A stretch of 64,000 nucleotides of DNA from Hyunsoonleella flava (lineage in GTDB: Bacteria > Bacteroidota > Bacteroidia > Flavobacteriales > Flavobacteriaceae): positions 62,001 through 126,000 of the forward strand of contig NZ_SIRT01000004.1 in NCBI RefSeq assembly GCF_004310325.1. Reading direction: 5' to 3'. Position 1 is the first letter of the stretch; every line of letters begins with the position of its first letter. The translations under genes and the position numbers were made by a program. The notes under the pieces are model-generated. The model worked only from the letters and a program-made list of their open reading frames with translations. It had not been told where the DNA came from and did no database searches. Below are positions 1 through 64,000 of the stretch, one piece after another.

Positions 1-1192
1 TTTTATTTAAATTTTCCCAATCTTCAATATAATCTACAGCGCAAATTACGCCTTCAGATTTATGAGCAGGTGCCAGCCCTGAATCTACCTTGTTATAGTC
101 TACAAAAATGAATCTACGTTTAGACCAATCGCCATGGTGGTTAGTATAAATATCCTTCAAGGCCTTTACATCATCACCCTGAAAAACATTCGAGTAGTAT
201 TTTACACCAAATTTTTTTACATCTGTATTAAAACCAAGATATATGCATAATAGTGAACATGAATTGGTTTTAGCACTAATTTTTTCTTGAAGTTGAGTGA
301 CGTAAGGTTCATCCAGCATCTGCGGCACTGTAGGAATAGCACAATTAGCTATAACATTATCGTATGAAATAGTGATAGATTCTAAACTTTTGGAAAAGTT
401 ATCACGGAAAGTGACTCCAGTTGCCATACCTTTTTTAATAATGATTTTTTCAACCCTTTTACCTAGTAGAATACTGCCACCATTTTTTTCTATATAGGAA
501 GCAAGGTAATTGGAGAGTTCCTGTGAACCTCCTTTTATAAAGTGACCACCATTTTCAATAAAGCCTGAAAATGGAGTGCCAAAGTAAAACATTGACAGTG
601 TATATGGATCATCTCCCCAATACACAATATGTGCTATTATATCTAGTTTTGCGTTTTCATTAGTAATGTATTTATCAAGCCAAGAACCAACAGTATGTTT
701 AGTTGCCTCAACTAGGTTGGGGTAAAGCAAAGGCATTAATGGATAAATCAATTTTCGTACTAAAGGTGAGCGAGGTTGTTCAGTAGCTTCCTTGCGTACT
801 CCTGCAATCAACTTTATAAAACGTTTGATACCTTTTTCATCTTCTGGATATTTATCAATCAATGCTTTCGTAGCTGCATCATATCCATGCGGCATTACAA
901 AATCTTCTTTATCGGAAATTACTCCGTAGAATTCAGGTACTTTTTTAAATTGAACATTCTTATCAACTTCTAGCATTTTAAAAATTTGAGTAATCGAACC
1001 ATTTTCAGTTAGTCCACTCATTTCATGCAAACCGACTTCAATAATAAAATCTCCGCGCTTAAATGTGGTTGCGCAGCCTCCAGGTTTATGGTGTTGCTCT
1101 AATAAGAGAACTTTCTTCCCAAATTTTGAGAGTGTTGCTCCAGCAGTTAATCCAGCTAAGCCCCCTCCGATGATGATTGTATTATATTTCAT
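1..1192 (-). CDS. FAD-dependent desaturase/oxidoreductase of the CrtI/RetSat type (C-terminal end outside window)
   Basis: The reading frame starts at the ATG at 1192 and runs off the left edge. The N-terminus IIIGGGLAGLTAGATLSKFG is a dinucleotide-binding Rossmann motif, followed by an acidic ribose-binding E (LLLEQHHKPGG) and the family's GGCATTFKRG segment. This is the architecture of phytoene desaturases, carotenoid isomerases and retinol saturases, which bind FAD and work on polyene lipids; the exact substrate cannot be read. It is the last visible gene of a leftward unit with the SnoaL-like and bactofilin-like genes, which starts at the FNR-type promoter at 2780-2822. Family assignment is firm, substrate open. 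Confidence 0.8.
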   Translation of the reverse strand, partial: MKYNTIIIGGGLAGLTAGATLSKFGKKVLLLEQHHKPGGCATTFKRGDFIIEVGLHEMSGLTENGSITQIFKMLEVDKNVQFKKVPEFYGVISDKEDFVMPHGYDAATKALIDKYPEDEKGIKRFIKLIAGVRKEATEQPRSPLVRKLIYPLMPLLYPNLVEATKHTVGSWLDKYITNENAKLDIIAHIVYWGDDPYTLSMFYFGTPFSGFIENGGHFIKGGSQELSNYLASYIEKNGGSILLGKRVEKIIIKKGMATGVTFRDNFSKSLESITISYDNVIANCAIPTVPQMLDEPYVTQLQEKISAKTNSCSLLCIYLGFNTDVKKFGVKYYSNVFQGDDVKALKDIYTNHHGDWSKRRFIFVDYNKVDSGLAPAHKSEGVICAVDYIEDWENLNK

Positions 1193-1233
1193 TTTTTTGT
1201 GTTTTGAATAGTTAGTTAATAAATTCTTTGTAG

Positions 1234-1623
1234 CTAGATATCTGATATTTTTGCTGTAGGAATTACAGGAATATCCCAAGCTTCTTTAATTTGATCATCA
1301 ATAATGCACCATACTACAATAGCATCAATCTTCATTGGTTTGCCTTCCAGTATCATCGTGTCATTAACATGCGTTATGACCAATTCATCTCCCATTGGTG
1401 CTATAGACAAAGGGTTTACCTTAAAGGAACCACTAGTACGACCAGCTATTTTTTTAAAGAAGTCCTTCATTCCTGAGAGTCCAAAATAGTCTCCTTCCAT
1501 CTCTGGTAGCCTAGGATTAATATAATGCCAGACGAAATCTTCAGCTAACACGCCAGCCAAAGTATTCGGGTCTGAAGGATTAAATCTCATTAAAATGTTG
1601 ATATTTGGATGCACTTTATTCAT
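1234..1623 (-). CDS. SnoaL-like / NTF2-fold protein
   Basis: A 129-residue protein with the SnoaL pattern: an N-terminal helix with 'FNPSDPNTLAGVLAEDFVWHYIN', a GLSGMKDFFKKI segment, then beta strands ending in an IIDDQIKEAWDI motif. Such cone-shaped NTF2-fold proteins act as small-molecule isomerases or hydrolases, or only as binding modules. No signal peptide is seen, so it should be cytoplasmic. It lies 5 bp after the bactofilin-like gene and 41 bp before the FAD enzyme, so the three are probably co-transcribed. A role in processing the FAD enzyme's substrate is only inference from position. Confidence 0.7.
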   Translation of the reverse strand: MNKVHPNINILMRFNPSDPNTLAGVLAEDFVWHYINPRLPEMEGDYFGLSGMKDFFKKIAGRTSGSFKVNPLSIAPMGDELVITHVNDTMILEGKPMKIDAIVVWCIIDDQIKEAWDIPVIPTAKISDI

Positions 1624-1628
1624 GACTA

Positions 1629-2756
1629 TTAAGTTTTAACAAATTGTTTTTTAGAATGAATTACATTTAAAGTGAGCGCACCATAAGTAATTGACAGAAT
1701 GATTACGGAAAGTAAAATCCCTAAAAATGGAATGATGGTTAGTAACCGTAATATGATAGCAATACCCAAAGCTAGGAACGTAATATTCCAAAAGCCCCAG
1801 TCTTTTTCTTTTTTTTGTTTGTAATAATAGACAAGCAATAATGCTGCAATAAGATGACCAAACAAAAGACTAAATATAAATATCGTGGTTATGAAGAGGC
1901 CAATAGGGATACCAATGATCACTACCAGAGCAAGGACAATTAATAATGGGATACCTAAAAGGTAAATAAGCCCATATCCGAAGCTCTTTAATAAGTTATT
2001 CTGCAAACCTTCAACGGCATTTGAAAATGCATTCTTAAAGAGTGCGTGTAATACAAGAATGACTAGAAATGCAGATAGAACATAGAATATCCAGAGTGAG
2101 AAAGACGCTATTCCTAAACTGATTAAAGACAATTCTGATTTTTCTTCCCCAAGATCTTCATCAAAGTAGGCTTCAGTATTAACAAGGGAGTCTTTAAAAT
2201 CCATTTGTCCTTCACTACTCCAGTACTGAACTTCCTTGTGAAATTTAGCATTAGACCCAATGGTGATGTCTTCTCCTACTATTTTTGAGGTTTCTTTTAC
2301 AGTACCATCAATAAGGATATCAGCGCCTTTAATGTCGAGGTTTCCCATCACATCACCATGTATTTCAATATTTCCAGCAAAACACTTAAGGTTACCATGT
2401 ACTACAGCATTTTCTGTAAGGATAACTTCTCCAGCAAAAACAACCAAGTCATCTCCTATTTCTGCGTCAACAGTTATTCTTCCTGCTGCAACGCGCACAT
2501 CATCTGCTATATAATCGTTGAGGAATAATTCACCTCCAGCTGCCGTAAAGTCCTCATAAATACTATCATTAATAATAAGTTTTCCTCCAGCAGTCACTAA
2601 GTCTCCTTGTATAGCAGCATTTACATGGATAGTTTCTCCTGCACGATAGGTATCATCTTGCTGTGAATTATTAATCACAATATCACTTTCTTTCTCTGTT
2701 TGACCGAAAGAAATCGTTGAGCAGAATGCAATGAACAAAATAGCTATAGTTTTCAT
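1629..2756 (-). CDS. Bactofilin-like (polymer-forming) membrane protein
   Basis: 375 residues. An N-terminal signal peptide (MKTIAILFIAFCSTISFG) is followed by about 150 residues of short imperfect repeats rich in I/V, D and G, such as GDLVTAGGKLIINDSIYED and GDVMGNLDIKGADILIDG, which is the beta-helical repeat of bactofilin-like proteins. From about residue 210 there are four or five hydrophobic segments, e.g. LLGIPLLIVLALVVIIGIPIG. A secreted beta-helix joined to a membrane domain suggests an envelope organiser rather than a cytoplasmic bactofilin filament. First gene of the leftward unit controlled by the dyad at 2811-2822. Confidence 0.7.
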   Translation of the reverse strand: MKTIAILFIAFCSTISFGQTEKESDIVINNSQQDDTYRAGETIHVNAAIQGDLVTAGGKLIINDSIYEDFTAAGGELFLNDYIADDVRVAAGRITVDAEIGDDLVVFAGEVILTENAVVHGNLKCFAGNIEIHGDVMGNLDIKGADILIDGTVKETSKIVGEDITIGSNAKFHKEVQYWSSEGQMDFKDSLVNTEAYFDEDLGEEKSELSLISLGIASFSLWIFYVLSAFLVILVLHALFKNAFSNAVEGLQNNLLKSFGYGLIYLLGIPLLIVLALVVIIGIPIGLFITTIFIFSLLFGHLIAALLLVYYYKQKKEKDWGFWNITFLALGIAIILRLLTIIPFLGILLSVIILSITYGALTLNVIHSKKQFVKT

Positions 2757-2779
2757 AAGTGCTGGTTTTTGATTGACAA

Positions 2780-2822
2780 CTAAACTACTGTTTATGAGTT
2801 ATTTGAAAAATGATATTAATCA
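2780..2822 (-). promoter_or_regulatory. FNR/CRP-type box with -7 element, leftward
   Basis: The perfect dyad TGATATTAATCA (2811-2822) is followed on the minus strand, after exactly 23 bp, by TAGTTTAG (2787-2780), one mismatch from the Bacteroidetes -7 consensus TAnnTTTG. The centre of the dyad would sit near -41, the class II activator position. It faces the bactofilin-like gene that starts at 2756. Confidence 0.7.
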
Positions 2823-2858
2823 ACTAGAGGCTATATTTTTAAATCAGATTTTACATTA

Positions 2859-2901
2859 TGATATATATCATTTCGTCATAAAATCTAATTAAATACATTG
2901 A
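2859..2901 (+). promoter_or_regulatory. FNR/CRP-type box with -7 element, rightward
   Basis: The dyad TGATATATATCA (2859-2870) is followed after 23 bp by TACATTGA (2894-2901), which keeps the TAnnTT core. It faces the C_GCAxxG_C_C gene at 2948 and lies back to back with the leftward box at 2811-2822, so the intergenic region carries two separate activator sites. Confidence 0.65.
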
Positions 2902-2947
2902 TAACATCAACCTAAAAGGCTTTAGGCTTAAAAATTAAATAGATACA

Positions 2948-3796
2948 ATGAACACTTCTGTAGAACAAAAGAATGATGCGAAGGAAGTTTTTAAAAATTG
3001 TGGCACTTGCTCCAGAACCTTTGCGCATATTTTAAACAGGGAATTCGGACACATTAAAGGACTTGAAGAACGTGCCTTAAACCCTTTGGCTGGAGGTATT
3101 TTAAATCAAGGGCACCAATGTGGTATGATTTGGGGTGCGGCTTTGGCTGTAGGAGCAGAATCATTTAGAAAATTCAACAATCAGGACCAAGCTATAGCTG
3201 TTGCAGTTTCTGCTACTCAAAGAATTTTGAAATCCTTTATAAAGCAATCTGGAGCAAAAAATTGCAAAGAAATAATTGGTTATGACCTTACTAGTATAGT
3301 AGGTATGACAAGATTCATGTTAAAAATTACACTTCAAGGTATGAAAAACAGCCATTGTTTTAATCTGGCTGAACAATGGGCTCCAAAAGCTATTGACGTA
3401 GCTAATGAAAGCTTATCCGAAAATGCGAAAGTCAATGAAAAGCCCTTAAGTTGCGCCTCAGAAGTTGTAAGGCTTATGGGTGGTAGTGATGAGCAAATAG
3501 TAATGGTGGCGGGTTATGCAGGAGGACTAGGTTTAAGAGGGGGTGCTTGTGGTGCTCTAAGTGCTGCTATTTGGAAGAAGATGTTGGATTGGTGCAGGGA
3601 AAACCCAGATAAAAATCCTCCATATTTCAATAATAAAACTGCAAAAAAAATATTAAAGGTTTTTAATAAGGAAAACCAGTATATAATTCTATGCAGCGAA
3701 ATTTGTGGACAGCATTTCAAAAACTTGAAGGACCATACAGAATACTTAAAAAAAGGTGGTTGCAAAACACTTATTGATTTATTGGCTAAGGCATAA
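2948..3796 (+). CDS. C_GCAxxG_C_C family redox protein
   Basis: 282 residues, cysteine-rich. An N-terminal NCGTCSRTF is followed by NQGHQCGMIWGAALAVGAE, which fits the GCAxxG core of this family, and later by GLRGGACGALSAAIW. Further cysteines are scattered to the C-terminus. Family members are thought to be redox-active and often sit next to oxidoreductases; their reaction is not established. No signal peptide. It is transcribed alone from the FNR-type promoter at 2859-2901, which suits a role under low oxygen. Its length suggests two family modules in tandem. Confidence 0.7.
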   Translation: MNTSVEQKNDAKEVFKNCGTCSRTFAHILNREFGHIKGLEERALNPLAGGILNQGHQCGMIWGAALAVGAESFRKFNNQDQAIAVAVSATQRILKSFIKQSGAKNCKEIIGYDLTSIVGMTRFMLKITLQGMKNSHCFNLAEQWAPKAIDVANESLSENAKVNEKPLSCASEVVRLMGGSDEQIVMVAGYAGGLGLRGGACGALSAAIWKKMLDWCRENPDKNPPYFNNKTAKKILKVFNKENQYIILCSEICGQHFKNLKDHTEYLKKGGCKTLIDLLAKA

Positions 3797-3866
3797 TTCA
3801 ATTATTTCAAGTGAAAGCAAATATTAGTTAGAATTCATAAAATAGAAACTACAAATAGAAAAGTTG

Positions 3867-3901
3867 GAAAAGAATGAAAACCATTTCATCCTTTCTTTTT
3901 T
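3867..3901 (+). terminator. Possible terminator after the C_GCAxxG_C_C gene
   Basis: An imperfect hairpin (ATGAAA 3874-3879 with TTTCAT 3884-3889, extended across one mismatch) is followed by a T-run at 3896-3901. It overlaps the stop codon of the convergent gene at 3886. Weak stem, so the call is tentative. Confidence 0.35.
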
Positions 3902-4476
3902 AGTCGCCTTTTGTCTCTATACACAAAAAAAATACTCTTTACATCAGAAATCCAATTATCATATAAAAATATAAGTGCTATTTCTTCTATAGTTTCAAGT
4001 ATACCTACACCAATCATTATGTAAAAAAGCACTAGTTCTGGATTAAAAAACAACGACCAAAGTATAAAGACACTTTGCACTACTGCAGAAAACTTAGCTA
4101 AATAGGTATGAAAAGCCGTAGCCTTACCATATTTTGAGTATGCAATTGCCATTTGGATTAAGTATGGTAAAAAAGCAATTAAAATGATTATGATATGTTT
4201 AATTATAAATACCTTTTCAAAAAAGAAAAGACCTACTAACCCAATTGTAAATGTAATTTGATCACCTATTGAATCAAGCTGGGAACCTCTTGGACTAGTA
4301 ATTTTTAATTTTCTTGCCAAATAACCATCAATAGCATCAGTACTGTAGCTCACAAGTAAAAACCATGCAAAAACAAGGCGTTCATCAAAACATATCAAAA
4401 CAATTAATACAGGTGCCGCTAATATGCGGTAAAACGAAAACCAATCGGCAATATTGAAGTTTTTGAATGTAAGCAT
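3886..4476 (-). CDS. CDP-alcohol phosphatidyltransferase family protein
   Basis: 196 residues with the family signature D-x2-D-G-x2-A-R...G-x3-D-x3-D, seen as TDAIDGYLARKL followed by RGSQLDSIGD. Several membrane spans follow, e.g. HIIIILIAFLPYLIQMAIAY. These integral enzymes transfer a phosphatidyl group from CDP-diacylglycerol to an alcohol such as glycerol-3-phosphate, serine or inositol; the acceptor cannot be read here. It lies 170 bp downstream of the ABC ATPase and is the last gene of the leftward envelope unit. It is an accessory copy, away from core lipid genes, and may remodel phospholipids under stress (inference). Confidence 0.8.
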   Translation of the reverse strand: MLTFKNFNIADWFSFYRILAAPVLIVLICFDERLVFAWFLLVSYSTDAIDGYLARKLKITSPRGSQLDSIGDQITFTIGLVGLFFFEKVFIIKHIIIILIAFLPYLIQMAIAYSKYGKATAFHTYLAKFSAVVQSVFILWSLFFNPELVLFYIMIGVGILETIEEIALIFLYDNWISDVKSIFFVYRDKRRLKKKG

Positions 4477-4646
4477 ATCTTTATTTTACACAAAATTACA
4501 AGAGACCGTTAAAACTTAAAATGAGGAATATCAATTCATATACTAATGTATTCAGAGTAATTTTTTCGTAATAATCTGGATAATATTCCAACATGAAATT
4601 AAATAAAAAAACACTACTGCTTGAAAACAATATCTTGTAAAACCAA

Positions 4647-5327
4647 TTATCTGTTGGAAATAATCTCTCCATCTGCCATTTGTATAATGCGGTCTGTTTT
4701 ATGGGCAAAATCTTCGTCATGAGTAACTACCAAAAGGGACAAACCGCTTTCATCACTTAATTGCTTAAAAATGTTAAATACATTTTCGGCATTATAACTA
4801 TCTAAATTACCCGTTGGCTCATCACCCATTATTATTGACGGATTATTTATTAAAGCTCTAGCAATCGCTATACGCTGTTTTTCTCCACCTGAAACTCTCG
4901 AAGCTCTTTTTTTTGCTAAATGGTCTATATTCAGCATTTTTAATTTTTCATAAGCGTCGTGCTCTATTTCCTGATGGCCTTTTTCAGCTAATTTTTTGGC
5001 AGGAAGCATCACATTTTCTAAAACCGAAAACTCCGAAAGTAAATAATGAAATTGAAACACAAAGCCAATGTGCTTGTTTCTTAAATACGATAAATACGTA
5101 CTATCCTGTCCTGTAATAAGTTGGTTGTTTAAATAAAGCTCCCCTTCATAATCGGTATCCATCGTAGATAAAATATAGAGCAACGTAGATTTACCACAAC
5201 CTGATTTTCCCATAATGGAAGTGAACTCACCTTTATTAATCTTAAAATCAATGTTTTTTAGTACATGAAAAAGTACAGGCTTTTTAAAATACTTGTTAAT
5301 ATATTTTGCTTCTAAAACACTACGCAT
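4647..5327 (-). CDS. ABC transporter ATP-binding protein (LolD/MacB type)
   Basis: 226 residues with Walker A GKSGCGKST, signature VSGGEKQRIAIARAL, Walker B IIMGDEPTGNLD and the switch His in VVTHDEDFAHKTD. The LDSYNAENVF segment after Walker B is typical of the LolD/MacB/FtsE group, which drives mechanotransmission-type permeases rather than classical transport. Its start codon overlaps the last base of the permease stop at 5327, so both are translated from one mRNA. With the permease and the HlyD-like adaptor it forms a MacAB-like tripartite exporter lacking its own outer-membrane channel in this window. Confidence 0.88.
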   Translation of the reverse strand: MRSVLEAKYINKYFKKPVLFHVLKNIDFKINKGEFTSIMGKSGCGKSTLLYILSTMDTDYEGELYLNNQLITGQDSTYLSYLRNKHIGFVFQFHYLLSEFSVLENVMLPAKKLAEKGHQEIEHDAYEKLKMLNIDHLAKKRASRVSGGEKQRIAIARALINNPSIIMGDEPTGNLDSYNAENVFNIFKQLSDESGLSLLVVTHDEDFAHKTDRIIQMADGEIISNR

Positions 5328-6592
5328 TATTGACCTCTTATAATTCTAACTGGATCTATTTTTCTTGCTTTTCTGGATGGCAAATACCCTGCTAAAAATG
5401 TGGATAACATGGCAAACGAAAAACCTATAATAAAAAACAACGGATTTAAATTTACAGGATAGGTTTCCACTGTTGGTAAAGCTTCAGTTTCAAACGGAAT
5501 TGTATCAATTAAATTTGCTAGTCCAAAACCAATAAGTAAGCCTAAAACACCACCAACAAAACCAATAATCATAGCCTGACTCATAAAAATGAGTTGGACA
5601 TCTTTACCAGAAAACCCTGTTGCTTTTAAAATGGCAATGTCATTCATTTTTTCATAAATAAGCATATTCAAAATATTGTAAATGCCAAAGCCTGCTACTA
5701 TAAGCAAGGTTATTGAAACCGCATAGGTAATCAAGTTTCGTATGGTTGTACCGGTTTCAAATTGTGCATTAGCAGTTTTAATATCAATAGCTGTTAAATT
5801 GAACTGTTGCTCTATTTTTTTTGACAGCGGTATCGCCTGCTCTATATCATGTAGTTTTACATTAATATCTGTTATATAGTTTTCAGCTTCCCCTAAAATG
5901 CGTTGTACCGTTTTAAGATTTGCAAAACTTTGAATGGCATCAATATCGGCTATTCCACTCTGATAAATCCCCACTATTTTAAGTGGAAATACATCGCCTT
6001 TTATTGTGCTTATTTGTACGCTATCATCTATATCTAAAGACATTTTTTTTGCGATACCAGCACCTATCAAAATACCATTGTCGTTATTGTGCAATGCTTT
6101 TGGAGAACCTTTAACTATATAATCTTTAAGGTTAAACAATCTGGCTTCGTCCAACACATGTATTCCTGTTAAATTACCGCCCAATTCTATGGAGCCAGCT
6201 AAATAAAATATTTGTGTTTTAATCTGCGGAATAGCGCCCTTTACCTTGTTATCTTCATTTAAATAATCCATAATTGGTAGGGCATTATGTATTTTCTTTT
6301 GGCTTAACTTGGGCTTAACGGAATGTACCACATTAAAACTGGTTTTTAATTCATCATAAAGGGTAATCGGTTGATTTTTTGATGGTTCAATTTCATTGTA
6401 AATATGAATATGGGGTGTTTGGTTTAGGATTAAATCATCAAGCATGGCATTTAAACCCGTCATAAAACAAACTAGCGTAATATAGGCACCAATACCAAAA
6501 GTAACCCCAAGTGCTGCGGTTGCTGTTTGCTTTATTTTTGTTAGCAAATGGGTTTTTGCAATATTTAGTATTACGCTCCAGTTTACCATCAA
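5327..6592 (-). CDS. ABC transporter permease, FtsX/MacB/LolC type
   Basis: 421 residues. One N-terminal membrane span is followed by a large periplasmic MacB-PCD-like domain (about residues 45-270) and three C-terminal spans (about 285-410) ending in FLAGYLPSRKARKIDPVRIIRG, the usual C-terminus of LolC/MacB permeases. It overlaps the adaptor gene by 4 bp and the ATPase gene by 1 bp. Role: couples ATP hydrolysis to conformational change in the periplasm, for export of a lipid, lipoprotein or small toxic molecule. Substrate unknown. Confidence 0.85.
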   Translation of the reverse strand: MMVNWSVILNIAKTHLLTKIKQTATAALGVTFGIGAYITLVCFMTGLNAMLDDLILNQTPHIHIYNEIEPSKNQPITLYDELKTSFNVVHSVKPKLSQKKIHNALPIMDYLNEDNKVKGAIPQIKTQIFYLAGSIELGGNLTGIHVLDEARLFNLKDYIVKGSPKALHNNDNGILIGAGIAKKMSLDIDDSVQISTIKGDVFPLKIVGIYQSGIADIDAIQSFANLKTVQRILGEAENYITDINVKLHDIEQAIPLSKKIEQQFNLTAIDIKTANAQFETGTTIRNLITYAVSITLLIVAGFGIYNILNMLIYEKMNDIAILKATGFSGKDVQLIFMSQAMIIGFVGGVLGLLIGFGLANLIDTIPFETEALPTVETYPVNLNPLFFIIGFSFAMLSTFLAGYLPSRKARKIDPVRIIRGQ

Positions 6593-7674
6593 TCTGGGGT
6601 ATAGATATACGTGTTTTTTGTAATGCCAGATAACACTTCAACAAATTCTAGATTTTGTAACCCTATGGTTATAGCAACTAATCCGGCTTCTGTTTTTACT
6701 TGTGAATCGTCTATTAAATAGGCTTTAGGAATAGTAAGCACATTTTCCTTTTTATCAATTATAATATTAGCTTCACCTGAAAGCCCAGGGTATAAAATTT
6801 TAGGCGCTTCATCAAAAACAGCTTCCACCTTAAAGGTTTGATTTCGCTCATCTTTTTTTGGGTAAATTTTAGATACAACTCCAGTAAAAATAGCACTATT
6901 ATAGGCATCTAATTGAATAATGACCTTTTGATGTTTTGCAATACGAACTATATCAACCTCATCAACTAACATTTCAATTATAAAGTGTGAGGCGCTACCA
7001 ATAGAAGCCAAAGGTTCTTGGGTATTTACAATTTCTCCTGGTTCTTTATACAATGCATATACTTTACCATTAATTTTGCTTTTTACAACAAAATCCCTAT
7101 TAGTAATTAAAGCTGTTTGATAATTATTTTGTGCTTGCTTAACTTTTGTTTCAAGCTCTTTTTTTGTACTGTTATATTTACTTTGCAAAAGCCGTAAATT
7201 ACTTGATGATAGTTTATAATTTAATTGCTTAGTATCATACTGCATTTTAGAACCAATTTTCTGATTCCAAAGGTTTTTCTGCCTAAAATAGTTAATGGAA
7301 TCATTTTTATATTTTAAAATGGCTGCTTCTATTTCGTTTCTAATACCTTCCAAAATGGTAGCATTTCCATTGAAATTTTCTTGAGCTAGATGTAATGATA
7401 ATTTTGCATTTTCGGCATTAAGTTTAGGTGTGTTATTTATTATTTGTAAAATGGGGTCGCCTACAGATACGGCATCTCCTTCTTCAACTAAATTCATATC
7501 TAATATACCTGAAACTATAGCATAAGATTGATAAAGGCTATCAGGTTGAATAGTTACAGAAGAATACACAGATTCTGTTAAGTCTCTTTCTACAGGACGT
7601 ATTTTCCCTTTAGGGTTTGAACAGGAAAACACTATTAAAAATAGAATTACAGTACCAAATAATTTCATAATCAA
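6589..7674 (-). CDS. Periplasmic adaptor (HlyD/MacA-like) lipoprotein
   Basis: 361 residues. It begins with a lipoprotein signal (MIMKLFGTVILFLIVFSCSN, lipobox FSC). A biotinyl-lipoyl-like half (LVEEGDAVSVGDPILQI) flanks a coiled-coil hairpin of about 100 residues rich in N, K and Q, and the second half (VKSKINGKVYALYKEPGEIV) closes the lipoyl domain; a beta-barrel region follows. This is the standard membrane-fusion-protein layout. It overlaps its neighbours by 4 bp on both sides, which ties it to the permease and to the site-2 protease upstream. Confidence 0.85.
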   Translation of the reverse strand: MIMKLFGTVILFLIVFSCSNPKGKIRPVERDLTESVYSSVTIQPDSLYQSYAIVSGILDMNLVEEGDAVSVGDPILQIINNTPKLNAENAKLSLHLAQENFNGNATILEGIRNEIEAAILKYKNDSINYFRQKNLWNQKIGSKMQYDTKQLNYKLSSSNLRLLQSKYNSTKKELETKVKQAQNNYQTALITNRDFVVKSKINGKVYALYKEPGEIVNTQEPLASIGSASHFIIEMLVDEVDIVRIAKHQKVIIQLDAYNSAIFTGVVSKIYPKKDERNQTFKVEAVFDEAPKILYPGLSGEANIIIDKKENVLTIPKAYLIDDSQVKTEAGLVAITIGLQNLEFVEVLSGITKNTYIYTPD

Positions 7675-8756
7675 TACGCTAATTTTTCTTGTAACAGGAG
7701 GTATTCATTTAAATTAATATTATCTATTACTCCTGCGAATTTTTCGTTTTGTACAACAGGGAAAAACGGATACTTTTCGCTGTGTGTTAACCTATATACT
7801 TTATCAAGATTATCAGTACTTTTTACCACTTTAAAAGTGGTATCCATAATATCTTCTACATATATATCTTTATTGCAATTATCTATAATATCCTGATGAT
7901 GCAAAACGCCAATAATTTTATCGTTTTCCAAAACAACAAAGCTGTTTTCTGTACTAGATATCAATTTATTAACTACCATATCCAGAGCATCTTTAGGATT
8001 AAAAGTAGTTGTGTTTAAAAGCATTGCTTCTTCCACGCTATGTCCTTTAAGTATGGCTAAATGGTGTACCATTTGGTTTTCCCCATAAGCGCCTATAAAA
8101 ATGAAAAGTGCAATTAAAATTAAAAACGGATTATACAAAAGCCCTAGTAATAAAAACAAAACAGCTATGGTCTGCCCAATCCTAGATGCAATTAGGGTTG
8201 CTTTTACCCTATTCATTTTCATTGCCAATAAAGCTCTTAAAATACGGCCGCCATCCATTGGAAAAGCTGGTATAATATTGAAAACTGCTAAGCCTACATT
8301 AACCAGAAATAAAAAGAATAGGAAATTTTGAAGGGTGAAGCTCATTAAAGCCTCAAAACTCTCGGTGAAATTTAATTGCATTAAGGCTTTTACTGGTATT
8401 AGATAATACAAAAATATGGCTATAATAACATTAACTAAAGGACCTGCCAATGTTACCAAAAGCTCTTGCTTAGGCGATTCTGGAATACGCTCTAAACTTG
8501 CCGTACCACCAATGGGCAATAAGGTTATCTTTTTAGTATTTATCCCAAATCGCTTAGCCGTAAGCGCATGCCCAAGTTCATGTAAAACCACACATAAAAA
8601 AGCTGCTAAAACCAATACTACGTTAAACAGGACGCTCTCTGCGTTTCCCCCACGCTTAAGTTCACTAAATACAATCCAAACGATTAGAAAAAAGAAGGTC
8701 CAATGTACCTTAATTTTAATTCCAGATATGCTGCCCATGTTGAGATTTGCTTTCAT
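7671..8756 (-). CDS. Site-2 protease family membrane metalloprotease with two CBS domains
   Basis: 361 residues. The zinc site HELGH (VVLHELGHALTAKRFGI) lies in a membrane segment near residue 60, and the third ligand sits in the FPMDGGRILRALL motif near residue 165. Six or so membrane spans fill the first 230 residues and a CBS pair occupies about 245-355. S2P-CBS proteases cut membrane-bound substrates and may sense adenine nucleotides through the CBS pair. Mycobacterial Rip3 (Rv2625c), a DosR dormancy-regulon gene, has this same architecture. The gene overlaps the adaptor gene by 4 bp. Confidence 0.88.
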   Translation of the reverse strand: MKANLNMGSISGIKIKVHWTFFFLIVWIVFSELKRGGNAESVLFNVVLVLAAFLCVVLHELGHALTAKRFGINTKKITLLPIGGTASLERIPESPKQELLVTLAGPLVNVIIAIFLYYLIPVKALMQLNFTESFEALMSFTLQNFLFFLFLVNVGLAVFNIIPAFPMDGGRILRALLAMKMNRVKATLIASRIGQTIAVLFLLLGLLYNPFLILIALFIFIGAYGENQMVHHLAILKGHSVEEAMLLNTTTFNPKDALDMVVNKLISSTENSFVVLENDKIIGVLHHQDIIDNCNKDIYVEDIMDTTFKVVKSTDNLDKVYRLTHSEKYPFFPVVQNEKFAGVIDNINLNEYLLLQEKLAY

Positions 8757-8768
8757 CTTTAAATGGCT

Positions 8769-9374
8769 TTAATTATCAATTTTAATTATAATCCATTTCT
8801 TGTTTTCATTCAATACAGCATAAAGGTTTTTAGATATGATCTTTGATGTTATTTTAGGTGGTTTTTTTAAAGATTTTTTATCTAAAACTACATTAACACC
8901 TTTTGGGTTTAAATAACTTTTTATATCACCGTTTTCATCAATAATTACCTCAAAACACCTATGAGCGATAACATTTTTTCCTAATATCTCGTTTCTTCCT
9001 AGTTCTTCTTTAATTACCGCCAATGCTAAAGCTTGATTATTACTAAAGTTTTGTGCATTTAAAAATTCTGGTTCAATAACAGTTTTTCCAGTTTTATCAA
9101 TATATCCAAAATATAAAATACCTTCTTTTTTAACTGAAATTAAGCATCTGTTGTCCATGAACATCGGATAGTTGCCATGATTTGTTTTACTTAAAACCAA
9201 ATCGTTTCTAAAATCAATAATAATATGTCCATCAGCATCAATGAAACCCCAAGTATTTCCTTTTTTAACAGCAACGACATTTTCATGTATAGGAGCAACA
9301 AAATCAAATTCTTCTTTTGTTTGCGTTAAAGCAATTGTAGGTAGTAACAATAATATAATCAGTACTTTTTTCAT
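8769..9374 (-). CDS. Secreted WG-repeat protein
   Basis: 201 residues with a cleavable signal peptide (MKKVLIILLLLPTIALTQT) and at least two WG-type repeats, NTWGFIDADGHIIIDF and LYFGYIDKTGKTVIEPEF, of the kind G-[YF]-I-[DN]-x-x-G-x-x-[VI]-I. Such repeats form beta-propeller-like binding surfaces; no enzymatic residues are visible. It is the first gene of the leftward unit that runs through the protease, adaptor, permease and ATPase, directly behind the FNR-type promoter at 9400-9442, so it probably acts in the periplasm with the exporter (inference). Confidence 0.7.
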   Translation of the reverse strand: MKKVLIILLLLPTIALTQTKEEFDFVAPIHENVVAVKKGNTWGFIDADGHIIIDFRNDLVLSKTNHGNYPMFMDNRCLISVKKEGILYFGYIDKTGKTVIEPEFLNAQNFSNNQALALAVIKEELGRNEILGKNVIAHRCFEVIIDENGDIKSYLNPKGVNVVLDKKSLKKPPKITSKIISKNLYAVLNENKKWIIIKIDN

Positions 9375-9399
9375 GACGTAATAATTTAGGTTAACATCC

Positions 9400-9442
9400 T
9401 AAAAGTATCGCCTTTTATGCTATTGCAAAATGATATCCATCA
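9400..9442 (-). promoter_or_regulatory. FNR/CRP-type box with -7 element, leftward
   Basis: The dyad TGATATCCATCA (9431-9442; both TGAT and ATCA half-sites intact) is followed on the minus strand after 23 bp by TACTTTTA (9407-9400), one mismatch from TAnnTTTG. It serves the WG-repeat/site-2 protease/exporter unit. A plus-strand TAGTTTTA at 9463 has a 20 bp spacing and is a poorer fit. Confidence 0.7.
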
Positions 9443-9493
9443 TGAGGAAGGGGCTATAGATGTAGTTTTAATCCATTTAAAATATTTATTTTT

Positions 9494-9685
9494 TTAGCAC
9501 ACTAGATTGTATGCACACCTGATTTCCTGTTTTAAAAGGAAGCATTGTAGACACGCTTCTTGCTTGATATTTGGATACCGAAGTTCATCTTTTACGTCTT
9601 TCAAAATTGGCGCAAACAGTCTTCACAGGTCACACCAACCTACAAGGAAATCAATTAAGACAAGCTTACCAGTATTAAATCGCAT
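9494..9685 (-). pseudogene. Broken thioredoxin gene (frameshifted, truncated)
   Basis: This region (gap 9375-9707) has no intact gene. On the minus strand an ATG at 9685 opens MRFNTGKLVLIDFLVGWCDL and then a stop. Shifting frame restores KTV and, after one more base, APILKDVKDEL. Joined together this reads as the thioredoxin core VLIDF..WC(GPC)KT.APIL. The WCGPCK active site is reduced to TGGTGTGACCTGTGAAG, which differs from an intact coding sequence by small deletions and one insertion. The frame then diverges and stops at 9494; the cis-Pro part is missing. Position and strand fit a former gene following the TerB-like gene in the unit at 10115. Confidence 0.7.
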
Positions 9686-9707
9686 TAAAACTATCTTTTA
9701 TGTCCAT

Positions 9708-10115
9708 TTACTTTTTTAGTTCTAAATCCAGTTTAGCAAGCATAATTAATTCAGACTTGTTTACTCCTGAGAAAGCATAAGCGATATTACTTCCAGTTTT
9801 TAATATTAAGTGTTTTATATCACTTGTAAACAAATGAGGCTGTTCGTTTTTGTAATTTACAAAAGCATTATAACAAGCCTCAGCGTTTAAGTTTTCTTCT
9901 TTGTTTAACCAATCAAAAACAATTTCTATTTGGAAAGCAGCATCAGTTTCAAATTCATCTTCTATTGAATCGACAGACAACCACTGCTTTTTCACCATTT
10001 CCTTTAGCTTATCAAACTCTATTGAGTGCACCTTTTTATCTGCTGCTGCAATAGCATAGAATAACTTACCAAGACTTTGATAAAATTTAAATGTCTTCTT
10101 TTTTTTTATCATCAC
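9708..10115 (-). CDS. TerB-like helical protein
   Basis: 135 residues, all-helical. The segment KLFYAIAAADKKVHSIEFDKLKEMV matches the start of the TerB/DjlA N-terminal fold (an AxADGxxxxxE-like metal-binding turn, here AAADKKVHSIEF). TerB modules occur in tellurite-resistance and phage-stress systems and are linked to the cell surface. No signal peptide. Transcribed leftward from the symmetric FNR-type box at 10169-10180, divergent from the sensor kinase; the broken thioredoxin follows it. Function otherwise unknown. Confidence 0.55.
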   Translation of the reverse strand: MMIKKKKTFKFYQSLGKLFYAIAAADKKVHSIEFDKLKEMVKKQWLSVDSIEDEFETDAAFQIEIVFDWLNKEENLNAEACYNAFVNYKNEQPHLFTSDIKHLILKTGSNIAYAFSGVNKSELIMLAKLDLELKK

Positions 10116-10137
10116 TTTAACTAAAGTTACATTTTAT

Positions 10138-10211
10138 TAAAATTACTCTATCTAAAGGAATCTACACATGATATAAATCAGTCAATTACACAAAAAAAAT
10201 CACTAATTTTT
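10138..10211. promoter_or_regulatory. Single FNR/CRP-type box serving two divergent promoters
   Basis: The dyad TGATATAAATCA (10169-10180) has TAATTTTT (10204-10211) 23 bp downstream on the plus strand, facing the sensor kinase at 10248, and TAATTTTA (10145-10138) 23 bp away on the minus strand, facing the TerB-like gene at 10115. Both fit the TAnnTTTG -7 box with one mismatch. One bound activator could therefore serve both directions and autoregulate the kinase/regulator pair. Confidence 0.7.
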
Positions 10212-10247
10212 CTTAAATTTAATGTGCTTTTATAAACCATTCTTTTT

Positions 10248-12125
10248 ATGTTTCAACAAGATCAGGAAATATTCAACATCCTTTTAGAATCTGTTTCTGA
10301 AGCAGTTATTATTGTTGACAATCATCAAAAGATTATGGAGATGAATACTTTTGCTGAACATGTTTTTGAATATGCCGAGGGTACTTTGGTTGGTAAGGAT
10401 TTAAGCATGCTTATTCCTTCAAATTACCATGAGAGTCACTCAAAATATTTTGAAGAGTTCATAAAAAGAGGTAAACGCCGCAAAATGGGTAAGGCTATTG
10501 ATATTTTTGCCTTGAAAAAAAGTGGAGAAATTATTCCTGTTGAGGTTGAACTAAATCCTTTTAGCATCTATAACAGAACCTATGTTATGGCACTGATAAA
10601 AGACATTTCAGAGAAAAAAGAGATTGAAAAAGACCTAATGCTTCGAACAAAGGCATTGCAATCTGCCAATAATGGAATCATCATAACTGACGCCCTAAAA
10701 CATGATAATCCAATCATATTTTTTAACGCTGCTTTTCAAAAACTTACTGGGTATTCAGAAGCGGAAATCCTCAATCATAACTGTAGGTTTTTACAAGGTA
10801 AAGACAAAAACCAGAAACCTCTTAGAAGGTTAAGAGCAGCGATAAAAAAAGGGGAAAGCTGTCAAGCCACCTTAAGAAATTATAAGAAAGATGGCACCAT
10901 GTTTTGGAATGATCTTTATGTTTTTCCTATTATAAACGATAATGGCACCCTAACAAATTTTATTGGCATTCAAAACGATGTTACTTTAAGAAAAAGAGCC
11001 GAAGAGGAACGACACCATTTAGCCTCTATTTTTGATGAATCGTTAAATGAAATTTATGTGTTTGATGCAAAAACACTAAAATTTATAAACGTAAATTTTG
11101 GAGGCCAAAAAAATATTGGTTACAGTCTTGAGGAATTGAAAAAAATGACGCCTCTAGATATAAAACCAAATGACGATGAATCTGAATTTAGAAAAACTGT
11201 AGATGTTTTACTTAAAAGAAATGTAGGGAAAATTGAGTTTGAAACCGTACATCAGCGAAAAGACGGTACTATCTATCCAGTAGAGGTGCATATGCAACTT
11301 TCTAGCATAGGTGAAAAAGATGTTTTTGTTGCCATTATTTTAGATATTACAGAGAGGAAAACGTATACCGATAATCTTGAAAAAAAGGTAGAAGAGCGCA
11401 CCAAACAACTTAAAATAGCTCTTGATAAAGAAAAAGAGCTTAATGATTTAAAAACTAAATTTTTGTCATTAGTATCGCACGAATTTAAAACCCCTTTAAG
11501 TGGTATTTTAACATCTAGCCAGCTACTTGGTAAATATACCTTAAGTGATCAACAGGAAAAACGGGATAAACACATAAAAACCATTACAGATAAAGTTCAT
11601 TTTTTAAACAACATCTTAAATGATTTTCTATCTATTGAAAAATTAGAAACTGGCAAGGTAAATTATAAGTTCAGTAATTTTAAACTTAGCAAGGTGCTTA
11701 ATGAGGTGGTGTATAATGCCAACATGCTTTTGAAAGAAGGGCAAAAAATAAAATACCCAGAGAATATCGATGACTTATCTCTATTTCAAGATGAAAAAAT
11801 CATGCAACTAGTACTCTCTAATTTATTGCATAATGCCATAAAATATTCACCGGAAAACACAGTAATAGATATTCATATTAGGCAAAATCATGAGTATACA
11901 GTATTTACAATAAAAGATGAAGGTATTGGGATTCCTAAATCGGACCAAAAAAGCATTTTTGAACGGTATTTTAGAGCTGAAAATGTTTTAAACACCCAAG
12001 GGACAGGAATTGGTTTAAACATTGCTAAAAACCATATTGAAAACCTTGGAGGCACCATAAGCTTTGAAAGTGTTGAAAATGTAGGTACTACTTTTATAAT
12101 TAAAATCCCCAATACCGCTGACTAA
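10248..12125 (+). CDS. Sensor histidine kinase with FixL-like PAS, LOV and third PAS domains
   Basis: 625 residues, no membrane span, so cytoplasmic. PAS1 (about 5-125) aligns by eye with the FixL haem PAS: His64 falls at the position of haem ligand His200 of Bradyrhizobium FixL, although the residue at the Arg220 position is Ile84. PAS2 (about 130-250) is a LOV domain: NCRFLQG with photoactive Cys179, then NYKKDGTMFWN and GIQNDVT, the flavin-contacting Asn and Gln positions. PAS3 spans about 253-370. A coiled coil leads to the kinase: H-box SHEFKTP (His411), N-box NLLHNAIKYSPEN (Asn529), DEGIGIP and GTGIGL. It is followed after 13 bp by the receiver-CRP regulator, its likely partner. LOV call is firm; haem binding is inference. 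Confidence 0.9.
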   Translation: MFQQDQEIFNILLESVSEAVIIVDNHQKIMEMNTFAEHVFEYAEGTLVGKDLSMLIPSNYHESHSKYFEEFIKRGKRRKMGKAIDIFALKKSGEIIPVEVELNPFSIYNRTYVMALIKDISEKKEIEKDLMLRTKALQSANNGIIITDALKHDNPIIFFNAAFQKLTGYSEAEILNHNCRFLQGKDKNQKPLRRLRAAIKKGESCQATLRNYKKDGTMFWNDLYVFPIINDNGTLTNFIGIQNDVTLRKRAEEERHHLASIFDESLNEIYVFDAKTLKFINVNFGGQKNIGYSLEELKKMTPLDIKPNDDESEFRKTVDVLLKRNVGKIEFETVHQRKDGTIYPVEVHMQLSSIGEKDVFVAIILDITERKTYTDNLEKKVEERTKQLKIALDKEKELNDLKTKFLSLVSHEFKTPLSGILTSSQLLGKYTLSDQQEKRDKHIKTITDKVHFLNNILNDFLSIEKLETGKVNYKFSNFKLSKVLNEVVYNANMLLKEGQKIKYPENIDDLSLFQDEKIMQLVLSNLLHNAIKYSPENTVIDIHIRQNHEYTVFTIKDEGIGIPKSDQKSIFERYFRAENVLNTQGTGIGLNIAKNHIENLGGTISFESVENVGTTFIIKIPNTAD

Positions 12126-12138
12126 ACGTATTAAGTTT

Positions 12139-13191
12139 ATGAGAACTGTTTTACTTATAGAAGATGATATCGTTTTAAGAGAAAATACCGCAGAACTCTT
12201 GGAACTTGCAAAATATAAAGTAATTACAGCTTCTAATGGAAAAACTGGTGTTTCCCTAGCCAAAAGGCATCAACCCGATGTTATAGTTTGCGATATTATG
12301 ATGCCAGAGTTAGATGGCTATGGTGCACTTAAAATACTCTCAAAAAGCAAACTAACCAAACACATTCCTTTCATATTTTTATCTGCCAAAACAGAACATT
12401 GTGATATTAGAAAAGGCATGGATTTAGGTGCTGACGATTATATTACAAAACCGTTTTCTGAAGACGAACTCATCAGTGCAATTGAGAGTAGGATAGCTAA
12501 AGCAGCTATTCTGCACGATTTAAGGAACAATCAAAATAACAGTGCCCTACAAGACGAAGATGAGATAAAAACGCTTAACGATCTAAAAAACTTTTTTGAC
12601 GATTACGGCACAGAATTTACTTTTAAAAATGAAGATGTTATTTACCGCGAAGGTGATCATTCAAATTATATATACTTAGTTAATAAAGGTACCGTAAAAT
12701 GCTATCAAATAAATGAATTGGGCAAAGAACTAGTAACCGCTTTATATAAAGAAGACGATTTGTTTGGTTATAATTCCTTCACAAAAATAACACCTTATAA
12801 TGAAACAGCCACTGCCATTGCCGACACAAAACTGGTAGGAATTTCTATTGAAGATTTTAAAAACATATTAAATCAAAACCATAAAGTGGCTATTGAACTT
12901 ATAGAATTAATGGCTGATAATCTATCTACAATAAAAGAGGAGCTAGTACAAATGGCCTATAGCTCGGTTAACAAAAAAACCGCAGCCACCATTTTAAAAT
13001 TTGCAGAAAAAATAAACCGTAAGCCTGATGATTATATAAAAATTTCCAGAAACGACTTAGCAAGTGTTGCCGGTATCGCTCCTGAAACCCTTATTAGAGC
13101 ATTAACTATATTTAAAAAACAGGGCATAATTAAAGCTGATGGCAGAAATATAAAAGTAATTGATATAGAAAGTTTAAAAAAAATAACTTAA
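12139..13191 (+). CDS. Response regulator: receiver fused to CRP/FNR-type DNA-binding module
   Basis: 350 residues. Receiver at 1-120 with acidic pair D9/D10, phospho-acceptor D52 (VIVCDIMMP) and K104 (YITKPF). Residues about 150-240 form a CRP-like beta-roll; it lacks the G-E...R phosphate-binding motif of cAMP receptors and the clustered N-terminal cysteines of FNR. A long dimerisation helix precedes a helix-turn-helix (about 295-335) with recognition helix APETLIRALTIF; E316 and R320 sit where FNR and CRP contact the TGA core. It should therefore read TGA..TCA dyads and be switched by phosphorylation. Follows the LOV/PAS kinase by 13 bp, probably in one operon. Prime candidate for the activator acting at the ten dyads described here. 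Confidence 0.9.
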   Translation: MRTVLLIEDDIVLRENTAELLELAKYKVITASNGKTGVSLAKRHQPDVIVCDIMMPELDGYGALKILSKSKLTKHIPFIFLSAKTEHCDIRKGMDLGADDYITKPFSEDELISAIESRIAKAAILHDLRNNQNNSALQDEDEIKTLNDLKNFFDDYGTEFTFKNEDVIYREGDHSNYIYLVNKGTVKCYQINELGKELVTALYKEDDLFGYNSFTKITPYNETATAIADTKLVGISIEDFKNILNQNHKVAIELIELMADNLSTIKEELVQMAYSSVNKKTAATILKFAEKINRKPDDYIKISRNDLASVAGIAPETLIRALTIFKKQGIIKADGRNIKVIDIESLKKIT

Positions 13192-13223
13192 TATAAATCA
13201 AGTTTTTATAGATAATCTAAAAA

Positions 13224-13266
13224 TGATGAATATCATTTCATTTAACATATGGACAATATACATTAG
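13224..13266 (+). promoter_or_regulatory. FNR/CRP-type box with -7 element
   Basis: TGATGAATATCA (13224-13235), 23 bp, TACATTAG (13259-13266). The -7 octamer is identical to that of the promoter at 14575-14582. It stands directly before the first universal stress protein gene at 13287. Confidence 0.7.
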
Positions 13267-13286
13267 TGCCTGTAAAATGCTGTTAA

Positions 13287-14147
13287 ATGAAAAATATATT
13301 ACTACCAACAGACTTTTCTGAAAATTCATGGAACGCAATTAGGTACGCTATTAACTTCTTTGAATTAGAATCCTGCAACTTTTACTTGTTACATATAAGT
13401 AACCTGAGTGGAACTGTAATAAATGACGCTCCTTATATAACTACACAAGAGGTTATTGAAGATGTTTTTACTAAACCTGCAAAACTTAAACTACGCAAAA
13501 TTGTAAAACGAATAAGTACCTCGCTACCTGTAAACAAAAACCACCGTTTCTATTCACTACATGACTATAATTTTTTTATAGAATCCATAAGAAAACATGT
13601 TGATGAAAAAAAAATTGATGTAATTGTAATGGGCACTAAGGGAGCAAGTGGATTAAAAAAAATAATTTTAGGCAGCAATACGGCAAATGTAATTACCAAA
13701 GTAAAGTGTACTACCTTGGTAATTCCTGAGGAAGCTAAGCTTTTAAAACTTGAAGAAATAGCATTTCCAACAGATTTTTTTGTTTCATATGATATACAAC
13801 TACTTGATCCACTTTCTAAAATTATAGAAAAACACCAATCAGCATTACGCATTCTACATATCAATAAAAGGAAGGTAGATTTAAGTACCGAAGAACATAA
13901 AGGCAAAGAATTATTGGAAGATTATTTTAGTGATTTTAAAATCAGTTTTCATTTCTTGACCAACAAAAAAGTTGAAGATGCCATACAATGCTTTGTGGAA
14001 AGTAGAGATATAAATATGATTTGTATGGTGGCAAAAAACATAAATTATTTTCAGCAAATATTATTTCATTCAAAAGTAGAGGAAATAAGTTATCATACGG
14101 AAATACCATTTTTAGTATTACACGAAAAAATACAACCTTATGAATAG
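13287..14147 (+). CDS. Universal stress protein, tandem UspA domains
   Basis: 286 residues, two UspA domains (about 1-145 and 150-283). The first opens MKNILLPTDFSENSWNA and keeps the nucleotide-binding pattern G-x2-G-x9-G-S (MGTKGASGLKKIILGSN). The second has the fold pattern (EIAFPTDFF...) but no G-x2-G-x9-G, so ATP binding is expected only in the N-terminal half. Cytoplasmic. First of five rightward Usp genes between here and 18639. It overlaps the following small membrane protein gene by 8 bp and has its own FNR-type promoter at 13224-13266. Confidence 0.92.
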   Translation: MKNILLPTDFSENSWNAIRYAINFFELESCNFYLLHISNLSGTVINDAPYITTQEVIEDVFTKPAKLKLRKIVKRISTSLPVNKNHRFYSLHDYNFFIESIRKHVDEKKIDVIVMGTKGASGLKKIILGSNTANVITKVKCTTLVIPEEAKLLKLEEIAFPTDFFVSYDIQLLDPLSKIIEKHQSALRILHINKRKVDLSTEEHKGKELLEDYFSDFKISFHFLTNKKVEDAIQCFVESRDINMICMVAKNINYFQQILFHSKVEEISYHTEIPFLVLHEKIQPYE

Positions 14148-14526
14148 TTCTATGTTCTTAGCAAAATTTTGGGGATGGTACCTTATTATTTTCTTTTTAA
14201 TCTTAAGTCTAAACCCAAAACGTATCAAACAGATTTTTAATGATTTGAATGATGAAAAATTCCTATTGACCACATCATTTGTAGCCATTATTGTAGGGCT
14301 ACTAAATATATTATTTCACAATATTTGGGAAGCTAATTGGAAATTTATTATCACAGCAATTGGATGGATTTCACTGTTTATTGGATTATTATTATTTGTT
14401 TTTCCAAAACGTACCATCGCATTTTTAACTTTTATAAATGTAAAACTGGTTCAACTTATTTATATGTTGCTCTTTTTTATAGGGCTGTTTTTATTAAACA
14501 TGGCTTATGGAATAGTGCTAATATAA
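14140..14526 (+). CDS. Small four-span membrane protein, unrecognised
   Basis: 128 residues with four hydrophobic stretches (about 5-22, 47-63, 69-88 and 100-125), e.g. FLLTTSFVAIIVGLL and LIYMLLFFIGLFLLNMAY, and a cytoplasmic-type basic loop (NPKRIKQIF) after the first. I do not recognise a family. Its start overlaps the upstream Usp gene by 8 bp, so translation is probably coupled and the protein belongs to the same stress response. It could anchor or sense something for the Usp protein, but nothing in the sequence says so. Confidence 0.7.
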   Translation: MNSSMFLAKFWGWYLIIFFLILSLNPKRIKQIFNDLNDEKFLLTTSFVAIIVGLLNILFHNIWEANWKFIITAIGWISLFIGLLLFVFPKRTIAFLTFINVKLVQLIYMLLFFIGLFLLNMAYGIVLI

Positions 14527-14539
14527 TTTTCATTGAAAC

Positions 14540-14582
14540 TGATATATATCATTTCATATAAGTATTTGGTAATGTACATTAG
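14540..14582 (+). promoter_or_regulatory. FNR/CRP-type box with -7 element and no clear gene behind it
   Basis: TGATATATATCA (14540-14551), 23 bp, TACATTAG (14575-14582). The expected start of transcription is near 14587. No convincing coding gene follows before the strong terminator at 14942-14977. Confidence 0.7.
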
Positions 14583-14586
14583 CGTC

Positions 14587-14977
14587 ATATTAGAAAACGT
14601 TCTTTTAAATACTTCTATTAAAAATCTAGGTATTGTCGTTGCAAAACAATAATGCCGAAACAATGTATTTGAAGTTATTATTTAGCAGGAAAACCCAGAT
14701 ATCGCCTTTAGTAATAAATGCATATTGTAGAAAACCAACAGTAGATAATAACATTGATTACATTGGAGAAACAGGAGCTTAAAACCTTTTGTTTCTTGAA
14801 AAATCGATGTTTAACACTAGGTGTTTAACCTCGATTTTAGAAATATTTGGAGCTATTGGTCAGCAGAAAGATGTAATAGAACTTTCATTAGGGATATTAG
14901 TAATTAAAGAGCAGACTAATAAACTCGAGTATTTCAAAAATGGAACAGGAGGTATCTACTTCCTGTTCCTGTTTTTT
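14587..14977 (+). ncRNA. Candidate FNR-controlled structured small RNA (about 390 nt)
   Basis: This covers most of the 625-base gap between 14527 and 15151. A strong FNR-type promoter lies upstream and a strong terminator closes it. Inside, AAAATCGA (14800-14807) plus GTTTAACAC (14809-14817) pair with GTGTTTAAC (14821-14829) plus TCGATTTT (14831-14838): a hairpin of about 16 pairs with one internal mismatch, a T-C bulge and a 3-base loop. Only weak short frames exist, for example 39 residues from the ATG at 14663 (MYLKLLFSRKTQISPLVINA...) and a frame over 14789-15004 that runs through the terminator. Alternatives: a small-protein mRNA or a decayed gene. Confidence 0.45.
14942..14977 (+). terminator. 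Rho-independent terminator
   Basis: Perfect 9 bp stem GGAACAGGA (14942-14950) / TCCTGTTCC (14961-14969), 10-base loop, then TGTTTTTT. Ends the transcript that starts near 14587. Confidence 0.85.
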
Positions 14978-15018
14978 ATCGTGACTATTAATCAATTTAC
15001 ATAAAGGTTTGTAAGTAA

Positions 15019-15053
15019 ACTAGGGAATACTAACATATATAGTATTCCCTAGT
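15019..15053. repeat. Perfect 14 bp inverted repeat
   Basis: ACTAGGGAATACTA (15019-15032), 7-base loop, TAGTATTCCCTAGT (15040-15053). No T-run follows on either strand, so it is not a normal terminator. It lies 38 bp before the FNR-type box at 15091. It may be a regulator site, an RNA hairpin or the end of a lost element. Confidence 0.6.
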
Positions 15054-15090
15054 CTGCTATATATAATATTTAAAAAACGAACTACCAATC

Positions 15091-15133
15091 TGATAAATAT
15101 CATTGTGCCAGCATCTAGTAGTGTTTATTTTTA
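15091..15133 (+). promoter_or_regulatory. FNR/CRP-type box with -7 element
   Basis: TGATAAATATCA (15091-15102), 23 bp, TATTTTTA (15126-15133). It stands before the second Usp gene at 15152 and probably transcribes the three Usp genes up to 17710. Confidence 0.7.
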
Positions 15134-15151
15134 TTAAGAACACTTAAAGCA

Positions 15152-16006
15152 ATGAGAAAAATATTAATTCCTACCGACTTTTCAGAAAATGCAATGAATG
15201 CTATTGAGTTTGCTGTAGAACTTTTTAAATACGAAAGAAGTGATTTTTATATTATGCACACTTACCAAGACGATATTTACGCTGACAAAGTACTTCTAGA
15301 TAAAGAATCAGTAGAAAAGGTAACAATGCAGGCCAGTGAAGCTTCATTAAAAAAATTGAGCTCTACCCTATCAAAAATAAAAGCTTTCTCACCTAATCCC
15401 AGGCATAACTACAAATTGGTTTCAACTAACAATTTGCTTATAGATGAAGCCGACAAAGTTGTTATTAAACATAATATTGACATCATAATCATGGGCACCA
15501 AAGGCATAACCAATAGTAAAAAAAGAATCTTTGGCACTAACACCCTTCAAGTTTTAAAGTATGTACAATGTCCCGTGTTGGCTATCCCTGCAAACTATAA
15601 ATACACCCAACCTAAACATATACTCTTCCCCACAAATTATATTATTCCTTACAAAAGAAGGGAACTAAAATTATTATGCGAAATGGTATCGCCATACAGA
15701 GCTGTAATTGATATGCTTTACGTCTCAAAAAGTGAAAAATTATCAAGAAGACAAGAAGATAACAAAGCTTTTATCAAGGAAGAGTTATGCAAAAACAGCA
15801 TTAATTTTAAAATAGTAAAGAGCAGAAATATTATCAATTCAATCTACAAATACATAAAAGAGAATTACATAGATATGCTAGTAATGGTAAACACAAGACA
15901 ATCATTTCTAGAATCTTTATTATTTAAACCTACCATTGATGAACTGAGTTTATATCTAGATATTCCATTTTTAGTGCTTCAAAATATGAGACGAAATCAA
16001 TTTTAA
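15152..16006 (+). CDS. Universal stress protein, tandem UspA domains
   Basis: 284 residues. Domain 1 opens MRKILIPTDFSENAMNAIEFA and carries the ATP-type loop MGTKGITNSKKRIFGTN, with Thr in place of the usual Ser. Domain 2 (about 150-280) lacks the loop and ends ARQSFLESLL...DIPFLVLQ in parallel with its neighbours. First of three Usp genes in a row (next starts after 17 bp), behind the FNR-type promoter at 15091-15133. It diverges clearly from the others, so the array looks old rather than freshly duplicated. Confidence 0.92.
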   Translation: MRKILIPTDFSENAMNAIEFAVELFKYERSDFYIMHTYQDDIYADKVLLDKESVEKVTMQASEASLKKLSSTLSKIKAFSPNPRHNYKLVSTNNLLIDEADKVVIKHNIDIIIMGTKGITNSKKRIFGTNTLQVLKYVQCPVLAIPANYKYTQPKHILFPTNYIIPYKRRELKLLCEMVSPYRAVIDMLYVSKSEKLSRRQEDNKAFIKEELCKNSINFKIVKSRNIINSIYKYIKENYIDMLVMVNTRQSFLESLLFKPTIDELSLYLDIPFLVLQNMRRNQF

Positions 16007-16023
16007 TTTAATATGAAATAGTT

Positions 16024-16875
16024 ATGAAAAATATTCTTCTGCCCACCGATTTTTCAGAAAACTCATGGAACGCCATTGCATATGCCTCAAAGCTTTTTAA
16101 AGACAGTGAATGCACATTCTTCTTATTAAACACCTACATACCAGAAATTTATCATGTAGAATATATTTTGATGGAACCAGCTCAGTTTGGTTTGGGAGAT
16201 GCCATTAAAGAAAACTCATTAAAACAATTAAGCGATTTTAAAAACAAAATATCGAACACATTTAAAAACCCAAAGCATAATATAGAAACCATAGCCTCTT
16301 TTAACTCATTAATTTCAGAAATGAAAGACATTGTAGAGGACAAAAATATTGATTATTTGGTAATGGGCACTAAAGGTGCAACTGGAGCCAAAGAAATTTT
16401 ATTTGGCTCTAATACAGTACATGCCTTTAAAAATATAAAATGCCCGATAATGGCAATCCCTGATGGCTTTAGTTTTGAAAAACCTCATGATATATTGTTT
16501 CCAACTGACTATAAAATTGACTATAAAGACCATCATATAAAACCTATTATCAGTATTACCTCACTTTTCAATACTAGAGTTAATATTTTACATGCTACTT
16601 ATGGTTATGAGCTATCTGAAGCTCAAAAAAAGAGCAAACAAAAACTAGAAGTTTATTTCAAAAAAACGTCACTGTTGTTTCATAATGTAAGTGGGCAAAC
16701 GGTTCAAGAAGCCATTAATAATTTTCAATTGAAGTCTAAAATTAACTTATTGGTTATGATTAATAATAAACATTCGTTTTTTGAAAATCTTTTTTTCAAG
16801 AATACCATAAACCAAATTGGGTTTCATTTAAACATTCCCTTTTTGGTAATTCCATCAAAAACCTATAAAACTTAA
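16024..16875 (+). CDS. Universal stress protein, tandem UspA domains
   Basis: 283 residues, opening MKNILLPTDFSENSWNAIAYA, nearly identical over this stretch to the product of 13287. The loop MGTKGATGAKEILFGSN is a full G-x2-G-x9-G-S match. The second domain starts near HDILFPTDYKIDYKDHH and ends in NKHSFFENLFF...NIPFLVIP without the loop. Seventeen bp after its upstream neighbour and four bp before the next Usp gene, so one operon. Length is normal for tandem Usp proteins. Confidence 0.92.
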   Translation: MKNILLPTDFSENSWNAIAYASKLFKDSECTFFLLNTYIPEIYHVEYILMEPAQFGLGDAIKENSLKQLSDFKNKISNTFKNPKHNIETIASFNSLISEMKDIVEDKNIDYLVMGTKGATGAKEILFGSNTVHAFKNIKCPIMAIPDGFSFEKPHDILFPTDYKIDYKDHHIKPIISITSLFNTRVNILHATYGYELSEAQKKSKQKLEVYFKKTSLLFHNVSGQTVQEAINNFQLKSKINLLVMINNKHSFFENLFFKNTINQIGFHLNIPFLVIPSKTYKT

Positions 16876-16879
16876 TACC

Positions 16880-17710
16880 ATGAAATTAAATATCTTACTA
16901 CCTACAGATTTTTCAGATAACGCATGGAGCGCAACCGTATATGCCTTAAAACTTTATGCCAATGAGGAGTGTACGTTTTATTTCTTAAACTCTACATATA
17001 TCAAAGTATCAGTAATGTCAAATTTATCCAATAGGTTGTTAAAAACAATGGAGGAAAATGCCATGAAAGAACTTTCAGATTTAAAAGTTTTAGCTGAAAG
17101 TAGCAATGCGAATGCGAATCATGATTTTCAAACTATTTTGAGTTCACAAGACATAAGGCATGCTATTAAAACCATTATAAGAGAAAAGAACATAGATTTA
17201 ATAGTCATGGGCACAAAAGGTACTACACGTGCTAAGGAGGTTTTCTTTGGAAGCAATACCATAAATGTCATAAAATCTATAAAAGATTGCCCAGTTTTAA
17301 TTGTACCAGATGAATTTGATTTTGTAAAACCAAAACAAATAGCATTTCCCACAGATTTTAATCGATCTTACGAAGCAGATGAAATAGAGCCTTTAAAGCA
17401 TCTAGCAGATTTGTACAATTCTAAAATTAGGATATTGCATATAGATGTTGAAAAGAAACTTAGCGATATACAAGAACAACACCTTACAATGTTGCAAAAC
17501 TACCTGTCTAATTATGAATTTTCATTTCATTGGGTGCCAAATTATGCTAAAAAATCCCAAAGCATTAATGATTTTATCGAAGAATTAGATATTAATATAC
17601 TCGCCATGGTAAGGTATGAACATAGCTTTGTGGAAAGTATTATAAATGAACCTGTAATAAAAAAATTAGGGTTTAAGCCAATAATTCCGTTTTTAGTAAT
17701 TCCGGATTAA
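16880..17710 (+). CDS. Universal stress protein, tandem UspA domains
   Basis: 276 residues, opening MKLNILLPTDFSDNAWSATVYA. The domain-1 loop MGTKGTTRAKEVFFGSN is intact. Domain 2 begins QIAFPTDFNRSYEADE and ends with EHSFVESII...IIPFLVIPD, with no nucleotide loop. It closes the three-gene Usp unit; the next Usp gene has its own FNR-type box at 17719-17730, which starts 9 bp after this stop codon. No sign of damage. Confidence 0.92.
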   Translation: MKLNILLPTDFSDNAWSATVYALKLYANEECTFYFLNSTYIKVSVMSNLSNRLLKTMEENAMKELSDLKVLAESSNANANHDFQTILSSQDIRHAIKTIIREKNIDLIVMGTKGTTRAKEVFFGSNTINVIKSIKDCPVLIVPDEFDFVKPKQIAFPTDFNRSYEADEIEPLKHLADLYNSKIRILHIDVEKKLSDIQEQHLTMLQNYLSNYEFSFHWVPNYAKKSQSINDFIEELDINILAMVRYEHSFVESIINEPVIKKLGFKPIIPFLVIPD

Positions 17711-17718
17711 TATGCAAC

Positions 17719-17760
17719 TGATATTGATCATTGCATCTCTTAACCATAAAGATAAATTTA
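17719..17760 (+). promoter_or_regulatory. FNR/CRP-type box with -7 element, 22 bp spacing
   Basis: TGATATTGATCA (17719-17730) then TAAATTTA (17753-17760) after 22 bp, one less than at the other sites. It faces the Usp gene at 17785 and supports choosing that ATG over an upstream TTG at 17731, which would lie inside the promoter. Confidence 0.6.
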
Positions 17761-17784
17761 TATATCCAATCAACTTCTAAACTT

Positions 17785-18639
17785 ATGAAACGCAAAATAT
17801 TATTACCTACAGATTTTTCAAAAAATGCGTGGCAAGCCATAAGTTATGCCCTAAAAATATATAAAAATGAAACCTGTGATTTCTATATTCTTAATGTGTT
17901 TTCTGGGGCAAGTAACCTTATGGAAAACTTAATGTTTATGGAACCAGAAAGTGAATTGTATGAAACTGCCAAGTTAGAATCTGAAAACGGTCTAGCAAAA
18001 ATTTTAGACAAGTTAACCTTAAAAGATTATCATAAATCAAAACATCATTTTAAACCTGTTTCAATTCATAATACCGTAGTAGAAGCCATAAAAACTACAG
18101 TTGATGAAAAGGATATAGACATGATTGTTATGGGCACGAAAGGCAAAACAAGATCTAGAGCAAAAGTATTTGGTAGTATAGCTGTTGAAGTTATGGAGAA
18201 AATTAGAAATTGCCCTGTTATTGTTGTACCCGAATTAGCTGAACACTTTCTACCAAAGGAAATTGTTTTCCCTACGGGTTTTAAAACGCCTTTTAAAAAA
18301 CGGGAACTAAACCATTTAATTAACTTGACAAAAAGCTGTGGTGCCACCATTCGTGTTTTGCACATTTCAACAAAGGATACGTTGAGTAAAAAGCAAACAG
18401 GCAATAAAGCGCTTTTACAAGAATACTTTAAGGACGTACCCTATACATTTCATACTCTAAGCAAAATGGATATACCCACTGCCATTAAATGCTTCGTTGA
18501 AAGTAGAGATAGCAATATGATTGCATTTATAAATAAAAAGCATGCTTTTTTTGGTAGTATTTTAACGCATCCATTGGTAAAAACAATAGGGAGTAATTCT
18601 AGAGTACCCATACTAGTGATGCATGATTGGAAAAACTGA
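17785..18639 (+). CDS. Universal stress protein, tandem UspA domains
   Basis: 284 residues from the ATG at 17785 (MKRKILLPTDFSKNAWQAISYA), which matches the start of the other Usp proteins; the open frame extends upstream to a TTG at 17731 that would overlap the promoter. Loop MGTKGKTRSRAKVFGSI, where the Asn after G-S seen in most relatives is replaced by Ile. Domain 2 lacks the loop and ends KHAFFGSIL...RVPILVMHDW. First gene of a unit continuing with the small protein at 18653, the ATP-cone nuclease and the MBL RNase. Confidence 0.9.
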   Translation: MKRKILLPTDFSKNAWQAISYALKIYKNETCDFYILNVFSGASNLMENLMFMEPESELYETAKLESENGLAKILDKLTLKDYHKSKHHFKPVSIHNTVVEAIKTTVDEKDIDMIVMGTKGKTRSRAKVFGSIAVEVMEKIRNCPVIVVPELAEHFLPKEIVFPTGFKTPFKKRELNHLINLTKSCGATIRVLHISTKDTLSKKQTGNKALLQEYFKDVPYTFHTLSKMDIPTAIKCFVESRDSNMIAFINKKHAFFGSILTHPLVKTIGSNSRVPILVMHDWKN

Positions 18640-18652
18640 AAAACAACTTATT

Positions 18653-19096
18653 ATGCTCTTTAAACAAAAAAAGACAAAAAGAACTGGTATTTGGCTAGAT
18701 AAGAAAAAAGCCATCGTAGTTAGGCTCATTAATGGAGAAACAAGTATGAATACCATAACATCAAACATTGAGAGCTTTCGCCCACATGGTGGTTCTGGAA
18801 CCCGATTTAAAGGAGGTCCACAAGATGTATTACAGGATAGTAAATATTTAGAGCGAGAAAAGAATCAATTAAGAGATTATTTCAAAAATTTAGCTTCTGA
18901 AATTAGAGATTCAGATGATATTATTCTTTTCGGTCCTGCTGAGACTGCTGAAAAATTTTATAAAGAATTAACATTGAATTATAAAGATTTAAGCTCTAAA
19001 GTAAAAGATGTGGTTAAGGCTGATAGCATGACCAACAATCAAGTTATAGCCTGGGTAAAAGCATTTTATAAAATAAAAGACGATAAGACTGGCTAG
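18653..19096 (+). CDS. Small stress-cluster protein, weakly eRF1-like
   Basis: 147 residues if started at the ATG at 18653 (MLFKQKKTKRTGIWLDKKKA). An earlier ATG at 18623 in the same frame would overlap the Usp gene by 17 bp. The opening GIWLDKKKAIVVRLINGE and the later DDIILFGPAETAEKFYKEL recall, by eye only, the short bacterial eRF1/RNase H-like proteins found next to Usp and Hsp20 genes in other phyla. A basic N-terminus and a glycine-rich HGGSGTRFKGGP stretch could contact RNA or ribosomes. Sits between Usp and the ATP-cone nuclease; function not known. Confidence 0.6.
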   Translation: MLFKQKKTKRTGIWLDKKKAIVVRLINGETSMNTITSNIESFRPHGGSGTRFKGGPQDVLQDSKYLEREKNQLRDYFKNLASEIRDSDDIILFGPAETAEKFYKELTLNYKDLSSKVKDVVKADSMTNNQVIAWVKAFYKIKDDKTG

Positions 19097-19144
19097 TTTT
19101 AATCACTAAAAAATCCAGCTTTTGTTTTTTCAATACGAGTAAAT

Positions 19145-19984
19145 ATGGAAATTGATACAATTGATATTATTAAATCATCAGGTGAAAAAGCAAAGTTTTC
19201 ATTAAACAAATTAAAGGCTTCTTTAAAACGTGTTGGTACTGACGATCAAACAGTAAATCATATAATTTCTAAGGTAAAAGACGAACTGTATCATGGCATT
19301 TCAACAAAAGAAATTTACAATAGGGCTTTTGCATTACTCAAAAAGAAGAATTCACATCTAGCATCAAAATACAAACTAAAAAAGGCTATTTACGAGTTAG
19401 GGCCAACAGGATTTCCTTTTGAGCGTTTTGTTAGTGCCGTATTAGAGTATTCAGGATACAAAACCTCGGTTGGTAGTATCTTACAAGGAAAATGTGTTTC
19501 TCATGAAATAGATATAATAGCACAAAAAAACAATGTAACAACTGTTATTGAATGCAAGTTTCATAGTGAAAAAGGGCTTAATTGTAATGTGAAAATTCCA
19601 CTGTATATCAATTCGCGCTACAACGATATTAAAACATATTGGAATAGCAAAAAAAACAAAAACACCTTGACAAATGGTTGGTTGGTAACCAATACCCGTT
19701 TTACCAAAGATGCCATACAATATGGCACTTGCGCAAATCTATATTTGTTGAGTTGGGATTATCCTAAAAATAACGGGTTAAAAGATCGTATCGATCGCTT
19801 GGGTTTATATCCGATTACTGTATCTACATTATTAAACAATAGAGAGAAACAATTTTTATTAAGTAGAGATATTGTATTGTGCAGATCTTTAATTGGAGAT
19901 TATTTCTATTTAGATCATCTGGGAATCTCTGAAACCAGAAAGAAAAAAATTCTCAATGAAATTAATTTGCTTTGCAACGTGTAA
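19145..19984 (+). CDS. ATP-cone domain fused to a PD-(D/E)XK (Mrr-like) nuclease domain
   Basis: 279 residues. Residues 1-90 form an ATP-cone (IIKSSGEKAKFSLNKLKASL...GISTKEIYNRAFALL), the nucleotide-sensing module known from ribonucleotide reductases and NrdR. Residues about 95-225 are a restriction-endonuclease-like fold: HEIDIIAQ gives the acidic D and TTVIECKF gives the E-x-K of PD-(D/E)XK. A C-terminal helical part ends LGISETRKKKILNEI, similar to a helix-hairpin tip. It suggests a nucleic-acid-cleaving or -binding protein controlled by (d)ATP. Followed by the MBL RNase after 5 bp, which hints at a shared RNA or DNA turnover task. Confidence 0.75.
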   Translation: MEIDTIDIIKSSGEKAKFSLNKLKASLKRVGTDDQTVNHIISKVKDELYHGISTKEIYNRAFALLKKKNSHLASKYKLKKAIYELGPTGFPFERFVSAVLEYSGYKTSVGSILQGKCVSHEIDIIAQKNNVTTVIECKFHSEKGLNCNVKIPLYINSRYNDIKTYWNSKKNKNTLTNGWLVTNTRFTKDAIQYGTCANLYLLSWDYPKNNGLKDRIDRLGLYPITVSTLLNNREKQFLLSRDIVLCRSLIGDYFYLDHLGISETRKKKILNEINLLCNV

Positions 19985-19989
19985 AAGAT

Positions 19990-21363
19990 ATGAAACCAAT
20001 GGTGAACATTACTTTTTTGGGTGCCGCAGGTATTGTTACAGGTTCTAAATTCTTAATTGAAACCCCAGAAAAAAAAATTTTGATAGACTGTGGTTTGTTT
20101 CAAGGATTAAAGGAATTAAGAGTACTTAACTGGGAAAACCTTCCCATAAATGCTGAAACCATAGATATCGTTTTACTCACACATGGGCATTTAGACCACG
20201 TTGGGTATTTACCCAGATTATTAAAACAAGGATTCACAGGCAAAATAATAGGTACAGCGCCAACCCTAGCTATTGCTGAAATTATTCTAAAAGATAGTGC
20301 CAAAATACATGAAGAGGAGGCGAAAAAAGCGAATGAAGAAAAATACACAAAACATAATCCTGCACTTCCGTTTTATAATATATACGAAGCAGAAAAAACC
20401 ATCGCGCTATTTAAAGCAGATCTTGAGGGTAAGTGGATTACATTATCCAAAAATATAACATACCGCTTTCAATACATTGGCCATATTATCGGTGCAACTT
20501 TCATTGAATTAAATCTTTGGGGAAAACGATTTGTGTTTTCTGGGGATATTGGCAGACCAAACGATTATTTACTGGAAAATCCTAAAAGACCAAAATGGGC
20601 CGATTATCTTTTTATCGAAAGCACCTACGGAAGTAAACTGCACCCAGATGAAGACATAGAAAACATCCTTTCGCAATTAATTAAGGAAACCGTTCATAAA
20701 AGAGGGAACTTAATCATTCCTAGTTTCGCAGTAGAACGATTACAAACACTCATGTACGTTCTTTGGAAACTTTATAAACAGCGCAGAATACCAAACATTC
20801 CCATATTTATAGACAGCCCAATGGGAAATAACGTTTTAGAAATTTTTGAACGCTTTCCGAGTTGGCATAAATTACCAATGACTGAGTATAATGCTATGTG
20901 TGATCATATTAATATTAATCAGTCCTATAGAGAAACATGGCAAACTATTGACGACACTAGATCTAAAATTATAATTGCTGGAAGTGGTATGGTCACAGGA
21001 GGCAGAGTTCTTACATACCTGCAACAACTTATAAACAAGCCATCTACAACAGTACTACTAGTAGGATACCAAGCAGAAGGTACTCGAGGTAGACAATTAC
21101 AAGAAGGCACTCATGAAATTCGTCTTTTTGGAAAATATTACCCTGTAAAAGCAACTATTAAACATATAGAAAACCTTTCGGCTCATGCTGACCAAAATGA
21201 CCTGTTACACTGGATCAGTAACATAAAAAATATTCCCGAAACCACGTTTTTGGTTCATGGAGAACCTAATGCTCTGGATGCTTTTCGCGTTAAAATAAAA
21301 GAAACCTTAGGGTGGAATGTTGTTATCCCAAAGCTTATGGACACTAAACAAATAGTGGTCTAA
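19990..21363 (+). CDS. Metallo-beta-lactamase/beta-CASP family RNase-like protein
   Basis: 457 residues from the ATG at 19990; the frame also opens at a TTG at 19972 inside the upstream gene. Metal motif LLTHGHLDHVG (HxHxDH), further ligands FSGDIG and the C-terminal LVHGEPNAL with the preceding AHADQNDL. The beta-CASP insert has the SPMGNNVLEIF and AGSGMVTGGRVLTYL blocks, and an RMMBL segment ends the protein. This is the CPSF73/Ysh1-type group of RNA nucleases. Relatives sit beside Usp and Hsp20 genes in oxygen-limitation regulons of proteobacteria. Expected to process RNA in the cytoplasm during stress. Confidence 0.88.
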   Translation: MKPMVNITFLGAAGIVTGSKFLIETPEKKILIDCGLFQGLKELRVLNWENLPINAETIDIVLLTHGHLDHVGYLPRLLKQGFTGKIIGTAPTLAIAEIILKDSAKIHEEEAKKANEEKYTKHNPALPFYNIYEAEKTIALFKADLEGKWITLSKNITYRFQYIGHIIGATFIELNLWGKRFVFSGDIGRPNDYLLENPKRPKWADYLFIESTYGSKLHPDEDIENILSQLIKETVHKRGNLIIPSFAVERLQTLMYVLWKLYKQRRIPNIPIFIDSPMGNNVLEIFERFPSWHKLPMTEYNAMCDHININQSYRETWQTIDDTRSKIIIAGSGMVTGGRVLTYLQQLINKPSTTVLLVGYQAEGTRGRQLQEGTHEIRLFGKYYPVKATIKHIENLSAHADQNDLLHWISNIKNIPETTFLVHGEPNALDAFRVKIKETLGWNVVIPKLMDTKQIVV

Positions 21364-21412
21364 TATCTACTAGTTAATTGTAAAATAGGTCTCAAAGCCA
21401 TTACTAAACCAC

Positions 21413-21455
21413 TGATATATATCATTGCTAAAATATGTTACTCTAGATATATTGT
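21413..21455 (+). promoter_or_regulatory. FNR/CRP-type box with -7 element
   Basis: TGATATATATCA (21413-21424), 23 bp, TATATTGT (21448-21455; TAnnTT core kept). It stands before the Hsp20 gene at 21492. Confidence 0.65.
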
Positions 21456-21491
21456 AGTGTATTTATAAAGTTTAACCTAAAATATTATATC

Positions 21492-22019
21492 ATGACAACG
21501 TTAAGTAAACGAAGAAGACGAAATGGGTTGTCTCCCTTAGAGAACAGATTGTTCACACCTTGGAGAAACAACCTTTTGAGACCTTGGGGAAGAAGGCTAT
21601 TCCCTTCTGATTTTGATGAATTAAATAGCCTGTCAAGGTTTGACGACATCTTTGAAGATGACTTTTTTGAAAGTGATAGCCTGATGCCAGCTATGAATGT
21701 AAAAGAGCATGAAGAAGATTTTGAAATAGAACTAGCTGCTCCTGGATTTAACAAAAAGGATTTTGAAGTTACTATTGAAGAAGACGTGCTTCAGGTTTGT
21801 GCTGAAAAGGAAGCTGAGGAAGAAAAAGAGGATAACGATTATTCTAGAAAAGAGTTTAGCTACAAATCGTTTAAAAGATCAATGGTTCTCCCAACTAGTG
21901 TTGACTTAGAACAAGATGTTAAAGCCTCCTACAAAAACGGCATCTTAAAAGTAAAATTATTGAAAAAGGAAGATGTTATTGAAAAGGAACCTCCAAAAAA
22001 GGTTATTGAGGTTAATTAA
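21492..22019 (+). CDS. Small heat-shock protein (Hsp20/alpha-crystallin)
   Basis: 175 residues. A basic, Trp/Phe-rich N-terminal arm (about 1-70: RRRRNGLSPLENRLFTPWRNN, then an acidic stretch) precedes an alpha-crystallin domain (about 75-160) with ELAAPGFNKKDFEV, SYKSFKRSMVLP and the conserved A-x-Y-x-N-G-I-L-x-V as ASYKNGILKVKL. Holdase chaperone, cytoplasmic oligomer. The C-terminal KKVIEVN carries an I-x-V-like anchor. The N-terminal arm is longer and more basic than in the usual flavobacterial Hsp20. Own FNR-type promoter and own terminator make it a one-gene unit. Confidence 0.92.
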   Translation: MTTLSKRRRRNGLSPLENRLFTPWRNNLLRPWGRRLFPSDFDELNSLSRFDDIFEDDFFESDSLMPAMNVKEHEEDFEIELAAPGFNKKDFEVTIEEDVLQVCAEKEAEEEKEDNDYSRKEFSYKSFKRSMVLPTSVDLEQDVKASYKNGILKVKLLKKEDVIEKEPPKKVIEVN

Positions 22020-22030
22020 TCCACCCTCGC

Positions 22031-22068
22031 AGAAAGTAAGAATTTAATGTCTTACTTTCTGTTTTTTT
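22031..22068 (+). terminator. Rho-independent terminator after hsp20
   Basis: Perfect 10 bp stem AGAAAGTAAG (22031-22040) / CTTACTTTCT (22051-22060) with a 10-base loop, then GTTTTTTT. Confidence 0.9.
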
Positions 22069-22080
22069 AAATCAATTAAA

Positions 22081-22527
22081 ATGAAATCTAAAAAAATTGA
22101 AGTTAGAAAATATGAAGCTTGGTTAAGTGCTGAAACCATGCATGATCATTCACAAAACTGGCTATCTGAATTAAGATTTGCAAAAGATGAACAATTATTT
22201 TTTAACGATTTGGTTGGTGCATATACCTTGCAACTTATCAACTCAAAACATTTTAATGAAAGCACAAAAGTCATTAATAAATTAAGTGCCATACAAAAAG
22301 AAACCAAAGAATTAATACGCACTGTCATTAATCATGAAAAAGGGTTGAAAATTATGGTTGACGGTATAGATCAAATTCCTGAAGAAAATGCCTATAAAGA
22401 CGAACACGGAAAATTGATAATAAAAATTAGTGATTTTTTAGAAAAGTATAGAGCATTGAAGTCAAAATTATTTGTTCTAATAAAAAGCATCATTAAGGAA
22501 GGTAAACAAAAAAGATTACTTCCATAG
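22081..22527 (+). CDS. Helical protein of unknown function
   Basis: 148 residues, highly charged and predicted helical by eye (HFNESTKVINKLSAIQKETK, SDFLEKYRALKSKLFVLIKS). No signal peptide or membrane span. The heptad-like spacing of I/L suggests a coiled-coil bundle. I do not recognise a family. It follows the Hsp20 terminator by 13 bp, so it needs read-through or its own promoter; no dyad is seen. It is followed 30 bp later by the two related lipoproteins. It may be a partner of the chaperone or of the lipoproteins; nothing decides this. Confidence 0.65.
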   Translation: MKSKKIEVRKYEAWLSAETMHDHSQNWLSELRFAKDEQLFFNDLVGAYTLQLINSKHFNESTKVINKLSAIQKETKELIRTVINHEKGLKIMVDGIDQIPEENAYKDEHGKLIIKISDFLEKYRALKSKLFVLIKSIIKEGKQKRLLP

Positions 22528-22557
22528 AAAGCACTAAAAATAATTTATCCTAATCCA

Positions 22558-23223
22558 ATGAGATTTTTAAATATAATAACAATATGCTTATTAATAGTAA
22601 GTTGCTCTACAACAGAATTAGTTGATAACTGGAAAAATCCAGATATAGATTCCTATAGTCCAAAAAAAGTTTTAATTGTAGGGATGACATCGAACCTCGA
22701 AGCAAGACAGCAATTTGAAAGACAATTACAATCAGAATACGCTTCTAGAGGCATCGAATCTGTAAGTAGTCTAGAATTTTTTGCGCCTTCATTTACAAAT
22801 GAAAAGAAAACTGAAGAAGACCTCAAAGCCCTTGAAGGTGCTCTTATAAAAAATGGATTTGACACCATATTATTCACAAAAGTTATTGGTGTTCAAGACA
22901 TAATTTCATACAAAGAAGACTACTATGACCATGATGGTACCTACAAAAAGTTTAGAGAGGATTATTTGAAGTATCAGGATGTGTATTACAACCCAGATTA
23001 TTACGAGGAGTACACTGTTTATCACACCGAAACAGCTATGTATTGTATTTGCCCGACAAAAGACAGGGAGCTCATTTGGAAAGGTTATATAGATATTATG
23101 GATCCGCGATCAATAAACGAGACTGTAAGTGATTATGTGAGACTTGTTGTTGTGGTTTTAGAAGAACAACAGCTTATTAATCCCATAGTATTAAATAAGA
23201 GCATAAATGAAGAAGTTTTATAG
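22558..23223 (+). CDS. Lipoprotein, DUF4136-like, first of a related pair
   Basis: 221 residues. Lipoprotein signal MRFLNIITICLLIVSCSTTE (lipobox IVSC). The mature part opens ELVDNWKNPDIDSYSPKKVL, close to the next gene's KLISSWKNPEHDKHNLKKVL, and shares with it VGMTSNLEARQQFE, FF.PSF and the ETAMY..CPTK..IWKGYIDIMDP ending. Probably a periplasm-facing or outer-membrane lipoprotein of unknown role. Its end overlaps the start of the paralogue by 17 bp, so both are made together. Confidence 0.75.
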   Translation: MRFLNIITICLLIVSCSTTELVDNWKNPDIDSYSPKKVLIVGMTSNLEARQQFERQLQSEYASRGIESVSSLEFFAPSFTNEKKTEEDLKALEGALIKNGFDTILFTKVIGVQDIISYKEDYYDHDGTYKKFREDYLKYQDVYYNPDYYEEYTVYHTETAMYCICPTKDRELIWKGYIDIMDPRSINETVSDYVRLVVVVLEEQQLINPIVLNKSINEEVL

Positions 23224-23878
23224 CGATATCAACCTAACACCTAAAAGCCTGTGTACCTTGTATTTTGCTTTACTATTAGTGGGATGTTCCTCAACCAAAC
23301 TAATTAGTAGCTGGAAAAACCCAGAACATGACAAACATAATCTAAAAAAGGTTTTAGTAATTGGTGTTACACCCAATTTTGAAGCACGAAAGGCTTATGA
23401 GCTGCAAATAGCTTTAGAGTTAAACGCAAGAAAAATTAATGCTTTACAGAGTGCGGTAGTATTTGAATCATCCTTTCGAGACTCTCAGCAAACAGAAAAA
23501 GACATCGAGGCGGAAGTAAACAAATTAATCTCTTCAGGATACGATACTGTTTTAGTCTCATTAGTTAAAGGTGTTGAGGATAATCGTTCCCATACGAGCG
23601 AATCTTCAAAAGTAGATTATCGTCTAAGAAATTTTATTGGTTACTATTTTAAAAACCAGCAAGCTAAGTTTAATCAGGAATACTATACCAGCTATAAAGT
23701 GTTTCATATTGAAACTTCCATTTATAACTTAAAAAGCAGTTCAAATAAATCCTTAATTTGGAGAAGCCTGATAGATTTGATTGACCCAAAAAATGACGCT
23801 AAGGCCATCGACATATACTCAAAAAAAATTATTAAAATTTTAGAAAGAGATGAAATAATTCCAAAAAAAGCGAAGTGA
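23207..23878 (+). CDS. Lipoprotein, DUF4136-like, second of a related pair
   Basis: 223 residues, paralogue of the preceding gene with shared W-K-N-P, V-L-V-I-G-V-T-x-N-F-E-A-R and IWRSLIDLIDPK motifs. The signal peptide is preceded by an unusually long N-region (about 16 residues before the hydrophobic stretch LCTLYFALLLVGCSST); the lipobox is VGC. A later start would need a non-ATG codon, so the annotated ATG at 23207 is kept. Overlaps its partner by 17 bp. Function unknown. Confidence 0.75.
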   Translation: MKKFYSDINLTPKSLCTLYFALLLVGCSSTKLISSWKNPEHDKHNLKKVLVIGVTPNFEARKAYELQIALELNARKINALQSAVVFESSFRDSQQTEKDIEAEVNKLISSGYDTVLVSLVKGVEDNRSHTSESSKVDYRLRNFIGYYFKNQQAKFNQEYYTSYKVFHIETSIYNLKSSSNKSLIWRSLIDLIDPKNDAKAIDIYSKKIIKILERDEIIPKKAK

Positions 23879-23881
23879 TTT

Positions 23882-24607
23882 CTATCCAGAAATTATACCT
23901 TCTAGAATATCTCCAACAAAGTAAGACACAGTAGCAGCAAGAATACCCAAAATTAATGTTTCCAAAATACCTTTTAGCTTACTAGTCTGTGTAACGTAAG
24001 TTTTTAAAAAGCCTATGAAAATAAAAGCCAGAGAAGTAAAGATACTCGTCCAAACGAAAAGGTTTCCAGCGAAATAGCTCATATAATCCCAAACATAAAT
24101 CATTAATGGAATTAACCCTATCAAAATAAACGAAACATAAGTAACAACACCCATTGTTACTGGTGATTTTTTTTCTTCAGACATCATTAATTCATCTTTC
24201 ATCATAACATCTACCCATCGGTCTCTATCAGCAGTTATGGTATCAACTACATCTTCGAGTAATTGTCCTTTAAAGCCTTTATTTCTGTATATGGTTTTAA
24301 CCTCTTCGCGCTCGCTCTCTGGTGTGTTATCAACCTCCCAATATTCCATCAACTTATGTTTATTATAATTATCCTTTACTGATTTTGAAGATAAATAAGC
24401 CCCTATTGACATAGCAAATCCATCTGCCAGCAAATTTGCAAACCCAAGGATAATAATAACCTCGTTATTCAAACCAGCACCAACAGCTCCTGAAACTACT
24501 GCAAATGTAGTAACAGCACCGTCAATACCACCATACACAAATTCGCCCAAATATGCCTGATATTTTGTTAGGCAAACAGTGCCACTATTAATTTGATTTT
24601 CTGACAT
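23882..24607 (-). CDS. VIT1/CCC1 family transporter
   Basis: 241 residues. [21 protein letters not shown] and [22 protein letters not shown] are the first two membrane segments of the VIT1/CCC1 family of Fe2+/Mn2+ transporters, followed by the acidic cytoplasmic metal-binding region ([17 protein letters not shown]...[12 protein letters not shown]) and three C-terminal spans. Role: moves ferrous iron or manganese out of the cytoplasm, a sensible partner for a low-oxygen programme in which Fe2+ rises (inference). Ends 4 bp from the convergent lipoprotein gene; starts 11 bp after the Usp gene at 24618, probably in one operon. Confidence 0.88.
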
Positions 24608-24617
24608 ATCTTTTATA

Positions 24618-25448
24618 TTAAGAATGGAAGATTAACAAGGGCACATCAATTTTATTACTAATTTGTGTTGTTGACGACCCTGTAAAGAAACGTTCAAAAA
24701 GAGTTTCTTTTTGAACCAATAATATCAAAATATCTATAGCATTAGTTTGAACATAAGTACTAACTGCATAATGCATAGGAACACTTTTTATACTATGATA
24801 TTTGTGGTTTATTTCCTTTAAGGAATAATTAAGTTGCTCATTATCTATTCTTTCCTCTTCAGAATCTTCATTACTAGGGTTTATTCTTAAAAAATGTAGA
24901 GCATTACTAAAGCGATTAACAAATTCTAATACATGGGCAAAAGCACTGCTGCTAAGGGAATCATTTAAATCTAATGGTAACAAAACCTCTTTCGGGATTC
25001 TATACTCAAACTCTTCAGGAATTACCAATGTTGAGCAATCAATCTTTCTTATCACATTAATGGTATTACTACCAAAAATAACTTCTTTTGCGCCTGTTAC
25101 ACCATTGGTTCCCATTACAATTAAATCGATTTCTTTAGATGCTTTCATTTGTTTGATTGCATCCGTCAAACTATCAAAATCAACTACAATTTTATAGATG
25201 TAATTTTCATCTTCGATTTCATTTTTAAACTTGTTAACTAACTTCATTAATTTTAGTTTTGATTTTTTTATGATAGCATCGTATATACTATCTCGACTTA
25301 ATATCAAATCATCACTAGCATAAGATGATGATCTTTGCACATGTAAAACATAGAAGTTGCATACATTGCCCTTAAGCAGTTGCAATGCATAATGCATCGC
25401 ATTTATAGAACATTCTGAGAAATCTGTTAACAATAAAATATTTTTCAT
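24618..25448 (-). CDS. Universal stress protein, tandem UspA domains
   Basis: 276 residues, the only leftward Usp here. It opens [21 protein letters not shown], with LLTDFS instead of the LPTDFS of the others. Loop [17 protein letters not shown] is intact in domain 1; domain 2 ([12 protein letters not shown]...) is more divergent and ends [20 protein letters not shown] with no loop. Leads the unit that continues into the VIT1-type transporter. Its promoter at 25467-25509 has the one imperfect dyad of the set but the same 23 bp spacing. Confidence 0.92.
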
Positions 25449-25466
25449 AGTCTTAGCCTTTACCAG

Positions 25467-25509
25467 TAAATTTAGTGGAAAGACTTAGATCCTAATATGA
25501 TATTGCTCA
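25467..25509 (-). promoter_or_regulatory. Imperfect FNR/CRP-type box with -7 element, leftward
   Basis: TGATATTGCTCA (25498-25509) has one mismatch in a half-site (CTCA for ATCA). On the minus strand TAAATTTA (25474-25467) follows after 23 bp. It faces the Usp/VIT1 unit starting at 25448. Confidence 0.55.
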
Positions 25510-25528
25510 CTTAATAGATGGAATTAAA

Positions 25529-25693
25529 ATGGAAAATCATAAAAACAAAGTTTTAATCCCGAACAATCATTGGAACATAATTGCAAACAAAGATATTTCC
25601 TATAATATAGATCCGCTCAATATATATACAGATATACTCGATTACAAAAGAGCAGAAGCAATATTGATAGTTACCAGATGCATCACAGCTTAA
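25529..25693 (+). pseudogene. Short frame, possibly a Usp remnant
   Basis: A 54-residue frame starting at 25529 reads NKVLIPNNHWNIIANK near its N-terminus, which recalls the Usp opening K-I-L-L-P-T-D-F-S-x-N-x-W-N-A-I with the TDFS stretch lost; the rest does not match. It sits in the 710-base gap 25449-26158, which otherwise holds the leftward promoter, the tRNA 3' fragment and a terminator, and no other gene that I can support. It may instead be a real small protein or chance. Confidence 0.25.
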
Positions 25694-26087
25694 ATCTATC
25701 TAAAAAAATAGTTTAAATTTTATCGCAACAGCACTGAATATTGCTATTGGGTTTAGAATACTGAAGTTGGATTTGTATACTGAATGGCTGGCTATATCAA
25801 CAATTATTCGGCATTAAATTAAATAAGATATAAATTCAGAAAACCCTATTAAGTCATTAGTTTCTACCTAAAATCATAGCTGAGAATTTAAATTACAGAA
25901 AATTTGATAAATATCTTCATGAGATTCTAACATATAACACCTAACCTAAATCAAGAGAATCAGTATCAATGATAATAAATTAGTGTAAATACTACGAACA
26001 ATGCTAAAGTTTTCTTAAAAAATGGGGCTAATTCAGGGTCATTGACTTTTATACTCTCTCTAACCCCTTATTAAAGCTCAGAAATAT

Positions 26088-26112
26088 GGGGGTTCGAATC
26101 CCTCTTTCTCCG
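26088..26112 (+). other. Isolated 3' end of a tRNA (Ser-type), att-like
   Basis: GGGGG (26088-26092), loop TTCGAAT, CCCTC form a T-arm, followed by the acceptor half TTTCTCC (26105-26111) and discriminator G. The matching 5' half GGAGAAA, the D-arm and the anticodon arm are absent upstream. Acceptor and discriminator fit tRNA-Ser. A 3' tRNA remnant with a terminator behind it is what integration into a tRNA gene leaves at the far end of an island. Confidence 0.65.
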
Positions 26113-26125
26113 CACAACTTTTAAG

Positions 26126-26153
26126 AAACCTCTTGATTATCAAGGGTTTTTTT
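26126..26153 (+). terminator. Terminator behind the tRNA fragment
   Basis: CTTGAT (26132-26137) / ATCAAG (26139-26144), extended by AAACC/GGTTT across a one-base bulge, then a T-run at 26147-26153. Probably the original terminator of the tRNA gene. Confidence 0.65.
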
Positions 26154-26158
26154 ATTAC

Positions 26159-26917
26159 TTATTTACTCTTAAAAAAAGCCTCCCCTTTTACCAACCAAGA
26201 AAACCCAAAGGCTTCAACAGCTATGACTTCCATCCAAAATGTTAAATTATTCGCTTCATAAATAGGCTTAAAATTTGTGTCAAAAGATCCAACCACAATG
26301 GCAAGCAAACTAAACACCATAATTACACCACAAACTCTATATACCACATTTTGATTTGTTACCTTGCTTGGTGTACAACTTTCTGGTTTAAATTCAAGCT
26401 TATCTTTATTTTCCCTAGTAAAAACAAACAAGCTCATAATGGCCAAACTCCCTAAAAATATAGCGGCGCTGATATAGTGAAAAATATTTCTAAATGAATT
26501 GTTTTCTATATGGGCAATATTTACGGAATCACATATATCACAACAGTTTTGAGTTATGGCATTGGTGGGAAAAAGCAATAAGAGTAATGCACCAATAGCT
26601 GCAATTGTAGACCAAAAGAAACCACCTTTTCCTTTTTTATATACTAAAAGAAAAATAGCTATCAGACTTACCACAATTATAAATATGACATTGGAGCGCG
26701 TAAAATAATAATGACTGATTGAAGGTAGTACCTTAAAATACTGATTTACAATTACTAAAAAGAGCCAAAGCAATAATGGCAATAACATCCCTAAAACACC
26801 AATTATTCTGCTTAGTGTTTTTGCACTTTGTAACCAAATATTATCATTGGGTTCCTGAAAATCTAAATTGAACATCTTGGATAATTTGTCCATCATATTC
26901 ATCTCTTGCTTTTCCAT
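26159..26917 (-). CDS. Multi-span membrane protein, unrecognised
   Basis: 252 residues with six or seven hydrophobic spans, e.g. IIGVLGMLLPLLLWLFLVIV, VIFIIVVSLIAIFLLVYK and VMVFS-type segments near the end. A cysteine group (NCCDICDS) lies in a loop at about residue 125 and could bind metal or form disulfides. The layout recalls DUF998-like proteins, but I would not assign it. It is the first gene right of the tRNA fragment and is convergent with the terminator there. The 269-base stretch upstream (26918-27186) shows nothing. Confidence 0.65.
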   Translation of the reverse strand: MEKQEMNMMDKLSKMFNLDFQEPNDNIWLQSAKTLSRIIGVLGMLLPLLLWLFLVIVNQYFKVLPSISHYYFTRSNVIFIIVVSLIAIFLLVYKKGKGGFFWSTIAAIGALLLLLFPTNAITQNCCDICDSVNIAHIENNSFRNIFHYISAAIFLGSLAIMSLFVFTRENKDKLEFKPESCTPSKVTNQNVVYRVCGVIMVFSLLAIVVGSFDTNFKPIYEANNLTFWMEVIAVEAFGFSWLVKGEAFFKSK

Positions 26918-27186
26918 GAGCTATAAATTAACTACTACAAGTTACTAATTTGATCTTAATAAATATTTCAGGAATTTTACAGAGAGGTGCGGATTTAAAA
27001 AAACTCAACCTTAGTCTTAGATTGAGCTTAATTACTGATAGTTTAGTTTGATTGATGAAGAATAAAACCTTTCGTTTTATCTATAACCAAAGTACAGGCT
27101 ATTTCAATAGGGTAATGTTAGTGCTTTGTTAAATAAACAGTAAATAATGTTAATTAACAGTTTTAACATTTACTAGTGGATTGAAA

Positions 27187-27690
27187 CTATTCAGCTAATA
27201 GTTCATTAACAAAGACATTAAATTCTTCCTTAAATTCAATATATTTCTGTCCAGTAGCAGGTCCGTTAAACCCTGTATGAATTTTTCTGACCTTACCATT
27301 CTTATCAACAAAAATTGTAGTAGGGTAAGACAACACATGGTTCAGCATAGGCAACTTTTCTTGGGCTTTTGCTTTACTGGAAGAACCATATTGTGCTAAT
27401 AAAACGGGGTAATTAATTCCTGTTTTGTCCTTCAGCCGTTTTATGTTGTTAAATGCATTTTCCTTGGAATTCACATATTCAAAAGCTAAAGCAATAATCT
27501 CTAAGTCTTTATGCTCATTGGCGTTATAATATTCTGCATAAAACTCGCTTTCATCCAAACAATTGGGACACCATGTACCCATAATTTGAATTATAACTAC
27601 TTTGTCCTTAAACCTTTCGTCATCTAAGGAAACCATATTTCCGCTGTCATCAGGAAATGAAAAATCTATCTTCTCGTATCCTTCTTTCAA
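27187..27690 (-). CDS. TlpA-like thioredoxin domain, probably the 3' part of a frameshifted gene
   Basis: 167 residues: a thioredoxin-fold domain of the TlpA/ResA type with active site GTWCPNCLDES and cis-Pro segment SYPTTIFVDKNGKVRKIHTGF. It has no signal peptide of its own, yet such domains act outside the cytoplasm. Its first residues (MKEGYEKIDFSFPDDSGNMV) look like the middle of a longer protein, and the gene begins 5 bp after the stop of the lipoprotein frame upstream. Reading across with a frame change gives DANT-LTYLKEGYEKIDF, so the two frames are most likely one gene broken near 27699-27703. Confidence 0.7.
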   Translation of the reverse strand: MKEGYEKIDFSFPDDSGNMVSLDDERFKDKVVIIQIMGTWCPNCLDESEFYAEYYNANEHKDLEIIALAFEYVNSKENAFNNIKRLKDKTGINYPVLLAQYGSSSKAKAQEKLPMLNHVLSYPTTIFVDKNGKVRKIHTGFNGPATGQKYIEFKEEFNVFVNELLAE

Positions 27691-27695
27691 ATAAG

Positions 27696-28403
27696 TTAGC
27701 GCGTATTCGCATCAGGTAGCTCATAATCATCATTACGCTTTGCTACAAAAGGTTCTTTCCAATGATTCCCTGAGTAGAACATCCCTGTCATGGTACTGTC
27801 ATTCACTTTGGCTGTAAACAAAAAAGCATGCGCGCCATCAAACGTAGATAGCTGTAGTTGATTACCATTTAAAACACCTTCCAGATAACGATAATCTCCG
27901 GTTGTAGTTCGAAATGTACCTGTCACCTTATTAGCATACTGTTTAAAAATACCTTTGGCTATATATTTATCTTCTTCAGAATTTGGACTGAAAACTGCCT
28001 CCCATCCGCCTTCAATATTGTATCTGGAAATGCTATCAACTGCATCAAACCTAGTGTCATTCTTTTTTGCACTAAAATCCATCACCCTGTTCAAACTTTC
28101 CTTAATGAAACTTCCCCGTAACGCACCGTCCTCGATTTTAGCTACTATATAACCTTCAAAAACTGGCGTTTGTATGTACACTGAATCATTTTTATATATA
28201 ACATTGTTTACTTCAATAATCTCCTCTGCATTGAAAATTCTCAATTCATTTTCAGACACAACTTCAAAAACAAAAGGCAGGTTCAAAGTATCATTAACTT
28301 TCAGTTCAGCCCTATATTTCGAAGGTTCCAATTTTTTAATGCTCACCTCTTCTTTACAAGAAAAAACAAGAATTATAAGCAAGGATATATATTTATATTT
28401 CAT
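27696..28403 (-). CDS. Lipoprotein with TlpA N-terminal domain, probably the 5' part of a frameshifted gene
   Basis: 235 residues from the ATG at 28403 (MKYKYISLLIILVFSCKEEV, lipobox FSC); the open frame extends further upstream but that would bury the signal peptide. The rest is a beta-rich N-terminal domain as found ahead of membrane-anchored thioredoxins in flavobacteria (NIEGGWEAVFSPNSEEDK, GTFRTTTGDYRYLEGVLNG). It ends abruptly with KRNDDYELPDANTR just where the thioredoxin half begins in another frame. A 2-base CG duplication in GCGCG at 27699-27703 would explain the break. Confidence 0.7.
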   Translation of the reverse strand: MKYKYISLLIILVFSCKEEVSIKKLEPSKYRAELKVNDTLNLPFVFEVVSENELRIFNAEEIIEVNNVIYKNDSVYIQTPVFEGYIVAKIEDGALRGSFIKESLNRVMDFSAKKNDTRFDAVDSISRYNIEGGWEAVFSPNSEEDKYIAKGIFKQYANKVTGTFRTTTGDYRYLEGVLNGNQLQLSTFDGAHAFLFTAKVNDSTMTGMFYSGNHWKEPFVAKRNDDYELPDANTR

Positions 28404-28496
28404 TTGGAAGTATGGCTGCGAATTAGAACAATTTTTGGCAAGATACTGAACAACTTTCAAACAATTATTTTCGCCATACAAAATAAGGGGCATTAT

Positions 28497-28526
28497 TTGA
28501 ATACTAGCTTCAAAGAATTATCTTTG
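28497..28526 (+). promoter_or_regulatory. Promoter of pheT
   Basis: TTG at 28497-28499 and TATCTTTG at 28519-28526 are a perfect Bacteroidetes TAnnTTTG -7 box with a 19 bp gap, 25 bp before the pheT ATG. Confidence 0.6.
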
Positions 28527-28550
28527 CCTCCTCTAATAGGATAACGATTT

Positions 28551-30980
28551 ATGAAGATTTCTTATAACTGGTTGAAGCAATTTATTGATATTGAATGGAC
28601 ACCAGAACAAACCAGCGAGCTATTAACCGATTTAGGATTAGAAGTTGAAGGATTGGAAAAATACCAATCTGTTAAGGGAGGTTTAGATGGTGTTGTTATT
28701 GGGAAGGTTTTAACTTGTGAGAAACACCCAAATGCCGACAAACTGAAAGTAACCACAGTAGATTTAGGTGGTGATACTCCATTGCAAATAGTTTGTGGCG
28801 CACCCAATGTAGCAGCAGGGCAAAAAGTGCCGGTTGCCACTATTGGCACAACTTTATATACCGAAGAAGGAGAAGCTTGGAAAATTAAGAAAGGAAAAAT
28901 TAGAGGAGAAGAGAGTCATGGAATGATTTGCGCTGAAGACGAACTTGGCCTTGGTACATCACATGATGGTATCATGGTTTTAGATGAAAAACTAAAAGTT
29001 GGCACACCCGCTGCTGATATTTTTGAAATTGAAAATGATACCGTTTTTGAAATTGGCTTAACCCCAAACAGGGCAGATGCCATGAGCCATTATGGTACTG
29101 CGCGTGATCTTAAAGCAGGTTTGCTTCAAAAAGAAGTGAAAGTAGAGTTGATAACACCATCCGTTAGTGCATTTAACGTTGAAAACAGAACATTAAAAAT
29201 AGATGTTGATGTTATCGATAAAGAACTGGCACCTCGCTATTGCGGTGTTACCATTTCTGGAATTAAAGTCACGGATTCTCCACAATGGTTACAACATAGA
29301 CTTAAAGCTATAGGACTAAGTCCAATAAACAATGTGGTGGATGCCACAAATTATGTATTGCACGAACTAGGGCAACCATTACACGCCTTTGATGCCGGCA
29401 AAATTGAAGGTGATAAAATTGAAGTAAAAACATTAAAAAAAGGCACTAAGTTTATAACTCTTGACGGTGCTGAAAGAGAATTGCACGACGAAGATTTAAT
29501 GATTTGCGATGCCGAAAAACCAATGTGCATTGCAGGTGTTTTTGGAGGTATTGATTCTGGTGTAACTGAAAAAACAAGGAGTATATTTTTAGAAAGCGCG
29601 TATTTTAACCCTGTAAGCATAAGAAAAACGGCCAAACGCCATGGTTTGAATACAGACGCTTCATTCCGTTTTGAGCGTGGTATTGATCCAAATATTACCG
29701 AATATGCTTTAAAACGTGCTGCACTTTTAATTCAAGAATTGGCGGGTGGGGATATTACAAGTGACATTGTGGATATTTACCCAAAAAAGATTGAGGATTT
29801 TCAAGTGCGCCTAAGTTTCGAAAACGCTAAAAAAATAATTGGTGAGGAAATTCCAAAAGAAACTATTAAAAGCATATTAACGTCTCTTGATATTAAAGTC
29901 AACAATGTTACAGAAACCGGTTTGGGATTAACTGTACCTGCTTTTAGAAATGATGTACTTAGGGAAGCAGATGTTATTGAGGAGATACTTAGGGTTTATG
30001 GTTATAACAATATCAACATTTCCAACAAGCTGAATGCCTCAATCTCCAGTATGTCTCGTTTTGAGGATTTTAAAGTCCAGAATACTATTGGCAACCAATT
30101 GGCTGGACAAGGATTTTTTGAAATTCTATCAAACTCATTGACTACTCCTGATTATTCTGACTTAAGTGAGCAACTAAAAACCGATCATAATATCGAAATG
30201 CTTAACCCGTTGAGCAATGAGCTATCAGTTTTAAGACAATCCTTAGTGTTCTCAGGGCTTGAAGCTATATCATATAATATCAATAGAAAACGACAAGATC
30301 TAAAGCTCTTTGAATTTGGAAAAACATATCATAGCTTTTCTGAAGAAAAAGAAGAACATAAACATCTAACTGTGGTCGCCACTGGCAATCAGCATCCTGA
30401 AAGCTGGAATTCTAATTCAAAACTTAAAAGTGATTTTTTCTTTCTAAAAGGAGTTGTAAGTGCTATTCTTGAGCGTTTGGGTATTGCAAGATATAACGAA
30501 TCGCCTATTAAAAATGATTTGTTTAGCGAAGGGGTTTCGTTAAGCTTAGGAAAAATAAAGCTTGTGGACTTTGGTTTAATAACCAAAACTGTGCTAAAGC
30601 ACTTTGATATTTCTCAGGAAGTGGTTTGTGCTGATTTTAATTGGGATGCCATTTTAGATATGACTAAGAGAAATAAAATTGTATTTAAATCCATACCTAA
30701 ATATCCTAAAGTACGCAGAGACTTTGCTTTATTGATAGATGAAAATGTTTCATTTGAAGATTTATATAAAATAGCAAAACAAACTGAAAAACAATTACTT
30801 AAAGAAGTAAATCTGTTTGATGTCTATCAAGGTAAAAACCTACCGAAAGGCAAAAAAAGTTATGCGGTTAGTTTTATTCTTCAAGATGAAAACAAAACGC
30901 TTAACGATAAGCAAATTGACAAAATAATGGTTAAGCTTCAAACCAATTTTGAAAAACAGCTTGGGGCGGAGTTACGGTAA
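28551..30980 (+). CDS. pheT: Phenylalanine--tRNA ligase, beta subunit
   Basis: 809 residues, normal for bacterial PheT. In order: N-terminal MKISYNWLKQFIDIEW; tRNA-binding (EMAP-like) domain about 40-150 (GKVLTCEKHPNADKLKVTTV); B3/B4 editing domain about 210-385 (NNVVDATNYVLHELGQPLHAFD); B5 domain about 405-475; catalytic-like core; and the C-terminal anticodon-binding FDX-ACB domain (FKSIPKYPKVRRDFALLIDE...). Works in the cytoplasm as a heterotetramer with PheS, which is not in this window. Single-gene unit with its own promoter. Confidence 0.97.
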   Translation: MKISYNWLKQFIDIEWTPEQTSELLTDLGLEVEGLEKYQSVKGGLDGVVIGKVLTCEKHPNADKLKVTTVDLGGDTPLQIVCGAPNVAAGQKVPVATIGTTLYTEEGEAWKIKKGKIRGEESHGMICAEDELGLGTSHDGIMVLDEKLKVGTPAADIFEIENDTVFEIGLTPNRADAMSHYGTARDLKAGLLQKEVKVELITPSVSAFNVENRTLKIDVDVIDKELAPRYCGVTISGIKVTDSPQWLQHRLKAIGLSPINNVVDATNYVLHELGQPLHAFDAGKIEGDKIEVKTLKKGTKFITLDGAERELHDEDLMICDAEKPMCIAGVFGGIDSGVTEKTRSIFLESAYFNPVSIRKTAKRHGLNTDASFRFERGIDPNITEYALKRAALLIQELAGGDITSDIVDIYPKKIEDFQVRLSFENAKKIIGEEIPKETIKSILTSLDIKVNNVTETGLGLTVPAFRNDVLREADVIEEILRVYGYNNINISNKLNASISSMSRFEDFKVQNTIGNQLAGQGFFEILSNSLTTPDYSDLSEQLKTDHNIEMLNPLSNELSVLRQSLVFSGLEAISYNINRKRQDLKLFEFGKTYHSFSEEKEEHKHLTVVATGNQHPESWNSNSKLKSDFFFLKGVVSAILERLGIARYNESPIKNDLFSEGVSLSLGKIKLVDFGLITKTVLKHFDISQEVVCADFNWDAILDMTKRNKIVFKSIPKYPKVRRDFALLIDENVSFEDLYKIAKQTEKQLLKEVNLFDVYQGKNLPKGKKSYAVSFILQDENKTLNDKQIDKIMVKLQTNFEKQLGAELR

Positions 30981-31126
30981 TTAAAAGAACATCTATCTTA
31001 AAAATTTTATTCTGAATAAAATGAAGATCGTATTTAAAGTTTAAATTATGATTTTCAAATAAATAAAATTCATCGCTTTGCCTAAACAATTCTTATAATT
31101 ACTTATTTATAGCCTTTTCATTGATA

Positions 31127-33811
31127 TTATTTCTTAGTAAATGTCATTGTACCTTCAGTATAGGCTCCCCAAATCCCTCCTGGCATATCCATAGTATATG
31201 TTCCTTCAAATTTATCTCCAGTAGCATTTATGGTTCCGGTATATTTAAAAACTCTTCCGTTAAAGAAATTGCCCGAACTATTAGTGCGAACATCTATTGA
31301 TAAAGTAGTACCATCAAACTCATACTTATTTCTATAAATAGACTCTGAATTAGTATAAAAATTAAAAACTACTGTGCCACATTCCAAACCAGCATCGCAA
31401 AAACCTGAAAATCCACTAAGAAATTCAACATCCCTTTCGTTCAATACTGTATGCATTTCACAGTTTGGTGTTACAGTATCAAATCTTGCTGGTTCGCATT
31501 TGGTAACGTTAGTCTCTCCAAACCATACTCCTTCTATATTAACCTGATCGTTTATCCCCGTTCCTTTTAGATCAATTTTATTATTTACATCATCTACATC
31601 ATTATTTATGACAAGAACGCTGTCATAAGTCTTCACCTCAGTTGGATTAAAAGTGATTACTATTTGTTGTTGTACTGAGGGATTTAAAACACCCCCATTA
31701 ACCCAGCCTGTAGCGGTAAAACCATCTGGCAAAACTATTGGGTTCACGTTTATACTTTTATTTAAATTGTGATTACTTATAGTCAATACTCTAGTAGGAG
31801 GTGTTTCTGGGTTTATTAACACATCTCCAAAATCTAAATTACCTTCAAGCGTAATCTTATCATCAGTACCAAAACCAATAACTTCAATCTGGTTGTTTAC
31901 ATTATCAATATTATTGTTAACTGTAATCGTCCCTGTATAATCCTTGACTTCTATGGGTTCAAAAACAAGTAAAATACTCTCCGAGTCAAATGGATTTATT
32001 GGTTGTAGTTGCCAAGGTGTGGAAAACCCTTCAGGTAAATCTATGGAAGAAATTGTCATTACTTCGGCTGATTTGTTCTCAATAACAAAGGTTTGTCCTT
32101 TACCTGTGTTTATTTTCACTTCTCCAAAATCTAAATTACCTGAAAGTCCAATACTTTTATTCGGTTCTAGTTTAACAGATGCTTCTTTGATGGTTTCGTA
32201 ATCAAATGTTGGTTTTATTATTACTTCTGAAGGCTTTTCTCCCATAACAAGCTTTACTTCAATTTTACCTTCAGTATTTGTGTTTATGTGTCCCTTATTA
32301 TCGTAAGCGTTTTGCGAAATATCTGCATCACCTGTTTTTACTTCTGGTAAAAAAGACAGGTTCACTGCCTTTATCCATTTATCCTGCTGCTTAACAGTGG
32401 AACTTATTACATTTCTAGTAATATCGTAGCTCACCTCTAATTCTTCAAAAGTTTTAAAATAATTGAAAGATTCTTCGGGCTCACCTTCAAACTCCAACTC
32501 TGATTCATCTTTACCTTTTAAATTCCCAAAAGACAAGCCTTTGCTGTAATTTCTTTGCTCCTCAAGATATATTTTAGAACCCATAAAATCTCTTAGCATC
32601 AATGCCAGAGTTGAAACGTCTTCTAATGTACTTAAACGTTTTGCAAATCCATCTGTAAGAATTTTAAGGTATCGACTTGCTGTTCCTGAATAACAAGCTA
32701 CAAATATTTCATCTGTATTACTTCCAAGGTTTATGATATCGCCTATTAATTCTCCAGAATTAGGTACACTTTGTTTAAAGATTAGTTTAGTAACATATAG
32801 GTTTATTTCATCTTGTAGTTTTATAAATGAATTTAAACATTTAGAGTTAGACTTAATGGTTTTACTAGAAATTGGGATTATATAACCTAGTAAATTTGCA
32901 CTTACAAATAATTTATTTCTAGCTCTTACGTAGTCGTAAAGGGGATCGTCAGCATTTCCTACCAAATTTCCATTAGAAATTGAGATTTTATAATAGCCAT
33001 CTTTATTAAACGTAGCGGACTCCACCTTAACATCATTATTATCTGTAAACACCTCATTAAATGCCCATGAAACAAAAGAAACAGGAGAAAATACCAAGCT
33101 CTTTGTTTCTAGTAACTTAGGTTCTAGTAGATATTCAAAAGTAGTAGTGTTTTGAATACTAATACCTACAGCGGCATATAAAGGAAATTGGTTTTCCCAT
33201 GATACTTTCCCTTCTCGATCGAAATTAAATTTATAAGACGCATTTTCTTTTTTAGTTTTACTAGTTTCTTCATCATGAGCCTCTTTGATATCGATGGTAA
33301 TACTCCTAACCATAGCGTTAAATTCATCATTTATCAGCGGCGATTTATTTGAATTCAAATCAGAAACAACTAAGCCTTTTAGTTTTAAATACTCGTCACT
33401 AGTCTTAATTTCTTTGAGTACAAATTCATAATCATAACCTTGAATTGCAAGTTCTGGATAGGTTAAAAAATAAAAAAGTATAATATCATCTATCCCTGCT
33501 TTGTTTGATTTTAAGGTGTGGGGAAAGTATCCCATCAATATTTCGTCATTCTCTAAAAGTAAAACAGGTAAATCTTCTACTCCATTCGGAGAATAAGGGT
33601 TTTTGAAAATCCCATCAGATGAAATGGTAACTGTACTATCAATAGTTATAGCCGTAACTTCGGTATAATCAATATCATTTAAGCCTTCGATACTAATTTT
33701 TACTTCGTCCGGAGCTGGTTCTTTAATAAAAAAAGAGGGGTCTAAAGGCTCTATATTACTATTGCAAGTAAAAAGTAAAATGAAAAGAGTTGAGAAGAGT
33801 ATTTTTTTCAT
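31127..33811 (-). CDS. Large lipoprotein with ASPM/SPD-2/Hydin-like Ig repeats
   Basis: 894 residues. Lipoprotein signal MKKILFSTLFILLFTCNSNI (lipobox FTC). The first 550 residues show no family I recognise. From about 555 to 760 there are two Ig-like repeats of the choice-of-anchor-D/Hydin type, each starting SGNLDFGEVKIN or EGNLDFGDVLIN and closing with FEPIEVKDYTGTITVNNNID or FNPTEVKTYDSVLVINNDVD. The last 120 residues resemble a lipocalin-like beta domain (GTINATGDKFEGTYTMDMPG). Probably displayed at the cell surface. Alone between pheT and a divergent PAP2 gene. Confidence 0.75.
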   Translation of the reverse strand: MKKILFSTLFILLFTCNSNIEPLDPSFFIKEPAPDEVKISIEGLNDIDYTEVTAITIDSTVTISSDGIFKNPYSPNGVEDLPVLLLENDEILMGYFPHTLKSNKAGIDDIILFYFLTYPELAIQGYDYEFVLKEIKTSDEYLKLKGLVVSDLNSNKSPLINDEFNAMVRSITIDIKEAHDEETSKTKKENASYKFNFDREGKVSWENQFPLYAAVGISIQNTTTFEYLLEPKLLETKSLVFSPVSFVSWAFNEVFTDNNDVKVESATFNKDGYYKISISNGNLVGNADDPLYDYVRARNKLFVSANLLGYIIPISSKTIKSNSKCLNSFIKLQDEINLYVTKLIFKQSVPNSGELIGDIINLGSNTDEIFVACYSGTASRYLKILTDGFAKRLSTLEDVSTLALMLRDFMGSKIYLEEQRNYSKGLSFGNLKGKDESELEFEGEPEESFNYFKTFEELEVSYDITRNVISSTVKQQDKWIKAVNLSFLPEVKTGDADISQNAYDNKGHINTNTEGKIEVKLVMGEKPSEVIIKPTFDYETIKEASVKLEPNKSIGLSGNLDFGEVKINTGKGQTFVIENKSAEVMTISSIDLPEGFSTPWQLQPINPFDSESILLVFEPIEVKDYTGTITVNNNIDNVNNQIEVIGFGTDDKITLEGNLDFGDVLINPETPPTRVLTISNHNLNKSINVNPIVLPDGFTATGWVNGGVLNPSVQQQIVITFNPTEVKTYDSVLVINNDVDDVNNKIDLKGTGINDQVNIEGVWFGETNVTKCEPARFDTVTPNCEMHTVLNERDVEFLSGFSGFCDAGLECGTVVFNFYTNSESIYRNKYEFDGTTLSIDVRTNSSGNFFNGRVFKYTGTINATGDKFEGTYTMDMPGGIWGAYTEGTMTFTKK

Positions 33812-34049
33812 AAAAAAATATTGTTGATTAGATAGCTCTTTAAATGTATAACATAATGCACAATCAATAAATACCTGGAACTAGGTATTTCTACCAAATG
33901 CTAGGTTTTCTTGTTCAAATGAAATAAAAAAGCAATTTTACTTGCTGAAAATCATTACGAAATACCAAAATGTAGCTAATGAATAAGAAATACGAATAAA
34001 ATGAATTTGCCTATTTTTGATTCCTTTTAATTTTTTTTCTGCAAGAACC

Positions 34050-34910
34050 ATGAGTTTTTTGAAGTCTTTTGTCTGTTTTTTTATGTTAGGTATATTCACT
34101 AGCATTAGTGCTCAATCTCCTAGAGGTAGTGATTCTTTAAACCTTAAGGATGACCAATCAATACCAAAACTTTTAAAACACGATATTAAACAAACGCTAA
34201 AAAGTGTTGGGCACAGTTTTACAAGGCCATTGCATTGGAAGGGTAAAGACTTTGGTAAACTAGGTGGCTTTATCTTTGGCACGGTAGCCCTATCTAGCTT
34301 GGATAAAGAGACAAACCGTTTTTTTGCTAGAAATAAAGAAGATTTTCCAAAGGGTATAAGAGATTTTGGTTGGTATTTTGGGAGCCCGCAAAACTATTTT
34401 ATTGCAAATGCAGGATTGTACGGCTTTGGTTTAGCTACTAAAAACGAAAAAATCAGAAAAACAAGTGTACTTATCATTTCATCATCTATTACTAGTGGGG
34501 CTATAAGTAGCTTATTAAAAGGGAGCGTTGGACGTTCAAGACCAAATCATACAGGTGACCCTTTTGATTTTAAACTATTCTCTTCTGAGCCAGGATACCA
34601 CTCTTTCCCATCAGGACACACTACTTTATCTATTACCATGTCTCATGCTATCGCTAAACAGTTTGATAATACTTGGATAAAAGTTGGTATCTACAGTATT
34701 GGTGCCATTGCTCCTATTTCTCGATTAGTTGATGGCGCTCATTGGCTGACGGATATCGCTTTTTCAACCGCTTTAAGCATTATCGTTGTTGATAGTATTG
34801 ATAAATTTCTCTTCAACTCTAAAGCCTACGATTATAGCAAAACACCTGCGAAAATATCTTGGAATTTAAAGCTATCTAGTAACCAAATCGGTATTGTCGG
34901 AACGTTTTAA
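34050..34910 (+). CDS. PAP2-family phosphatase
   Basis: 286 residues from the ATG at 34050, which gives a clean signal peptide (MSFLKSFVCFFMLGIFTSISAQ); the frame opens earlier at a non-ATG codon. All three motifs of the acid phosphatase/PAP2 superfamily are present: KGSVGRSRP, PSGHTTLS and SRLVDGAHWLTD, with catalytic His in motifs 2 and 3. Acts in the periplasm or inner membrane on lipid phosphates such as phosphatidate or undecaprenyl pyrophosphate; which one is not evident. Confidence 0.88.
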   Translation: MSFLKSFVCFFMLGIFTSISAQSPRGSDSLNLKDDQSIPKLLKHDIKQTLKSVGHSFTRPLHWKGKDFGKLGGFIFGTVALSSLDKETNRFFARNKEDFPKGIRDFGWYFGSPQNYFIANAGLYGFGLATKNEKIRKTSVLIISSSITSGAISSLLKGSVGRSRPNHTGDPFDFKLFSSEPGYHSFPSGHTTLSITMSHAIAKQFDNTWIKVGIYSIGAIAPISRLVDGAHWLTDIAFSTALSIIVVDSIDKFLFNSKAYDYSKTPAKISWNLKLSSNQIGIVGTF

Positions 34911-34969
34911 ACATTTTAAATCTCGATTTTTTTTTGTAACTTTAAGAGGAATCCTTAAAACTTTTGGCT

Positions 34970-35209
34970 ATGGAAGCATCTAATTACATTAAAGTTTTTT
35001 CAGGAAACTTTATTCAGGTTCAACGTGTTTTTAACGCATTAGAACAAGAAAATATTTGTGCCATAATTAAAGATGAGTCTGAATCTGGAAGACTGGCAGG
35101 CTTTGGTGCAAGTATTCAAGGCTTTCAAGAAATTCATGTGCATAAGGATGAATTGGATAAGGTTACGCCAATTCTAAATCGTCTTCTCTCTGAAATAGAA
35201 GAAGCGTAA
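34970..35209 (+). CDS. DUF2007-type small protein
   Basis: 79 residues from the ATG at 34970. The pattern YIKVFSGNFIQVQRVFNALE...I.A.IKDE...FGASIQGFQEIHVHKDELDKVTPIL is that of the DUF2007 family, described as a putative signal-transducing small protein with a GlnB-like alpha-beta fold. Cytoplasmic. It ends at 35209, immediately next to the end of the convergent ABC-F gene (35210). Common in flavobacterial genomes; function unknown. Confidence 0.75.
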   Translation: MEASNYIKVFSGNFIQVQRVFNALEQENICAIIKDESESGRLAGFGASIQGFQEIHVHKDELDKVTPILNRLLSEIEEA

Positions 35210-36844
<1,635 letters not shown>

Positions 36845-36856
36845 TTAAAATTTTTG

Positions 36857-36864
36857 CAAAAGTA
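36857..36864 (-). promoter_or_regulatory. -7 box of the ABC-F gene
   Basis: TACTTTTG on the minus strand, a perfect TAnnTTTG, 22 bp before the start codon at 36835. Confidence 0.5.
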
Positions 36865-36971
36865 AAAAAATCTAAGCGTTACTTAAGTATAATACATTTA
36901 ATTTTTAAAGCCTTATTAGTGATATTATAACATTTAACAACGCCTTAACAGCCTATTATTAGTGCAAAACA

Positions 36972-36979
36972 TATTTTTG
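36972..36979 (+). promoter_or_regulatory. -7 box of the thioredoxin-like lipoprotein gene
   Basis: TATTTTTG, a perfect TAnnTTTG, 43 bp before the ATG chosen at 37022. Confidence 0.5.
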
Positions 36980-37021
36980 TAAGAGTAGATTATGACGTCT
37001 GCTTTTTTTGAAGAGGGATTT

Positions 37022-38431
37022 ATGAAAATATACTTATACATAGTATGTATTGCTTTTGCTTTAATTAGTTGTGGTACAGACTCTTGTAACTACGCAATAC
37101 TTGGAGGCGAAATAATTAATAAGAACACTGACTATGTGGTTCTTTATGATTCTGAGGAAGTTTTAGACACTGTAAAACTTGATGGGAATAATCGTTTTTC
37201 ATACAAAATAGAAGGATTAACCTCTGGATTTTACACATTTCGTCATGGCGGTGAAATTCAAATGGTGCTATTAGAGCCTGGTGACAGCCTCATGTTTCGA
37301 TTAAATACTTTTGATTTTGACGAATCTTTGGTGTACACTGGCAAAGGCGCCAAAGAGAACAATTATTTAATTAATGATTTTCTTCAAAGCGAAAAAGAGG
37401 AAAAGCAAGTATTCAAATTATGTCAATTAAAACCAGAAGCTTTTGAAGCTGAAATAGATTCTATTAGAAATAAAAAGCTAAGAAAATTAAAATATTACCA
37501 AGAAAAACATAATACTTCTGAACTATTTAACAAAATTGCCCAAGCTAATATCGATTACGATTATTATTCCAGTAAAGAAGTTTATCCGTTTGTGCAGTAT
37601 GGAAGGAATAAGAAAAAAATAATTGAAGCTTTACCTGCTGATTTTTATAGTTATCGCAAGAACCTGAATTACAATGATGAATTCTTCAAAGATTATTTCA
37701 ACTATAACGCATTCCTTAAACGTAGCTTCAACAACATAGCGTTGGAAACTCATGTAAAACACGCAAAATCACCTTACGAGATTTGGACAAATTGTTGTTA
37801 CAATCTTGATAAAATGAAGGCTGTAGACAGTTTGATTAAAAATAAAGATATTAAAAACCAATTGCTTTATCATTACGCCATGACTTTCTTGTCAAAAAGT
37901 AAAAAAGTTGACGATAATGATAAAGTGATAAACTATTTCCTATCAAAAAGCACAAATGAAAAGCATAACGACTTAATTGTGGCTTACAACTCCTCCATTA
38001 ATAAATTGAAACCGGGAGAGTTGTTTCCAGACGTACATGTACGAAACTTAAGAAATGATTTAATAAATATGAATACCATCATAAACAAGCCTACCGTTGT
38101 TTATTTTTGGTCCCATTTATACAAGGATTATTTTGACACCACGCATAAACGTGTTAAAGAACTAACTAAAAAATATCCTGAAGTAGAATTTATCTCCGTA
38201 AATATTGACGATTACAGTAAAGAGCGTTGGATATCCACCATAAAAAATAAAAGGAATGCGCTTCAACACGAATATATTTTTGAAGAGCCAGAAATGTCCA
38301 GACAAAAATTAGCCGTTTACCCGCTTACAAAAGTGATTTTAGTTAGCGACGAAAATAAGATTGTTAATGGGCATGCCAATATGTTCTCTAATGGTTTTGA
38401 AGAAGAAATTCTAGGTTTATTAAATCTTTAA
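37022..38431 (+). CDS. DUF4369/TlpA-like lipoprotein without the thioredoxin cysteines
   Basis: 469 residues from the ATG at 37022 (MKIYLYIVCIAFALISCGTD, lipobox ISC); an ATG ten codons upstream would disturb the signal peptide. The first 110 residues match the DUF4369 beta domain (AILGGEIINKNTDYVVLYD...GDSLMFRL). A helical middle leads to a thioredoxin-like fold (about 335-465: ELFPDVHVRNLRNDLINM...NKPTVVYFWSHLYKDYF...). Where TlpA proteins have WCxxC this one has SHLYKDYF, so no disulfide exchange is possible. Probably a structural or binding relative. Confidence 0.72.
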   Translation: MKIYLYIVCIAFALISCGTDSCNYAILGGEIINKNTDYVVLYDSEEVLDTVKLDGNNRFSYKIEGLTSGFYTFRHGGEIQMVLLEPGDSLMFRLNTFDFDESLVYTGKGAKENNYLINDFLQSEKEEKQVFKLCQLKPEAFEAEIDSIRNKKLRKLKYYQEKHNTSELFNKIAQANIDYDYYSSKEVYPFVQYGRNKKKIIEALPADFYSYRKNLNYNDEFFKDYFNYNAFLKRSFNNIALETHVKHAKSPYEIWTNCCYNLDKMKAVDSLIKNKDIKNQLLYHYAMTFLSKSKKVDDNDKVINYFLSKSTNEKHNDLIVAYNSSINKLKPGELFPDVHVRNLRNDLINMNTIINKPTVVYFWSHLYKDYFDTTHKRVKELTKKYPEVEFISVNIDDYSKERWISTIKNKRNALQHEYIFEEPEMSRQKLAVYPLTKVILVSDENKIVNGHANMFSNGFEEEILGLLNL

Positions 38432-38527
38432 CCTGACAAATTCTCATTGGTTTTATCAAACTTCATTTGGAATATTTTTTGATACAGAACATTCAGTTTT
38501 ATAGTTTAATCTTAAATATTTTAAATT

Positions 38528-38710
38528 ATGGAAGCAACATCTGTCAAAGTCAATTTTAATGGCAAAGAAGGAAACAAGTACTTCATTAAGTTTCCTGATT
38601 TAAAAATTCCTGTTTCAGTAAACAAAAACTTGTACCAAAAGATGCTAAATAGTGATATGTATGAGTTTATGAATTTACCAAGCCGACGCTCTAGAGTAAA
38701 TTCAGCATAG
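38528..38710 (+). CDS. Small conserved-looking protein, unrecognised
   Basis: 60 residues, MEATSVKVNFNGKEGNKYFI, beta-rich at first and then basic at the C-terminus (PSRRSRVNSA). It has no signal or membrane segment. A proper ATG, its own terminator 30 bp downstream and coding-like composition argue that it is real. Flanked by the thioredoxin-like lipoprotein and trmD, not obviously tied to either. No family recognised. Confidence 0.55.
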   Translation: MEATSVKVNFNGKEGNKYFIKFPDLKIPVSVNKNLYQKMLNSDMYEFMNLPSRRSRVNSA

Positions 38711-38740
38711 TTTTCAATATTTAAACAGAGATTAAAAACA

Positions 38741-38775
38741 AAAAGGTTGTCTCATTACAAGGCAGCCTTTTGTAT
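38741..38775 (+). terminator. Terminator before trmD
   Basis: AAAAGGTTGTC (38741-38751) pairs with GGCAGCCTTTT (38761-38771) with two G-U pairs, followed by TTTTGT. Confidence 0.65.
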
Positions 38776-38796
38776 ATTAATAAAGAACAATTCGTT

Positions 38797-38804
38797 TATA
38801 TTTG
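38797..38804 (+). promoter_or_regulatory. -7 box of trmD
   Basis: TATATTTG, a perfect TAnnTTTG, 16 bp before the trmD ATG, so the 5' leader is only about ten bases. Confidence 0.55.
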
Positions 38805-38820
38805 CGATAACATTTAAATT

Positions 38821-39498
38821 ATGCGCATAGATATTATTACTGTATTACCAGAATTGCTAAAAAGTCCGTTTGAAGCATCCATTTTAAAGCGTGCTATAAC
38901 AGCTAATATGGTAGAAATTCATTTTCACAATCTTCGTGATTATGCCACTGATAATTATAAATCCATAGACGACACACAATTTGGTGGTGGAGCCGGTATG
39001 GTAATGATGGTAGAGCCTATTCATAAATGTATTTCAAACCTCAAATCGCAACGCAATTATGATGAAGTGATTTATATGACGCCTGATGGGGAAACCCTTA
39101 ATCAAGGTATAGCGAATCAAATTAGCATAAAAGAGAACATTATCATTCTGTGTGGACATTACAAAGGTGTGGACCAACGTGTTCGTGACCATTTAATTAC
39201 CAGAGAAATTTCTATAGGAGATTTTGTGCTTTCTGGTGGAGAGCTTGCAGCTGCGGTATTGTGTGATGCTGTAATACGATTAATTCCTGGTGTTTTAGGC
39301 AATGAAACCTCTGCCTTGACTGACTCTTTTCAGGATAACTTATTAGCGCCTCCCATTTATACAAAACCTAGAGAATATAATGGATGGAAAGTTCCGGAAC
39401 TATTGTTTAGCGGCAACTTACCTAAAATTGAAGAATGGCGAGAGGAACAGGCGTATAAGCGCACTAAAGAGCGCCGTCCCGATCTTTTAGAGGATTAG
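38821..39498 (+). CDS. trmD: tRNA (guanine-37-N1)-methyltransferase
   Basis: 225 residues, full length. The trefoil-knot SPOUT motifs are present: [25 protein letters not shown] and [15 protein letters not shown], which hold S-adenosylmethionine, with the catalytic Asp in the DSFQ segment and the C-terminal RPDLLED typical of TrmD. Methylates G37 next to the anticodon to prevent frameshifting. Here it stands alone with its own promoter and terminator rather than in an rpsP-rimM-trmD-rplS operon. Confidence 0.97.
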
Positions 39499-39510
39499 CA
39501 AAAACTAAAA

Positions 39511-39546
39511 AAGCGATTAAATCAAAATGAAATAATCGCTTTTTTA
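39511..39546. terminator. Bidirectional terminator between trmD and the M61 peptidase gene
   Basis: AAGCGATTA (39511-39519) / TAATCGCTT (39533-39541) then TTTTT; A-rich on the other side, so it can serve both convergent genes. Confidence 0.8.
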
Positions 39547-39561
39547 TTATGGTTTAAATTT

Positions 39562-41457
39562 TTACCCTTTCATCCAAGCTTTTCTAAGAGCAACCTGCTC
39601 CTCGGTAGCATCTTCTTTTTCAATTAAGCCTTTGCCTGTAGTATAACCTTGTGTTGTTGTAGTTTTAATTACAATTTCTTCACCATTTCTGTTCAGCTTT
39701 ACCTCAATGTCCTTTCCTGGTTTCCACATAAACACTTCCTGAAGCACTTGATTGGCATTCATCAAAGTGACTTCAGTGCCATTAATGCTTTCAATAACAT
39801 CATTAGCTTGTACACCTTGCTCTACCCAAAAACTGTTCTGTAATGCTGCTTCAGTAAAAAATATAGTACCTTTTTGCCCATCACCGCTAACGATAGGAGC
39901 ATTATTCAGTATAATATAATTAGCTTTAATTTTTGTCTCTCCTATTTCCAGCCCTACTTTTTCAAAAAAGTCTTCATACCTTATAGGTAAATCTCCAACG
40001 ACGTGAGTATTTAAAAACTCTCCAATGGATGGGTATGTCATTTCTGTTATTTCAGCAATTAATTTGTCGTCTTCAAAAGGCTTATTTTTCCCGTACTTAT
40101 TTGACAATTCCTTCATTAGAGATAAAATACCTCTATTGCCATTACTTTCTTCACGCATTAAAATATCAATACACATTCCTATTAACGCTCCTTTTTGATA
40201 AACGTTAATGTATTGATCTTTATATGGTGCTTTAAGCACATTTTCACTCATAATGGTAAAACTCATAGCGTCATTATAAGCCTTTGATGCCTGTATTTTA
40301 CCCATGATCTTATTATAAAAATCTTCTTTTTCAACAAGACCTTGATCTATTTGAAATAATGTGGCAAAATACTCAGTAACGCCTTCATACATCCATAAAT
40401 GCTTTGAAAATGTTGGGTTGTTATAATCGAAATAATGAACGTCCTCAGAATGCACACTCAAAGGTGTAACAATATGAAAAAATTCATGAGACACCACATC
40501 AATCATGCTTTCAGCCAAAGCAGCTTCGTCCATGGCTTCTGGTAAAACTACAACAGTAGATGTATGGTGCTCCAATGCTCCAAACCCTTTTGGTGAGTCT
40601 TCCTTTCCTTCTGATAGGTACAGATAAATATCATATCGGGGCGTAGAATTAATATCCCCCAAATATGCTTTTTGAGCTTTCATCATCTTAAAAACAGTTT
40701 CTTTTAATGATGCTGCCGTATGGACTTTATTTGGCGAATACACGCTTAAAACTATTTTTATATCTCCAACTTGAAATTCCTCAACATCCAAGTTACCGTA
40801 CATCATTGGGTTATCCGTAATGTCAAAATATCTTGGCGCTATATAACTTGATGTAATATACTTACCATCATCACCTGTGCTTGAAGATGTATTCTGCAAT
40901 GCAGAAGTACGCACAAAATCTGCAGGAGCAGTAACATCTAATTTATATTGATTGCTTCTAAGCGAATCGAAATACCCAATAAAACCATGTAAATTCAACA
41001 CATAATTTTCTGGCTCAATGTTAGTGCCTGATGGAGAAAATGGCTGCTCCTCTCCTATGCCTCCTTTGGTTTCAATATCATAGGTATCGTTAACATTGTA
41101 AGTAATTTTATCAAGTGATTTTGCGTTTTCAATCGTCCAAGAATTATCATCAACTTTATTGGCTGGCATTGCATTCCCGTCGTAATCAATCGCTTTAAAA
41201 TCTTCAACATATTTTCCAAAATCGCTTACGGAATACGTACCTTGAACTACCCGCGGCAATCGATAGGTTACGGTTTCAACAGTGAAACGCCCAGGGTTTA
41301 TTACAACCGGGGCTTTATCATCCACAACATTTGATAAATCAATATGCGCATCAATTGGCAAATTAATGGCCAAATCATTTACCTTACCTTTTCCTGCGCC
41401 ACAACCAAATAGCATTACGCTTAGGCAAATTGACGCTATAAAAACTCTAATATTCAT
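39562..41457 (-). CDS. M61 family metallopeptidase lipoprotein with PDZ domain
   Basis: 631 residues. Lipoprotein signal (MNIRVFIASICLSVMLFGCG). A beta-rich N-terminal domain is followed by a gluzincin zinc site HEFFH (VVSHEFFHIVTPLSV, about residue 325) with the downstream glutamate in MYEGVTEYFATLF, and a C-terminal PDZ domain (about 530-610, VQANDVIESINGTEVTLMNA). This is the glycyl-aminopeptidase M61 group. Expected on the periplasmic or outer face, acting on peptides. Single-gene unit with promoter at 41487-41494. Confidence 0.9.
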   Translation of the reverse strand: MNIRVFIASICLSVMLFGCGAGKGKVNDLAINLPIDAHIDLSNVVDDKAPVVINPGRFTVETVTYRLPRVVQGTYSVSDFGKYVEDFKAIDYDGNAMPANKVDDNSWTIENAKSLDKITYNVNDTYDIETKGGIGEEQPFSPSGTNIEPENYVLNLHGFIGYFDSLRSNQYKLDVTAPADFVRTSALQNTSSSTGDDGKYITSSYIAPRYFDITDNPMMYGNLDVEEFQVGDIKIVLSVYSPNKVHTAASLKETVFKMMKAQKAYLGDINSTPRYDIYLYLSEGKEDSPKGFGALEHHTSTVVVLPEAMDEAALAESMIDVVSHEFFHIVTPLSVHSEDVHYFDYNNPTFSKHLWMYEGVTEYFATLFQIDQGLVEKEDFYNKIMGKIQASKAYNDAMSFTIMSENVLKAPYKDQYINVYQKGALIGMCIDILMREESNGNRGILSLMKELSNKYGKNKPFEDDKLIAEITEMTYPSIGEFLNTHVVGDLPIRYEDFFEKVGLEIGETKIKANYIILNNAPIVSGDGQKGTIFFTEAALQNSFWVEQGVQANDVIESINGTEVTLMNANQVLQEVFMWKPGKDIEVKLNRNGEEIVIKTTTTQGYTTGKGLIEKEDATEEQVALRKAWMKG

Positions 41458-41486
41458 TTGTAAATTTTTAAATTAAAAAGTGAATG

Positions 41487-41494
41487 CAAAAATA
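41487..41494 (-). promoter_or_regulatory. -7 box of the M61 peptidase gene
   Basis: TATTTTTG on the minus strand, a perfect TAnnTTTG, 30 bp before the start at 41457. Confidence 0.5.
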
Positions 41495-41550
41495 ATATTA
41501 TGTGCTACCATGTGTTCCCAAGGTTTTGTTAAAAGATACTATATTCGCTC

Positions 41551-42558
41551 ATGCAACAGCCACTAGTAAGCATATTAACACCATTTAAGAATACTGAACG
41601 TTTTTTAGCAGAATGCTTAAATTCTATTCTAGAGCAAACCTATACAAACTGGGAATTACTCATTGTAGATGACCATTCTACAGACAATAGCTATAAATTA
41701 GTTGAAAGATTTGCAACAGCAGATCGTCGCATAAAACTTTTAAAAAATAATGGAAGCGGTATTATTGATGCTTTAAAACTGGCTTTTAAAAACAGTTCTG
41801 GGACTTTGATAACACGCATGGATAGTGATGATATTATGTTACCTAACAAGCTTGAAGTTTTAGCCCATAATTTATTGACCCATGGAAAAAACCATGTGGC
41901 TGTTGGCTTGGTTGAATATTTTAATGCCAATGGTGTTGGTCCTGGTTACAAAAGCTATGAAGTTTGGCTTAATACGCTTACCAAATTAGGCAATAACTAC
42001 AGCGAAATTTATAAAGAATGTGTTATTCCCTCACCTTGTTGGATGCTATATCGAGCGGACCTGGAGGCCTGTGGTGCATTTTATCCTGATGTTTATCCAG
42101 AGGATTACGACCTAACATTCCGATTTTATAAAAATGATTATTCATGTATTCCTTGTAACACTGTGATCCACAAATGGCGTGATTACAGTACCAGAACTTC
42201 TAGAACCCATGTACACTATGCTCAGAATCATTTTACAGCTTTAAAAGTAAAACACTTTTTAGATATTGATTATAATCCTTCAAAAAACCTAGTGATTTGG
42301 GGCGCAGGTACAAAAGGAAAGCTAATGGCTAGTATATTTATTGAGCGTCATATTCCTTTTGAATGGATTTGCGATAACCCAAATAAAATTGGAAAGGAAA
42401 TTTATGGGAAGCGTATGCTTAATTTTGATGCACTAGCAAAGATTGAAAATCCACAAAGTTTGATAACAGTTGCCAATAAGGACGCTCAGAAAGAAATCAG
42501 AGCATATTTAAATAAATTGAATTTAGAACCGTTTAAGGACTATATTTTCTTTTGTTAG
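41551..42558 (+). CDS. Family 2 glycosyltransferase with C-terminal Rossmann-like domain
   Basis: 335 residues. GT-A fold at about 1-230: VSILTPFKNTERFLAECLNS, nucleotide site VDDHSTDNS and the D-x-D motif MDSDDIM. From about 250 the segment LVIWGAGTKGKLMASIF shows a second nucleotide-binding Rossmann fold (GxGxxG-like GAGTKG) with ICDNPNKIG after it. Such fusions occur in capsule and LPS-type transferases. Cytoplasmic. Not embedded in a polysaccharide cluster; substrate unknown. Confidence 0.85.
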   Translation: MQQPLVSILTPFKNTERFLAECLNSILEQTYTNWELLIVDDHSTDNSYKLVERFATADRRIKLLKNNGSGIIDALKLAFKNSSGTLITRMDSDDIMLPNKLEVLAHNLLTHGKNHVAVGLVEYFNANGVGPGYKSYEVWLNTLTKLGNNYSEIYKECVIPSPCWMLYRADLEACGAFYPDVYPEDYDLTFRFYKNDYSCIPCNTVIHKWRDYSTRTSRTHVHYAQNHFTALKVKHFLDIDYNPSKNLVIWGAGTKGKLMASIFIERHIPFEWICDNPNKIGKEIYGKRMLNFDALAKIENPQSLITVANKDAQKEIRAYLNKLNLEPFKDYIFFC

Positions 42559-42584
42559 ACATAATTAGAATCAAAAAAAATACG

Positions 42585-42592
42585 TAGGTTTG
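42585..42592 (+). promoter_or_regulatory. -7 box of the BatA-like operon
   Basis: TAGGTTTG, a perfect TAnnTTTG, 17 bp before the ATG at 42610. Confidence 0.5.
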
Positions 42593-42609
42593 ATAAACTA
42601 AAAAAATAA

Positions 42610-44535
42610 ATGCAGTTTAAATACCCCGAACTTCTTTACGCTTTATTTTTACTGGTTATTCCTATAATAGTTCATTTATTCCAGCTTCGAAAATTTAAAA
42701 AGGTACCTTTTACCAATGTTGCTTTTTTAAAAAATGTGGCGATACAAACCCGTAAAAGTTCACAGCTAAAAAAATGGTTAACACTTATTACCAGATTATT
42801 ACTGTTTGCTGCTATCATTTTTGCCTTTGCACAACCTTTTTATTCAAAAAATAACACACTCAACAAAAAGACCGAAACGGTTGTATATTTAGATAACTCC
42901 TTCAGTATGCAGGCAAAAGGCGACAGAGGTGTTTTATTGAAACGAGCGGTTCAAGACTTGCTACTTAATGTACCAGAAGATGAGAATTTATCCATTTTCA
43001 CAAATTCTGAAACCTATAAAAATACAACCTTAGGAGCTATCAAAAATAGCTTATTGCAACTGGAGTATGCCCCTAACGGTGTGTCTTTTAAAACTGCACT
43101 CTTAAAAAGTAAAAATTTATTTAGTAAAGACGCTAAGACTGTAAAAAACCTGATTTTTATTTCAGATTTTCAGAATCAAGATGAAATGTTTAATCCTGAA
43201 AAAGATTACCTAATAACGTTGCATGTAGTAAAATTAGAGCCTATTAATACTCAAAACGTAGCAATAGACTCCGCATATATCTCAAAATCAAATCCAACCA
43301 AATTAGAGCTAACCGTTAGTTTAAAGAATAGTGGTAATCCCATTGAAAATTTACCGGTTTCACTTCTTAACAGTAATAGTTTAATTGCAAAAACCTCTAC
43401 ACAAATTGATGACGAAGCAAAAGTTATATTTGATTTACCTACAAACGAAGTCATCAATGGTGAAATAAAAATTAATGACACACACCTAACGTTCGACAAT
43501 AGGCTGTTCTTCAATTTTAACACCCCAGAAAAGATTAATGTTTTGGCAATCAACAGTACAGATTCAAACTTTCTGAAACGTATTTATACTGAAGATGAAT
43601 TTGAATTCATGAATTATAGCTTAAAAAACTTGGACTATAATCGTATAAACAATCAAAACCTTATTATTCTTAATGAACTTGAAACCATCCCAAATGCTCT
43701 CAGTACAGTTTTAAGTGCCTTTACCAATAATGGCGGTACAGTTTTAATTATTCCTGCTAAAAATGCAACTATCAGTTCCTACAATGGTTTACTATCAAAT
43801 TATAGGCTAGGTTTTAAAAATGAAGTGTCATCAGAAAAGCGTATTACCACCATAAACTATAGCCATCCACTTTACAATAACGGTGTTTTTGAAAAACGCG
43901 TTACCAACTTTCAATACCCAAAAATCAACTCATTTTACAGTCTAAACTCTAACGCTGCAGCTCCTATACTTTCTTTTGAAGATGGAAGGCCTTTTTTAAC
44001 AAGCAGCAATAAAATGTATCTTTTTACGGGACCATTAAATACTGAAAATTCAAACTTTAAAAGTTCGCCCTTGATCGTCCCAACGTTATACAACATTGCA
44101 AAGCGCAGCTTTAAAATCCCAGAACTGTATTATAATATTGGAACGCAAAATAGCTTTGAGGTAAAAGTGAATTTACAGCAGGACGAAGTATTAACCTTGC
44201 AACGCGATAGTGAGAGCATCATCCCGAGACAACAAAACTTTAATAACAAAGTCTTGATAACTACAGATGAACTTCCAAAACGTGATGGCATCTACCAAGT
44301 TAGAAATAATGAGTCCGTCATTAAGAATGTGAGCTTTAATTTTAACAGAAAGGAAAGCGCATTAACGTATCAAAATGTTGATAATCTTGAATTTGTAGAA
44401 ACCAGTAGTTCCATAAGCGAATTGTTTGATACGTTAAAAAGTGAGACTAAAGTTAATGCCTTGTGGAAATGGTTTGTTATTTTTGCACTAATTCTGTTGC
44501 TTACGGAAATGCTCATCTTAAAATATTTTAAATGA
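42610..44535 (+). CDS. BatA-like protein with N-terminal membrane anchor and vWA domain
   Basis: 641 residues. It opens with the BatA N-terminal module (PELLYALFLLVIPIIVHLFQLRKFKKVPFTN), a second span at about 57-77, then a vWA domain with metal site D-x-S-x-S (VVYLDNSFSMQAKG). A long beta-rich periplasmic region follows, and the C-terminus ends in a membrane span (WFVIFALILLLTEMLILKYF). Bat proteins were first linked to aerotolerance in Bacteroides. This one stands apart from a bat operon and overlaps the next gene by 4 bp, so the two are co-translated. Confidence 0.85.
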   Translation: MQFKYPELLYALFLLVIPIIVHLFQLRKFKKVPFTNVAFLKNVAIQTRKSSQLKKWLTLITRLLLFAAIIFAFAQPFYSKNNTLNKKTETVVYLDNSFSMQAKGDRGVLLKRAVQDLLLNVPEDENLSIFTNSETYKNTTLGAIKNSLLQLEYAPNGVSFKTALLKSKNLFSKDAKTVKNLIFISDFQNQDEMFNPEKDYLITLHVVKLEPINTQNVAIDSAYISKSNPTKLELTVSLKNSGNPIENLPVSLLNSNSLIAKTSTQIDDEAKVIFDLPTNEVINGEIKINDTHLTFDNRLFFNFNTPEKINVLAINSTDSNFLKRIYTEDEFEFMNYSLKNLDYNRINNQNLIILNELETIPNALSTVLSAFTNNGGTVLIIPAKNATISSYNGLLSNYRLGFKNEVSSEKRITTINYSHPLYNNGVFEKRVTNFQYPKINSFYSLNSNAAAPILSFEDGRPFLTSSNKMYLFTGPLNTENSNFKSSPLIVPTLYNIAKRSFKIPELYYNIGTQNSFEVKVNLQQDEVLTLQRDSESIIPRQQNFNNKVLITTDELPKRDGIYQVRNNESVIKNVSFNFNRKESALTYQNVDNLEFVETSSSISELFDTLKSETKVNALWKWFVIFALILLLTEMLILKYFK

Positions 44536-45785
44536 ACATACTCATAAAATCCGCCACAATACTTGATGCTAAAAGTGATTTTCATAACACAACTCAAGAT
44601 ATTTTAATTGAAGACGGATTAATTACCAAAATAGGTTCTAAACTAAAAAATCCAGAAAACTATCAGGAAATTGCTTTTGAAAACCTCCATATTTCCCAAG
44701 GTTGGTTTGATAGCAGTGTGTCTTTTGGAGAACCAGGTTTTGAAGAACGGGAAAACATTGCCAATGGAATTAAAACTGCGGCGCTATCTGGGTTTACTGC
44801 GGTAGCACTAAATCCAAATACAAATCCGATAATCGATACTAGTGCTGATGTATCCTTTATCAAATCGAAGAGTGCAAACAGCGCGGTTAACGTCTTACCA
44901 CTTGGTGCTTTAACACGACATAGTAAGGGAGAAGATTTAGCTGAATTATATGATATGATGAATGCTGGCGCCGTGGCATTTTACGATTACAAATCGCCTA
45001 TTTCAAATCCTAATCTTTTAAAGATTGCTTTGCAATACGCTAGCAATTTTGGAGGCTTGGTTTGTTCATTTCCTCAGGAAAGTAAGATTTCTGGACTTGG
45101 GGTTATGAATGAAAATATTACAAGTACAGCATTAGGCTTAAAGGGAAATCCTGCGCTTGCAGAAGAGCTACAAGTAGCAAGAGATTTATTTTTATTGGAA
45201 TATACAGAAGGAAAATTGCATATTCCAACAATTTCTACCGCAAAAAGTGTAGCATTAATTAGAGATGCCAAAGCTAAGGGACTAGATATAAGCTGTAGTG
45301 TTGCCATACACAACCTTTATTTTACAGATGACGCGTTAAAAGGTTTTGACACTAATTTTAAAGTGAAGCCACCATTACGCCTTCAAGAAGATATTGATGC
45401 TTTGATAGACGGCGTGAAAGACGGCACTATCGATATGGTAACAAGCGACCACAACCCCTTGGATATTGAATTAAAAAAGGTTGAATTTGATCACGCAGAA
45501 TATGGCACCATTGGTTTAGAAAGTGCTTTTGGTGCATTGCAACAAAAATTCACCTTAAAAAAGACTATAGACATCCTTACCAAAGGAAAACAAAGATTTG
45601 GCTTAGACCAAGCGTCAATACAAATTGGTAACGAAATAAATGCTACGTTATTCAATCCAAATACAAAATATACATTTTCAAAAGAACATATACTTTCAAA
45701 ATCACACAATTCAATTTTTAAAGGAGAAAGTTTAAAGGGAAGTGTTTATGGCGTTATTTCTAATAATATTTTAGCTTTAAAGTAA
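44532..45785 (+). CDS. Dihydroorotase-like protein lacking metal-binding residues
   Basis: 417 residues, full amidohydrolase fold of the PyrC type: GWFDSSVSFGEPGFEERENI, GFTAVALNPNTNP, GAVAFYDYKSP, MVTSDHNPLDIE and EYGTIGLESAFG. The catalytic H-x-H of HVHLREPG is here SVSFGEPG: both His become Ser62 and Ser64 and the substrate Arg becomes Gly66. The later ligand His positions read VCSFPQE and HIPTISTA; only the Asp of SDHNP remains. It is therefore probably an inactive PyrC' that could hold aspartate transcarbamoylase, as known in Pseudomonas. Translationally coupled to the BatA-like gene. Confidence 0.82.
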   Translation: MNILIKSATILDAKSDFHNTTQDILIEDGLITKIGSKLKNPENYQEIAFENLHISQGWFDSSVSFGEPGFEERENIANGIKTAALSGFTAVALNPNTNPIIDTSADVSFIKSKSANSAVNVLPLGALTRHSKGEDLAELYDMMNAGAVAFYDYKSPISNPNLLKIALQYASNFGGLVCSFPQESKISGLGVMNENITSTALGLKGNPALAEELQVARDLFLLEYTEGKLHIPTISTAKSVALIRDAKAKGLDISCSVAIHNLYFTDDALKGFDTNFKVKPPLRLQEDIDALIDGVKDGTIDMVTSDHNPLDIELKKVEFDHAEYGTIGLESAFGALQQKFTLKKTIDILTKGKQRFGLDQASIQIGNEINATLFNPNTKYTFSKEHILSKSHNSIFKGESLKGSVYGVISNNILALK

Positions 45786-45786
45786 A

Positions 45787-46116
45787 ATGACACAACAAGA
45801 TATTCAAGAAGGTAAAGGGCTCTCGGTTGTTAGCTATTTAGGAATTATTGGTATCATTATCGCTTATTTTATGAATAACGATAAGAAAAATCCTTTTATA
45901 AGTTTCAATGTAAGACAATCTTTAGGATTATGGATTGTATTCCATCTATTCGCATTTGTTGCCAGTTCTTTTGATAGCTGGATGGTTACTTCGGCATTCT
46001 ATCTGTGTTTTGCTATTCTTATCATCTACGCCTTAATTAATGCAGTTGGTGGTAAAGTACAAACAGTGCCATTGGTTGGCGACTTTTTTCAAAGAATTTT
46101 TTCAAGCGTAGGTTAA
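45787..46116 (+). CDS. DUF4870-like small membrane protein
   Basis: 109 residues with three hydrophobic segments: VVSYLGIIGIIIAYFM, LGLWIVFHLFAFVASSF and LCFAILIIYALINAV. The pattern KNPFISFNVRQSLGLWI, with N/H-x-R/K-Q before the second span, is characteristic of DUF4870 proteins. Inner-membrane, function unknown. Starts 1 bp after the dihydroorotase-like gene ends and is followed 5 bp later by the esterase gene, so all four are probably one transcript. Confidence 0.75.
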   Translation: MTQQDIQEGKGLSVVSYLGIIGIIIAYFMNNDKKNPFISFNVRQSLGLWIVFHLFAFVASSFDSWMVTSAFYLCFAILIIYALINAVGGKVQTVPLVGDFFQRIFSSVG

Positions 46117-46121
46117 TAAAT

Positions 46122-46778
46122 ATGCTACACACATCCTTGTCTTTAGATTACGTTATGCGTCCTTCAAATATAGAAGAAAGCGCACCTTTACTCATCATGT
46201 TACATGGTTATGGAAGTGATGAAAACGACTTGTTTTCTTTCGCAAATGAATTACCTGAGGAACTTTTAATAGTTTCTGCTAGGGCACCTTACAGCATGCA
46301 ACCTTTTGGCAATGCTTGGTACGCTATTAATTTTGATGCCGAAAAAGGAAAATGGAATGATAATGTACAAGCTAAACAATCGGTGGACTTGATTTCTAGA
46401 TTTATTGATGAAATCGTTGCAAAATATGATGCAGAAAAAGATAACGTTACACTTTTAGGCTTTAGCCAAGGCACAATTTTGAGCTATGCCGTGGCTTTAA
46501 CTTATCCTCAGAAAGCTAAAAACATCGTAGCCTTAAGCGGTTATATTAATCAAGATATTTTACCTGAAGATTTAAATAAAGAAGATTATTCGCATTTAGA
46601 CTTTTATTGTTCCCATGGCAGTTTAGATCAGGTAATACCGCCTGACTGGGCTAGACAAACACAACCTTTTTTAAACACATTGCAAATAAAAAATGTGTAT
46701 TCTGAGTTTCCTGTTGGGCATGGTGTAGCACCACAAAACTTTTACGAGTTTAAGGAATGGCTTCAAAAGCGCATCTAA
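46122..46778 (+). CDS. Alpha/beta hydrolase of the phospholipase/carboxylesterase family
   Basis: 218 residues. LIMLHGYGSDENDLFSF forms the oxyanion-hole region, LLGFSQGTILSYA carries the nucleophile elbow G-x-S-x-G, and the catalytic Asp and His lie in SHGSLDQVIPPDWA and FPVGHGVAPQNFYE. No signal peptide, so cytoplasmic. Family members cleave short-chain esters or lysophospholipids, and some remove thioester-linked acyl groups. Last gene of the BatA-dihydroorotase-DUF4870 run; no functional link to them is evident. Confidence 0.88.
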   Translation: MLHTSLSLDYVMRPSNIEESAPLLIMLHGYGSDENDLFSFANELPEELLIVSARAPYSMQPFGNAWYAINFDAEKGKWNDNVQAKQSVDLISRFIDEIVAKYDAEKDNVTLLGFSQGTILSYAVALTYPQKAKNIVALSGYINQDILPEDLNKEDYSHLDFYCSHGSLDQVIPPDWARQTQPFLNTLQIKNVYSEFPVGHGVAPQNFYEFKEWLQKRI

Positions 46779-46811
46779 AATTTTCTTATCTTTTGTTTTT
46801 TTACGCTAAAC

Positions 46812-47327
46812 ATGAAGCCTTTATATTCTTTTTTTGTGTGTATTTTTTTGTTTGCAACACATGCTGCCAAAGCACAAAATCATGAAACTCTAAAATCCAT
46901 AAATTTAGAAGTCTGGAGTAGTTTCACAAAGGCTTATGAAACACTTGACTTTAATTTATTTGCTAGTATTCATAGTGATAGCTTGATTCGCATTAGTGGG
47001 AATTCAAAGCATATTAAAAACAAAATGGAATACATTGAAGGCTATAAAAGTTGGTGGAAAGATGCATCTTTAAATCAAACTATTTCATTTCGGTTTTTAG
47101 AACGCATTCAAAATGGAGAGAAAGCATCAGAGCGCGGGATTTATAAATTAACCCAAAATGCAAAAACGTCAGATGAAAAGTCGTATTACGGTAAATTTCA
47201 CGTCATTCATATAAAAGAAAATGGCGTATGGAAGATTTTAGTGGATTATGATTCAAATGAAAACGATTCGATTAATGAGAGTTCCTATCAAAGTGCTTTC
47301 GCAATAGATGATTTTTCTAAGTTTTAA
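46812..47327 (+). CDS. Secreted NTF2-like (DUF4440/SnoaL type) protein
   Basis: 171 residues. Signal peptide MKPLYSFFVCIFLFATHAAKAQ is followed by an NTF2-like domain: LEVWSSFTKAYETLDFNLFASIHSDSLIRI, then beta strands ending GKFHVIHIKENGVWKILVDYDS. Exported to the periplasm. These domains bind small hydrophobic ligands; no catalytic residues can be named. Monocistronic in appearance, with a bidirectional terminator right after it. Confidence 0.75.
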   Translation: MKPLYSFFVCIFLFATHAAKAQNHETLKSINLEVWSSFTKAYETLDFNLFASIHSDSLIRISGNSKHIKNKMEYIEGYKSWWKDASLNQTISFRFLERIQNGEKASERGIYKLTQNAKTSDEKSYYGKFHVIHIKENGVWKILVDYDSNENDSINESSYQSAFAIDDFSKF

Positions 47328-47336
47328 AAACAAAAA

Positions 47337-47366
47337 AAATCCAGCTTTTGCTGGATTTCTCTTTTA
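47337..47366. terminator. Bidirectional terminator
   Basis: AAATCCAGC (47337-47345), loop TTTT, GCTGGATTT (47350-47358), flanked by A-run and T-rich sequence. Serves the NTF2-like gene and the convergent response regulator. Confidence 0.8.
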
Positions 47367-47383
47367 TCAATTATAGAATCTTT

Positions 47384-48088
47384 CTAGCTATTCACCACTA
47401 ATCTGAAGCCTTCACCGTGAATATTTAAAATTTCAACTTTTTCATCTGGCTTTAAATACTTGCGTAACTTCGCAATATACACGTCCATACTTCTTGATGT
47501 GAAATAGTTGTCATCTCGCCATATTTTTGTCAGAGCCAATTCTCGTGGCATTAAATCATTTTCATGTAACGCCAACAAGCGCAACAATTCATTCTCTTTT
47601 GGGGACAATTTTACTGGCTCTCCCCCATCAAATCTTAAAAAACGCAATTTAGAGTTTAGATGAAAACGTCCTATTTCAAATTCAAATTGTTTGCTATCTG
47701 CTATTGTTTCTGTGGCCTTACGCTGCATTATCGCTTTTATTTTCATAAGCAACACTTCACTATCAAACGGCTTATTTAAGTAATCGTCTGCACCAACCTT
47801 ATATCCTTTAAGCACATCTTCTTTCATGGCTTTAGCAGTTAAAAATACGATAGGTACGTCTGTATTCTTCTCACGAATTTCTTTAGCAAGCGTAAATCCA
47901 TCTTTATATGGCATCATCACATCCAAAATACATAAATCGTAATCGTCCTTTTTAAACTTTTCAAAACCTTCCATACCGTTTTTAGCATGAACCACATCAT
48001 AATCATTCATCATTAAGTAATCCCTTAGAACGGTCCCAAAATTTGGGTCATCTTCTACTAATAAAATTTTCTTGTTTTGTTCTTCCAT
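47384..48088 (-). CDS. OmpR-type response regulator (RprY-like)
   Basis: 234 residues. Receiver at about 1-120 with acidic pair in LLVEDDPNFG, phospho-acceptor Asp in LCILDVMMP, and Lys in DYLNKPFDS. A winged-helix DNA-binding domain fills about 135-232 (LSPKENELLRLLALHENDLM...RSMDVYIAKLRKYLKPD). This is the usual partner of the RprX-type kinase that precedes it by 4 bp. The pair was first described in Bacteroides fragilis and is widespread in the phylum. Confidence 0.92.
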   Translation of the reverse strand: MEEQNKKILLVEDDPNFGTVLRDYLMMNDYDVVHAKNGMEGFEKFKKDDYDLCILDVMMPYKDGFTLAKEIREKNTDVPIVFLTAKAMKEDVLKGYKVGADDYLNKPFDSEVLLMKIKAIMQRKATETIADSKQFEFEIGRFHLNSKLRFLRFDGGEPVKLSPKENELLRLLALHENDLMPRELALTKIWRDDNYFTSRSMDVYIAKLRKYLKPDEKVEILNIHGEGFRLVVNS

Positions 48089-48092
48089 AATT

Positions 48093-49664
48093 TTATGATA
48101 TTACCGGAAGTTTTATTGTAAATGTACTTCCTTTACCTTTTTCACTTTCTACTGAAACAAAGCCCTGGTGATCATCAACGATTCGCTTTAAGTAAGCTAA
48201 CCCTAAACCATGACCTTTTACGTTATGTATATCTCCCGTATGTTCTCTATAAAACTTTTCGAAAACACGTTTGGCAGCAGCTTTACTCATGCCACTACCC
48301 TGATCTTGTATTTTTAATAAAATATTAGTGCCTACATTCTCTGTAAAAACATCTATTTTAGGTCCGTCAGGTGAATATTTAATGGCATTGTCCAGCATAT
48401 TCACTATCACATTTGTAAAATGTGTATCATTCGCTAAAACGGATGTTTGTTCTGCCTCTAAATGTGTTTTTATATACCCTTGTCTGTCTTCTACAATCAA
48501 TTCTACATGGGTAACAGCATCTTCCACTAGGTCGTGCAAATCAACCCTATCCTTACTAATATTTAGTTCATTCTTCTCTAGTTTAGATATTCTCAATACG
48601 TTTTCAACTTGAGCATGCATCCGTTTATTTTCCTCCCTAATCATATTAAGATAACGTATTACTTTATCCTTGCTATCAATGATCTTAGGATTTTTTATAG
48701 CGTCTAATGCCAAATTAATTGTAGCTATAGGTGTTTTAAACTCATGCGTCATATTGTTGATAAAATCCGTTTTAATTTGTGATATTTTACGTTGTTTTAT
48801 CAATTGAAACAAAGCGCTCGAGTATGCAATAATTATGATGGATGTAAACACAATTGATAATAAAACCATTCCCAAAATTGAGGAGAAGATAAATTTATTA
48901 TCGCCTGGAAAGTTTACCAACAACTTATAATTACTTTGATTATTCTCATCATAAAAAATAGGCACGCTAAAAGTTGACGCTTCCGTTTTTTCAAATTCGT
49001 CACTGTAAAGTTTGGTTGCCAAATCTCTACTGTAAACTGCAAATTCAAAATCGATATCAATACTATTTTGTTGCAGTTTCGACCTTAGCATTTCTTCTAA
49101 TTCATCTGTGGAAACACGCTCATAAACAGGTCTTTGCTTTGCTAAAGCTCTAAAATTCTTTTCAAAAGAATTTCTTTGAGCTTCACTTAGCACACCACTG
49201 TGCACAATATTTAAAATAGGAGATTTGTCAATATCGATATCTGAAGATTCAGAACCCTCGATAACCTGCATTTCAGAATTTCCTATAATTCGTTTGATAT
49301 CAATACTATCTAAACCAATGTCAAAGAGCGAAGAAGATAACTTATAGTTCTCTTCTAAAACATCACTTTTATAAATAAGCATGTCTTTCGTGCTGTTATT
49401 CCTTTGATAAATAAATAACTGTGAAACAGCAGCTGAGTCTATCTTTTTTTCACTGTCCAACTTTTGAAAACGCTCAAAATAATTATCAAGCTCTTTCTTC
49501 TCAATAGCATTGGACACATAACTTAAAGCACTTTTTACATTAAATTTAAAACGCTCCTTTTCGTTTTCGTAGGCGTCATTTATAAAATATGCCTGAACAA
49601 AAATAATTCCTATAAGTGACAGACTCATTAATATGACCGATAGGACAAATACTTTTTTGCTCAT
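48093..49664 (-). CDS. Two-span sensor histidine kinase (RprX-like)
   Basis: 523 residues. One N-terminal span (FVLSVILMSLSLIGIIFVQAY), a periplasmic sensor of about 230 residues, a second span (LGMVLLSIVFTSIIIIAYSS), then the kinase: H-box MTHEFKTPIATINLALDA, N-box NMLDNAIKYSPDG, DQGSGMS and GHGLGLAYLKR. No HAMP or PAS domain is obvious between membrane and H-box. Upstream of and nearly contiguous with its response regulator. The envelope signal is not known. Confidence 0.92.
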   Translation of the reverse strand: MSKKVFVLSVILMSLSLIGIIFVQAYFINDAYENEKERFKFNVKSALSYVSNAIEKKELDNYFERFQKLDSEKKIDSAAVSQLFIYQRNNSTKDMLIYKSDVLEENYKLSSSLFDIGLDSIDIKRIIGNSEMQVIEGSESSDIDIDKSPILNIVHSGVLSEAQRNSFEKNFRALAKQRPVYERVSTDELEEMLRSKLQQNSIDIDFEFAVYSRDLATKLYSDEFEKTEASTFSVPIFYDENNQSNYKLLVNFPGDNKFIFSSILGMVLLSIVFTSIIIIAYSSALFQLIKQRKISQIKTDFINNMTHEFKTPIATINLALDAIKNPKIIDSKDKVIRYLNMIREENKRMHAQVENVLRISKLEKNELNISKDRVDLHDLVEDAVTHVELIVEDRQGYIKTHLEAEQTSVLANDTHFTNVIVNMLDNAIKYSPDGPKIDVFTENVGTNILLKIQDQGSGMSKAAAKRVFEKFYREHTGDIHNVKGHGLGLAYLKRIVDDHQGFVSVESEKGKGSTFTIKLPVIS

Positions 49665-49741
49665 TACCCAAAATTAACATTTTAACATTTAGCCAACTTA
49701 TCATTTAACCTTACATTAACAAAAATGTTAAAATCTAGAAC

Positions 49742-50329
49742 TTACTGTATTTTTTGAAGAATTTTTTGGTGAATCTTTTGCACTTGAAGTCTTGTGCCAT
49801 CTAGGTTTTTATTCACAATTACAAAATCTGAGTGTTTTATTTTTTTACGATCACTCCATTGGTTTTTCATTATTACCTTAATTTTTTCTTTAGTTGTATT
49901 GTCTCGCTTCAAAAGGCGCTCTATCCTCAATGCTTTAGGTGCAGTAACTGTTATAACCAAATCGCACTGTGCATTACCACCATTTTCAAACAAAATTGCC
50001 ACTTCCTTAATTACATAAGGCCCTTGCTGTTTTGCTGCCCATTTTTCAAAATGACGTGCTACCTTAGGGTGTACAATAGCGTTCATTTTCTCTAGGTAGG
50101 ATTTATCATTAAAAATGATATTCGCAACATATGGCCTATTTAGCTTTCCATCAACATAAGCGCTTTCCCCCAATAAGGCAATTAATTTTCGTTTTATAAC
50201 TTTAGAACGATTCATCAATCTTTTTGCCTCAACATCAGCTATATAAACTGGTACACCTAGAGCCTCAAATGCTTTAGCTACTGTAGTTTTGCCACTACCA
50301 ATGCCTCCTGTTAAGCCAACTGTTATCAT
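49742..50329 (-). CDS. coaE: Dephospho-CoA kinase
   Basis: 195 residues, with P-loop GLTGGIGSGKTTVAKAF at the N-terminus, the DVEAKRLM lid segment and the VVTA-like core (CDLVITVTAPKALRIERLLKRD) with LKRD near the base-binding region. Phosphorylates the ribose 3'-OH of dephospho-CoA, the last step of CoA synthesis. It overlaps the YbbR-like gene by 4 bp, a common flavobacterial arrangement. coaBC, for earlier CoA steps, lies at 55860-57071 in the same window. Confidence 0.95.
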   Translation of the reverse strand: MITVGLTGGIGSGKTTVAKAFEALGVPVYIADVEAKRLMNRSKVIKRKLIALLGESAYVDGKLNRPYVANIIFNDKSYLEKMNAIVHPKVARHFEKWAAKQQGPYVIKEVAILFENGGNAQCDLVITVTAPKALRIERLLKRDNTTKEKIKVIMKNQWSDRKKIKHSDFVIVNKNLDGTRLQVQKIHQKILQKIQ

Positions 50330-51291
50330 TTCAAAATTATAAATTCTATTTGCTGCTGATTGAGTTTCGCATACTTTACCCCTTCTGGTGTTTTGACCAA
50401 TTCTGGAATAAGTATAAATTGATTTTCATCTACTTTATTGAAATCGCAGCTTACTCTAAAATCGTTTGGTTTTATATTATTAAAATTATCCAAACTGGTA
50501 TAATAGGATACTTTTACCTCCTTAGGGAAATACTTAATTGATATATCTTGAGGCACGTTAATAATATTCACAGGAATTGTAACCGTGCCCTCAGTGAACT
50601 TTTCAACATTGGCTATAAACGTAACTTCCTTAACTGAAAACTTTAGGTCTTTAGAATTCTCAGGAAAAATTAGTGTTGTTGTTTGTGAAATATCTGTTTT
50701 TACTTGTTTAAGTGATACCTTTTCTGCATCTATATGACTAATGCTTTCAACAACTTCATGCGGACCAATGATAGTTACGGAATCTGGAATGGTGGCGTAA
50801 TCATTTAAAACGTCAAATCCTGGTGCAAACGATATGTCCATTTCAATGCGAATGGGCACTTTCCTTACAAGATTAGTATCATATTTAAACACTAGCGTAT
50901 CCGGATTAATGCCTAAGAGTTTTACATTATTTTGAAATGGTTTTTTTTCGTTGAGATATGATACTGATTTTGTATACACATAGGTGTTTTGCTTTTTATA
51001 AACTTCGTTTGAAAAATCAATACTCACGTTAGGTGATTGAAAGTAATATTTTAACCAATTAAAACCGTGGGTTTTGAGTGTGACCGACAATTTTTGTGTG
51101 GAATCTTTCAGAATCACTTCATTATCAGGAACATTTATTTTTTTAATATTTAATGCTACAGTATTGGTATACTCCTTTGATAGTTTAGTGAAAATTAAAA
51201 TTACAAAAGCAGAAAGCAGAAACAACAAAAACACATTAAGCCTTTTATTCTTAATGGAAGTCAATAATTCTGATTTTATCGTTTTTATCAT
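50326..51291 (-). CDS. YbbR-like membrane-anchored protein
   Basis: 321 residues. One N-terminal membrane span (NVFLLFLLSAFVILIFTKL), then extracytoplasmic YbbR-type beta domains, e.g. IPVRIEMDISFAPGFDVLND and TIPVNIINVPQDISIKYFPKEVKVSY. In other bacteria such domains regulate the cyclic-di-AMP synthase CdaA (CdaR), but no diadenylate cyclase gene is in this window. Overlaps the glycosyltransferase gene upstream and coaE downstream by 4 bp each, so the three genes are co-translated. Confidence 0.8.
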   Translation of the reverse strand: MIKTIKSELLTSIKNKRLNVFLLFLLSAFVILIFTKLSKEYTNTVALNIKKINVPDNEVILKDSTQKLSVTLKTHGFNWLKYYFQSPNVSIDFSNEVYKKQNTYVYTKSVSYLNEKKPFQNNVKLLGINPDTLVFKYDTNLVRKVPIRIEMDISFAPGFDVLNDYATIPDSVTIIGPHEVVESISHIDAEKVSLKQVKTDISQTTTLIFPENSKDLKFSVKEVTFIANVEKFTEGTVTIPVNIINVPQDISIKYFPKEVKVSYYTSLDNFNNIKPNDFRVSCDFNKVDENQFILIPELVKTPEGVKYAKLNQQQIEFIILK

Positions 51292-52295
51292 TTCAACTTA
51301 AAAAAAAGTTTTGGATAATGCGTTTCGGGGTCTTTATTCAATATATGAATAGCTACGGTTGACTCTAAAAACCCTAAACCATAACCCAAAAACTGTATAC
51401 AAATTGCCCACAACGCCATTAAGGACACTTTTAAGCTTTTTGTGGTGTAAATCGCTGTAATAAAAGCAATTGCAAAATAAAGAATATATAAAAAGAGCAA
51501 CCAACTAAACCCTAAAATTGCCAATATCACAGATACATCAAAACCTATAATAAACACAGTGGGAAACCAATAGGTAAGCTTTTTTGTTTGCGGGTGCCAT
51601 TTATTTAAAATGGGGCGCACCAAGCCAAATTTCCGAACCTGTTGTTTAAATTTGCTCCATGAAATACGTCGCTTATGGTACACAATAGCTTCAGGAATTA
51701 ATTTTGTTTTAAATCCCAAATCCCATAATCGTAATGACAAATCTGGATCTTCCCCAGGATGTATTTGTCCAAAGCCTTTTGAAGCTTGAAAGGCTTTTTT
51801 TGAAAGTCCCATATTAAAACTTCTCGGTTGGAATTTATCTACAGCATTTTTATTACCCCTTATGCCTCCAGTGGTAATAAATGAGGTCATGGCAAAATTA
51901 ATGGCTTTTTGCAAATCACTAAATGATTCATGTGCAGCGTCTGGCCCACCAAAACAATCTACATAGGTTTCTTTTAAACTTTTATCAACTGCATCCAGAT
52001 AATTCTCTGGCAATATCACATCGCTATCCAAAATAATAAAATAGTTGCCTTTTGCATGTTGCATCCCGTAGTTTCTGGAATCGCCAGGTCCCGTGTTTTC
52101 CTTAAAAAAATAAGAGATGTTTAAATTATTTTGATACTTATCAATTATCGCCTCAGAAGTTTGAGTAGACCCATCTTCAACTATTACAATTTCATACTCC
52201 AAATTAGTAGTCATACCCTTAAAACTATTCAAGAGTTCATCAACTTCCTCAGGTCGATTATAAACTGGTATAATAAATGAGTATTGCAATTGCAT
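51288..52295 (-). CDS. Family 2 glycosyltransferase with C-terminal membrane spans
   Basis: 335 residues. GT-A domain with YSFIIPVYNRPEEVDELLNS, IVIVEDGSTQ, D-x-D as LDSDVI, and RDYG-type acceptor contacts. Two hydrophobic segments follow at about 245-290 (FIIGFDVSVILAILGFSWLL). It probably transfers a sugar to a lipid carrier on the inner face of the membrane. First gene of the GT2-YbbR-coaE unit, with a -7 box at 52300-52307. Confidence 0.85.
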   Translation of the reverse strand: MQLQYSFIIPVYNRPEEVDELLNSFKGMTTNLEYEIVIVEDGSTQTSEAIIDKYQNNLNISYFFKENTGPGDSRNYGMQHAKGNYFIILDSDVILPENYLDAVDKSLKETYVDCFGGPDAAHESFSDLQKAINFAMTSFITTGGIRGNKNAVDKFQPRSFNMGLSKKAFQASKGFGQIHPGEDPDLSLRLWDLGFKTKLIPEAIVYHKRRISWSKFKQQVRKFGLVRPILNKWHPQTKKLTYWFPTVFIIGFDVSVILAILGFSWLLFLYILYFAIAFITAIYTTKSLKVSLMALWAICIQFLGYGLGFLESTVAIHILNKDPETHYPKLFFKLK

Positions 52296-52299
52296 AGAA

Positions 52300-52307
52300 C
52301 AAAAGTA
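52300..52307 (-). promoter_or_regulatory. -7 box of the GT2-YbbR-coaE unit
   Basis: TACTTTTG on the minus strand, a perfect TAnnTTTG, 5 bp before the start codon at 52295, so transcription would start at or very close to the ATG (leaderless). Confidence 0.45.
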
Positions 52308-52315
52308 ACTATTCC

Positions 52316-52356
52316 TAACAAAAAAGACCTGTCAGCTTTTAAAAACCTGACAGGTC
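52316..52356 (-). terminator. Terminator after fabI
   Basis: GACCTGTCAG / CTGACAGGTC (52326-52335 and 52347-52356), a perfect 10 bp stem with an 11-base loop. Read on the minus strand it is followed by a T-run. Confidence 0.8.
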
Positions 52357-52378
52357 AAATTTTATATAACTTTGTTAT

Positions 52379-53197
52379 TTATTCTTCTCCAGTAAAAGTG
52401 CTCATTACTGCATCACTTACGCCCATATTACTAAAACCACCATCATTATAAAGATTTTGTAACGTTACTCGTTTTGTTAAATCGCTAAACAATGTCACTG
52501 TATAATTTGCGCAATCCATAGCTGTAGCGTTACCTAATGGTGACATCTTTTCAGCATAAGAAATAAAGCCATCAAAACCTTTCACACCACTACCAGCAGT
52601 TGTTGGTGTTGGGGATTGGGAAATTGTATTTACACGCACTTTTTTATCTCTACCAAAGAAATATCCAAAGCTACGTGCAATACTCTCTAAATAGGCTTTG
52701 TTATCGGCCATATCGTTATAATCAGGAAACACACGTTGTGCTGCCATATATGTAAGAGCCACGATACTTCCCCATTCGTTCATCGCATCAGCTTTATAAA
52801 GCGTTTGCATTACTTTGTGAAAAGACATTGCAGAAACATCAGTACCTTTTTGCGTCCAGCTATAATTTTGATCAGTGTAATGCTTTCCCTTTCTAACATT
52901 GATGGACATACCTATAGAATGCAATACAAAATCTATTTTCCCGCCTAAAATCTCCATCGATTTTTCAACTAAATTTTGTAAATCCTCTTCTGAAGTAGCA
53001 TCCGCAGGAATTATTTCAGAACCTGTTTTTTCAGCCAATTCGTTAATTTGCCCCATTCGCATTGCAACAGGTGCATTGGTGAGCACAAATTGTCCGCCTT
53101 CCTCATGCACTCTTTCAGCTGTTTTCCAAGCGATTGAGTTTGAATCTAAAGCTCCAAAAATGATTCCCTTTTTCCCTTTTAATAAATTATAAGCCAT
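52379..53197 (-). CDS. fabI: Enoyl-ACP reductase (NADH), FabI
   Basis: 272 residues. Short-chain-dehydrogenase fold of the FabI type: KGIIFGALDSNSIAWKTAER in place of the classic GxxxGxG, FVLHSIGMS, and the catalytic Y-x6-K as YNDMADNK. The C-terminal NLYNDGGFSNMGV also fits. Last step of fatty-acid elongation in the cytoplasm. Monocistronic, with its own -7 box at 53234-53241 and a strong terminator. Confidence 0.95.
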   Translation of the reverse strand: MAYNLLKGKKGIIFGALDSNSIAWKTAERVHEEGGQFVLTNAPVAMRMGQINELAEKTGSEIIPADATSEEDLQNLVEKSMEILGGKIDFVLHSIGMSINVRKGKHYTDQNYSWTQKGTDVSAMSFHKVMQTLYKADAMNEWGSIVALTYMAAQRVFPDYNDMADNKAYLESIARSFGYFFGRDKKVRVNTISQSPTPTTAGSGVKGFDGFISYAEKMSPLGNATAMDCANYTVTLFSDLTKRVTLQNLYNDGGFSNMGVSDAVMSTFTGEE

Positions 53198-53233
53198 AAT
53201 AATAGTCAGTTAATTTTATCTAATTTTTCGTGT

Positions 53234-53241
53234 CAAAAGTA
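53234..53241 (-). promoter_or_regulatory. -7 box of fabI
   Basis: TACTTTTG on the minus strand, a perfect TAnnTTTG, 37 bp before the start at 53197. Confidence 0.5.
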
Positions 53242-53272
53242 CTAAACTTTCAACTTTAATCTGGAATGTTTT

Positions 53273-54925
53273 TTAATTAAGTAATTCCTTAGCGTGAGCA
53301 ATTGCCGAAGTTGACAACTCCGCACCACCTAACATTTGCGCAATTTCTACAATACGGTCATCATGGTTTAATTTAACCAATTTAGTTTGTGTTACATTAT
53401 CCACATCCTCCTTATACACTTTAAAATGAGAGTGCCCTTTAGCTGCAATTTGCGGTAAATGAGTAATGGAAAACACCTGCATGTTTTTACTCATTTGTAA
53501 CATGATGTCCGCCATTTTATTTGAAATTTCACCAGAGACCCCTGTATCAATCTCATCAAACATAATTGTTGGCAACTGCGTATAATTTGACAGTATAAGC
53601 TTAATTGCCAGCATAATACGAGATAATTCACCTCCAGAAGCTGCCTTTTTTAAAGCGTTAAAACTACCTCCCTTGTTTGCTGAAAATAAAAATGACAACT
53701 CATCTTTTCCATTTGAAAAATAATTTTCAGTAGATGACAATTCTATATTAAACTGCGCGTTTGGCATGCCTAAATCTGAAAGTATCGCTTGTAATTGCGC
53801 TATCAAATTGGGAATCGCTTTGTTTCTTTTAGAACTAATGGTTTTAGCTACGGCATCAAGTTTTTCGGCAGACTTTGAGATGGCCTCTATTTTATTTTGA
53901 ATAGTTTCATCTAAATTCTCTGTAATTCCTACTTTTTCAGTTAGAGCCTCTCTTATTTCAATCAATTCTGAAACTGCTGACACCTGATGTTTCTGAAGCA
54001 GATTGTTTAATGTTTGAAGCTTCGCATTTACGGTTTCCAAACGCATAGGGTCGGCTTCAATATCGCTTTGTTTCGCATCGACTTCACTAAATACATCATC
54101 AATTTCAATTAGGCTACTATTCACACGTTCGTAAAGCTCTTCATATTTAGATGATAGTTCGGACAGTTTTGAGAGGCTACTTTTTAAATTGGTCATTATT
54201 GCTATAACCCCAATTTGTTCATCACCTAATAACTGATAAGCTTCAGATAGATGAGCCTTAATGTCTTCAATATTATTTAAGGTCTCATATTCCTCTTCTA
54301 AAGATTCTAGCTCATCTTCTACCAAGTTTGCTTCAACCAATTCATTTAGCAAGAAGGCATTATAATCATATTCCTTAATAGCATTTGCTTTAAGGGCATT
54401 AAGTTGTTCTAAATCAACATTTAACTGCTTATAGTTTGTCAGCTCCACCACATATGATTCTAGTTCTCTTTCATTTTTTGCCAACGCATCAATCACTTGA
54501 AACTGAAAATTATTCTGCGTTAGCTGCAGTGTTTGGTGCTGACTATGTACATCAATTAAGCGCTCTCCAAGTAACTGCAAACTATTTAAATTAACAGGAG
54601 AATCATTTACGAAAGCTCTAGATTTTCCCGATGGTAAAATCTCTCTTCTGATGATGGTTTGAGATTCATAATCTAAATCTTCAGTTTGAAATAACGTTTT
54701 TAAATTGTAGTTTGAAACATTAAAAACAGCCTCTATGATGCACTTTACGTTTTTGTCTTTCAGACTACTTAAATCTGCACGTTTACCTAATATTAAGGAT
54801 AAACCACCTAACAAAATAGATTTTCCCGCTCCAGTTTCTCCAGTAATTATGGTAAAGCCATCGTTAAAATTAACCTGAAGATGGTCAATCAATGCATAGT
54901 TTTTTATGGTTAGCGATGTGAGCAT
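53273..54925 (-). CDS. recN: DNA repair protein RecN
   Basis: 550 residues, the normal length. SMC-like ATPase: N-terminal Walker A ITGETGAGKSILLGGLSL, a long coiled-coil arm (about 150-370) and C-terminal signature ASGGELSRIMLAIKLIL with Walker B IMFDEIDTGVSGE and the switch His in QVFSITHLPQIAA. Acts with RecA at double-strand breaks. It is the last gene of the bamD-rpoZ-coaBC-DUF4835-recN run. No LexA-type box was looked for in detail. Confidence 0.96.
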   Translation of the reverse strand: MLTSLTIKNYALIDHLQVNFNDGFTIITGETGAGKSILLGGLSLILGKRADLSSLKDKNVKCIIEAVFNVSNYNLKTLFQTEDLDYESQTIIRREILPSGKSRAFVNDSPVNLNSLQLLGERLIDVHSQHQTLQLTQNNFQFQVIDALAKNERELESYVVELTNYKQLNVDLEQLNALKANAIKEYDYNAFLLNELVEANLVEDELESLEEEYETLNNIEDIKAHLSEAYQLLGDEQIGVIAIMTNLKSSLSKLSELSSKYEELYERVNSSLIEIDDVFSEVDAKQSDIEADPMRLETVNAKLQTLNNLLQKHQVSAVSELIEIREALTEKVGITENLDETIQNKIEAISKSAEKLDAVAKTISSKRNKAIPNLIAQLQAILSDLGMPNAQFNIELSSTENYFSNGKDELSFLFSANKGGSFNALKKAASGGELSRIMLAIKLILSNYTQLPTIMFDEIDTGVSGEISNKMADIMLQMSKNMQVFSITHLPQIAAKGHSHFKVYKEDVDNVTQTKLVKLNHDDRIVEIAQMLGGAELSTSAIAHAKELLN

Positions 54926-54979
54926 TTTGTAAAAATAGGGAAATTGTAGATGAATAGATTCCTGCTTTTACAGGAATTC

Positions 54980-55867
54980 TTAAAACTTAATGTTTCGCCA
55001 TTTACTGGAATGCATTGGTGCTACTTTCTGCAATACATCCTTTAGATTAGCAATGTTTACCTGTGGGCCATCTGTAAATATTTGTTCTATTTCATCTGCC
55101 TTGGCATCAAAAAACGTTCGTAATAAGAATGAATTTGGACGCCTACTATTCATAGCCTTAAACTTTGATAAACTTGCTGCTATCTTTTCCTTTCCTTTTT
55201 TGGTGTCATTACTCATTTCGTCCAAACCAAGCCTATGATAATCGTAAATTACATTTCTAAATTCCTTGAATGTAGTAGACAGCACATTATCAATTAGTAT
55301 AAATCTGCTTTGTAGCCCGTCTTCCAACTTCCAACCTTTAAAGTTTTCCTGTTGTGAATAATTTAAAATGGTTTGGGCCTGCTTGTAGTAATCCTGTCCT
55401 CCGTTTTGCTCATAAGAATCCGCATCCAAAGCTAAAATCATATATACATGAAATGCTAAAACTGATATTAAATTTGATGTATACTGTGTTGGATTATAAA
55501 TCAAATTCTGAAACTCTAAGTATCTAAATGTGAAATCTTTATCGTTAAAATTATAAATCGGCGAACTGTATGAAGACCCATAAATAGGTCTTGAAGATTG
55601 TACCTGTATTGTAGCATTAAAAAACTCACCGCTATACTCTGATATGATAATATTCATACTGCAACTGATGAGTTCTTGAGGTGAAAAAGTTCTATCCGTC
55701 CATTTCGTATTATTAATGAATTCGGTTAATTGCTTTTCTAAATTCTTAAAAATCTGCAAGTTTTCATTACCCGTTTGTTGCGCATTTACAACCACAGTGC
55801 AGTTCAACTCCTGGGAAAAGCCAAGTGAACTTAGGCTAAATAATAAAATGAATATTAAGTTACGCAT
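54980..55867 (-). CDS. DUF4835 family secreted protein
   Basis: 295 residues. Signal peptide MRNLIFILLFSLSSLGFSQE; the mature part starts LNCTVVVNAQQTGNENLQIFKNLEKQLTEFIN, the standard opening of the Bacteroidetes DUF4835 family, which regularly sits between coaBC and recN as here. Beta-rich first half, helical second half. Periplasmic or outer-membrane associated. A role in gliding or envelope assembly has been suggested from such contexts but nothing in the sequence proves it. Overlaps the end of coaBC by 8 bp. Confidence 0.85.
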   Translation of the reverse strand: MRNLIFILLFSLSSLGFSQELNCTVVVNAQQTGNENLQIFKNLEKQLTEFINNTKWTDRTFSPQELISCSMNIIISEYSGEFFNATIQVQSSRPIYGSSYSSPIYNFNDKDFTFRYLEFQNLIYNPTQYTSNLISVLAFHVYMILALDADSYEQNGGQDYYKQAQTILNYSQQENFKGWKLEDGLQSRFILIDNVLSTTFKEFRNVIYDYHRLGLDEMSNDTKKGKEKIAASLSKFKAMNSRRPNSFLLRTFFDAKADEIEQIFTDGPQVNIANLKDVLQKVAPMHSSKWRNIKF

Positions 55868-57071
55868 TTACTTGTTTTACAATTTCGTTTAATAAATCTT
55901 TCGCTACTTCGGTTTTAGACTTTAATTCAAACTCTGTTACGTTATTTTTATTATCTATAAAAGTAACTTTATTAGTGTCGCCTTTAAAACCTGCTCCTTT
56001 ATCTTGTAACGAATTTAAAACAATTAAATTTAAGTTTTTCTTTTTTAATTTCTGCTTTGCGTTCTCTAATTCATTATTGGTTTCAAGAGCAAACCCCACC
56101 AAAAATTGCTGTTGCTTAATCTCTCCTAGAGAAGCAAGAATATCTTTAGTGCGCTCTAAATCTAAAGTTAATGTATCAGATTTCTTTTTAATTTTTTGAG
56201 TTGCTACTTCTTTAGGTCTAAAATCGGCCACTGCTGCAGAAAGTATAGCTACATCAACATCCTTGAAGCTCTTATGTACTTCTTGATACATATCTTCAGC
56301 ACTGGTAACTGGTACAACATTTATAAGGTTATGAGAAACATGTTGATGCGTAGGCCCTGTAATCAATACCACCTCAGCTCCCAAATTTGCCGATGCCTTG
56401 GCAATTTCAAAACCCATTTTCCCACTGGAATGGTTTCCTATAAATCGTACTGGATCAATTGCTTCATATGTCGGACCCGCTGTAATCAGTACTTTTTTGC
56501 CCCTTAGAGGAAGCTTATCTAGGATATCATTTTCTATAAAAGTAACAATATCTTCAGGTTCCGCCATTCTACCCTCGCCTACCAAACCACTAGCCAACTC
56601 GCCACTTGTGGCTGGAATCATGATATTGCCGTAAGATTCTAAAGTTTTAAACGAATTCTTAGTGGATTCATGTTTATACATATCTAAATCCATCGCAGGT
56701 GCAAAATATACTGGACACTTTGCAGATAGATATGTGGCTAGCAATAAATTATCTGAAGTACCATTTGCCATCTTAGACAAGGTATTTGCTGTTGCTGGTG
56801 CTATAACAAATAAGTCTGCCCACAGACCTAAATCCACATGGTTATTCCATACGGCATTATCGTCACCCTCATTAGTGAAAGAAGAATGCACTGGGCTTTT
56901 TGAAAGCGTGGAAAGCGTAAGTGGGGTTACAAAATCTTTTGAAGCAGGTGTCATTACAACCTTAACCTTTGCTCCCGATTTTATAAATAAACGTACTAAC
57001 GAAGCAGTTTTATAAGCGGCAATACCTGCAGTAATGCCTAACAGTATGTTTTTGCCGCTTAGTATACTCAT
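55860..57071 (-). CDS. coaBC: Bifunctional phosphopantothenoylcysteine decarboxylase / phosphopantothenate--cysteine ligase
   Basis: 403 residues. The N-terminal flavoprotein half (CoaC, about 1-185) has LLGITAGIAAYKTASLVR, the catalytic His in WNNHVDLGLWADLFVIAPATANT and PAMDLDMY. The C-terminal half (CoaB) starts KKVLITAGPTYEAIDPVRFI and continues NHSSGKMGFEIA and the IKKKSDTLTLDLERTKDIL segment that binds CTP. Makes 4'-phosphopantetheine for CoA. Preceded after 9 bp by rpoZ. Confidence 0.95.
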   Translation of the reverse strand: MSILSGKNILLGITAGIAAYKTASLVRLFIKSGAKVKVVMTPASKDFVTPLTLSTLSKSPVHSSFTNEGDDNAVWNNHVDLGLWADLFVIAPATANTLSKMANGTSDNLLLATYLSAKCPVYFAPAMDLDMYKHESTKNSFKTLESYGNIMIPATSGELASGLVGEGRMAEPEDIVTFIENDILDKLPLRGKKVLITAGPTYEAIDPVRFIGNHSSGKMGFEIAKASANLGAEVVLITGPTHQHVSHNLINVVPVTSAEDMYQEVHKSFKDVDVAILSAAVADFRPKEVATQKIKKKSDTLTLDLERTKDILASLGEIKQQQFLVGFALETNNELENAKQKLKKKNLNLIVLNSLQDKGAGFKGDTNKVTFIDNKNNVTEFELKSKTEVAKDLLNEIVKQVNA

Positions 57072-57080
57072 AAATTGTGA

Positions 57081-57413
57081 TTACTGAGCGTCTTCTTCCT
57101 CAGTATGTCTAAAGTAAATTTTATCTGTAAGCCATTCTTGAACAGCTAAAGCATGAGGTTTAGGTAATTTTTCATAAAATTTTGACACCTCAATTTGCTC
57201 CTTATTTTCAAAGATTTCTTCTAAGCTATCATTGTAAGTTGCAAATTCCTCCAACTTATCAATCAATTCCTTTTTAATCTCTGTGTTAATTTGCTCTGCT
57301 CTCCTTGAAATAATAGAAATTGCCTCGTAAATGTTTTCTGTTGGTTCATCTACTTGATTTCTGTCATACGTTACCGTGTTTACCGGAGCAGTAGTTTTCT
57401 TTAAATCCATCAT
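57081..57413 (-). CDS. rpoZ: DNA-directed RNA polymerase omega subunit (Bacteroidetes type)
   Basis: 110 residues (109 if the second Met at 57410 is used). TENIYEAISIISRRAEQINTE is the omega core (normally Y-E-A-x-x-I-x-x-x-R-A-x-Q-I), followed by an acidic C-terminal extension typical of the phylum. Assists assembly of the beta' subunit. Its place between bamD and coaBC matches other flavobacteria. Confidence 0.85.
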   Translation of the reverse strand: MMDLKKTTAPVNTVTYDRNQVDEPTENIYEAISIISRRAEQINTEIKKELIDKLEEFATYNDSLEEIFENKEQIEVSKFYEKLPKPHALAVQEWLTDKIYFRHTEEEDAQ

Positions 57414-57419
57414 TATATA

Positions 57420-58259
57420 TTAACTTTTAGCACTGTAAGTTTCTAATTCTATATCTATAGTTGCTGCCATTTCTTCAGCTTCTGCAATATACTTAGAATT
57501 TGCATAAGCCTTTTTAAAGACATTAAAATATTCTTTTGCTTGTTCCAATCTGTTTTTCTTCAACCTAACAACTCCTTCAGCAGTTCGCTTAAGCTCTATA
57601 CTATTAATAGCAAGTTCATATGCCGCATCAAACCGATAAAATAAAGCATCTTCACGTAAAACCGATCCTGGAAACTCGAATATAAAATTATCAAATGATC
57701 GTATTGAAGCCTTATAGTCTGAAATATGATCGTATTGCTTCGCTATTTCAAATGCTTTTTTCTCCAGTTTAAAATCCAATTCTTTAACAAGTGTATTTGC
57801 CTCTGCTACATATTGTGAATTCGGATATAAATTGATAAATTCTTGTAGTTTTTCAATAGCGTCCCTAGTTTCCTTCTGATCTTTTGAGTACCGCGGTGAA
57901 AGCATATAATAGCTTTTTGCACTTAAAAAAGCTGCCTCTTCCTTCTTTTCACTTTTAGGGTAACTGGACACGAAACGCTCAAACTGATAACCTGACACAT
58001 AATAATCTTTCATTTCATAAAAAGATTTTGAGTATAAGTACATCAATTTTTGTGCTTGAGGCTTACCCTTATATTTAGGCACAATTTGTTGAAAAATCCT
58101 ATTGGCCTTCTCATACTTACCTTCTTGAAAAAGAGAATCACCTGTTTTAAACTTCAGAGCAATATCTTCAGATTTTAAAACCTTTTGATATTCACTGCAT
58201 GAACTTAAAGTGCAGATAAAAACAATTATGCCGAAAACGTATCTCATAAATTTAAACAA
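57420..58259 (-). CDS. bamD: Outer membrane protein assembly factor BamD
   Basis: 279 residues. Lipoprotein signal MFKFMRYVFGIIVFICTLSSCS (lipobox SSC). TPR-type helical repeats follow: GDSLFQEGKYEKANRIFQQI, YFMLSPR-like and YPNSQYVAEANTLVKEL, as in BamD/ComL. Anchored to the inner leaflet of the outer membrane as part of the Bam machine that folds beta-barrels. First gene of a five-gene run ending with recN. Promoter at 58264-58271. Confidence 0.93.
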   Translation of the reverse strand: MFKFMRYVFGIIVFICTLSSCSEYQKVLKSEDIALKFKTGDSLFQEGKYEKANRIFQQIVPKYKGKPQAQKLMYLYSKSFYEMKDYYVSGYQFERFVSSYPKSEKKEEAAFLSAKSYYMLSPRYSKDQKETRDAIEKLQEFINLYPNSQYVAEANTLVKELDFKLEKKAFEIAKQYDHISDYKASIRSFDNFIFEFPGSVLREDALFYRFDAAYELAINSIELKRTAEGVVRLKKNRLEQAKEYFNVFKKAYANSKYIAEAEEMAATIDIELETYSAKS

Positions 58260-58263
58260 GTTG

Positions 58264-58271
58264 CAAAATTA
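58264..58271 (-). promoter_or_regulatory. -7 box of the bamD unit
   Basis: TAATTTTG on the minus strand, a perfect TAnnTTTG, 4 bp before the ATG at 58259, so the mRNA is probably leaderless or nearly so. Confidence 0.45.
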
Positions 58272-58354
58272 CACTTATTAAACGTAATTTAAAAATATTA
58301 TTTTACGGCTAAAATAATTCTTCAAACCTAGTAGCTATCAGGTTTAAGTTATAT

Positions 58355-59278
58355 TTAACTTTTGGAAGATTCAATGGCATTAAAAAGTTTATGATCTAGC
58401 ACCATTTCTCCTTTTTCGTTATAGTAATACGTTTTTACAAATCTGTAATTAAGTTTAACATCTTTCAATAAGTAAGAACACATTTGATGCACCTCTTGAT
58501 TAAAGGATTCGTCATAATAACTTACCATAACTATCAATTCACCTTGTTGTTTTAAAATGTCATTTTCCGAAAACTTAAATAATGGACTTTTATCATCAAT
58601 TTCATGAACGATAGTCCAAGTTGTTGGCAGATAGTTAATGTTATCACGTTCCAATTCCAGATTATAAAAATCATTTACATATTCGCCCTTTTTGTTTTTC
58701 CTTGAAAGCGTAAGTGTTACCGTAACTTTTGGCTGAATCATTGTGCTTCTTCTATCGTTTTCAATTCTAAACATCAACGCATTATGCTCTTTTAATTGAT
58801 TTAGAACTAGATGTTTTGTAAATCGAATTGCTGCCTTAGGTTTAGAAAAACGACCATAAAGCAAACCTGTAGTAAAAGCAAAAAACATAAGACCTATAAA
58901 CGCTTCTATTGAAGACACAATACCACTGGCCATATCAGATGGTGACATTGCACCATAACCAAGTGTAGTAAAAGTTTGGGATGAAAAAAAGAAAGCGTTT
59001 AGGAAATCTTGATATATATCTCCAGAAGCAGCAGTAATTTCCTCAATACCAATTGCCAAGTATAACAAAGCAAAAAAAACATTGGCTATGATGTATGAGA
59101 TAAAAGCGAGAACAAAAAATTGCCACCACGAAATATTTATCAGATAATTGTAGGCCTCAGAAAACCGCCTTGGTCTATTTTTGTGCACTACGTTAAAAGC
59201 TCCGTTGTCATTGATTAACCGCCCTACATGTTCTGCTGAAGAGTTACCAATACCTGGATCTTTTATCTTTTTGCCCAA
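58355..59278 (-). CDS. Inward-rectifier (Kir-type) potassium channel
   Basis: 307 residues. An N-terminal slide helix leads to span 1 (WWQFFVLAFISYIIANVFF), pore helix and filter TFTTLGYGAMSP (TxGYG), span 2 (SIEAFIGLMFFAFTTGLLYGRFSKP), and the cytoplasmic Ig-like IRK domain (about 150-300: AIRFTKHLVLN, FRIENDRRSTMIQPKVTVTL). This is the KirBac architecture. Passive K+ flow gated by ligands, perhaps PIP2-like lipids or pH. It sits 1 bp downstream of dapA on the same strand. Confidence 0.93.
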   Translation of the reverse strand: MGKKIKDPGIGNSSAEHVGRLINDNGAFNVVHKNRPRRFSEAYNYLINISWWQFFVLAFISYIIANVFFALLYLAIGIEEITAASGDIYQDFLNAFFFSSQTFTTLGYGAMSPSDMASGIVSSIEAFIGLMFFAFTTGLLYGRFSKPKAAIRFTKHLVLNQLKEHNALMFRIENDRRSTMIQPKVTVTLTLSRKNKKGEYVNDFYNLELERDNINYLPTTWTIVHEIDDKSPLFKFSENDILKQQGELIVMVSYYDESFNQEVHQMCSYLLKDVKLNYRFVKTYYYNEKGEMVLDHKLFNAIESSKS

Positions 59279-59279
59279 A

Positions 59280-60158
59280 TTAAAAACCCTTTACAAAAGC
59301 AGATATTTTAGCTTTCAACCCATCAGTAGCTGGCACCAATGGCAATCTTACCGCAGATTCACATAAATTCAATGCCTCAAAAACAGCTTTAATGCCTGCT
59401 GGATTATTTTCTTCAAAAATATAGTCGATAACATCCATTAAACGGAAGTGGTATTTATAGGCAGCTTTGGCATCCCCTTTTAATCCTAATCGTATCATTT
59501 CTGAAAACTCCTTCGGAAAGGCCTGACCTATTACAGAGATAACACCCGAACCACCAGCAAGTGTAACACCCAAAGCTAAATCGTCATCTCCAGAGATTAC
59601 CAAGAAATCATCTGGCTTGTTTTTCAAAATTTGCAAATATTGATACGTACTGTTACCGGCTTCTTTCACTCCGATGATGTTATCAAAGTCATTTGCAAGA
59701 CGAACAATAGTATCTGGTTCAATATTTTTAGAAGTGCGCCCAGGAACATTGTACAACAAAATATCTGTAGAACTAGCCTCTGCAATTGCCTTAAAATGCT
59801 GGTATATGCCTTCTTGTGTTGGTTTTGTATAATATGGAGACACCGAAAGAATCGCATCAATTTCACTTAAATCCGTAGTCTGTATTTCCTCGATAATCGC
59901 AGCAGTGTTATTACCTCCAATTCCTAAAACCAGTGGTAATCTACCTTTGTTTGCTTCAATTACAGCAGCAGTGATATCCTTTTTCTCTTGTTTGGTTATG
60001 GTTACACTTTCGGCCGTTGTGCCAGATATTACCAAATACTCCACACCGTTTTCAATATTGTACTCAACAATCTTATTAAGCGCATCATAATCTACACTTA
60101 AGTCTGTTTTAAAAGGTGTAACGAGTGCAACTCCAGTTCCAAGAAACTTACTATTCAT
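59280..60158 (-). CDS. dapA: 4-hydroxy-tetrahydrodipicolinate synthase
   Basis: 292 residues, TIM barrel. [21 protein letters not shown] opens as in all DapA proteins. [15 protein letters not shown] and the [11 protein letters not shown] strand follow, then [12 protein letters not shown] with the catalytic Tyr and GVKEAGNST with the Schiff-base Lys. Condenses pyruvate with aspartate semialdehyde for lysine and diaminopimelate synthesis. It lies between the DUF6913 gene (2 bp) and the Kir channel (1 bp), probably one transcript. Confidence 0.95.
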
Positions 60159-60160
60159 CT

Positions 60161-60679
60161 TTAAATTTTATTTAATACCGTTAAATATTTAACCACTTCA
60201 TCGCTAAATATATTAATCTCCTTAATTTTAGTTTTTATAATTAGGTCATTCAAACGGGCATCAGTCTGCAAAATTCCAATTTTAAATTGAGATTTAGACA
60301 ATGCTGTTAATAATTTTAATTCCAAATGCTCTTGGGTGTAATAACTAATCAAAACATCAAAAGATTCATCAAGAAACGTTTGCAACTCTACATTTTTTAT
60401 CTCTCCCTTCCAGCCAAAATCCTTTTCATTAAAGCAGGCATCCCAAGAGTTACCATGGCTTTTTAAATCAGTAGTATATGCTATTACCTTAATTTTATTT
60501 GCATGAATCTTCAAGCGGGACGCCAAAACATTAAACGCATTAAAATCCTCAATTTCATCAAAATTTAAAATAACACCTAGGCTTTTAATTTTAGTATTAT
60601 CAACGTTAACTTTACGTTTGGATAATAATTTATTCAAATACTTTTTATTTGATTTTGTCTTAAAAGCTTTTAAAAACAT
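60161..60679 (-). CDS. DUF6913-type protein, function unknown
   Basis: 172 residues. Basic N-terminus ([18 protein letters not shown]), then a Rossmann-like alternation ([60 protein letters not shown]). A protein of this type regularly precedes dapA in Flavobacteriaceae. No catalytic motif can be named; no signal peptide. First gene of the unit with dapA and the K+ channel, with a promoter at 60698-60705. Confidence 0.65.
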
Positions 60680-60697
60680 TTAAATTTACACTTTGCG

Positions 60698-60705
60698 CAA
60701 AGGTA
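60698..60705 (-). promoter_or_regulatory. -7 box of the DUF6913-dapA unit
   Basis: TACCTTTG on the minus strand, a perfect TAnnTTTG, 18 bp before the start at 60679. The 60-bp spacer also contains the start region of the divergent nucleotidase genes. Confidence 0.5.
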
Positions 60706-60739
60706 GCAAAAGTACACTCAAAAAATAATCAAATTTAAG

Positions 60740-61507
60740 ATGGTAAATTTTACCAAATCAAAACTAAGCTTATGCTTACTGGTCTTGCTTCTGATAATTA
60801 GTTGTAAAACTGAGAAACTGCATTTAAGCAAAATTGAGGGCAAGCGTTTGGATATCAACAAGGATGTTTCGCCAAATCCTGATGTTGAGGCATTTATTGC
60901 GCCATATAAAAATCGAATTGAGAGTGATTTAGATAGTGTTTTGGCCGTTGCCGTTGATACCTATTCTAAAAATGATGGAGAACTAAACACTGCCATTGGA
61001 AATTTAATGGCCGATATTGTACAATCTGAAGGAAATGGCATTTTCCATAAAAGAACCGGCAAAAACATTGATGTTGTTATCCTAAACCACGGAGGTATCC
61101 GTGCAGAAATTCCCAAGGGACCTGTGAGTGCCAGAACCGCTTATAATGTTATGCCATTTGAAAACGAAATTGTTGTTGTTGGGCTTAAAGGAAAACAGAT
61201 AGATGGGGCTATTAATTATTTAGTAAGCAGAAAAAGAGCAAATCCTATTGCCGGACTTAAGATTGTGGTTGATAAGGATTTTAATTTGATTAGCGCCACG
61301 ATTAACAATGAAGCAATCGATGCAAACAAGATATACTATTTTGCCACCAGCGATTATTTGTACAACAGAGGCGACAATATGAACTTCTTCCAACCAAATG
61401 AAGGCGTTTATGAATTAGACTTTAAAATAAGAAATGCAATGATTGATTATTTTAAAAAGACAGACACTATTAATCCTGTAATCGATGACAGATTTATTAT
61501 AAAATAA
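60740..61507 (+). CDS. 5'-nucleotidase C-terminal domain lipoprotein
   Basis: 255 residues. Lipoprotein signal (LSLCLLVLLLIISCKTEK, lipobox ISC). The rest is the 5'-nucleotidase C-terminal (substrate-recognition) domain: ELNTAIGNLMADIVQ, DVVILNHGGIRAEIPKGPVS, YNVMPFENEIVVVGLKG and YFATSDYLYNRGDNMNF. The N-terminal metallophosphatase domain is absent and is instead encoded by the next gene, 4 bp downstream. The two should assemble into one UshA-like enzyme in the periplasm. Confidence 0.9.
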   Translation: MVNFTKSKLSLCLLVLLLIISCKTEKLHLSKIEGKRLDINKDVSPNPDVEAFIAPYKNRIESDLDSVLAVAVDTYSKNDGELNTAIGNLMADIVQSEGNGIFHKRTGKNIDVVILNHGGIRAEIPKGPVSARTAYNVMPFENEIVVVGLKGKQIDGAINYLVSRKRANPIAGLKIVVDKDFNLISATINNEAIDANKIYYFATSDYLYNRGDNMNFFQPNEGVYELDFKIRNAMIDYFKKTDTINPVIDDRFIIK

Positions 61508-61511
61508 GAAG

Positions 61512-62426
61512 ATGAGAAGAAGAGATTTTATTCAAAAGGTATCTGCTGGCACAACAGCTTTGGCTGCTGCTGGTGGTTTTGGGCTTCAGTCTTTTACCTC
61601 AAAACCTACTAAAATTACCATATTACATACCAACGATGTACACAGCCATATTGATACATTTGGTCCAGATGAAGGCCGAAATGCCAATAAAGGTGGGGTT
61701 GCAAGGCGCGCTTCTTTAATTGAAAGCATCAGAAAGCAAAACCCCAATACACTATTGCTTGATGCTGGCGATATTTTTCAAGGCACGCCTTACTTTAATT
61801 ATTATGGAGGTGAACTGGAGTTTAAACTCATGAGCAAGTTAAAATATGATTTAGCCACTATCGGTAATCACGATTTTGATAATGGCATAGAAGGATTATA
61901 TGCCCAATTACCTCATGCCGAATTTGGTTTTGTTTCAGCCAATTACGATTTCTCTAATACCATTATGGATACCCACGTAAAACCCTATCAGGTTTTTAAA
62001 AAAGACGGTGTTAAAATAGGCGTGTTTGGTTTGGGCATTGAGCTTTACGGACTGGTTGGGAAAAAGCTTTACAAAGAGACCAAATATTTAGATCCTATTG
62101 AAATTACTCAGGAAATGACGCGCATTCTGAAGCTTGAAAAGCGATGCGACTTGATTATATGTTTATCTCATTTGGGATATAATTATAGAAATAATCCTGA
62201 CAAAGTAAGTGACTTGAAACTTGCTGAAGCCACAAAGGATATCGATTTAATTATTGGGGGCCATACACATACATTTTTACCAAAACCTACTATTGTAAAG
62301 AATCTGGATGGGAAAAATATACTGGTAAACCAAGTAGGATGCTATGGGCTTTACCTCGGTCAGATAGATTTTTATTTTGATACAGATAAAAACAAAACTG
62401 CCAATGGCACTTCAATTATAGTTTAG
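61512..62426 (+). CDS. 5'-nucleotidase N-terminal metallophosphatase domain, Tat-exported
   Basis: 304 residues. Twin-arginine-like signal MRRRDFIQKVSAGTTALAAA. Calcineurin-type metal motifs: ILHTNDVHSHID, LLLDAGDIFQG, TIGNHDFDNG, CLSHLGYN and IIGGHTHTF, i.e. all five blocks with intact metal ligands. Hydrolyses nucleotides or related phosphoesters in the periplasm. It lacks the C-terminal substrate domain, which the upstream gene supplies. Export of this half by Tat and of the other as a lipoprotein is notable. Confidence 0.92.
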   Translation: MRRRDFIQKVSAGTTALAAAGGFGLQSFTSKPTKITILHTNDVHSHIDTFGPDEGRNANKGGVARRASLIESIRKQNPNTLLLDAGDIFQGTPYFNYYGGELEFKLMSKLKYDLATIGNHDFDNGIEGLYAQLPHAEFGFVSANYDFSNTIMDTHVKPYQVFKKDGVKIGVFGLGIELYGLVGKKLYKETKYLDPIEITQEMTRILKLEKRCDLIICLSHLGYNYRNNPDKVSDLKLAEATKDIDLIIGGHTHTFLPKPTIVKNLDGKNILVNQVGCYGLYLGQIDFYFDTDKNKTANGTSIIV

Positions 62427-62493
62427 TTTTTTCTTAAGGTTATGATAAGTTTTGGTAATTGTTGCGTCTAAAACTGTATCAAACCAAAACAAT

Positions 62494-62877
62494 ATGAAAA
62501 AATACGTTCCCTTAGCATTACGCATTATAGTTGCAGTAATCTTAATTCAAACACTTCGATTTAAATTTCTAGGACACGAAGACAGCATCTACATTTTTGA
62601 AACTGTAGGCTTGGAGCCACACGGAAGAATAGGCATTGGTATTATGGAATTAATTGCAGGCATACTGTTGATATTCAGAAAAACAGCATGGGCGGGCGCA
62701 CTTTTAACCTTAGGCATCATTGGTGGAGCCATAGTAATGCACCTTACTACATTGGGCATTGACGTAAAGGGTGATGGTGGTTTACTATTCGGGACAGCAG
62801 TAATTACCTTTTTGTTGTCTGCGGTAATAGCCTTTATTTACAGAAATAAAATTCCGTTATTAAAAAAGCTTAATTAA
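62494..62877 (+). CDS. Small membrane protein, DoxX-like
   Basis: 127 residues from the ATG at 62494; the frame opens earlier at a TTG at 62452, which would add a hydrophilic stretch before the first span. Four hydrophobic segments: LALRIIVAVILIQTLRFKFL, IGIMELIAGILLIF, AWAGALLTLGIIGGAIVMHL and ITFLLSAVIAFIY. The layout resembles DoxX/DoxD-like membrane proteins. Function unknown. Overlaps the convergent YhhN-like gene by 8 bp. Confidence 0.7.
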   Translation: MKKYVPLALRIIVAVILIQTLRFKFLGHEDSIYIFETVGLEPHGRIGIGIMELIAGILLIFRKTAWAGALLTLGIIGGAIVMHLTTLGIDVKGDGGLLFGTAVITFLLSAVIAFIYRNKIPLLKKLN

Positions 62878-63610
62878 GTACTTTGTCCTGTTTTCTGTAC
62901 TTTAATTTTGCCTGTTCATATAAGAAATAAAAGCCTACAAGCCCCAATGATATCGTAAAGAAGTTAAGAAGGTTTTGATGTGAGACGTATAAATACGCAA
63001 TATTGATTACCTCGGCAAAAACAATACATATCGCACCTACTAATATGTAAAATGCTTTTCTGCTATCCTTGTAAAAATAATTTAAAAGTGCCAAGGAGAG
63101 TATCATTAGCATGGAAGCGTTGTATACTATTTCTAAAATATATTCCGCACCTAAATCTAAATAGGGGTTTACAATCTGTAAAAGGACATAAGCTATATAT
63201 GAATTTAAGATAAATAATACTATTATAGAAAAAAGATAGTGCTTCAAAATATAGCTAAGAGATAAATTTCTGCCTATTTCAATAGTTAAGGCTATATATG
63301 CAAGAATATACAAGCCATTTCCTATGAAATAATCAATGTGATAGGATAGTTTATCAGAAAAGATTATCATTAAATCTGATATTGAATACAGCACCAGAAA
63401 TAAGACGAAATACAGCGATCGTTTTTCAACATTACAGAAATACGCTATCGTGATAATAGGTAAAATCAACGCACTGGTAGCATCTGCGTAGAACAGCTTG
63501 CCTGAGAACAAAAAATACACGAATAGTGCATAAATTGAACCTACCATACATGCTAAAACTTTGGGGCTACACATAATATTGGTTAATAGCTTTAAAGCAA
63601 ATATAACCAA
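62870..63610 (-). CDS. YhhN-like integral membrane protein
   Basis: 246 residues; an internal Met at 63574 (MCSPKVLACMVG) is an alternative start. About eight membrane spans with the YhhN/TMEM86 pattern, e.g. LFYADATSALILPIITIAYF and LYSISDLMIIFSDKLSYHIDYFIGNGLYILAYIAL (G/A-x-x-x-S-D in span 3). Animal and some bacterial relatives hydrolyse lysoplasmalogen; that activity is not shown here. The protein lies 44 bp downstream of ligA on the same strand. Confidence 0.65.
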   Translation of the reverse strand: MVIFALKLLTNIMCSPKVLACMVGSIYALFVYFLFSGKLFYADATSALILPIITIAYFCNVEKRSLYFVLFLVLYSISDLMIIFSDKLSYHIDYFIGNGLYILAYIALTIEIGRNLSLSYILKHYLFSIIVLFILNSYIAYVLLQIVNPYLDLGAEYILEIVYNASMLMILSLALLNYFYKDSRKAFYILVGAICIVFAEVINIAYLYVSHQNLLNFFTISLGLVGFYFLYEQAKLKYRKQDKVLN

Positions 63611-63654
63611 AAAATGTAATTAATCGATAAAAAAATGCTTTTTATCGTTAATAT

Positions 63655-64000
63655 TTACATTTTATTAATTATTTGTAAGAATTTAATTTCATTAATCAAA
63701 TCAATTCCCAAAGCATCGGCCTTATTCTTTTTACTTGGCCCCATTTTATCCCCAGCAACCACAAAACTAGTTTTTGAAGATATAGAACTACTTACTTTTC
63801 CACCATTATCCTCAATGAGCTTTTTAAGTTCTGTTCTTGAAACGTGTTCAAATACTCCAGAAACAACGATAGATTGCCCTTTTAGGATATCTGTTTGACC
63901 TTCCAATTCCTCTGAAGATATTTCCAACTGCACTCCAAATTGCTTTAATCGATTTATGATATTGATATTTTCTTCTGAAGCAAAAAACAGTTTTACACTT
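63655..64000 (-). CDS. ligA: NAD-dependent DNA ligase, C-terminal end (partial)
   Basis: The frame is open to the right edge and ends at 63655. The last 90 residues form a BRCT domain: GQSIVVSGVFEHVSRTELKKLIEDNGGKVSSSISSKTSFVVAGDKMG, then SKKNKADALGIDLINEIKFL, as at the C-terminus of bacterial LigA. Upstream residues to the edge read SVKLFFASEENINIINRLKQFG, fitting the HhH-to-BRCT joint. The catalytic Lys and adenylation domain lie outside the window. Confidence 0.88.
   Translation of the reverse strand, partial: SVKLFFASEENINIINRLKQFGVQLEISSEELEGQTDILKGQSIVVSGVFEHVSRTELKKLIEDNGGKVSSSISSKTSFVVAGDKMGPSKKNKADALGIDLINEIKFLQIINKM

Follow-up and report, generated by a model that had tools for sequence, protein, structure and literature searches.

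Which protein reads the palindromes that precede a cluster of stress-survival genes in Hyunsoonleella flava, and in answer to what signal? The window analyzed here (64,000 nt from GCF_004310325.1, contig NZ_SIRT01000004.1, positions 62,001–126,000, forward strand) contains 11 perfect TGAT-N4-ATCA dyads, where 1.71 are expected and the maximum in 100 shuffles was 5. If TAnnTT is also required at 21–24 bp, there are 10 matches against 0.20 expected. Nine of the perfect dyads lie within 2780–25509, all nine intergenic and each with TAnnTT at 23 bp (22 bp at 17719). (The remaining two, at 30818 and 52132, lie inside genes, have no box at 21–25 bp and were rejected as regulon members.) These nine sites, a one-mismatch site at 25498 and the fixed spacing had been described in a first-pass annotation; a scan of the sequence finds them all exactly where they were placed, and the observation is stronger than it was stated to be. 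The gene content named there (stress proteins, chaperone, RNase, protease) is likewise borne out.

The answer favored here, with a probability of about 0.7, is that an oxygen-sensing kinase acts through a receiver-CRP fusion, which would be the main activator of the island's class II promoters. The features, with profile scores in bits, are:

2782..2822, minus: class II promoter, dyad 2811-2822 with TAGTTT at 23 bp, before 1629-2756; 25.8
2859..2899, plus: class II promoter before C_GCAxxG redox protein 2948-3796 (Pfam); 25.8
3886-4476, minus: phosphatidyltransferase-like gene (named by reading), 45 bp behind the 4522 promoter
4493..4533, minus: promoter missed earlier, TGATATTCCTCA (one mismatch, 4522), then 23 bp and TAATTT; 17.5
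9402..9442, minus: class II promoter before a leftward gene run starting with 8769-9374; 25.2
10140..10180, minus: class II promoter before 9708-10115; 27.0
10169..10209, plus: class II promoter sharing its dyad with 10140..10180, facing the kinase-regulator operon; 18.4
10248..12125, plus: histidine kinase, heme-type PAS - LOV - PAS - HisKA - HATPase (Pfam, PDB matches, alignments)
12139..13191, plus: fusion of receiver, cNMP-binding fold and HTH_Crp_2 (Pfam), proposed activator
13224..13264, plus: class II promoter before universal stress protein 13287-14147; 32.0
14540..14580, plus: strongest promoter match of the window, before structured RNAs; 35.2
14612..14800, plus: structured RNA, copy 1, with structure and covariation; E 2.5e-20
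14790..14974, plus: structured RNA, copy 2 (tandem); E 5.6e-16
15091..15131, plus: class II promoter before USP-like genes 15152-17710 (second and third named by reading); 32.5
17719..17758, plus: promoter spaced at 22 bp, ahead of USP-like gene 17785-18639 (starts with ATG; named by reading); 12.3
19972..21363, plus: beta-CASP/RMMBL ribonuclease-type protein (Pfam)
21413..21453, plus: class II promoter before Hsp20 21492-22019; 26.2
23882..24607, minus: VIT-family transporter (Pfam), behind USP-like gene 24618-25448
25469..25509, minus: promoter whose dyad TGAGCAATATCA has one mismatch, ahead of 24618-25448; 15.6

Several of these genes are linked to the promoter in relatives as well: the Hsp20 family in 7 genomes, the family of 9708-10115 (a small conserved protein without a Pfam match) in 10, and a look-alike of 3886-4476 in one genome (G009), where pgsA models match below their cut-off. 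In relatives the promoter is further linked to an HPF and to an M50-CBS protease, and 13287-14147 clusters with a Pfam Usp protein.

Geometry of the promoters

A profile trained on 60 promoters from other genomes, its own genome being left out, ranks the previously described sites 1–9, 12 and 13 in the window, with 10169 counted in both directions. Ranks 10 and 11 go to 4522 on the minus strand and to the other side of the 13224 dyad; the next match after rank 13 scores 8.6 bits, and nothing in the reversed window exceeds 13. Every site of the earlier list was therefore recovered, although the list was incomplete, since it lacked 4522 and gave 10169 a single direction. A whole-genome search had been proposed as a check for the pattern in unrelated regions: over the 3.81-Mb genome, a profile partly trained on the same island's sites gives 16 matches at E ≤ 0.01, 15 of which fall in C34:49654-83453, so that this check does not speak against the regulon; the promoter-bearing cluster extends about 12 kb to the left of the window. 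(Matches of this genome outside C34 include C2:74507, before a cytochrome c gene, and C3:29622, before a gene for an outer-membrane-like protein, both named by reading; some lie inside genes and are not counted as evidence.)

The spacing is strict. Across 21 genomes, 108 dyads yield 75 boxes at exactly 23 bp, against 0–8 for each of the other spacings between 5 and 59 bp. The same peak recurs in 77 further loci from other flavobacteria, outside the set used to find the rule (the best 80 of the matches listed, less 3 duplicates), where 230 of 297 dyads have a box at 23 bp and 2–16 at other spacings from 5 to 49 bp, in keeping with the single promoter class, fixed geometry and Bacteroidota -7 box first proposed. 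Class II promoter rules are textbook material, and Bacteroidota have a core promoter unlike the one in E. coli. Because the -7 box is placed at -12 to -5 in PMC9723704, the dyad center falls at -41.5 relative to predicted transcription starts, at a fixed distance from the core promoter, which is the class II position that had been suggested. The distance from dyad to start peaks at 47–60 bp (123 intergenic matches with a start downstream).

The consensus site is (A/C)TGAY-N4-RTCAT. Of the 75 sites, 95% have C or A ahead of TGAT and 96% have T following ATCA; among the matches listed, the 230 further sites have C 127, A 65, T 31 and G 7 (C/A 192) before TGAT, and T 218, A 7, G 4 and C 1 at position +12, and so do not follow the E. 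coli-type TTGAT-N4-ATCAA. These flanking bases rule out the classic FNR box with which the dyads had been equated. Nor does the activator simply replace the -33 TTG, as was thought, since a degenerate TTT/TTG, located 20 bp upstream of the -7 box, lies right next to the dyad (75 sites).

It is highly improbable that the palindromes are chance occurrences, a dispersed repeat or repressor operators with no set position relative to a promoter: most of the genome's 123 dyads are indeed background (82 in a reversed control) and some lie in coding sequence, but chance and repeat are ruled out by the spacing peaks, which in the 77 further loci (among the matches listed) are a single base wide, and by the leave-own-genome-out profile; 133 of 135 profile matches scoring at least 17 lie outside ORFs >100 aa, and the spacer between dyad and box is unconserved, so the promoters are not a copied repeat.

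The receiver-CRP fusion and its kinase

The product of 12139-13191 had been put forward as the binding protein, of FNR type. It remains the candidate activator, but instead of an FNR it is a fusion of a receiver with a CRP-type protein, encoded next to a heme-PAS kinase. Its alignment with solved FNR begins at residue 66 of the FNR chain, the N-terminal Fe-S cysteine region that marks FNR is absent, with a Pfam receiver in its place, and the Ser of the FNR recognition helix is Ile. D9, D52, K104, E316 and R320 are invariant in the 26 family members aligned full length.

Neighborhoods were taken from 21 of the 27 genomes with a full-length fusion match (those other than G012, G033, G036, G042, G058 and G087), and in 20 of the 21 the fusion gene is immediately followed by the promoter at a score of at least 13, with a matrix trained on these regions; there is none in G053. 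Among the matches listed, 63 of 74 further loci (the 77 minus 3 whose regulator a regular expression missed) have one at a score of at least 15, and 11 have none at that score. Profile matches average 6.1 per genome with the fusion (27 genomes) against 1.0 without it (72; p 6e-11), and 4.2 in the ten fusion genomes that gave no training sequence (p 7e-4), p-values that overstate independence because the genomes are related. G002, G003 and G087 carry the fusion, yet have 0, 1 and 0 matches at the cut-off. In G002 and G003 there are weaker sites on the flanks of the operon; in these two genomes the kinase-fusion pair lies about 4 kb from ccoN, beside a metal-ATPase gene preceded by a promoter of the same class; in G002 the neighboring gene is ccoS.

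The kinase gene adjoins the fusion gene in all 21 genomes (20 by H-box motif, one by homology) and in 72 of the 74 further loci among the matches listed. Culturable relatives with the pair include Algibacter luteus and Maribacter ulvicola, and Seonamhaeicola sediminis with the LOV form. The 14 PDB matches of its first PAS domain are DosP (including one listed as yddU, another name for DosP), FixL, a "heme pas sensor" and a multi-sensor kinase. With the axial His placed in the alignments by heme-ligand numbering, the position is His in 20 of 21 kinases and in 68 of 72 from the further loci (among the matches listed); altogether 5 of 93 lack it, 72 of the 93 coming from the matches listed. As in FixL, then, a histidine kinase carries a predicted heme-binding PAS with axial His. 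The kinase of this genome also has a predicted LOV photoreceptor core with its Cys.

The proposed chain of events is as follows. The kinase would sense oxygen through its DosP/FixL-type heme PAS, here perhaps blue light as well through LOV, and phosphorylate the receiver of the fusion. The fusion dimer would then bind the consensus site as a class II activator and recruit RNA polymerase to sigma-A promoters, in which the -7 box is good and the -33 box weak. The targets would be universal stress proteins, Hsp20, RNase, S2P-CBS protease, redox and envelope genes, and the tandem structured RNA.

Could blue light, rather than oxygen, be the switch in this genome? The LOV core (NCRFLQ) is intact, with strong matches to LOV photoreceptors in the PDB, and 4 of the 14 LOV kinases have lost the heme-position His, compared with 1 of the 79 that have no LOV (p 0.0016, kinship uncorrected; partly among the matches listed). 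On the other hand, the kinase of this genome retains the His, only 14 of 93 kinases have LOV (72 of the 93 from the matches listed), and the genes concerned are of a low-oxygen type; a light switch thus appears quite unlikely. The gap before the kinase gene holds a site in 15 of 21 genomes, which faces the other gene in all 15. Since it also faces the kinase in only 3 of these (this genome included), general autoregulation of the kinase operon is not proposed.

A second CRP/FNR-type protein

A second protein of this type, FNR-like and linked to the cbb3 oxidase, is encoded at G000:C23:191586-192260. Its recognition helix is TESAIRVL and that of the fusion PETLIRAL, with Glu, Ile and Arg in common. 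In 28 of 30 genomes (30 loci from 60 genomes searched) ccoN has this geometry in front of it, whether the fusion is present or not. Where a genome of the family has the FNR-like protein alone, at least one profile match occurs in 20 of 24 cases; for these reasons the two proteins may have sites in common. Probably the FNR-like protein works through the promoter class of the fusion as well, and exclusive control by the fusion is therefore only a possibility. Taken as a whole, the earlier interpretation is partly supported.

The shared geometry, the similar helix and the matches in FNR-only genomes could mean that the island's true activator is the FNR-like protein, with the fusion co-regulating or acting elsewhere. 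This is unlikely, if less so than a light switch. Nine genomes with the fusion and no FNR-like orthologue have 2–8 profile matches each, with a mean of 5.3 against 2.1 in FNR-only genomes; six of the nine gave training sequences, and the other three have 5, 8 and 6. The promoters cluster around the fusion gene. Moreover, in this genome, if not in all relatives, the half-sites differ: boxes at 23 bp in its 96-kb stretch follow 15 TGAT/ATCA dyads and 1 TGAC/ATCA, whereas the ccoN site is TGAC/GTCA. (Fusion-only genomes may hold other CRP/FNR proteins; G004, G042 and G047 do.)

Alternatively, both proteins may read one shared box, the fusion at mild and the FNR-like protein at severe oxygen shortage. 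We consider the odds of this to be about even, and it is compatible with the fusion as main activator in everything save exclusivity. The ccoN geometry and the FNR-only matches fit it, as do the mixed half-sites at 23 bp near the fusion in 21 genomes (75 TGAT/ATCA, 31 TGAT/GTCA, 29 TGAC/ATCA, 16 TGAC/GTCA). There is also a rhizobial precedent: according to PMC7888657, FixK and FnrN have an anaerobox in common, binding the same TTGAT-N4-ATCAA and acting in two oxygen stages. The TGAT halves of the island and the TGAC/GTCA of ccoN nonetheless suggest a partial separation in this genome.

Structured RNAs and related circuits

The earlier interpretation needs amending at 14540, which precedes non-coding RNA; no convincing protein gene was found behind it. 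The RNAs are tandem, about 180 nt each, structured, supported by covariation and linked to the fusion gene. They form a new family: window positions 1–30000 have no Rfam match at the gathering score, and the four matches in 14500–15150 all fall below it. Folding used 21 of 24 units, a choice that favors structure, as the divergent-looking first units of G009, L217 and L224 were omitted. A hairpin of the searched form is absent in 6 of 19 loci with a promoter behind the FWGWY gene. (The RNA match in G048 is doubtful, as it overlaps an ORF at a contig end and the fusion gene is on the other strand; it is retained in the count of 8.) Because the promoter of the array is known, its expression condition is predicted.

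The site common to the promoters of these stress-survival genes and RNAs, in H. flava and many relatives, is most likely read by a two-component system apparently made for sensing low oxygen. The cluster suggests a dormancy regulon in this flavobacterial family, comparable to those of Mycobacterium and Burkholderia and assembled from other parts. More tentatively, at somewhat below even odds, a one-step FixL-to-FixK-like circuit (heme-PAS kinase, with LOV in some lineages, and receiver-CRP fusion) would run a DosR-like island across the Flavobacteriaceae from one strict class II geometry, the strongest promoter here making the new tandem RNAs linked to the regulator gene and some lineages exchanging oxygen for light input. 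To our knowledge, activator-dependent promoters are little known in Bacteroidota; the rule found here (dyad, 23 bp, TAnnTTT) is strict and testable, has hundreds of instances, and comes with a named candidate activator and sensor kinase. Neither the receiver-CRP/heme-kinase pair nor the promoter class is named for flavobacteria in the listed titles and abstract openings from openly licensed literature, a scope that takes in few subscription papers.

The HPF and M50-CBS protease have counterparts in the regulon of DosR, itself a LuxR-type protein. Going by PMC6127331, the island resembles the DosR regulon (Mycobacterium tuberculosis) and the lxa locus (Burkholderia cenocepacia) in its USPs, Hsp20/alpha-crystallin and phosphofructokinase, here at the level of gene families, and lxa also in forming one physical cluster; it differs in its receiver-CRP fusion activator, phylum, promoter and structured RNAs. 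With the FixL-FixJ-FixK system of rhizobia and Burkholderia, as described in PMC4999443 and PMC7888657, it shares a heme-PAS kinase, a CRP/FNR-type output without Fe-S region, a tie to cbb3 oxidase and two CRP/FNR proteins with similar sites (compare FixK and FnrN). That cascade would here be collapsed to one step driving a DosR/lxa-like gene set: there is no separate FixJ step, the receiver being fused to the CRP-type protein, and the flanks of the box, the Bacteroidota -7 box and the LOV of some kinases differ too. FNR/Anr class II promoters have the same dyad center and CRP/FNR fold, with other flanking bases, Ser in the helix and an Fe-S N-terminus where the fusion has its receiver. LOV histidine kinases share the LOV core with photoactive Cys motif; here, unlike in those kinases, LOV comes after a PAS of heme type, and the gene next to that of the kinase encodes a receiver-CRP protein.

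A promoter class of fixed geometry

The promoter class, in which a TGAT-N4-ATCA dyad is followed at 23 bp by a TAnnTT -7 box, is established, together with its geometry, by sequence comparison. The window holds 11 perfect dyads (1.71 expected) and 10 matches to the dyad plus TAnnTT at 21–24 bp (0.20 expected), and the ten sites listed in the first-pass annotation were recovered on re-checking with the same positions, strands and spacings. An additional class promoter on the reverse strand (4493-4533) had been overlooked because its dyad has one mismatch. At 10140-10209, a single dyad is flanked on both sides by -7 boxes at 23 bp, which could let a single bound dimer act on a divergent pair of promoters.

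In the 3.81 Mb genome (the window is C34:62001-126000), 123 dyads were found versus 82 in a reversed control, and most genomic dyads are thus background. TGAT-N4-ATCATT has 38 matches (control 18), of which 18 lie within C34:51380-83426. A 96-kb stretch of C34 contains 20 dyads: 15 of the 16 outside ORF calls have a box at 22–23 bp, the exception being that at C34:59143, and none of the four within genes has one. The island of survival genes behind these promoters runs from C34:49654 to about window position 25509, the class reaching about 12 kb past the window's left edge (L076, L077):

C34:49654-62000, genes behind the left-hand class promoters: USP, Pyridox_ox_2, zinc-ribbon, patatin, MlaE

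Neighborhoods of the regulator gene in 21 genomes (mostly 40 kb, but 96 kb in H. flava and 20–35 kb for four of the relatives) contain 108 perfect dyads, 75 with TAnnTT at exactly 23 bp; each of the other spacings between 5 and 59 has 0–8 boxes. A further 77 loci, all from named genomes and independent of the discovery of the rule, contain 297 dyads, with 230 boxes at 23 bp versus 2–16 at each of the other spacings between 5 and 49. When the dyad was relaxed by one base per half (TGAY-N4-RTCA), 444 boxes fell at 23 bp versus 7–26 elsewhere. Class II activators bind with their center at -41.5. The gap between dyad and start codon is most often 47–60 bp, leaving a leader of about 12–25 bases. 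Since the -7 box of F. psychrophilum occupies -12 to -5, according to PMC9723704, a 23 bp gap would place the 12-bp dyad at -47 to -36, centered on -41.5, in agreement with the class II geometry proposed earlier.

The 75 sites give the consensus (A/C)TGAT-N4-ATCAT, then a degenerate TTT/TTG (T in 96%, T in 68%, and T in 65% or G in 25%), with 20 bp between its end and the -7 box; the box reads TAnnTT, then T (67%), then A/G. A weak -33 remnant therefore abuts the dyad, and the -33 TTG is not simply replaced by the activator, as had been suggested. Nor are the dyads the known TTGAT-N4-ATCAA site from which they had been classed as FNR/CRP-type: of the FNR flanks, T before the dyad occurs in 4% of the 75 sites and in 31 of the 230 further ones, and A after it in 0% and in 7.

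Promoter-linked gene families (score at least 17, 21 genomes; each named from one scanned representative)
Universal stress proteins: 40 genes, 18 genomes
Small conserved protein: 10 genomes
Hsp20: 7 genomes
Pyridox_ox_2: 5 genomes
MlaE: 4 genomes
HPF: 4 genomes
HemN: 3 genomes
Cytochrome c: 3 genomes
DnaJ-like protein, PfkB, M50-CBS protease, metal ATPase, CcoS: one or two cases each

PMC6127331 describes universal stress proteins, alpha-crystallin and phosphofructokinase as shared between the DosR regulon and the B. cenocepacia lxa locus, and PMC9723704 describes cbb3 oxidase as raised in oxygen-limited F. psychrophilum. Outside the island, a gene read as cytochrome c (C2:74507, L143) has a weak profile match (E 0.06); cytochromes resembling it are promoter-linked in relatives.

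The candidate activator and its proposed signal

Which protein acts at these promoters? The main activator of the island is likely the fusion protein encoded at 12139-13191, in which a receiver is joined to a cNMP-binding fold and an HTH_Crp_2 domain. D9, D52, K104, E316 and R320 are invariant across 26 members, and the recognition helix, aligned to solved FNR, keeps Glu and Arg, with Ile replacing the FNR Ser. A kinase gene adjoins the fusion gene in 21/21 genomes and 72/74 loci. A class promoter stands directly behind the regulator gene in 20/21 genomes (score at least 13, with a matrix trained on these regions) and in 63 of 74 further loci (score at least 15). Matches to the promoter profile (E<=0.01) average 6.1 in 27 genomes with the fusion versus 1.0 in 72 without (p 6e-11), 17 of the 27 having supplied training sequences; the ten outside the training set average 4.2 (p 7e-4), with none in G002 and G087 and one in G003. 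(These p-values, and the family counts below, come from related genomes, uncorrected for kinship.)

Further features outside the window
G018:C5:222335-223363 and G042:C12:387218-388249: second/third receiver-CRP gene copies
G048:C283 and C314:2071, G058:C85, G033:C81, G022:C16:14639: second/third receiver-CRP gene copies
G000:C23:195224 (L182): ccoN locus of H. flava with class geometry

It is quite possible that the sites are shared with the FNR-like protein (C23:191586-192260; helix TESAIRVL), encoded about 3 kb from ccoN. The same geometry, with TGAC or TGAT halves, precedes ccoN in 28 of 30 genomes, whether or not the fusion is present (one of the others has 24 bp, and one has no site). 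Among 60 family genomes, profile matches average 0.3 with neither protein (1/10 with a match), 2.1 with the FNR-like protein only (20/24), 5.3 with the fusion only (9/9) and 6.8 with both (16/17). A genome was scored as having the FNR-like protein when a non-fusion match reached about 150 bits; other CRP/FNR proteins occur in at least three of the nine fusion-only genomes (G004, G042, G047). The class seems to be kept alive by either protein, with the fusion linked to the survival island. Half-site types near the fusion are mixed in relatives, so that the two sets of sites are not cleanly separable by sequence. The protein that the first-pass annotation put forward for footprinting is the likely main activator, though perhaps not an exclusive one.

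The first PAS domain of the kinase (10248-12125) matched 14 PDB sequences: DosP (one as yddU), FixL, one "heme pas sensor" and one multi-sensor kinase. At the heme-ligand position of DosP, the aligned residue is His in 20/21 and 68/72 kinases. The H. flava kinase has two inserted domains, a LOV domain containing NCRFLQ and another PAS:

10647-11021, within 10248-12125: LOV photoreceptor core NHNCRFLQ

Among 93 homologous kinases, 14 have LOV. Of these, 4/14 lack the His, versus 1/79 of the others (p 0.0016, uncorrected for kinship), a hint that oxygen input may have been exchanged for light input in some lineages. Oxygen as the signal is suggested by domain and gene-content evidence.

A structured RNA near the regulator gene

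The promoter at 14540 is the best match in the window (35.2 bits), and no convincing protein gene was found behind it. A class promoter occupies this place in 19 genomes or loci, 13 of which have one to three hairpins GAAACAGGA...TCCTGTTTC, about 180 nt apart. The consensus structure, from 21 of 24 units, comprises 38 pairs, of which 25 show changes in both partners; 90.5% of cells pair, versus 42–55% with partners slid, and double changes number 102 versus 36 in shuffles. The model finds two copies in H. flava (E 2.5e-20 and 5.6e-16), and Rfam gave no match at threshold:

14612-14974, forward strand: structured RNA, two tandem copies of about 180 nt each, no annotation, covariation support

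Under strict filters, matches at E<=0.001 occur in 8 of 99 genomes, three of which supplied units to the model. All eight belong to the 27 genomes that carry the fusion (chance 1.3e-5, uncorrected for kinship), and 104–1654 bp separate the RNA from a fusion gene. G018 and G042 have the RNA between a second fusion gene and a gene read as Hsp20-like, with a class site upstream that is weak in G018.
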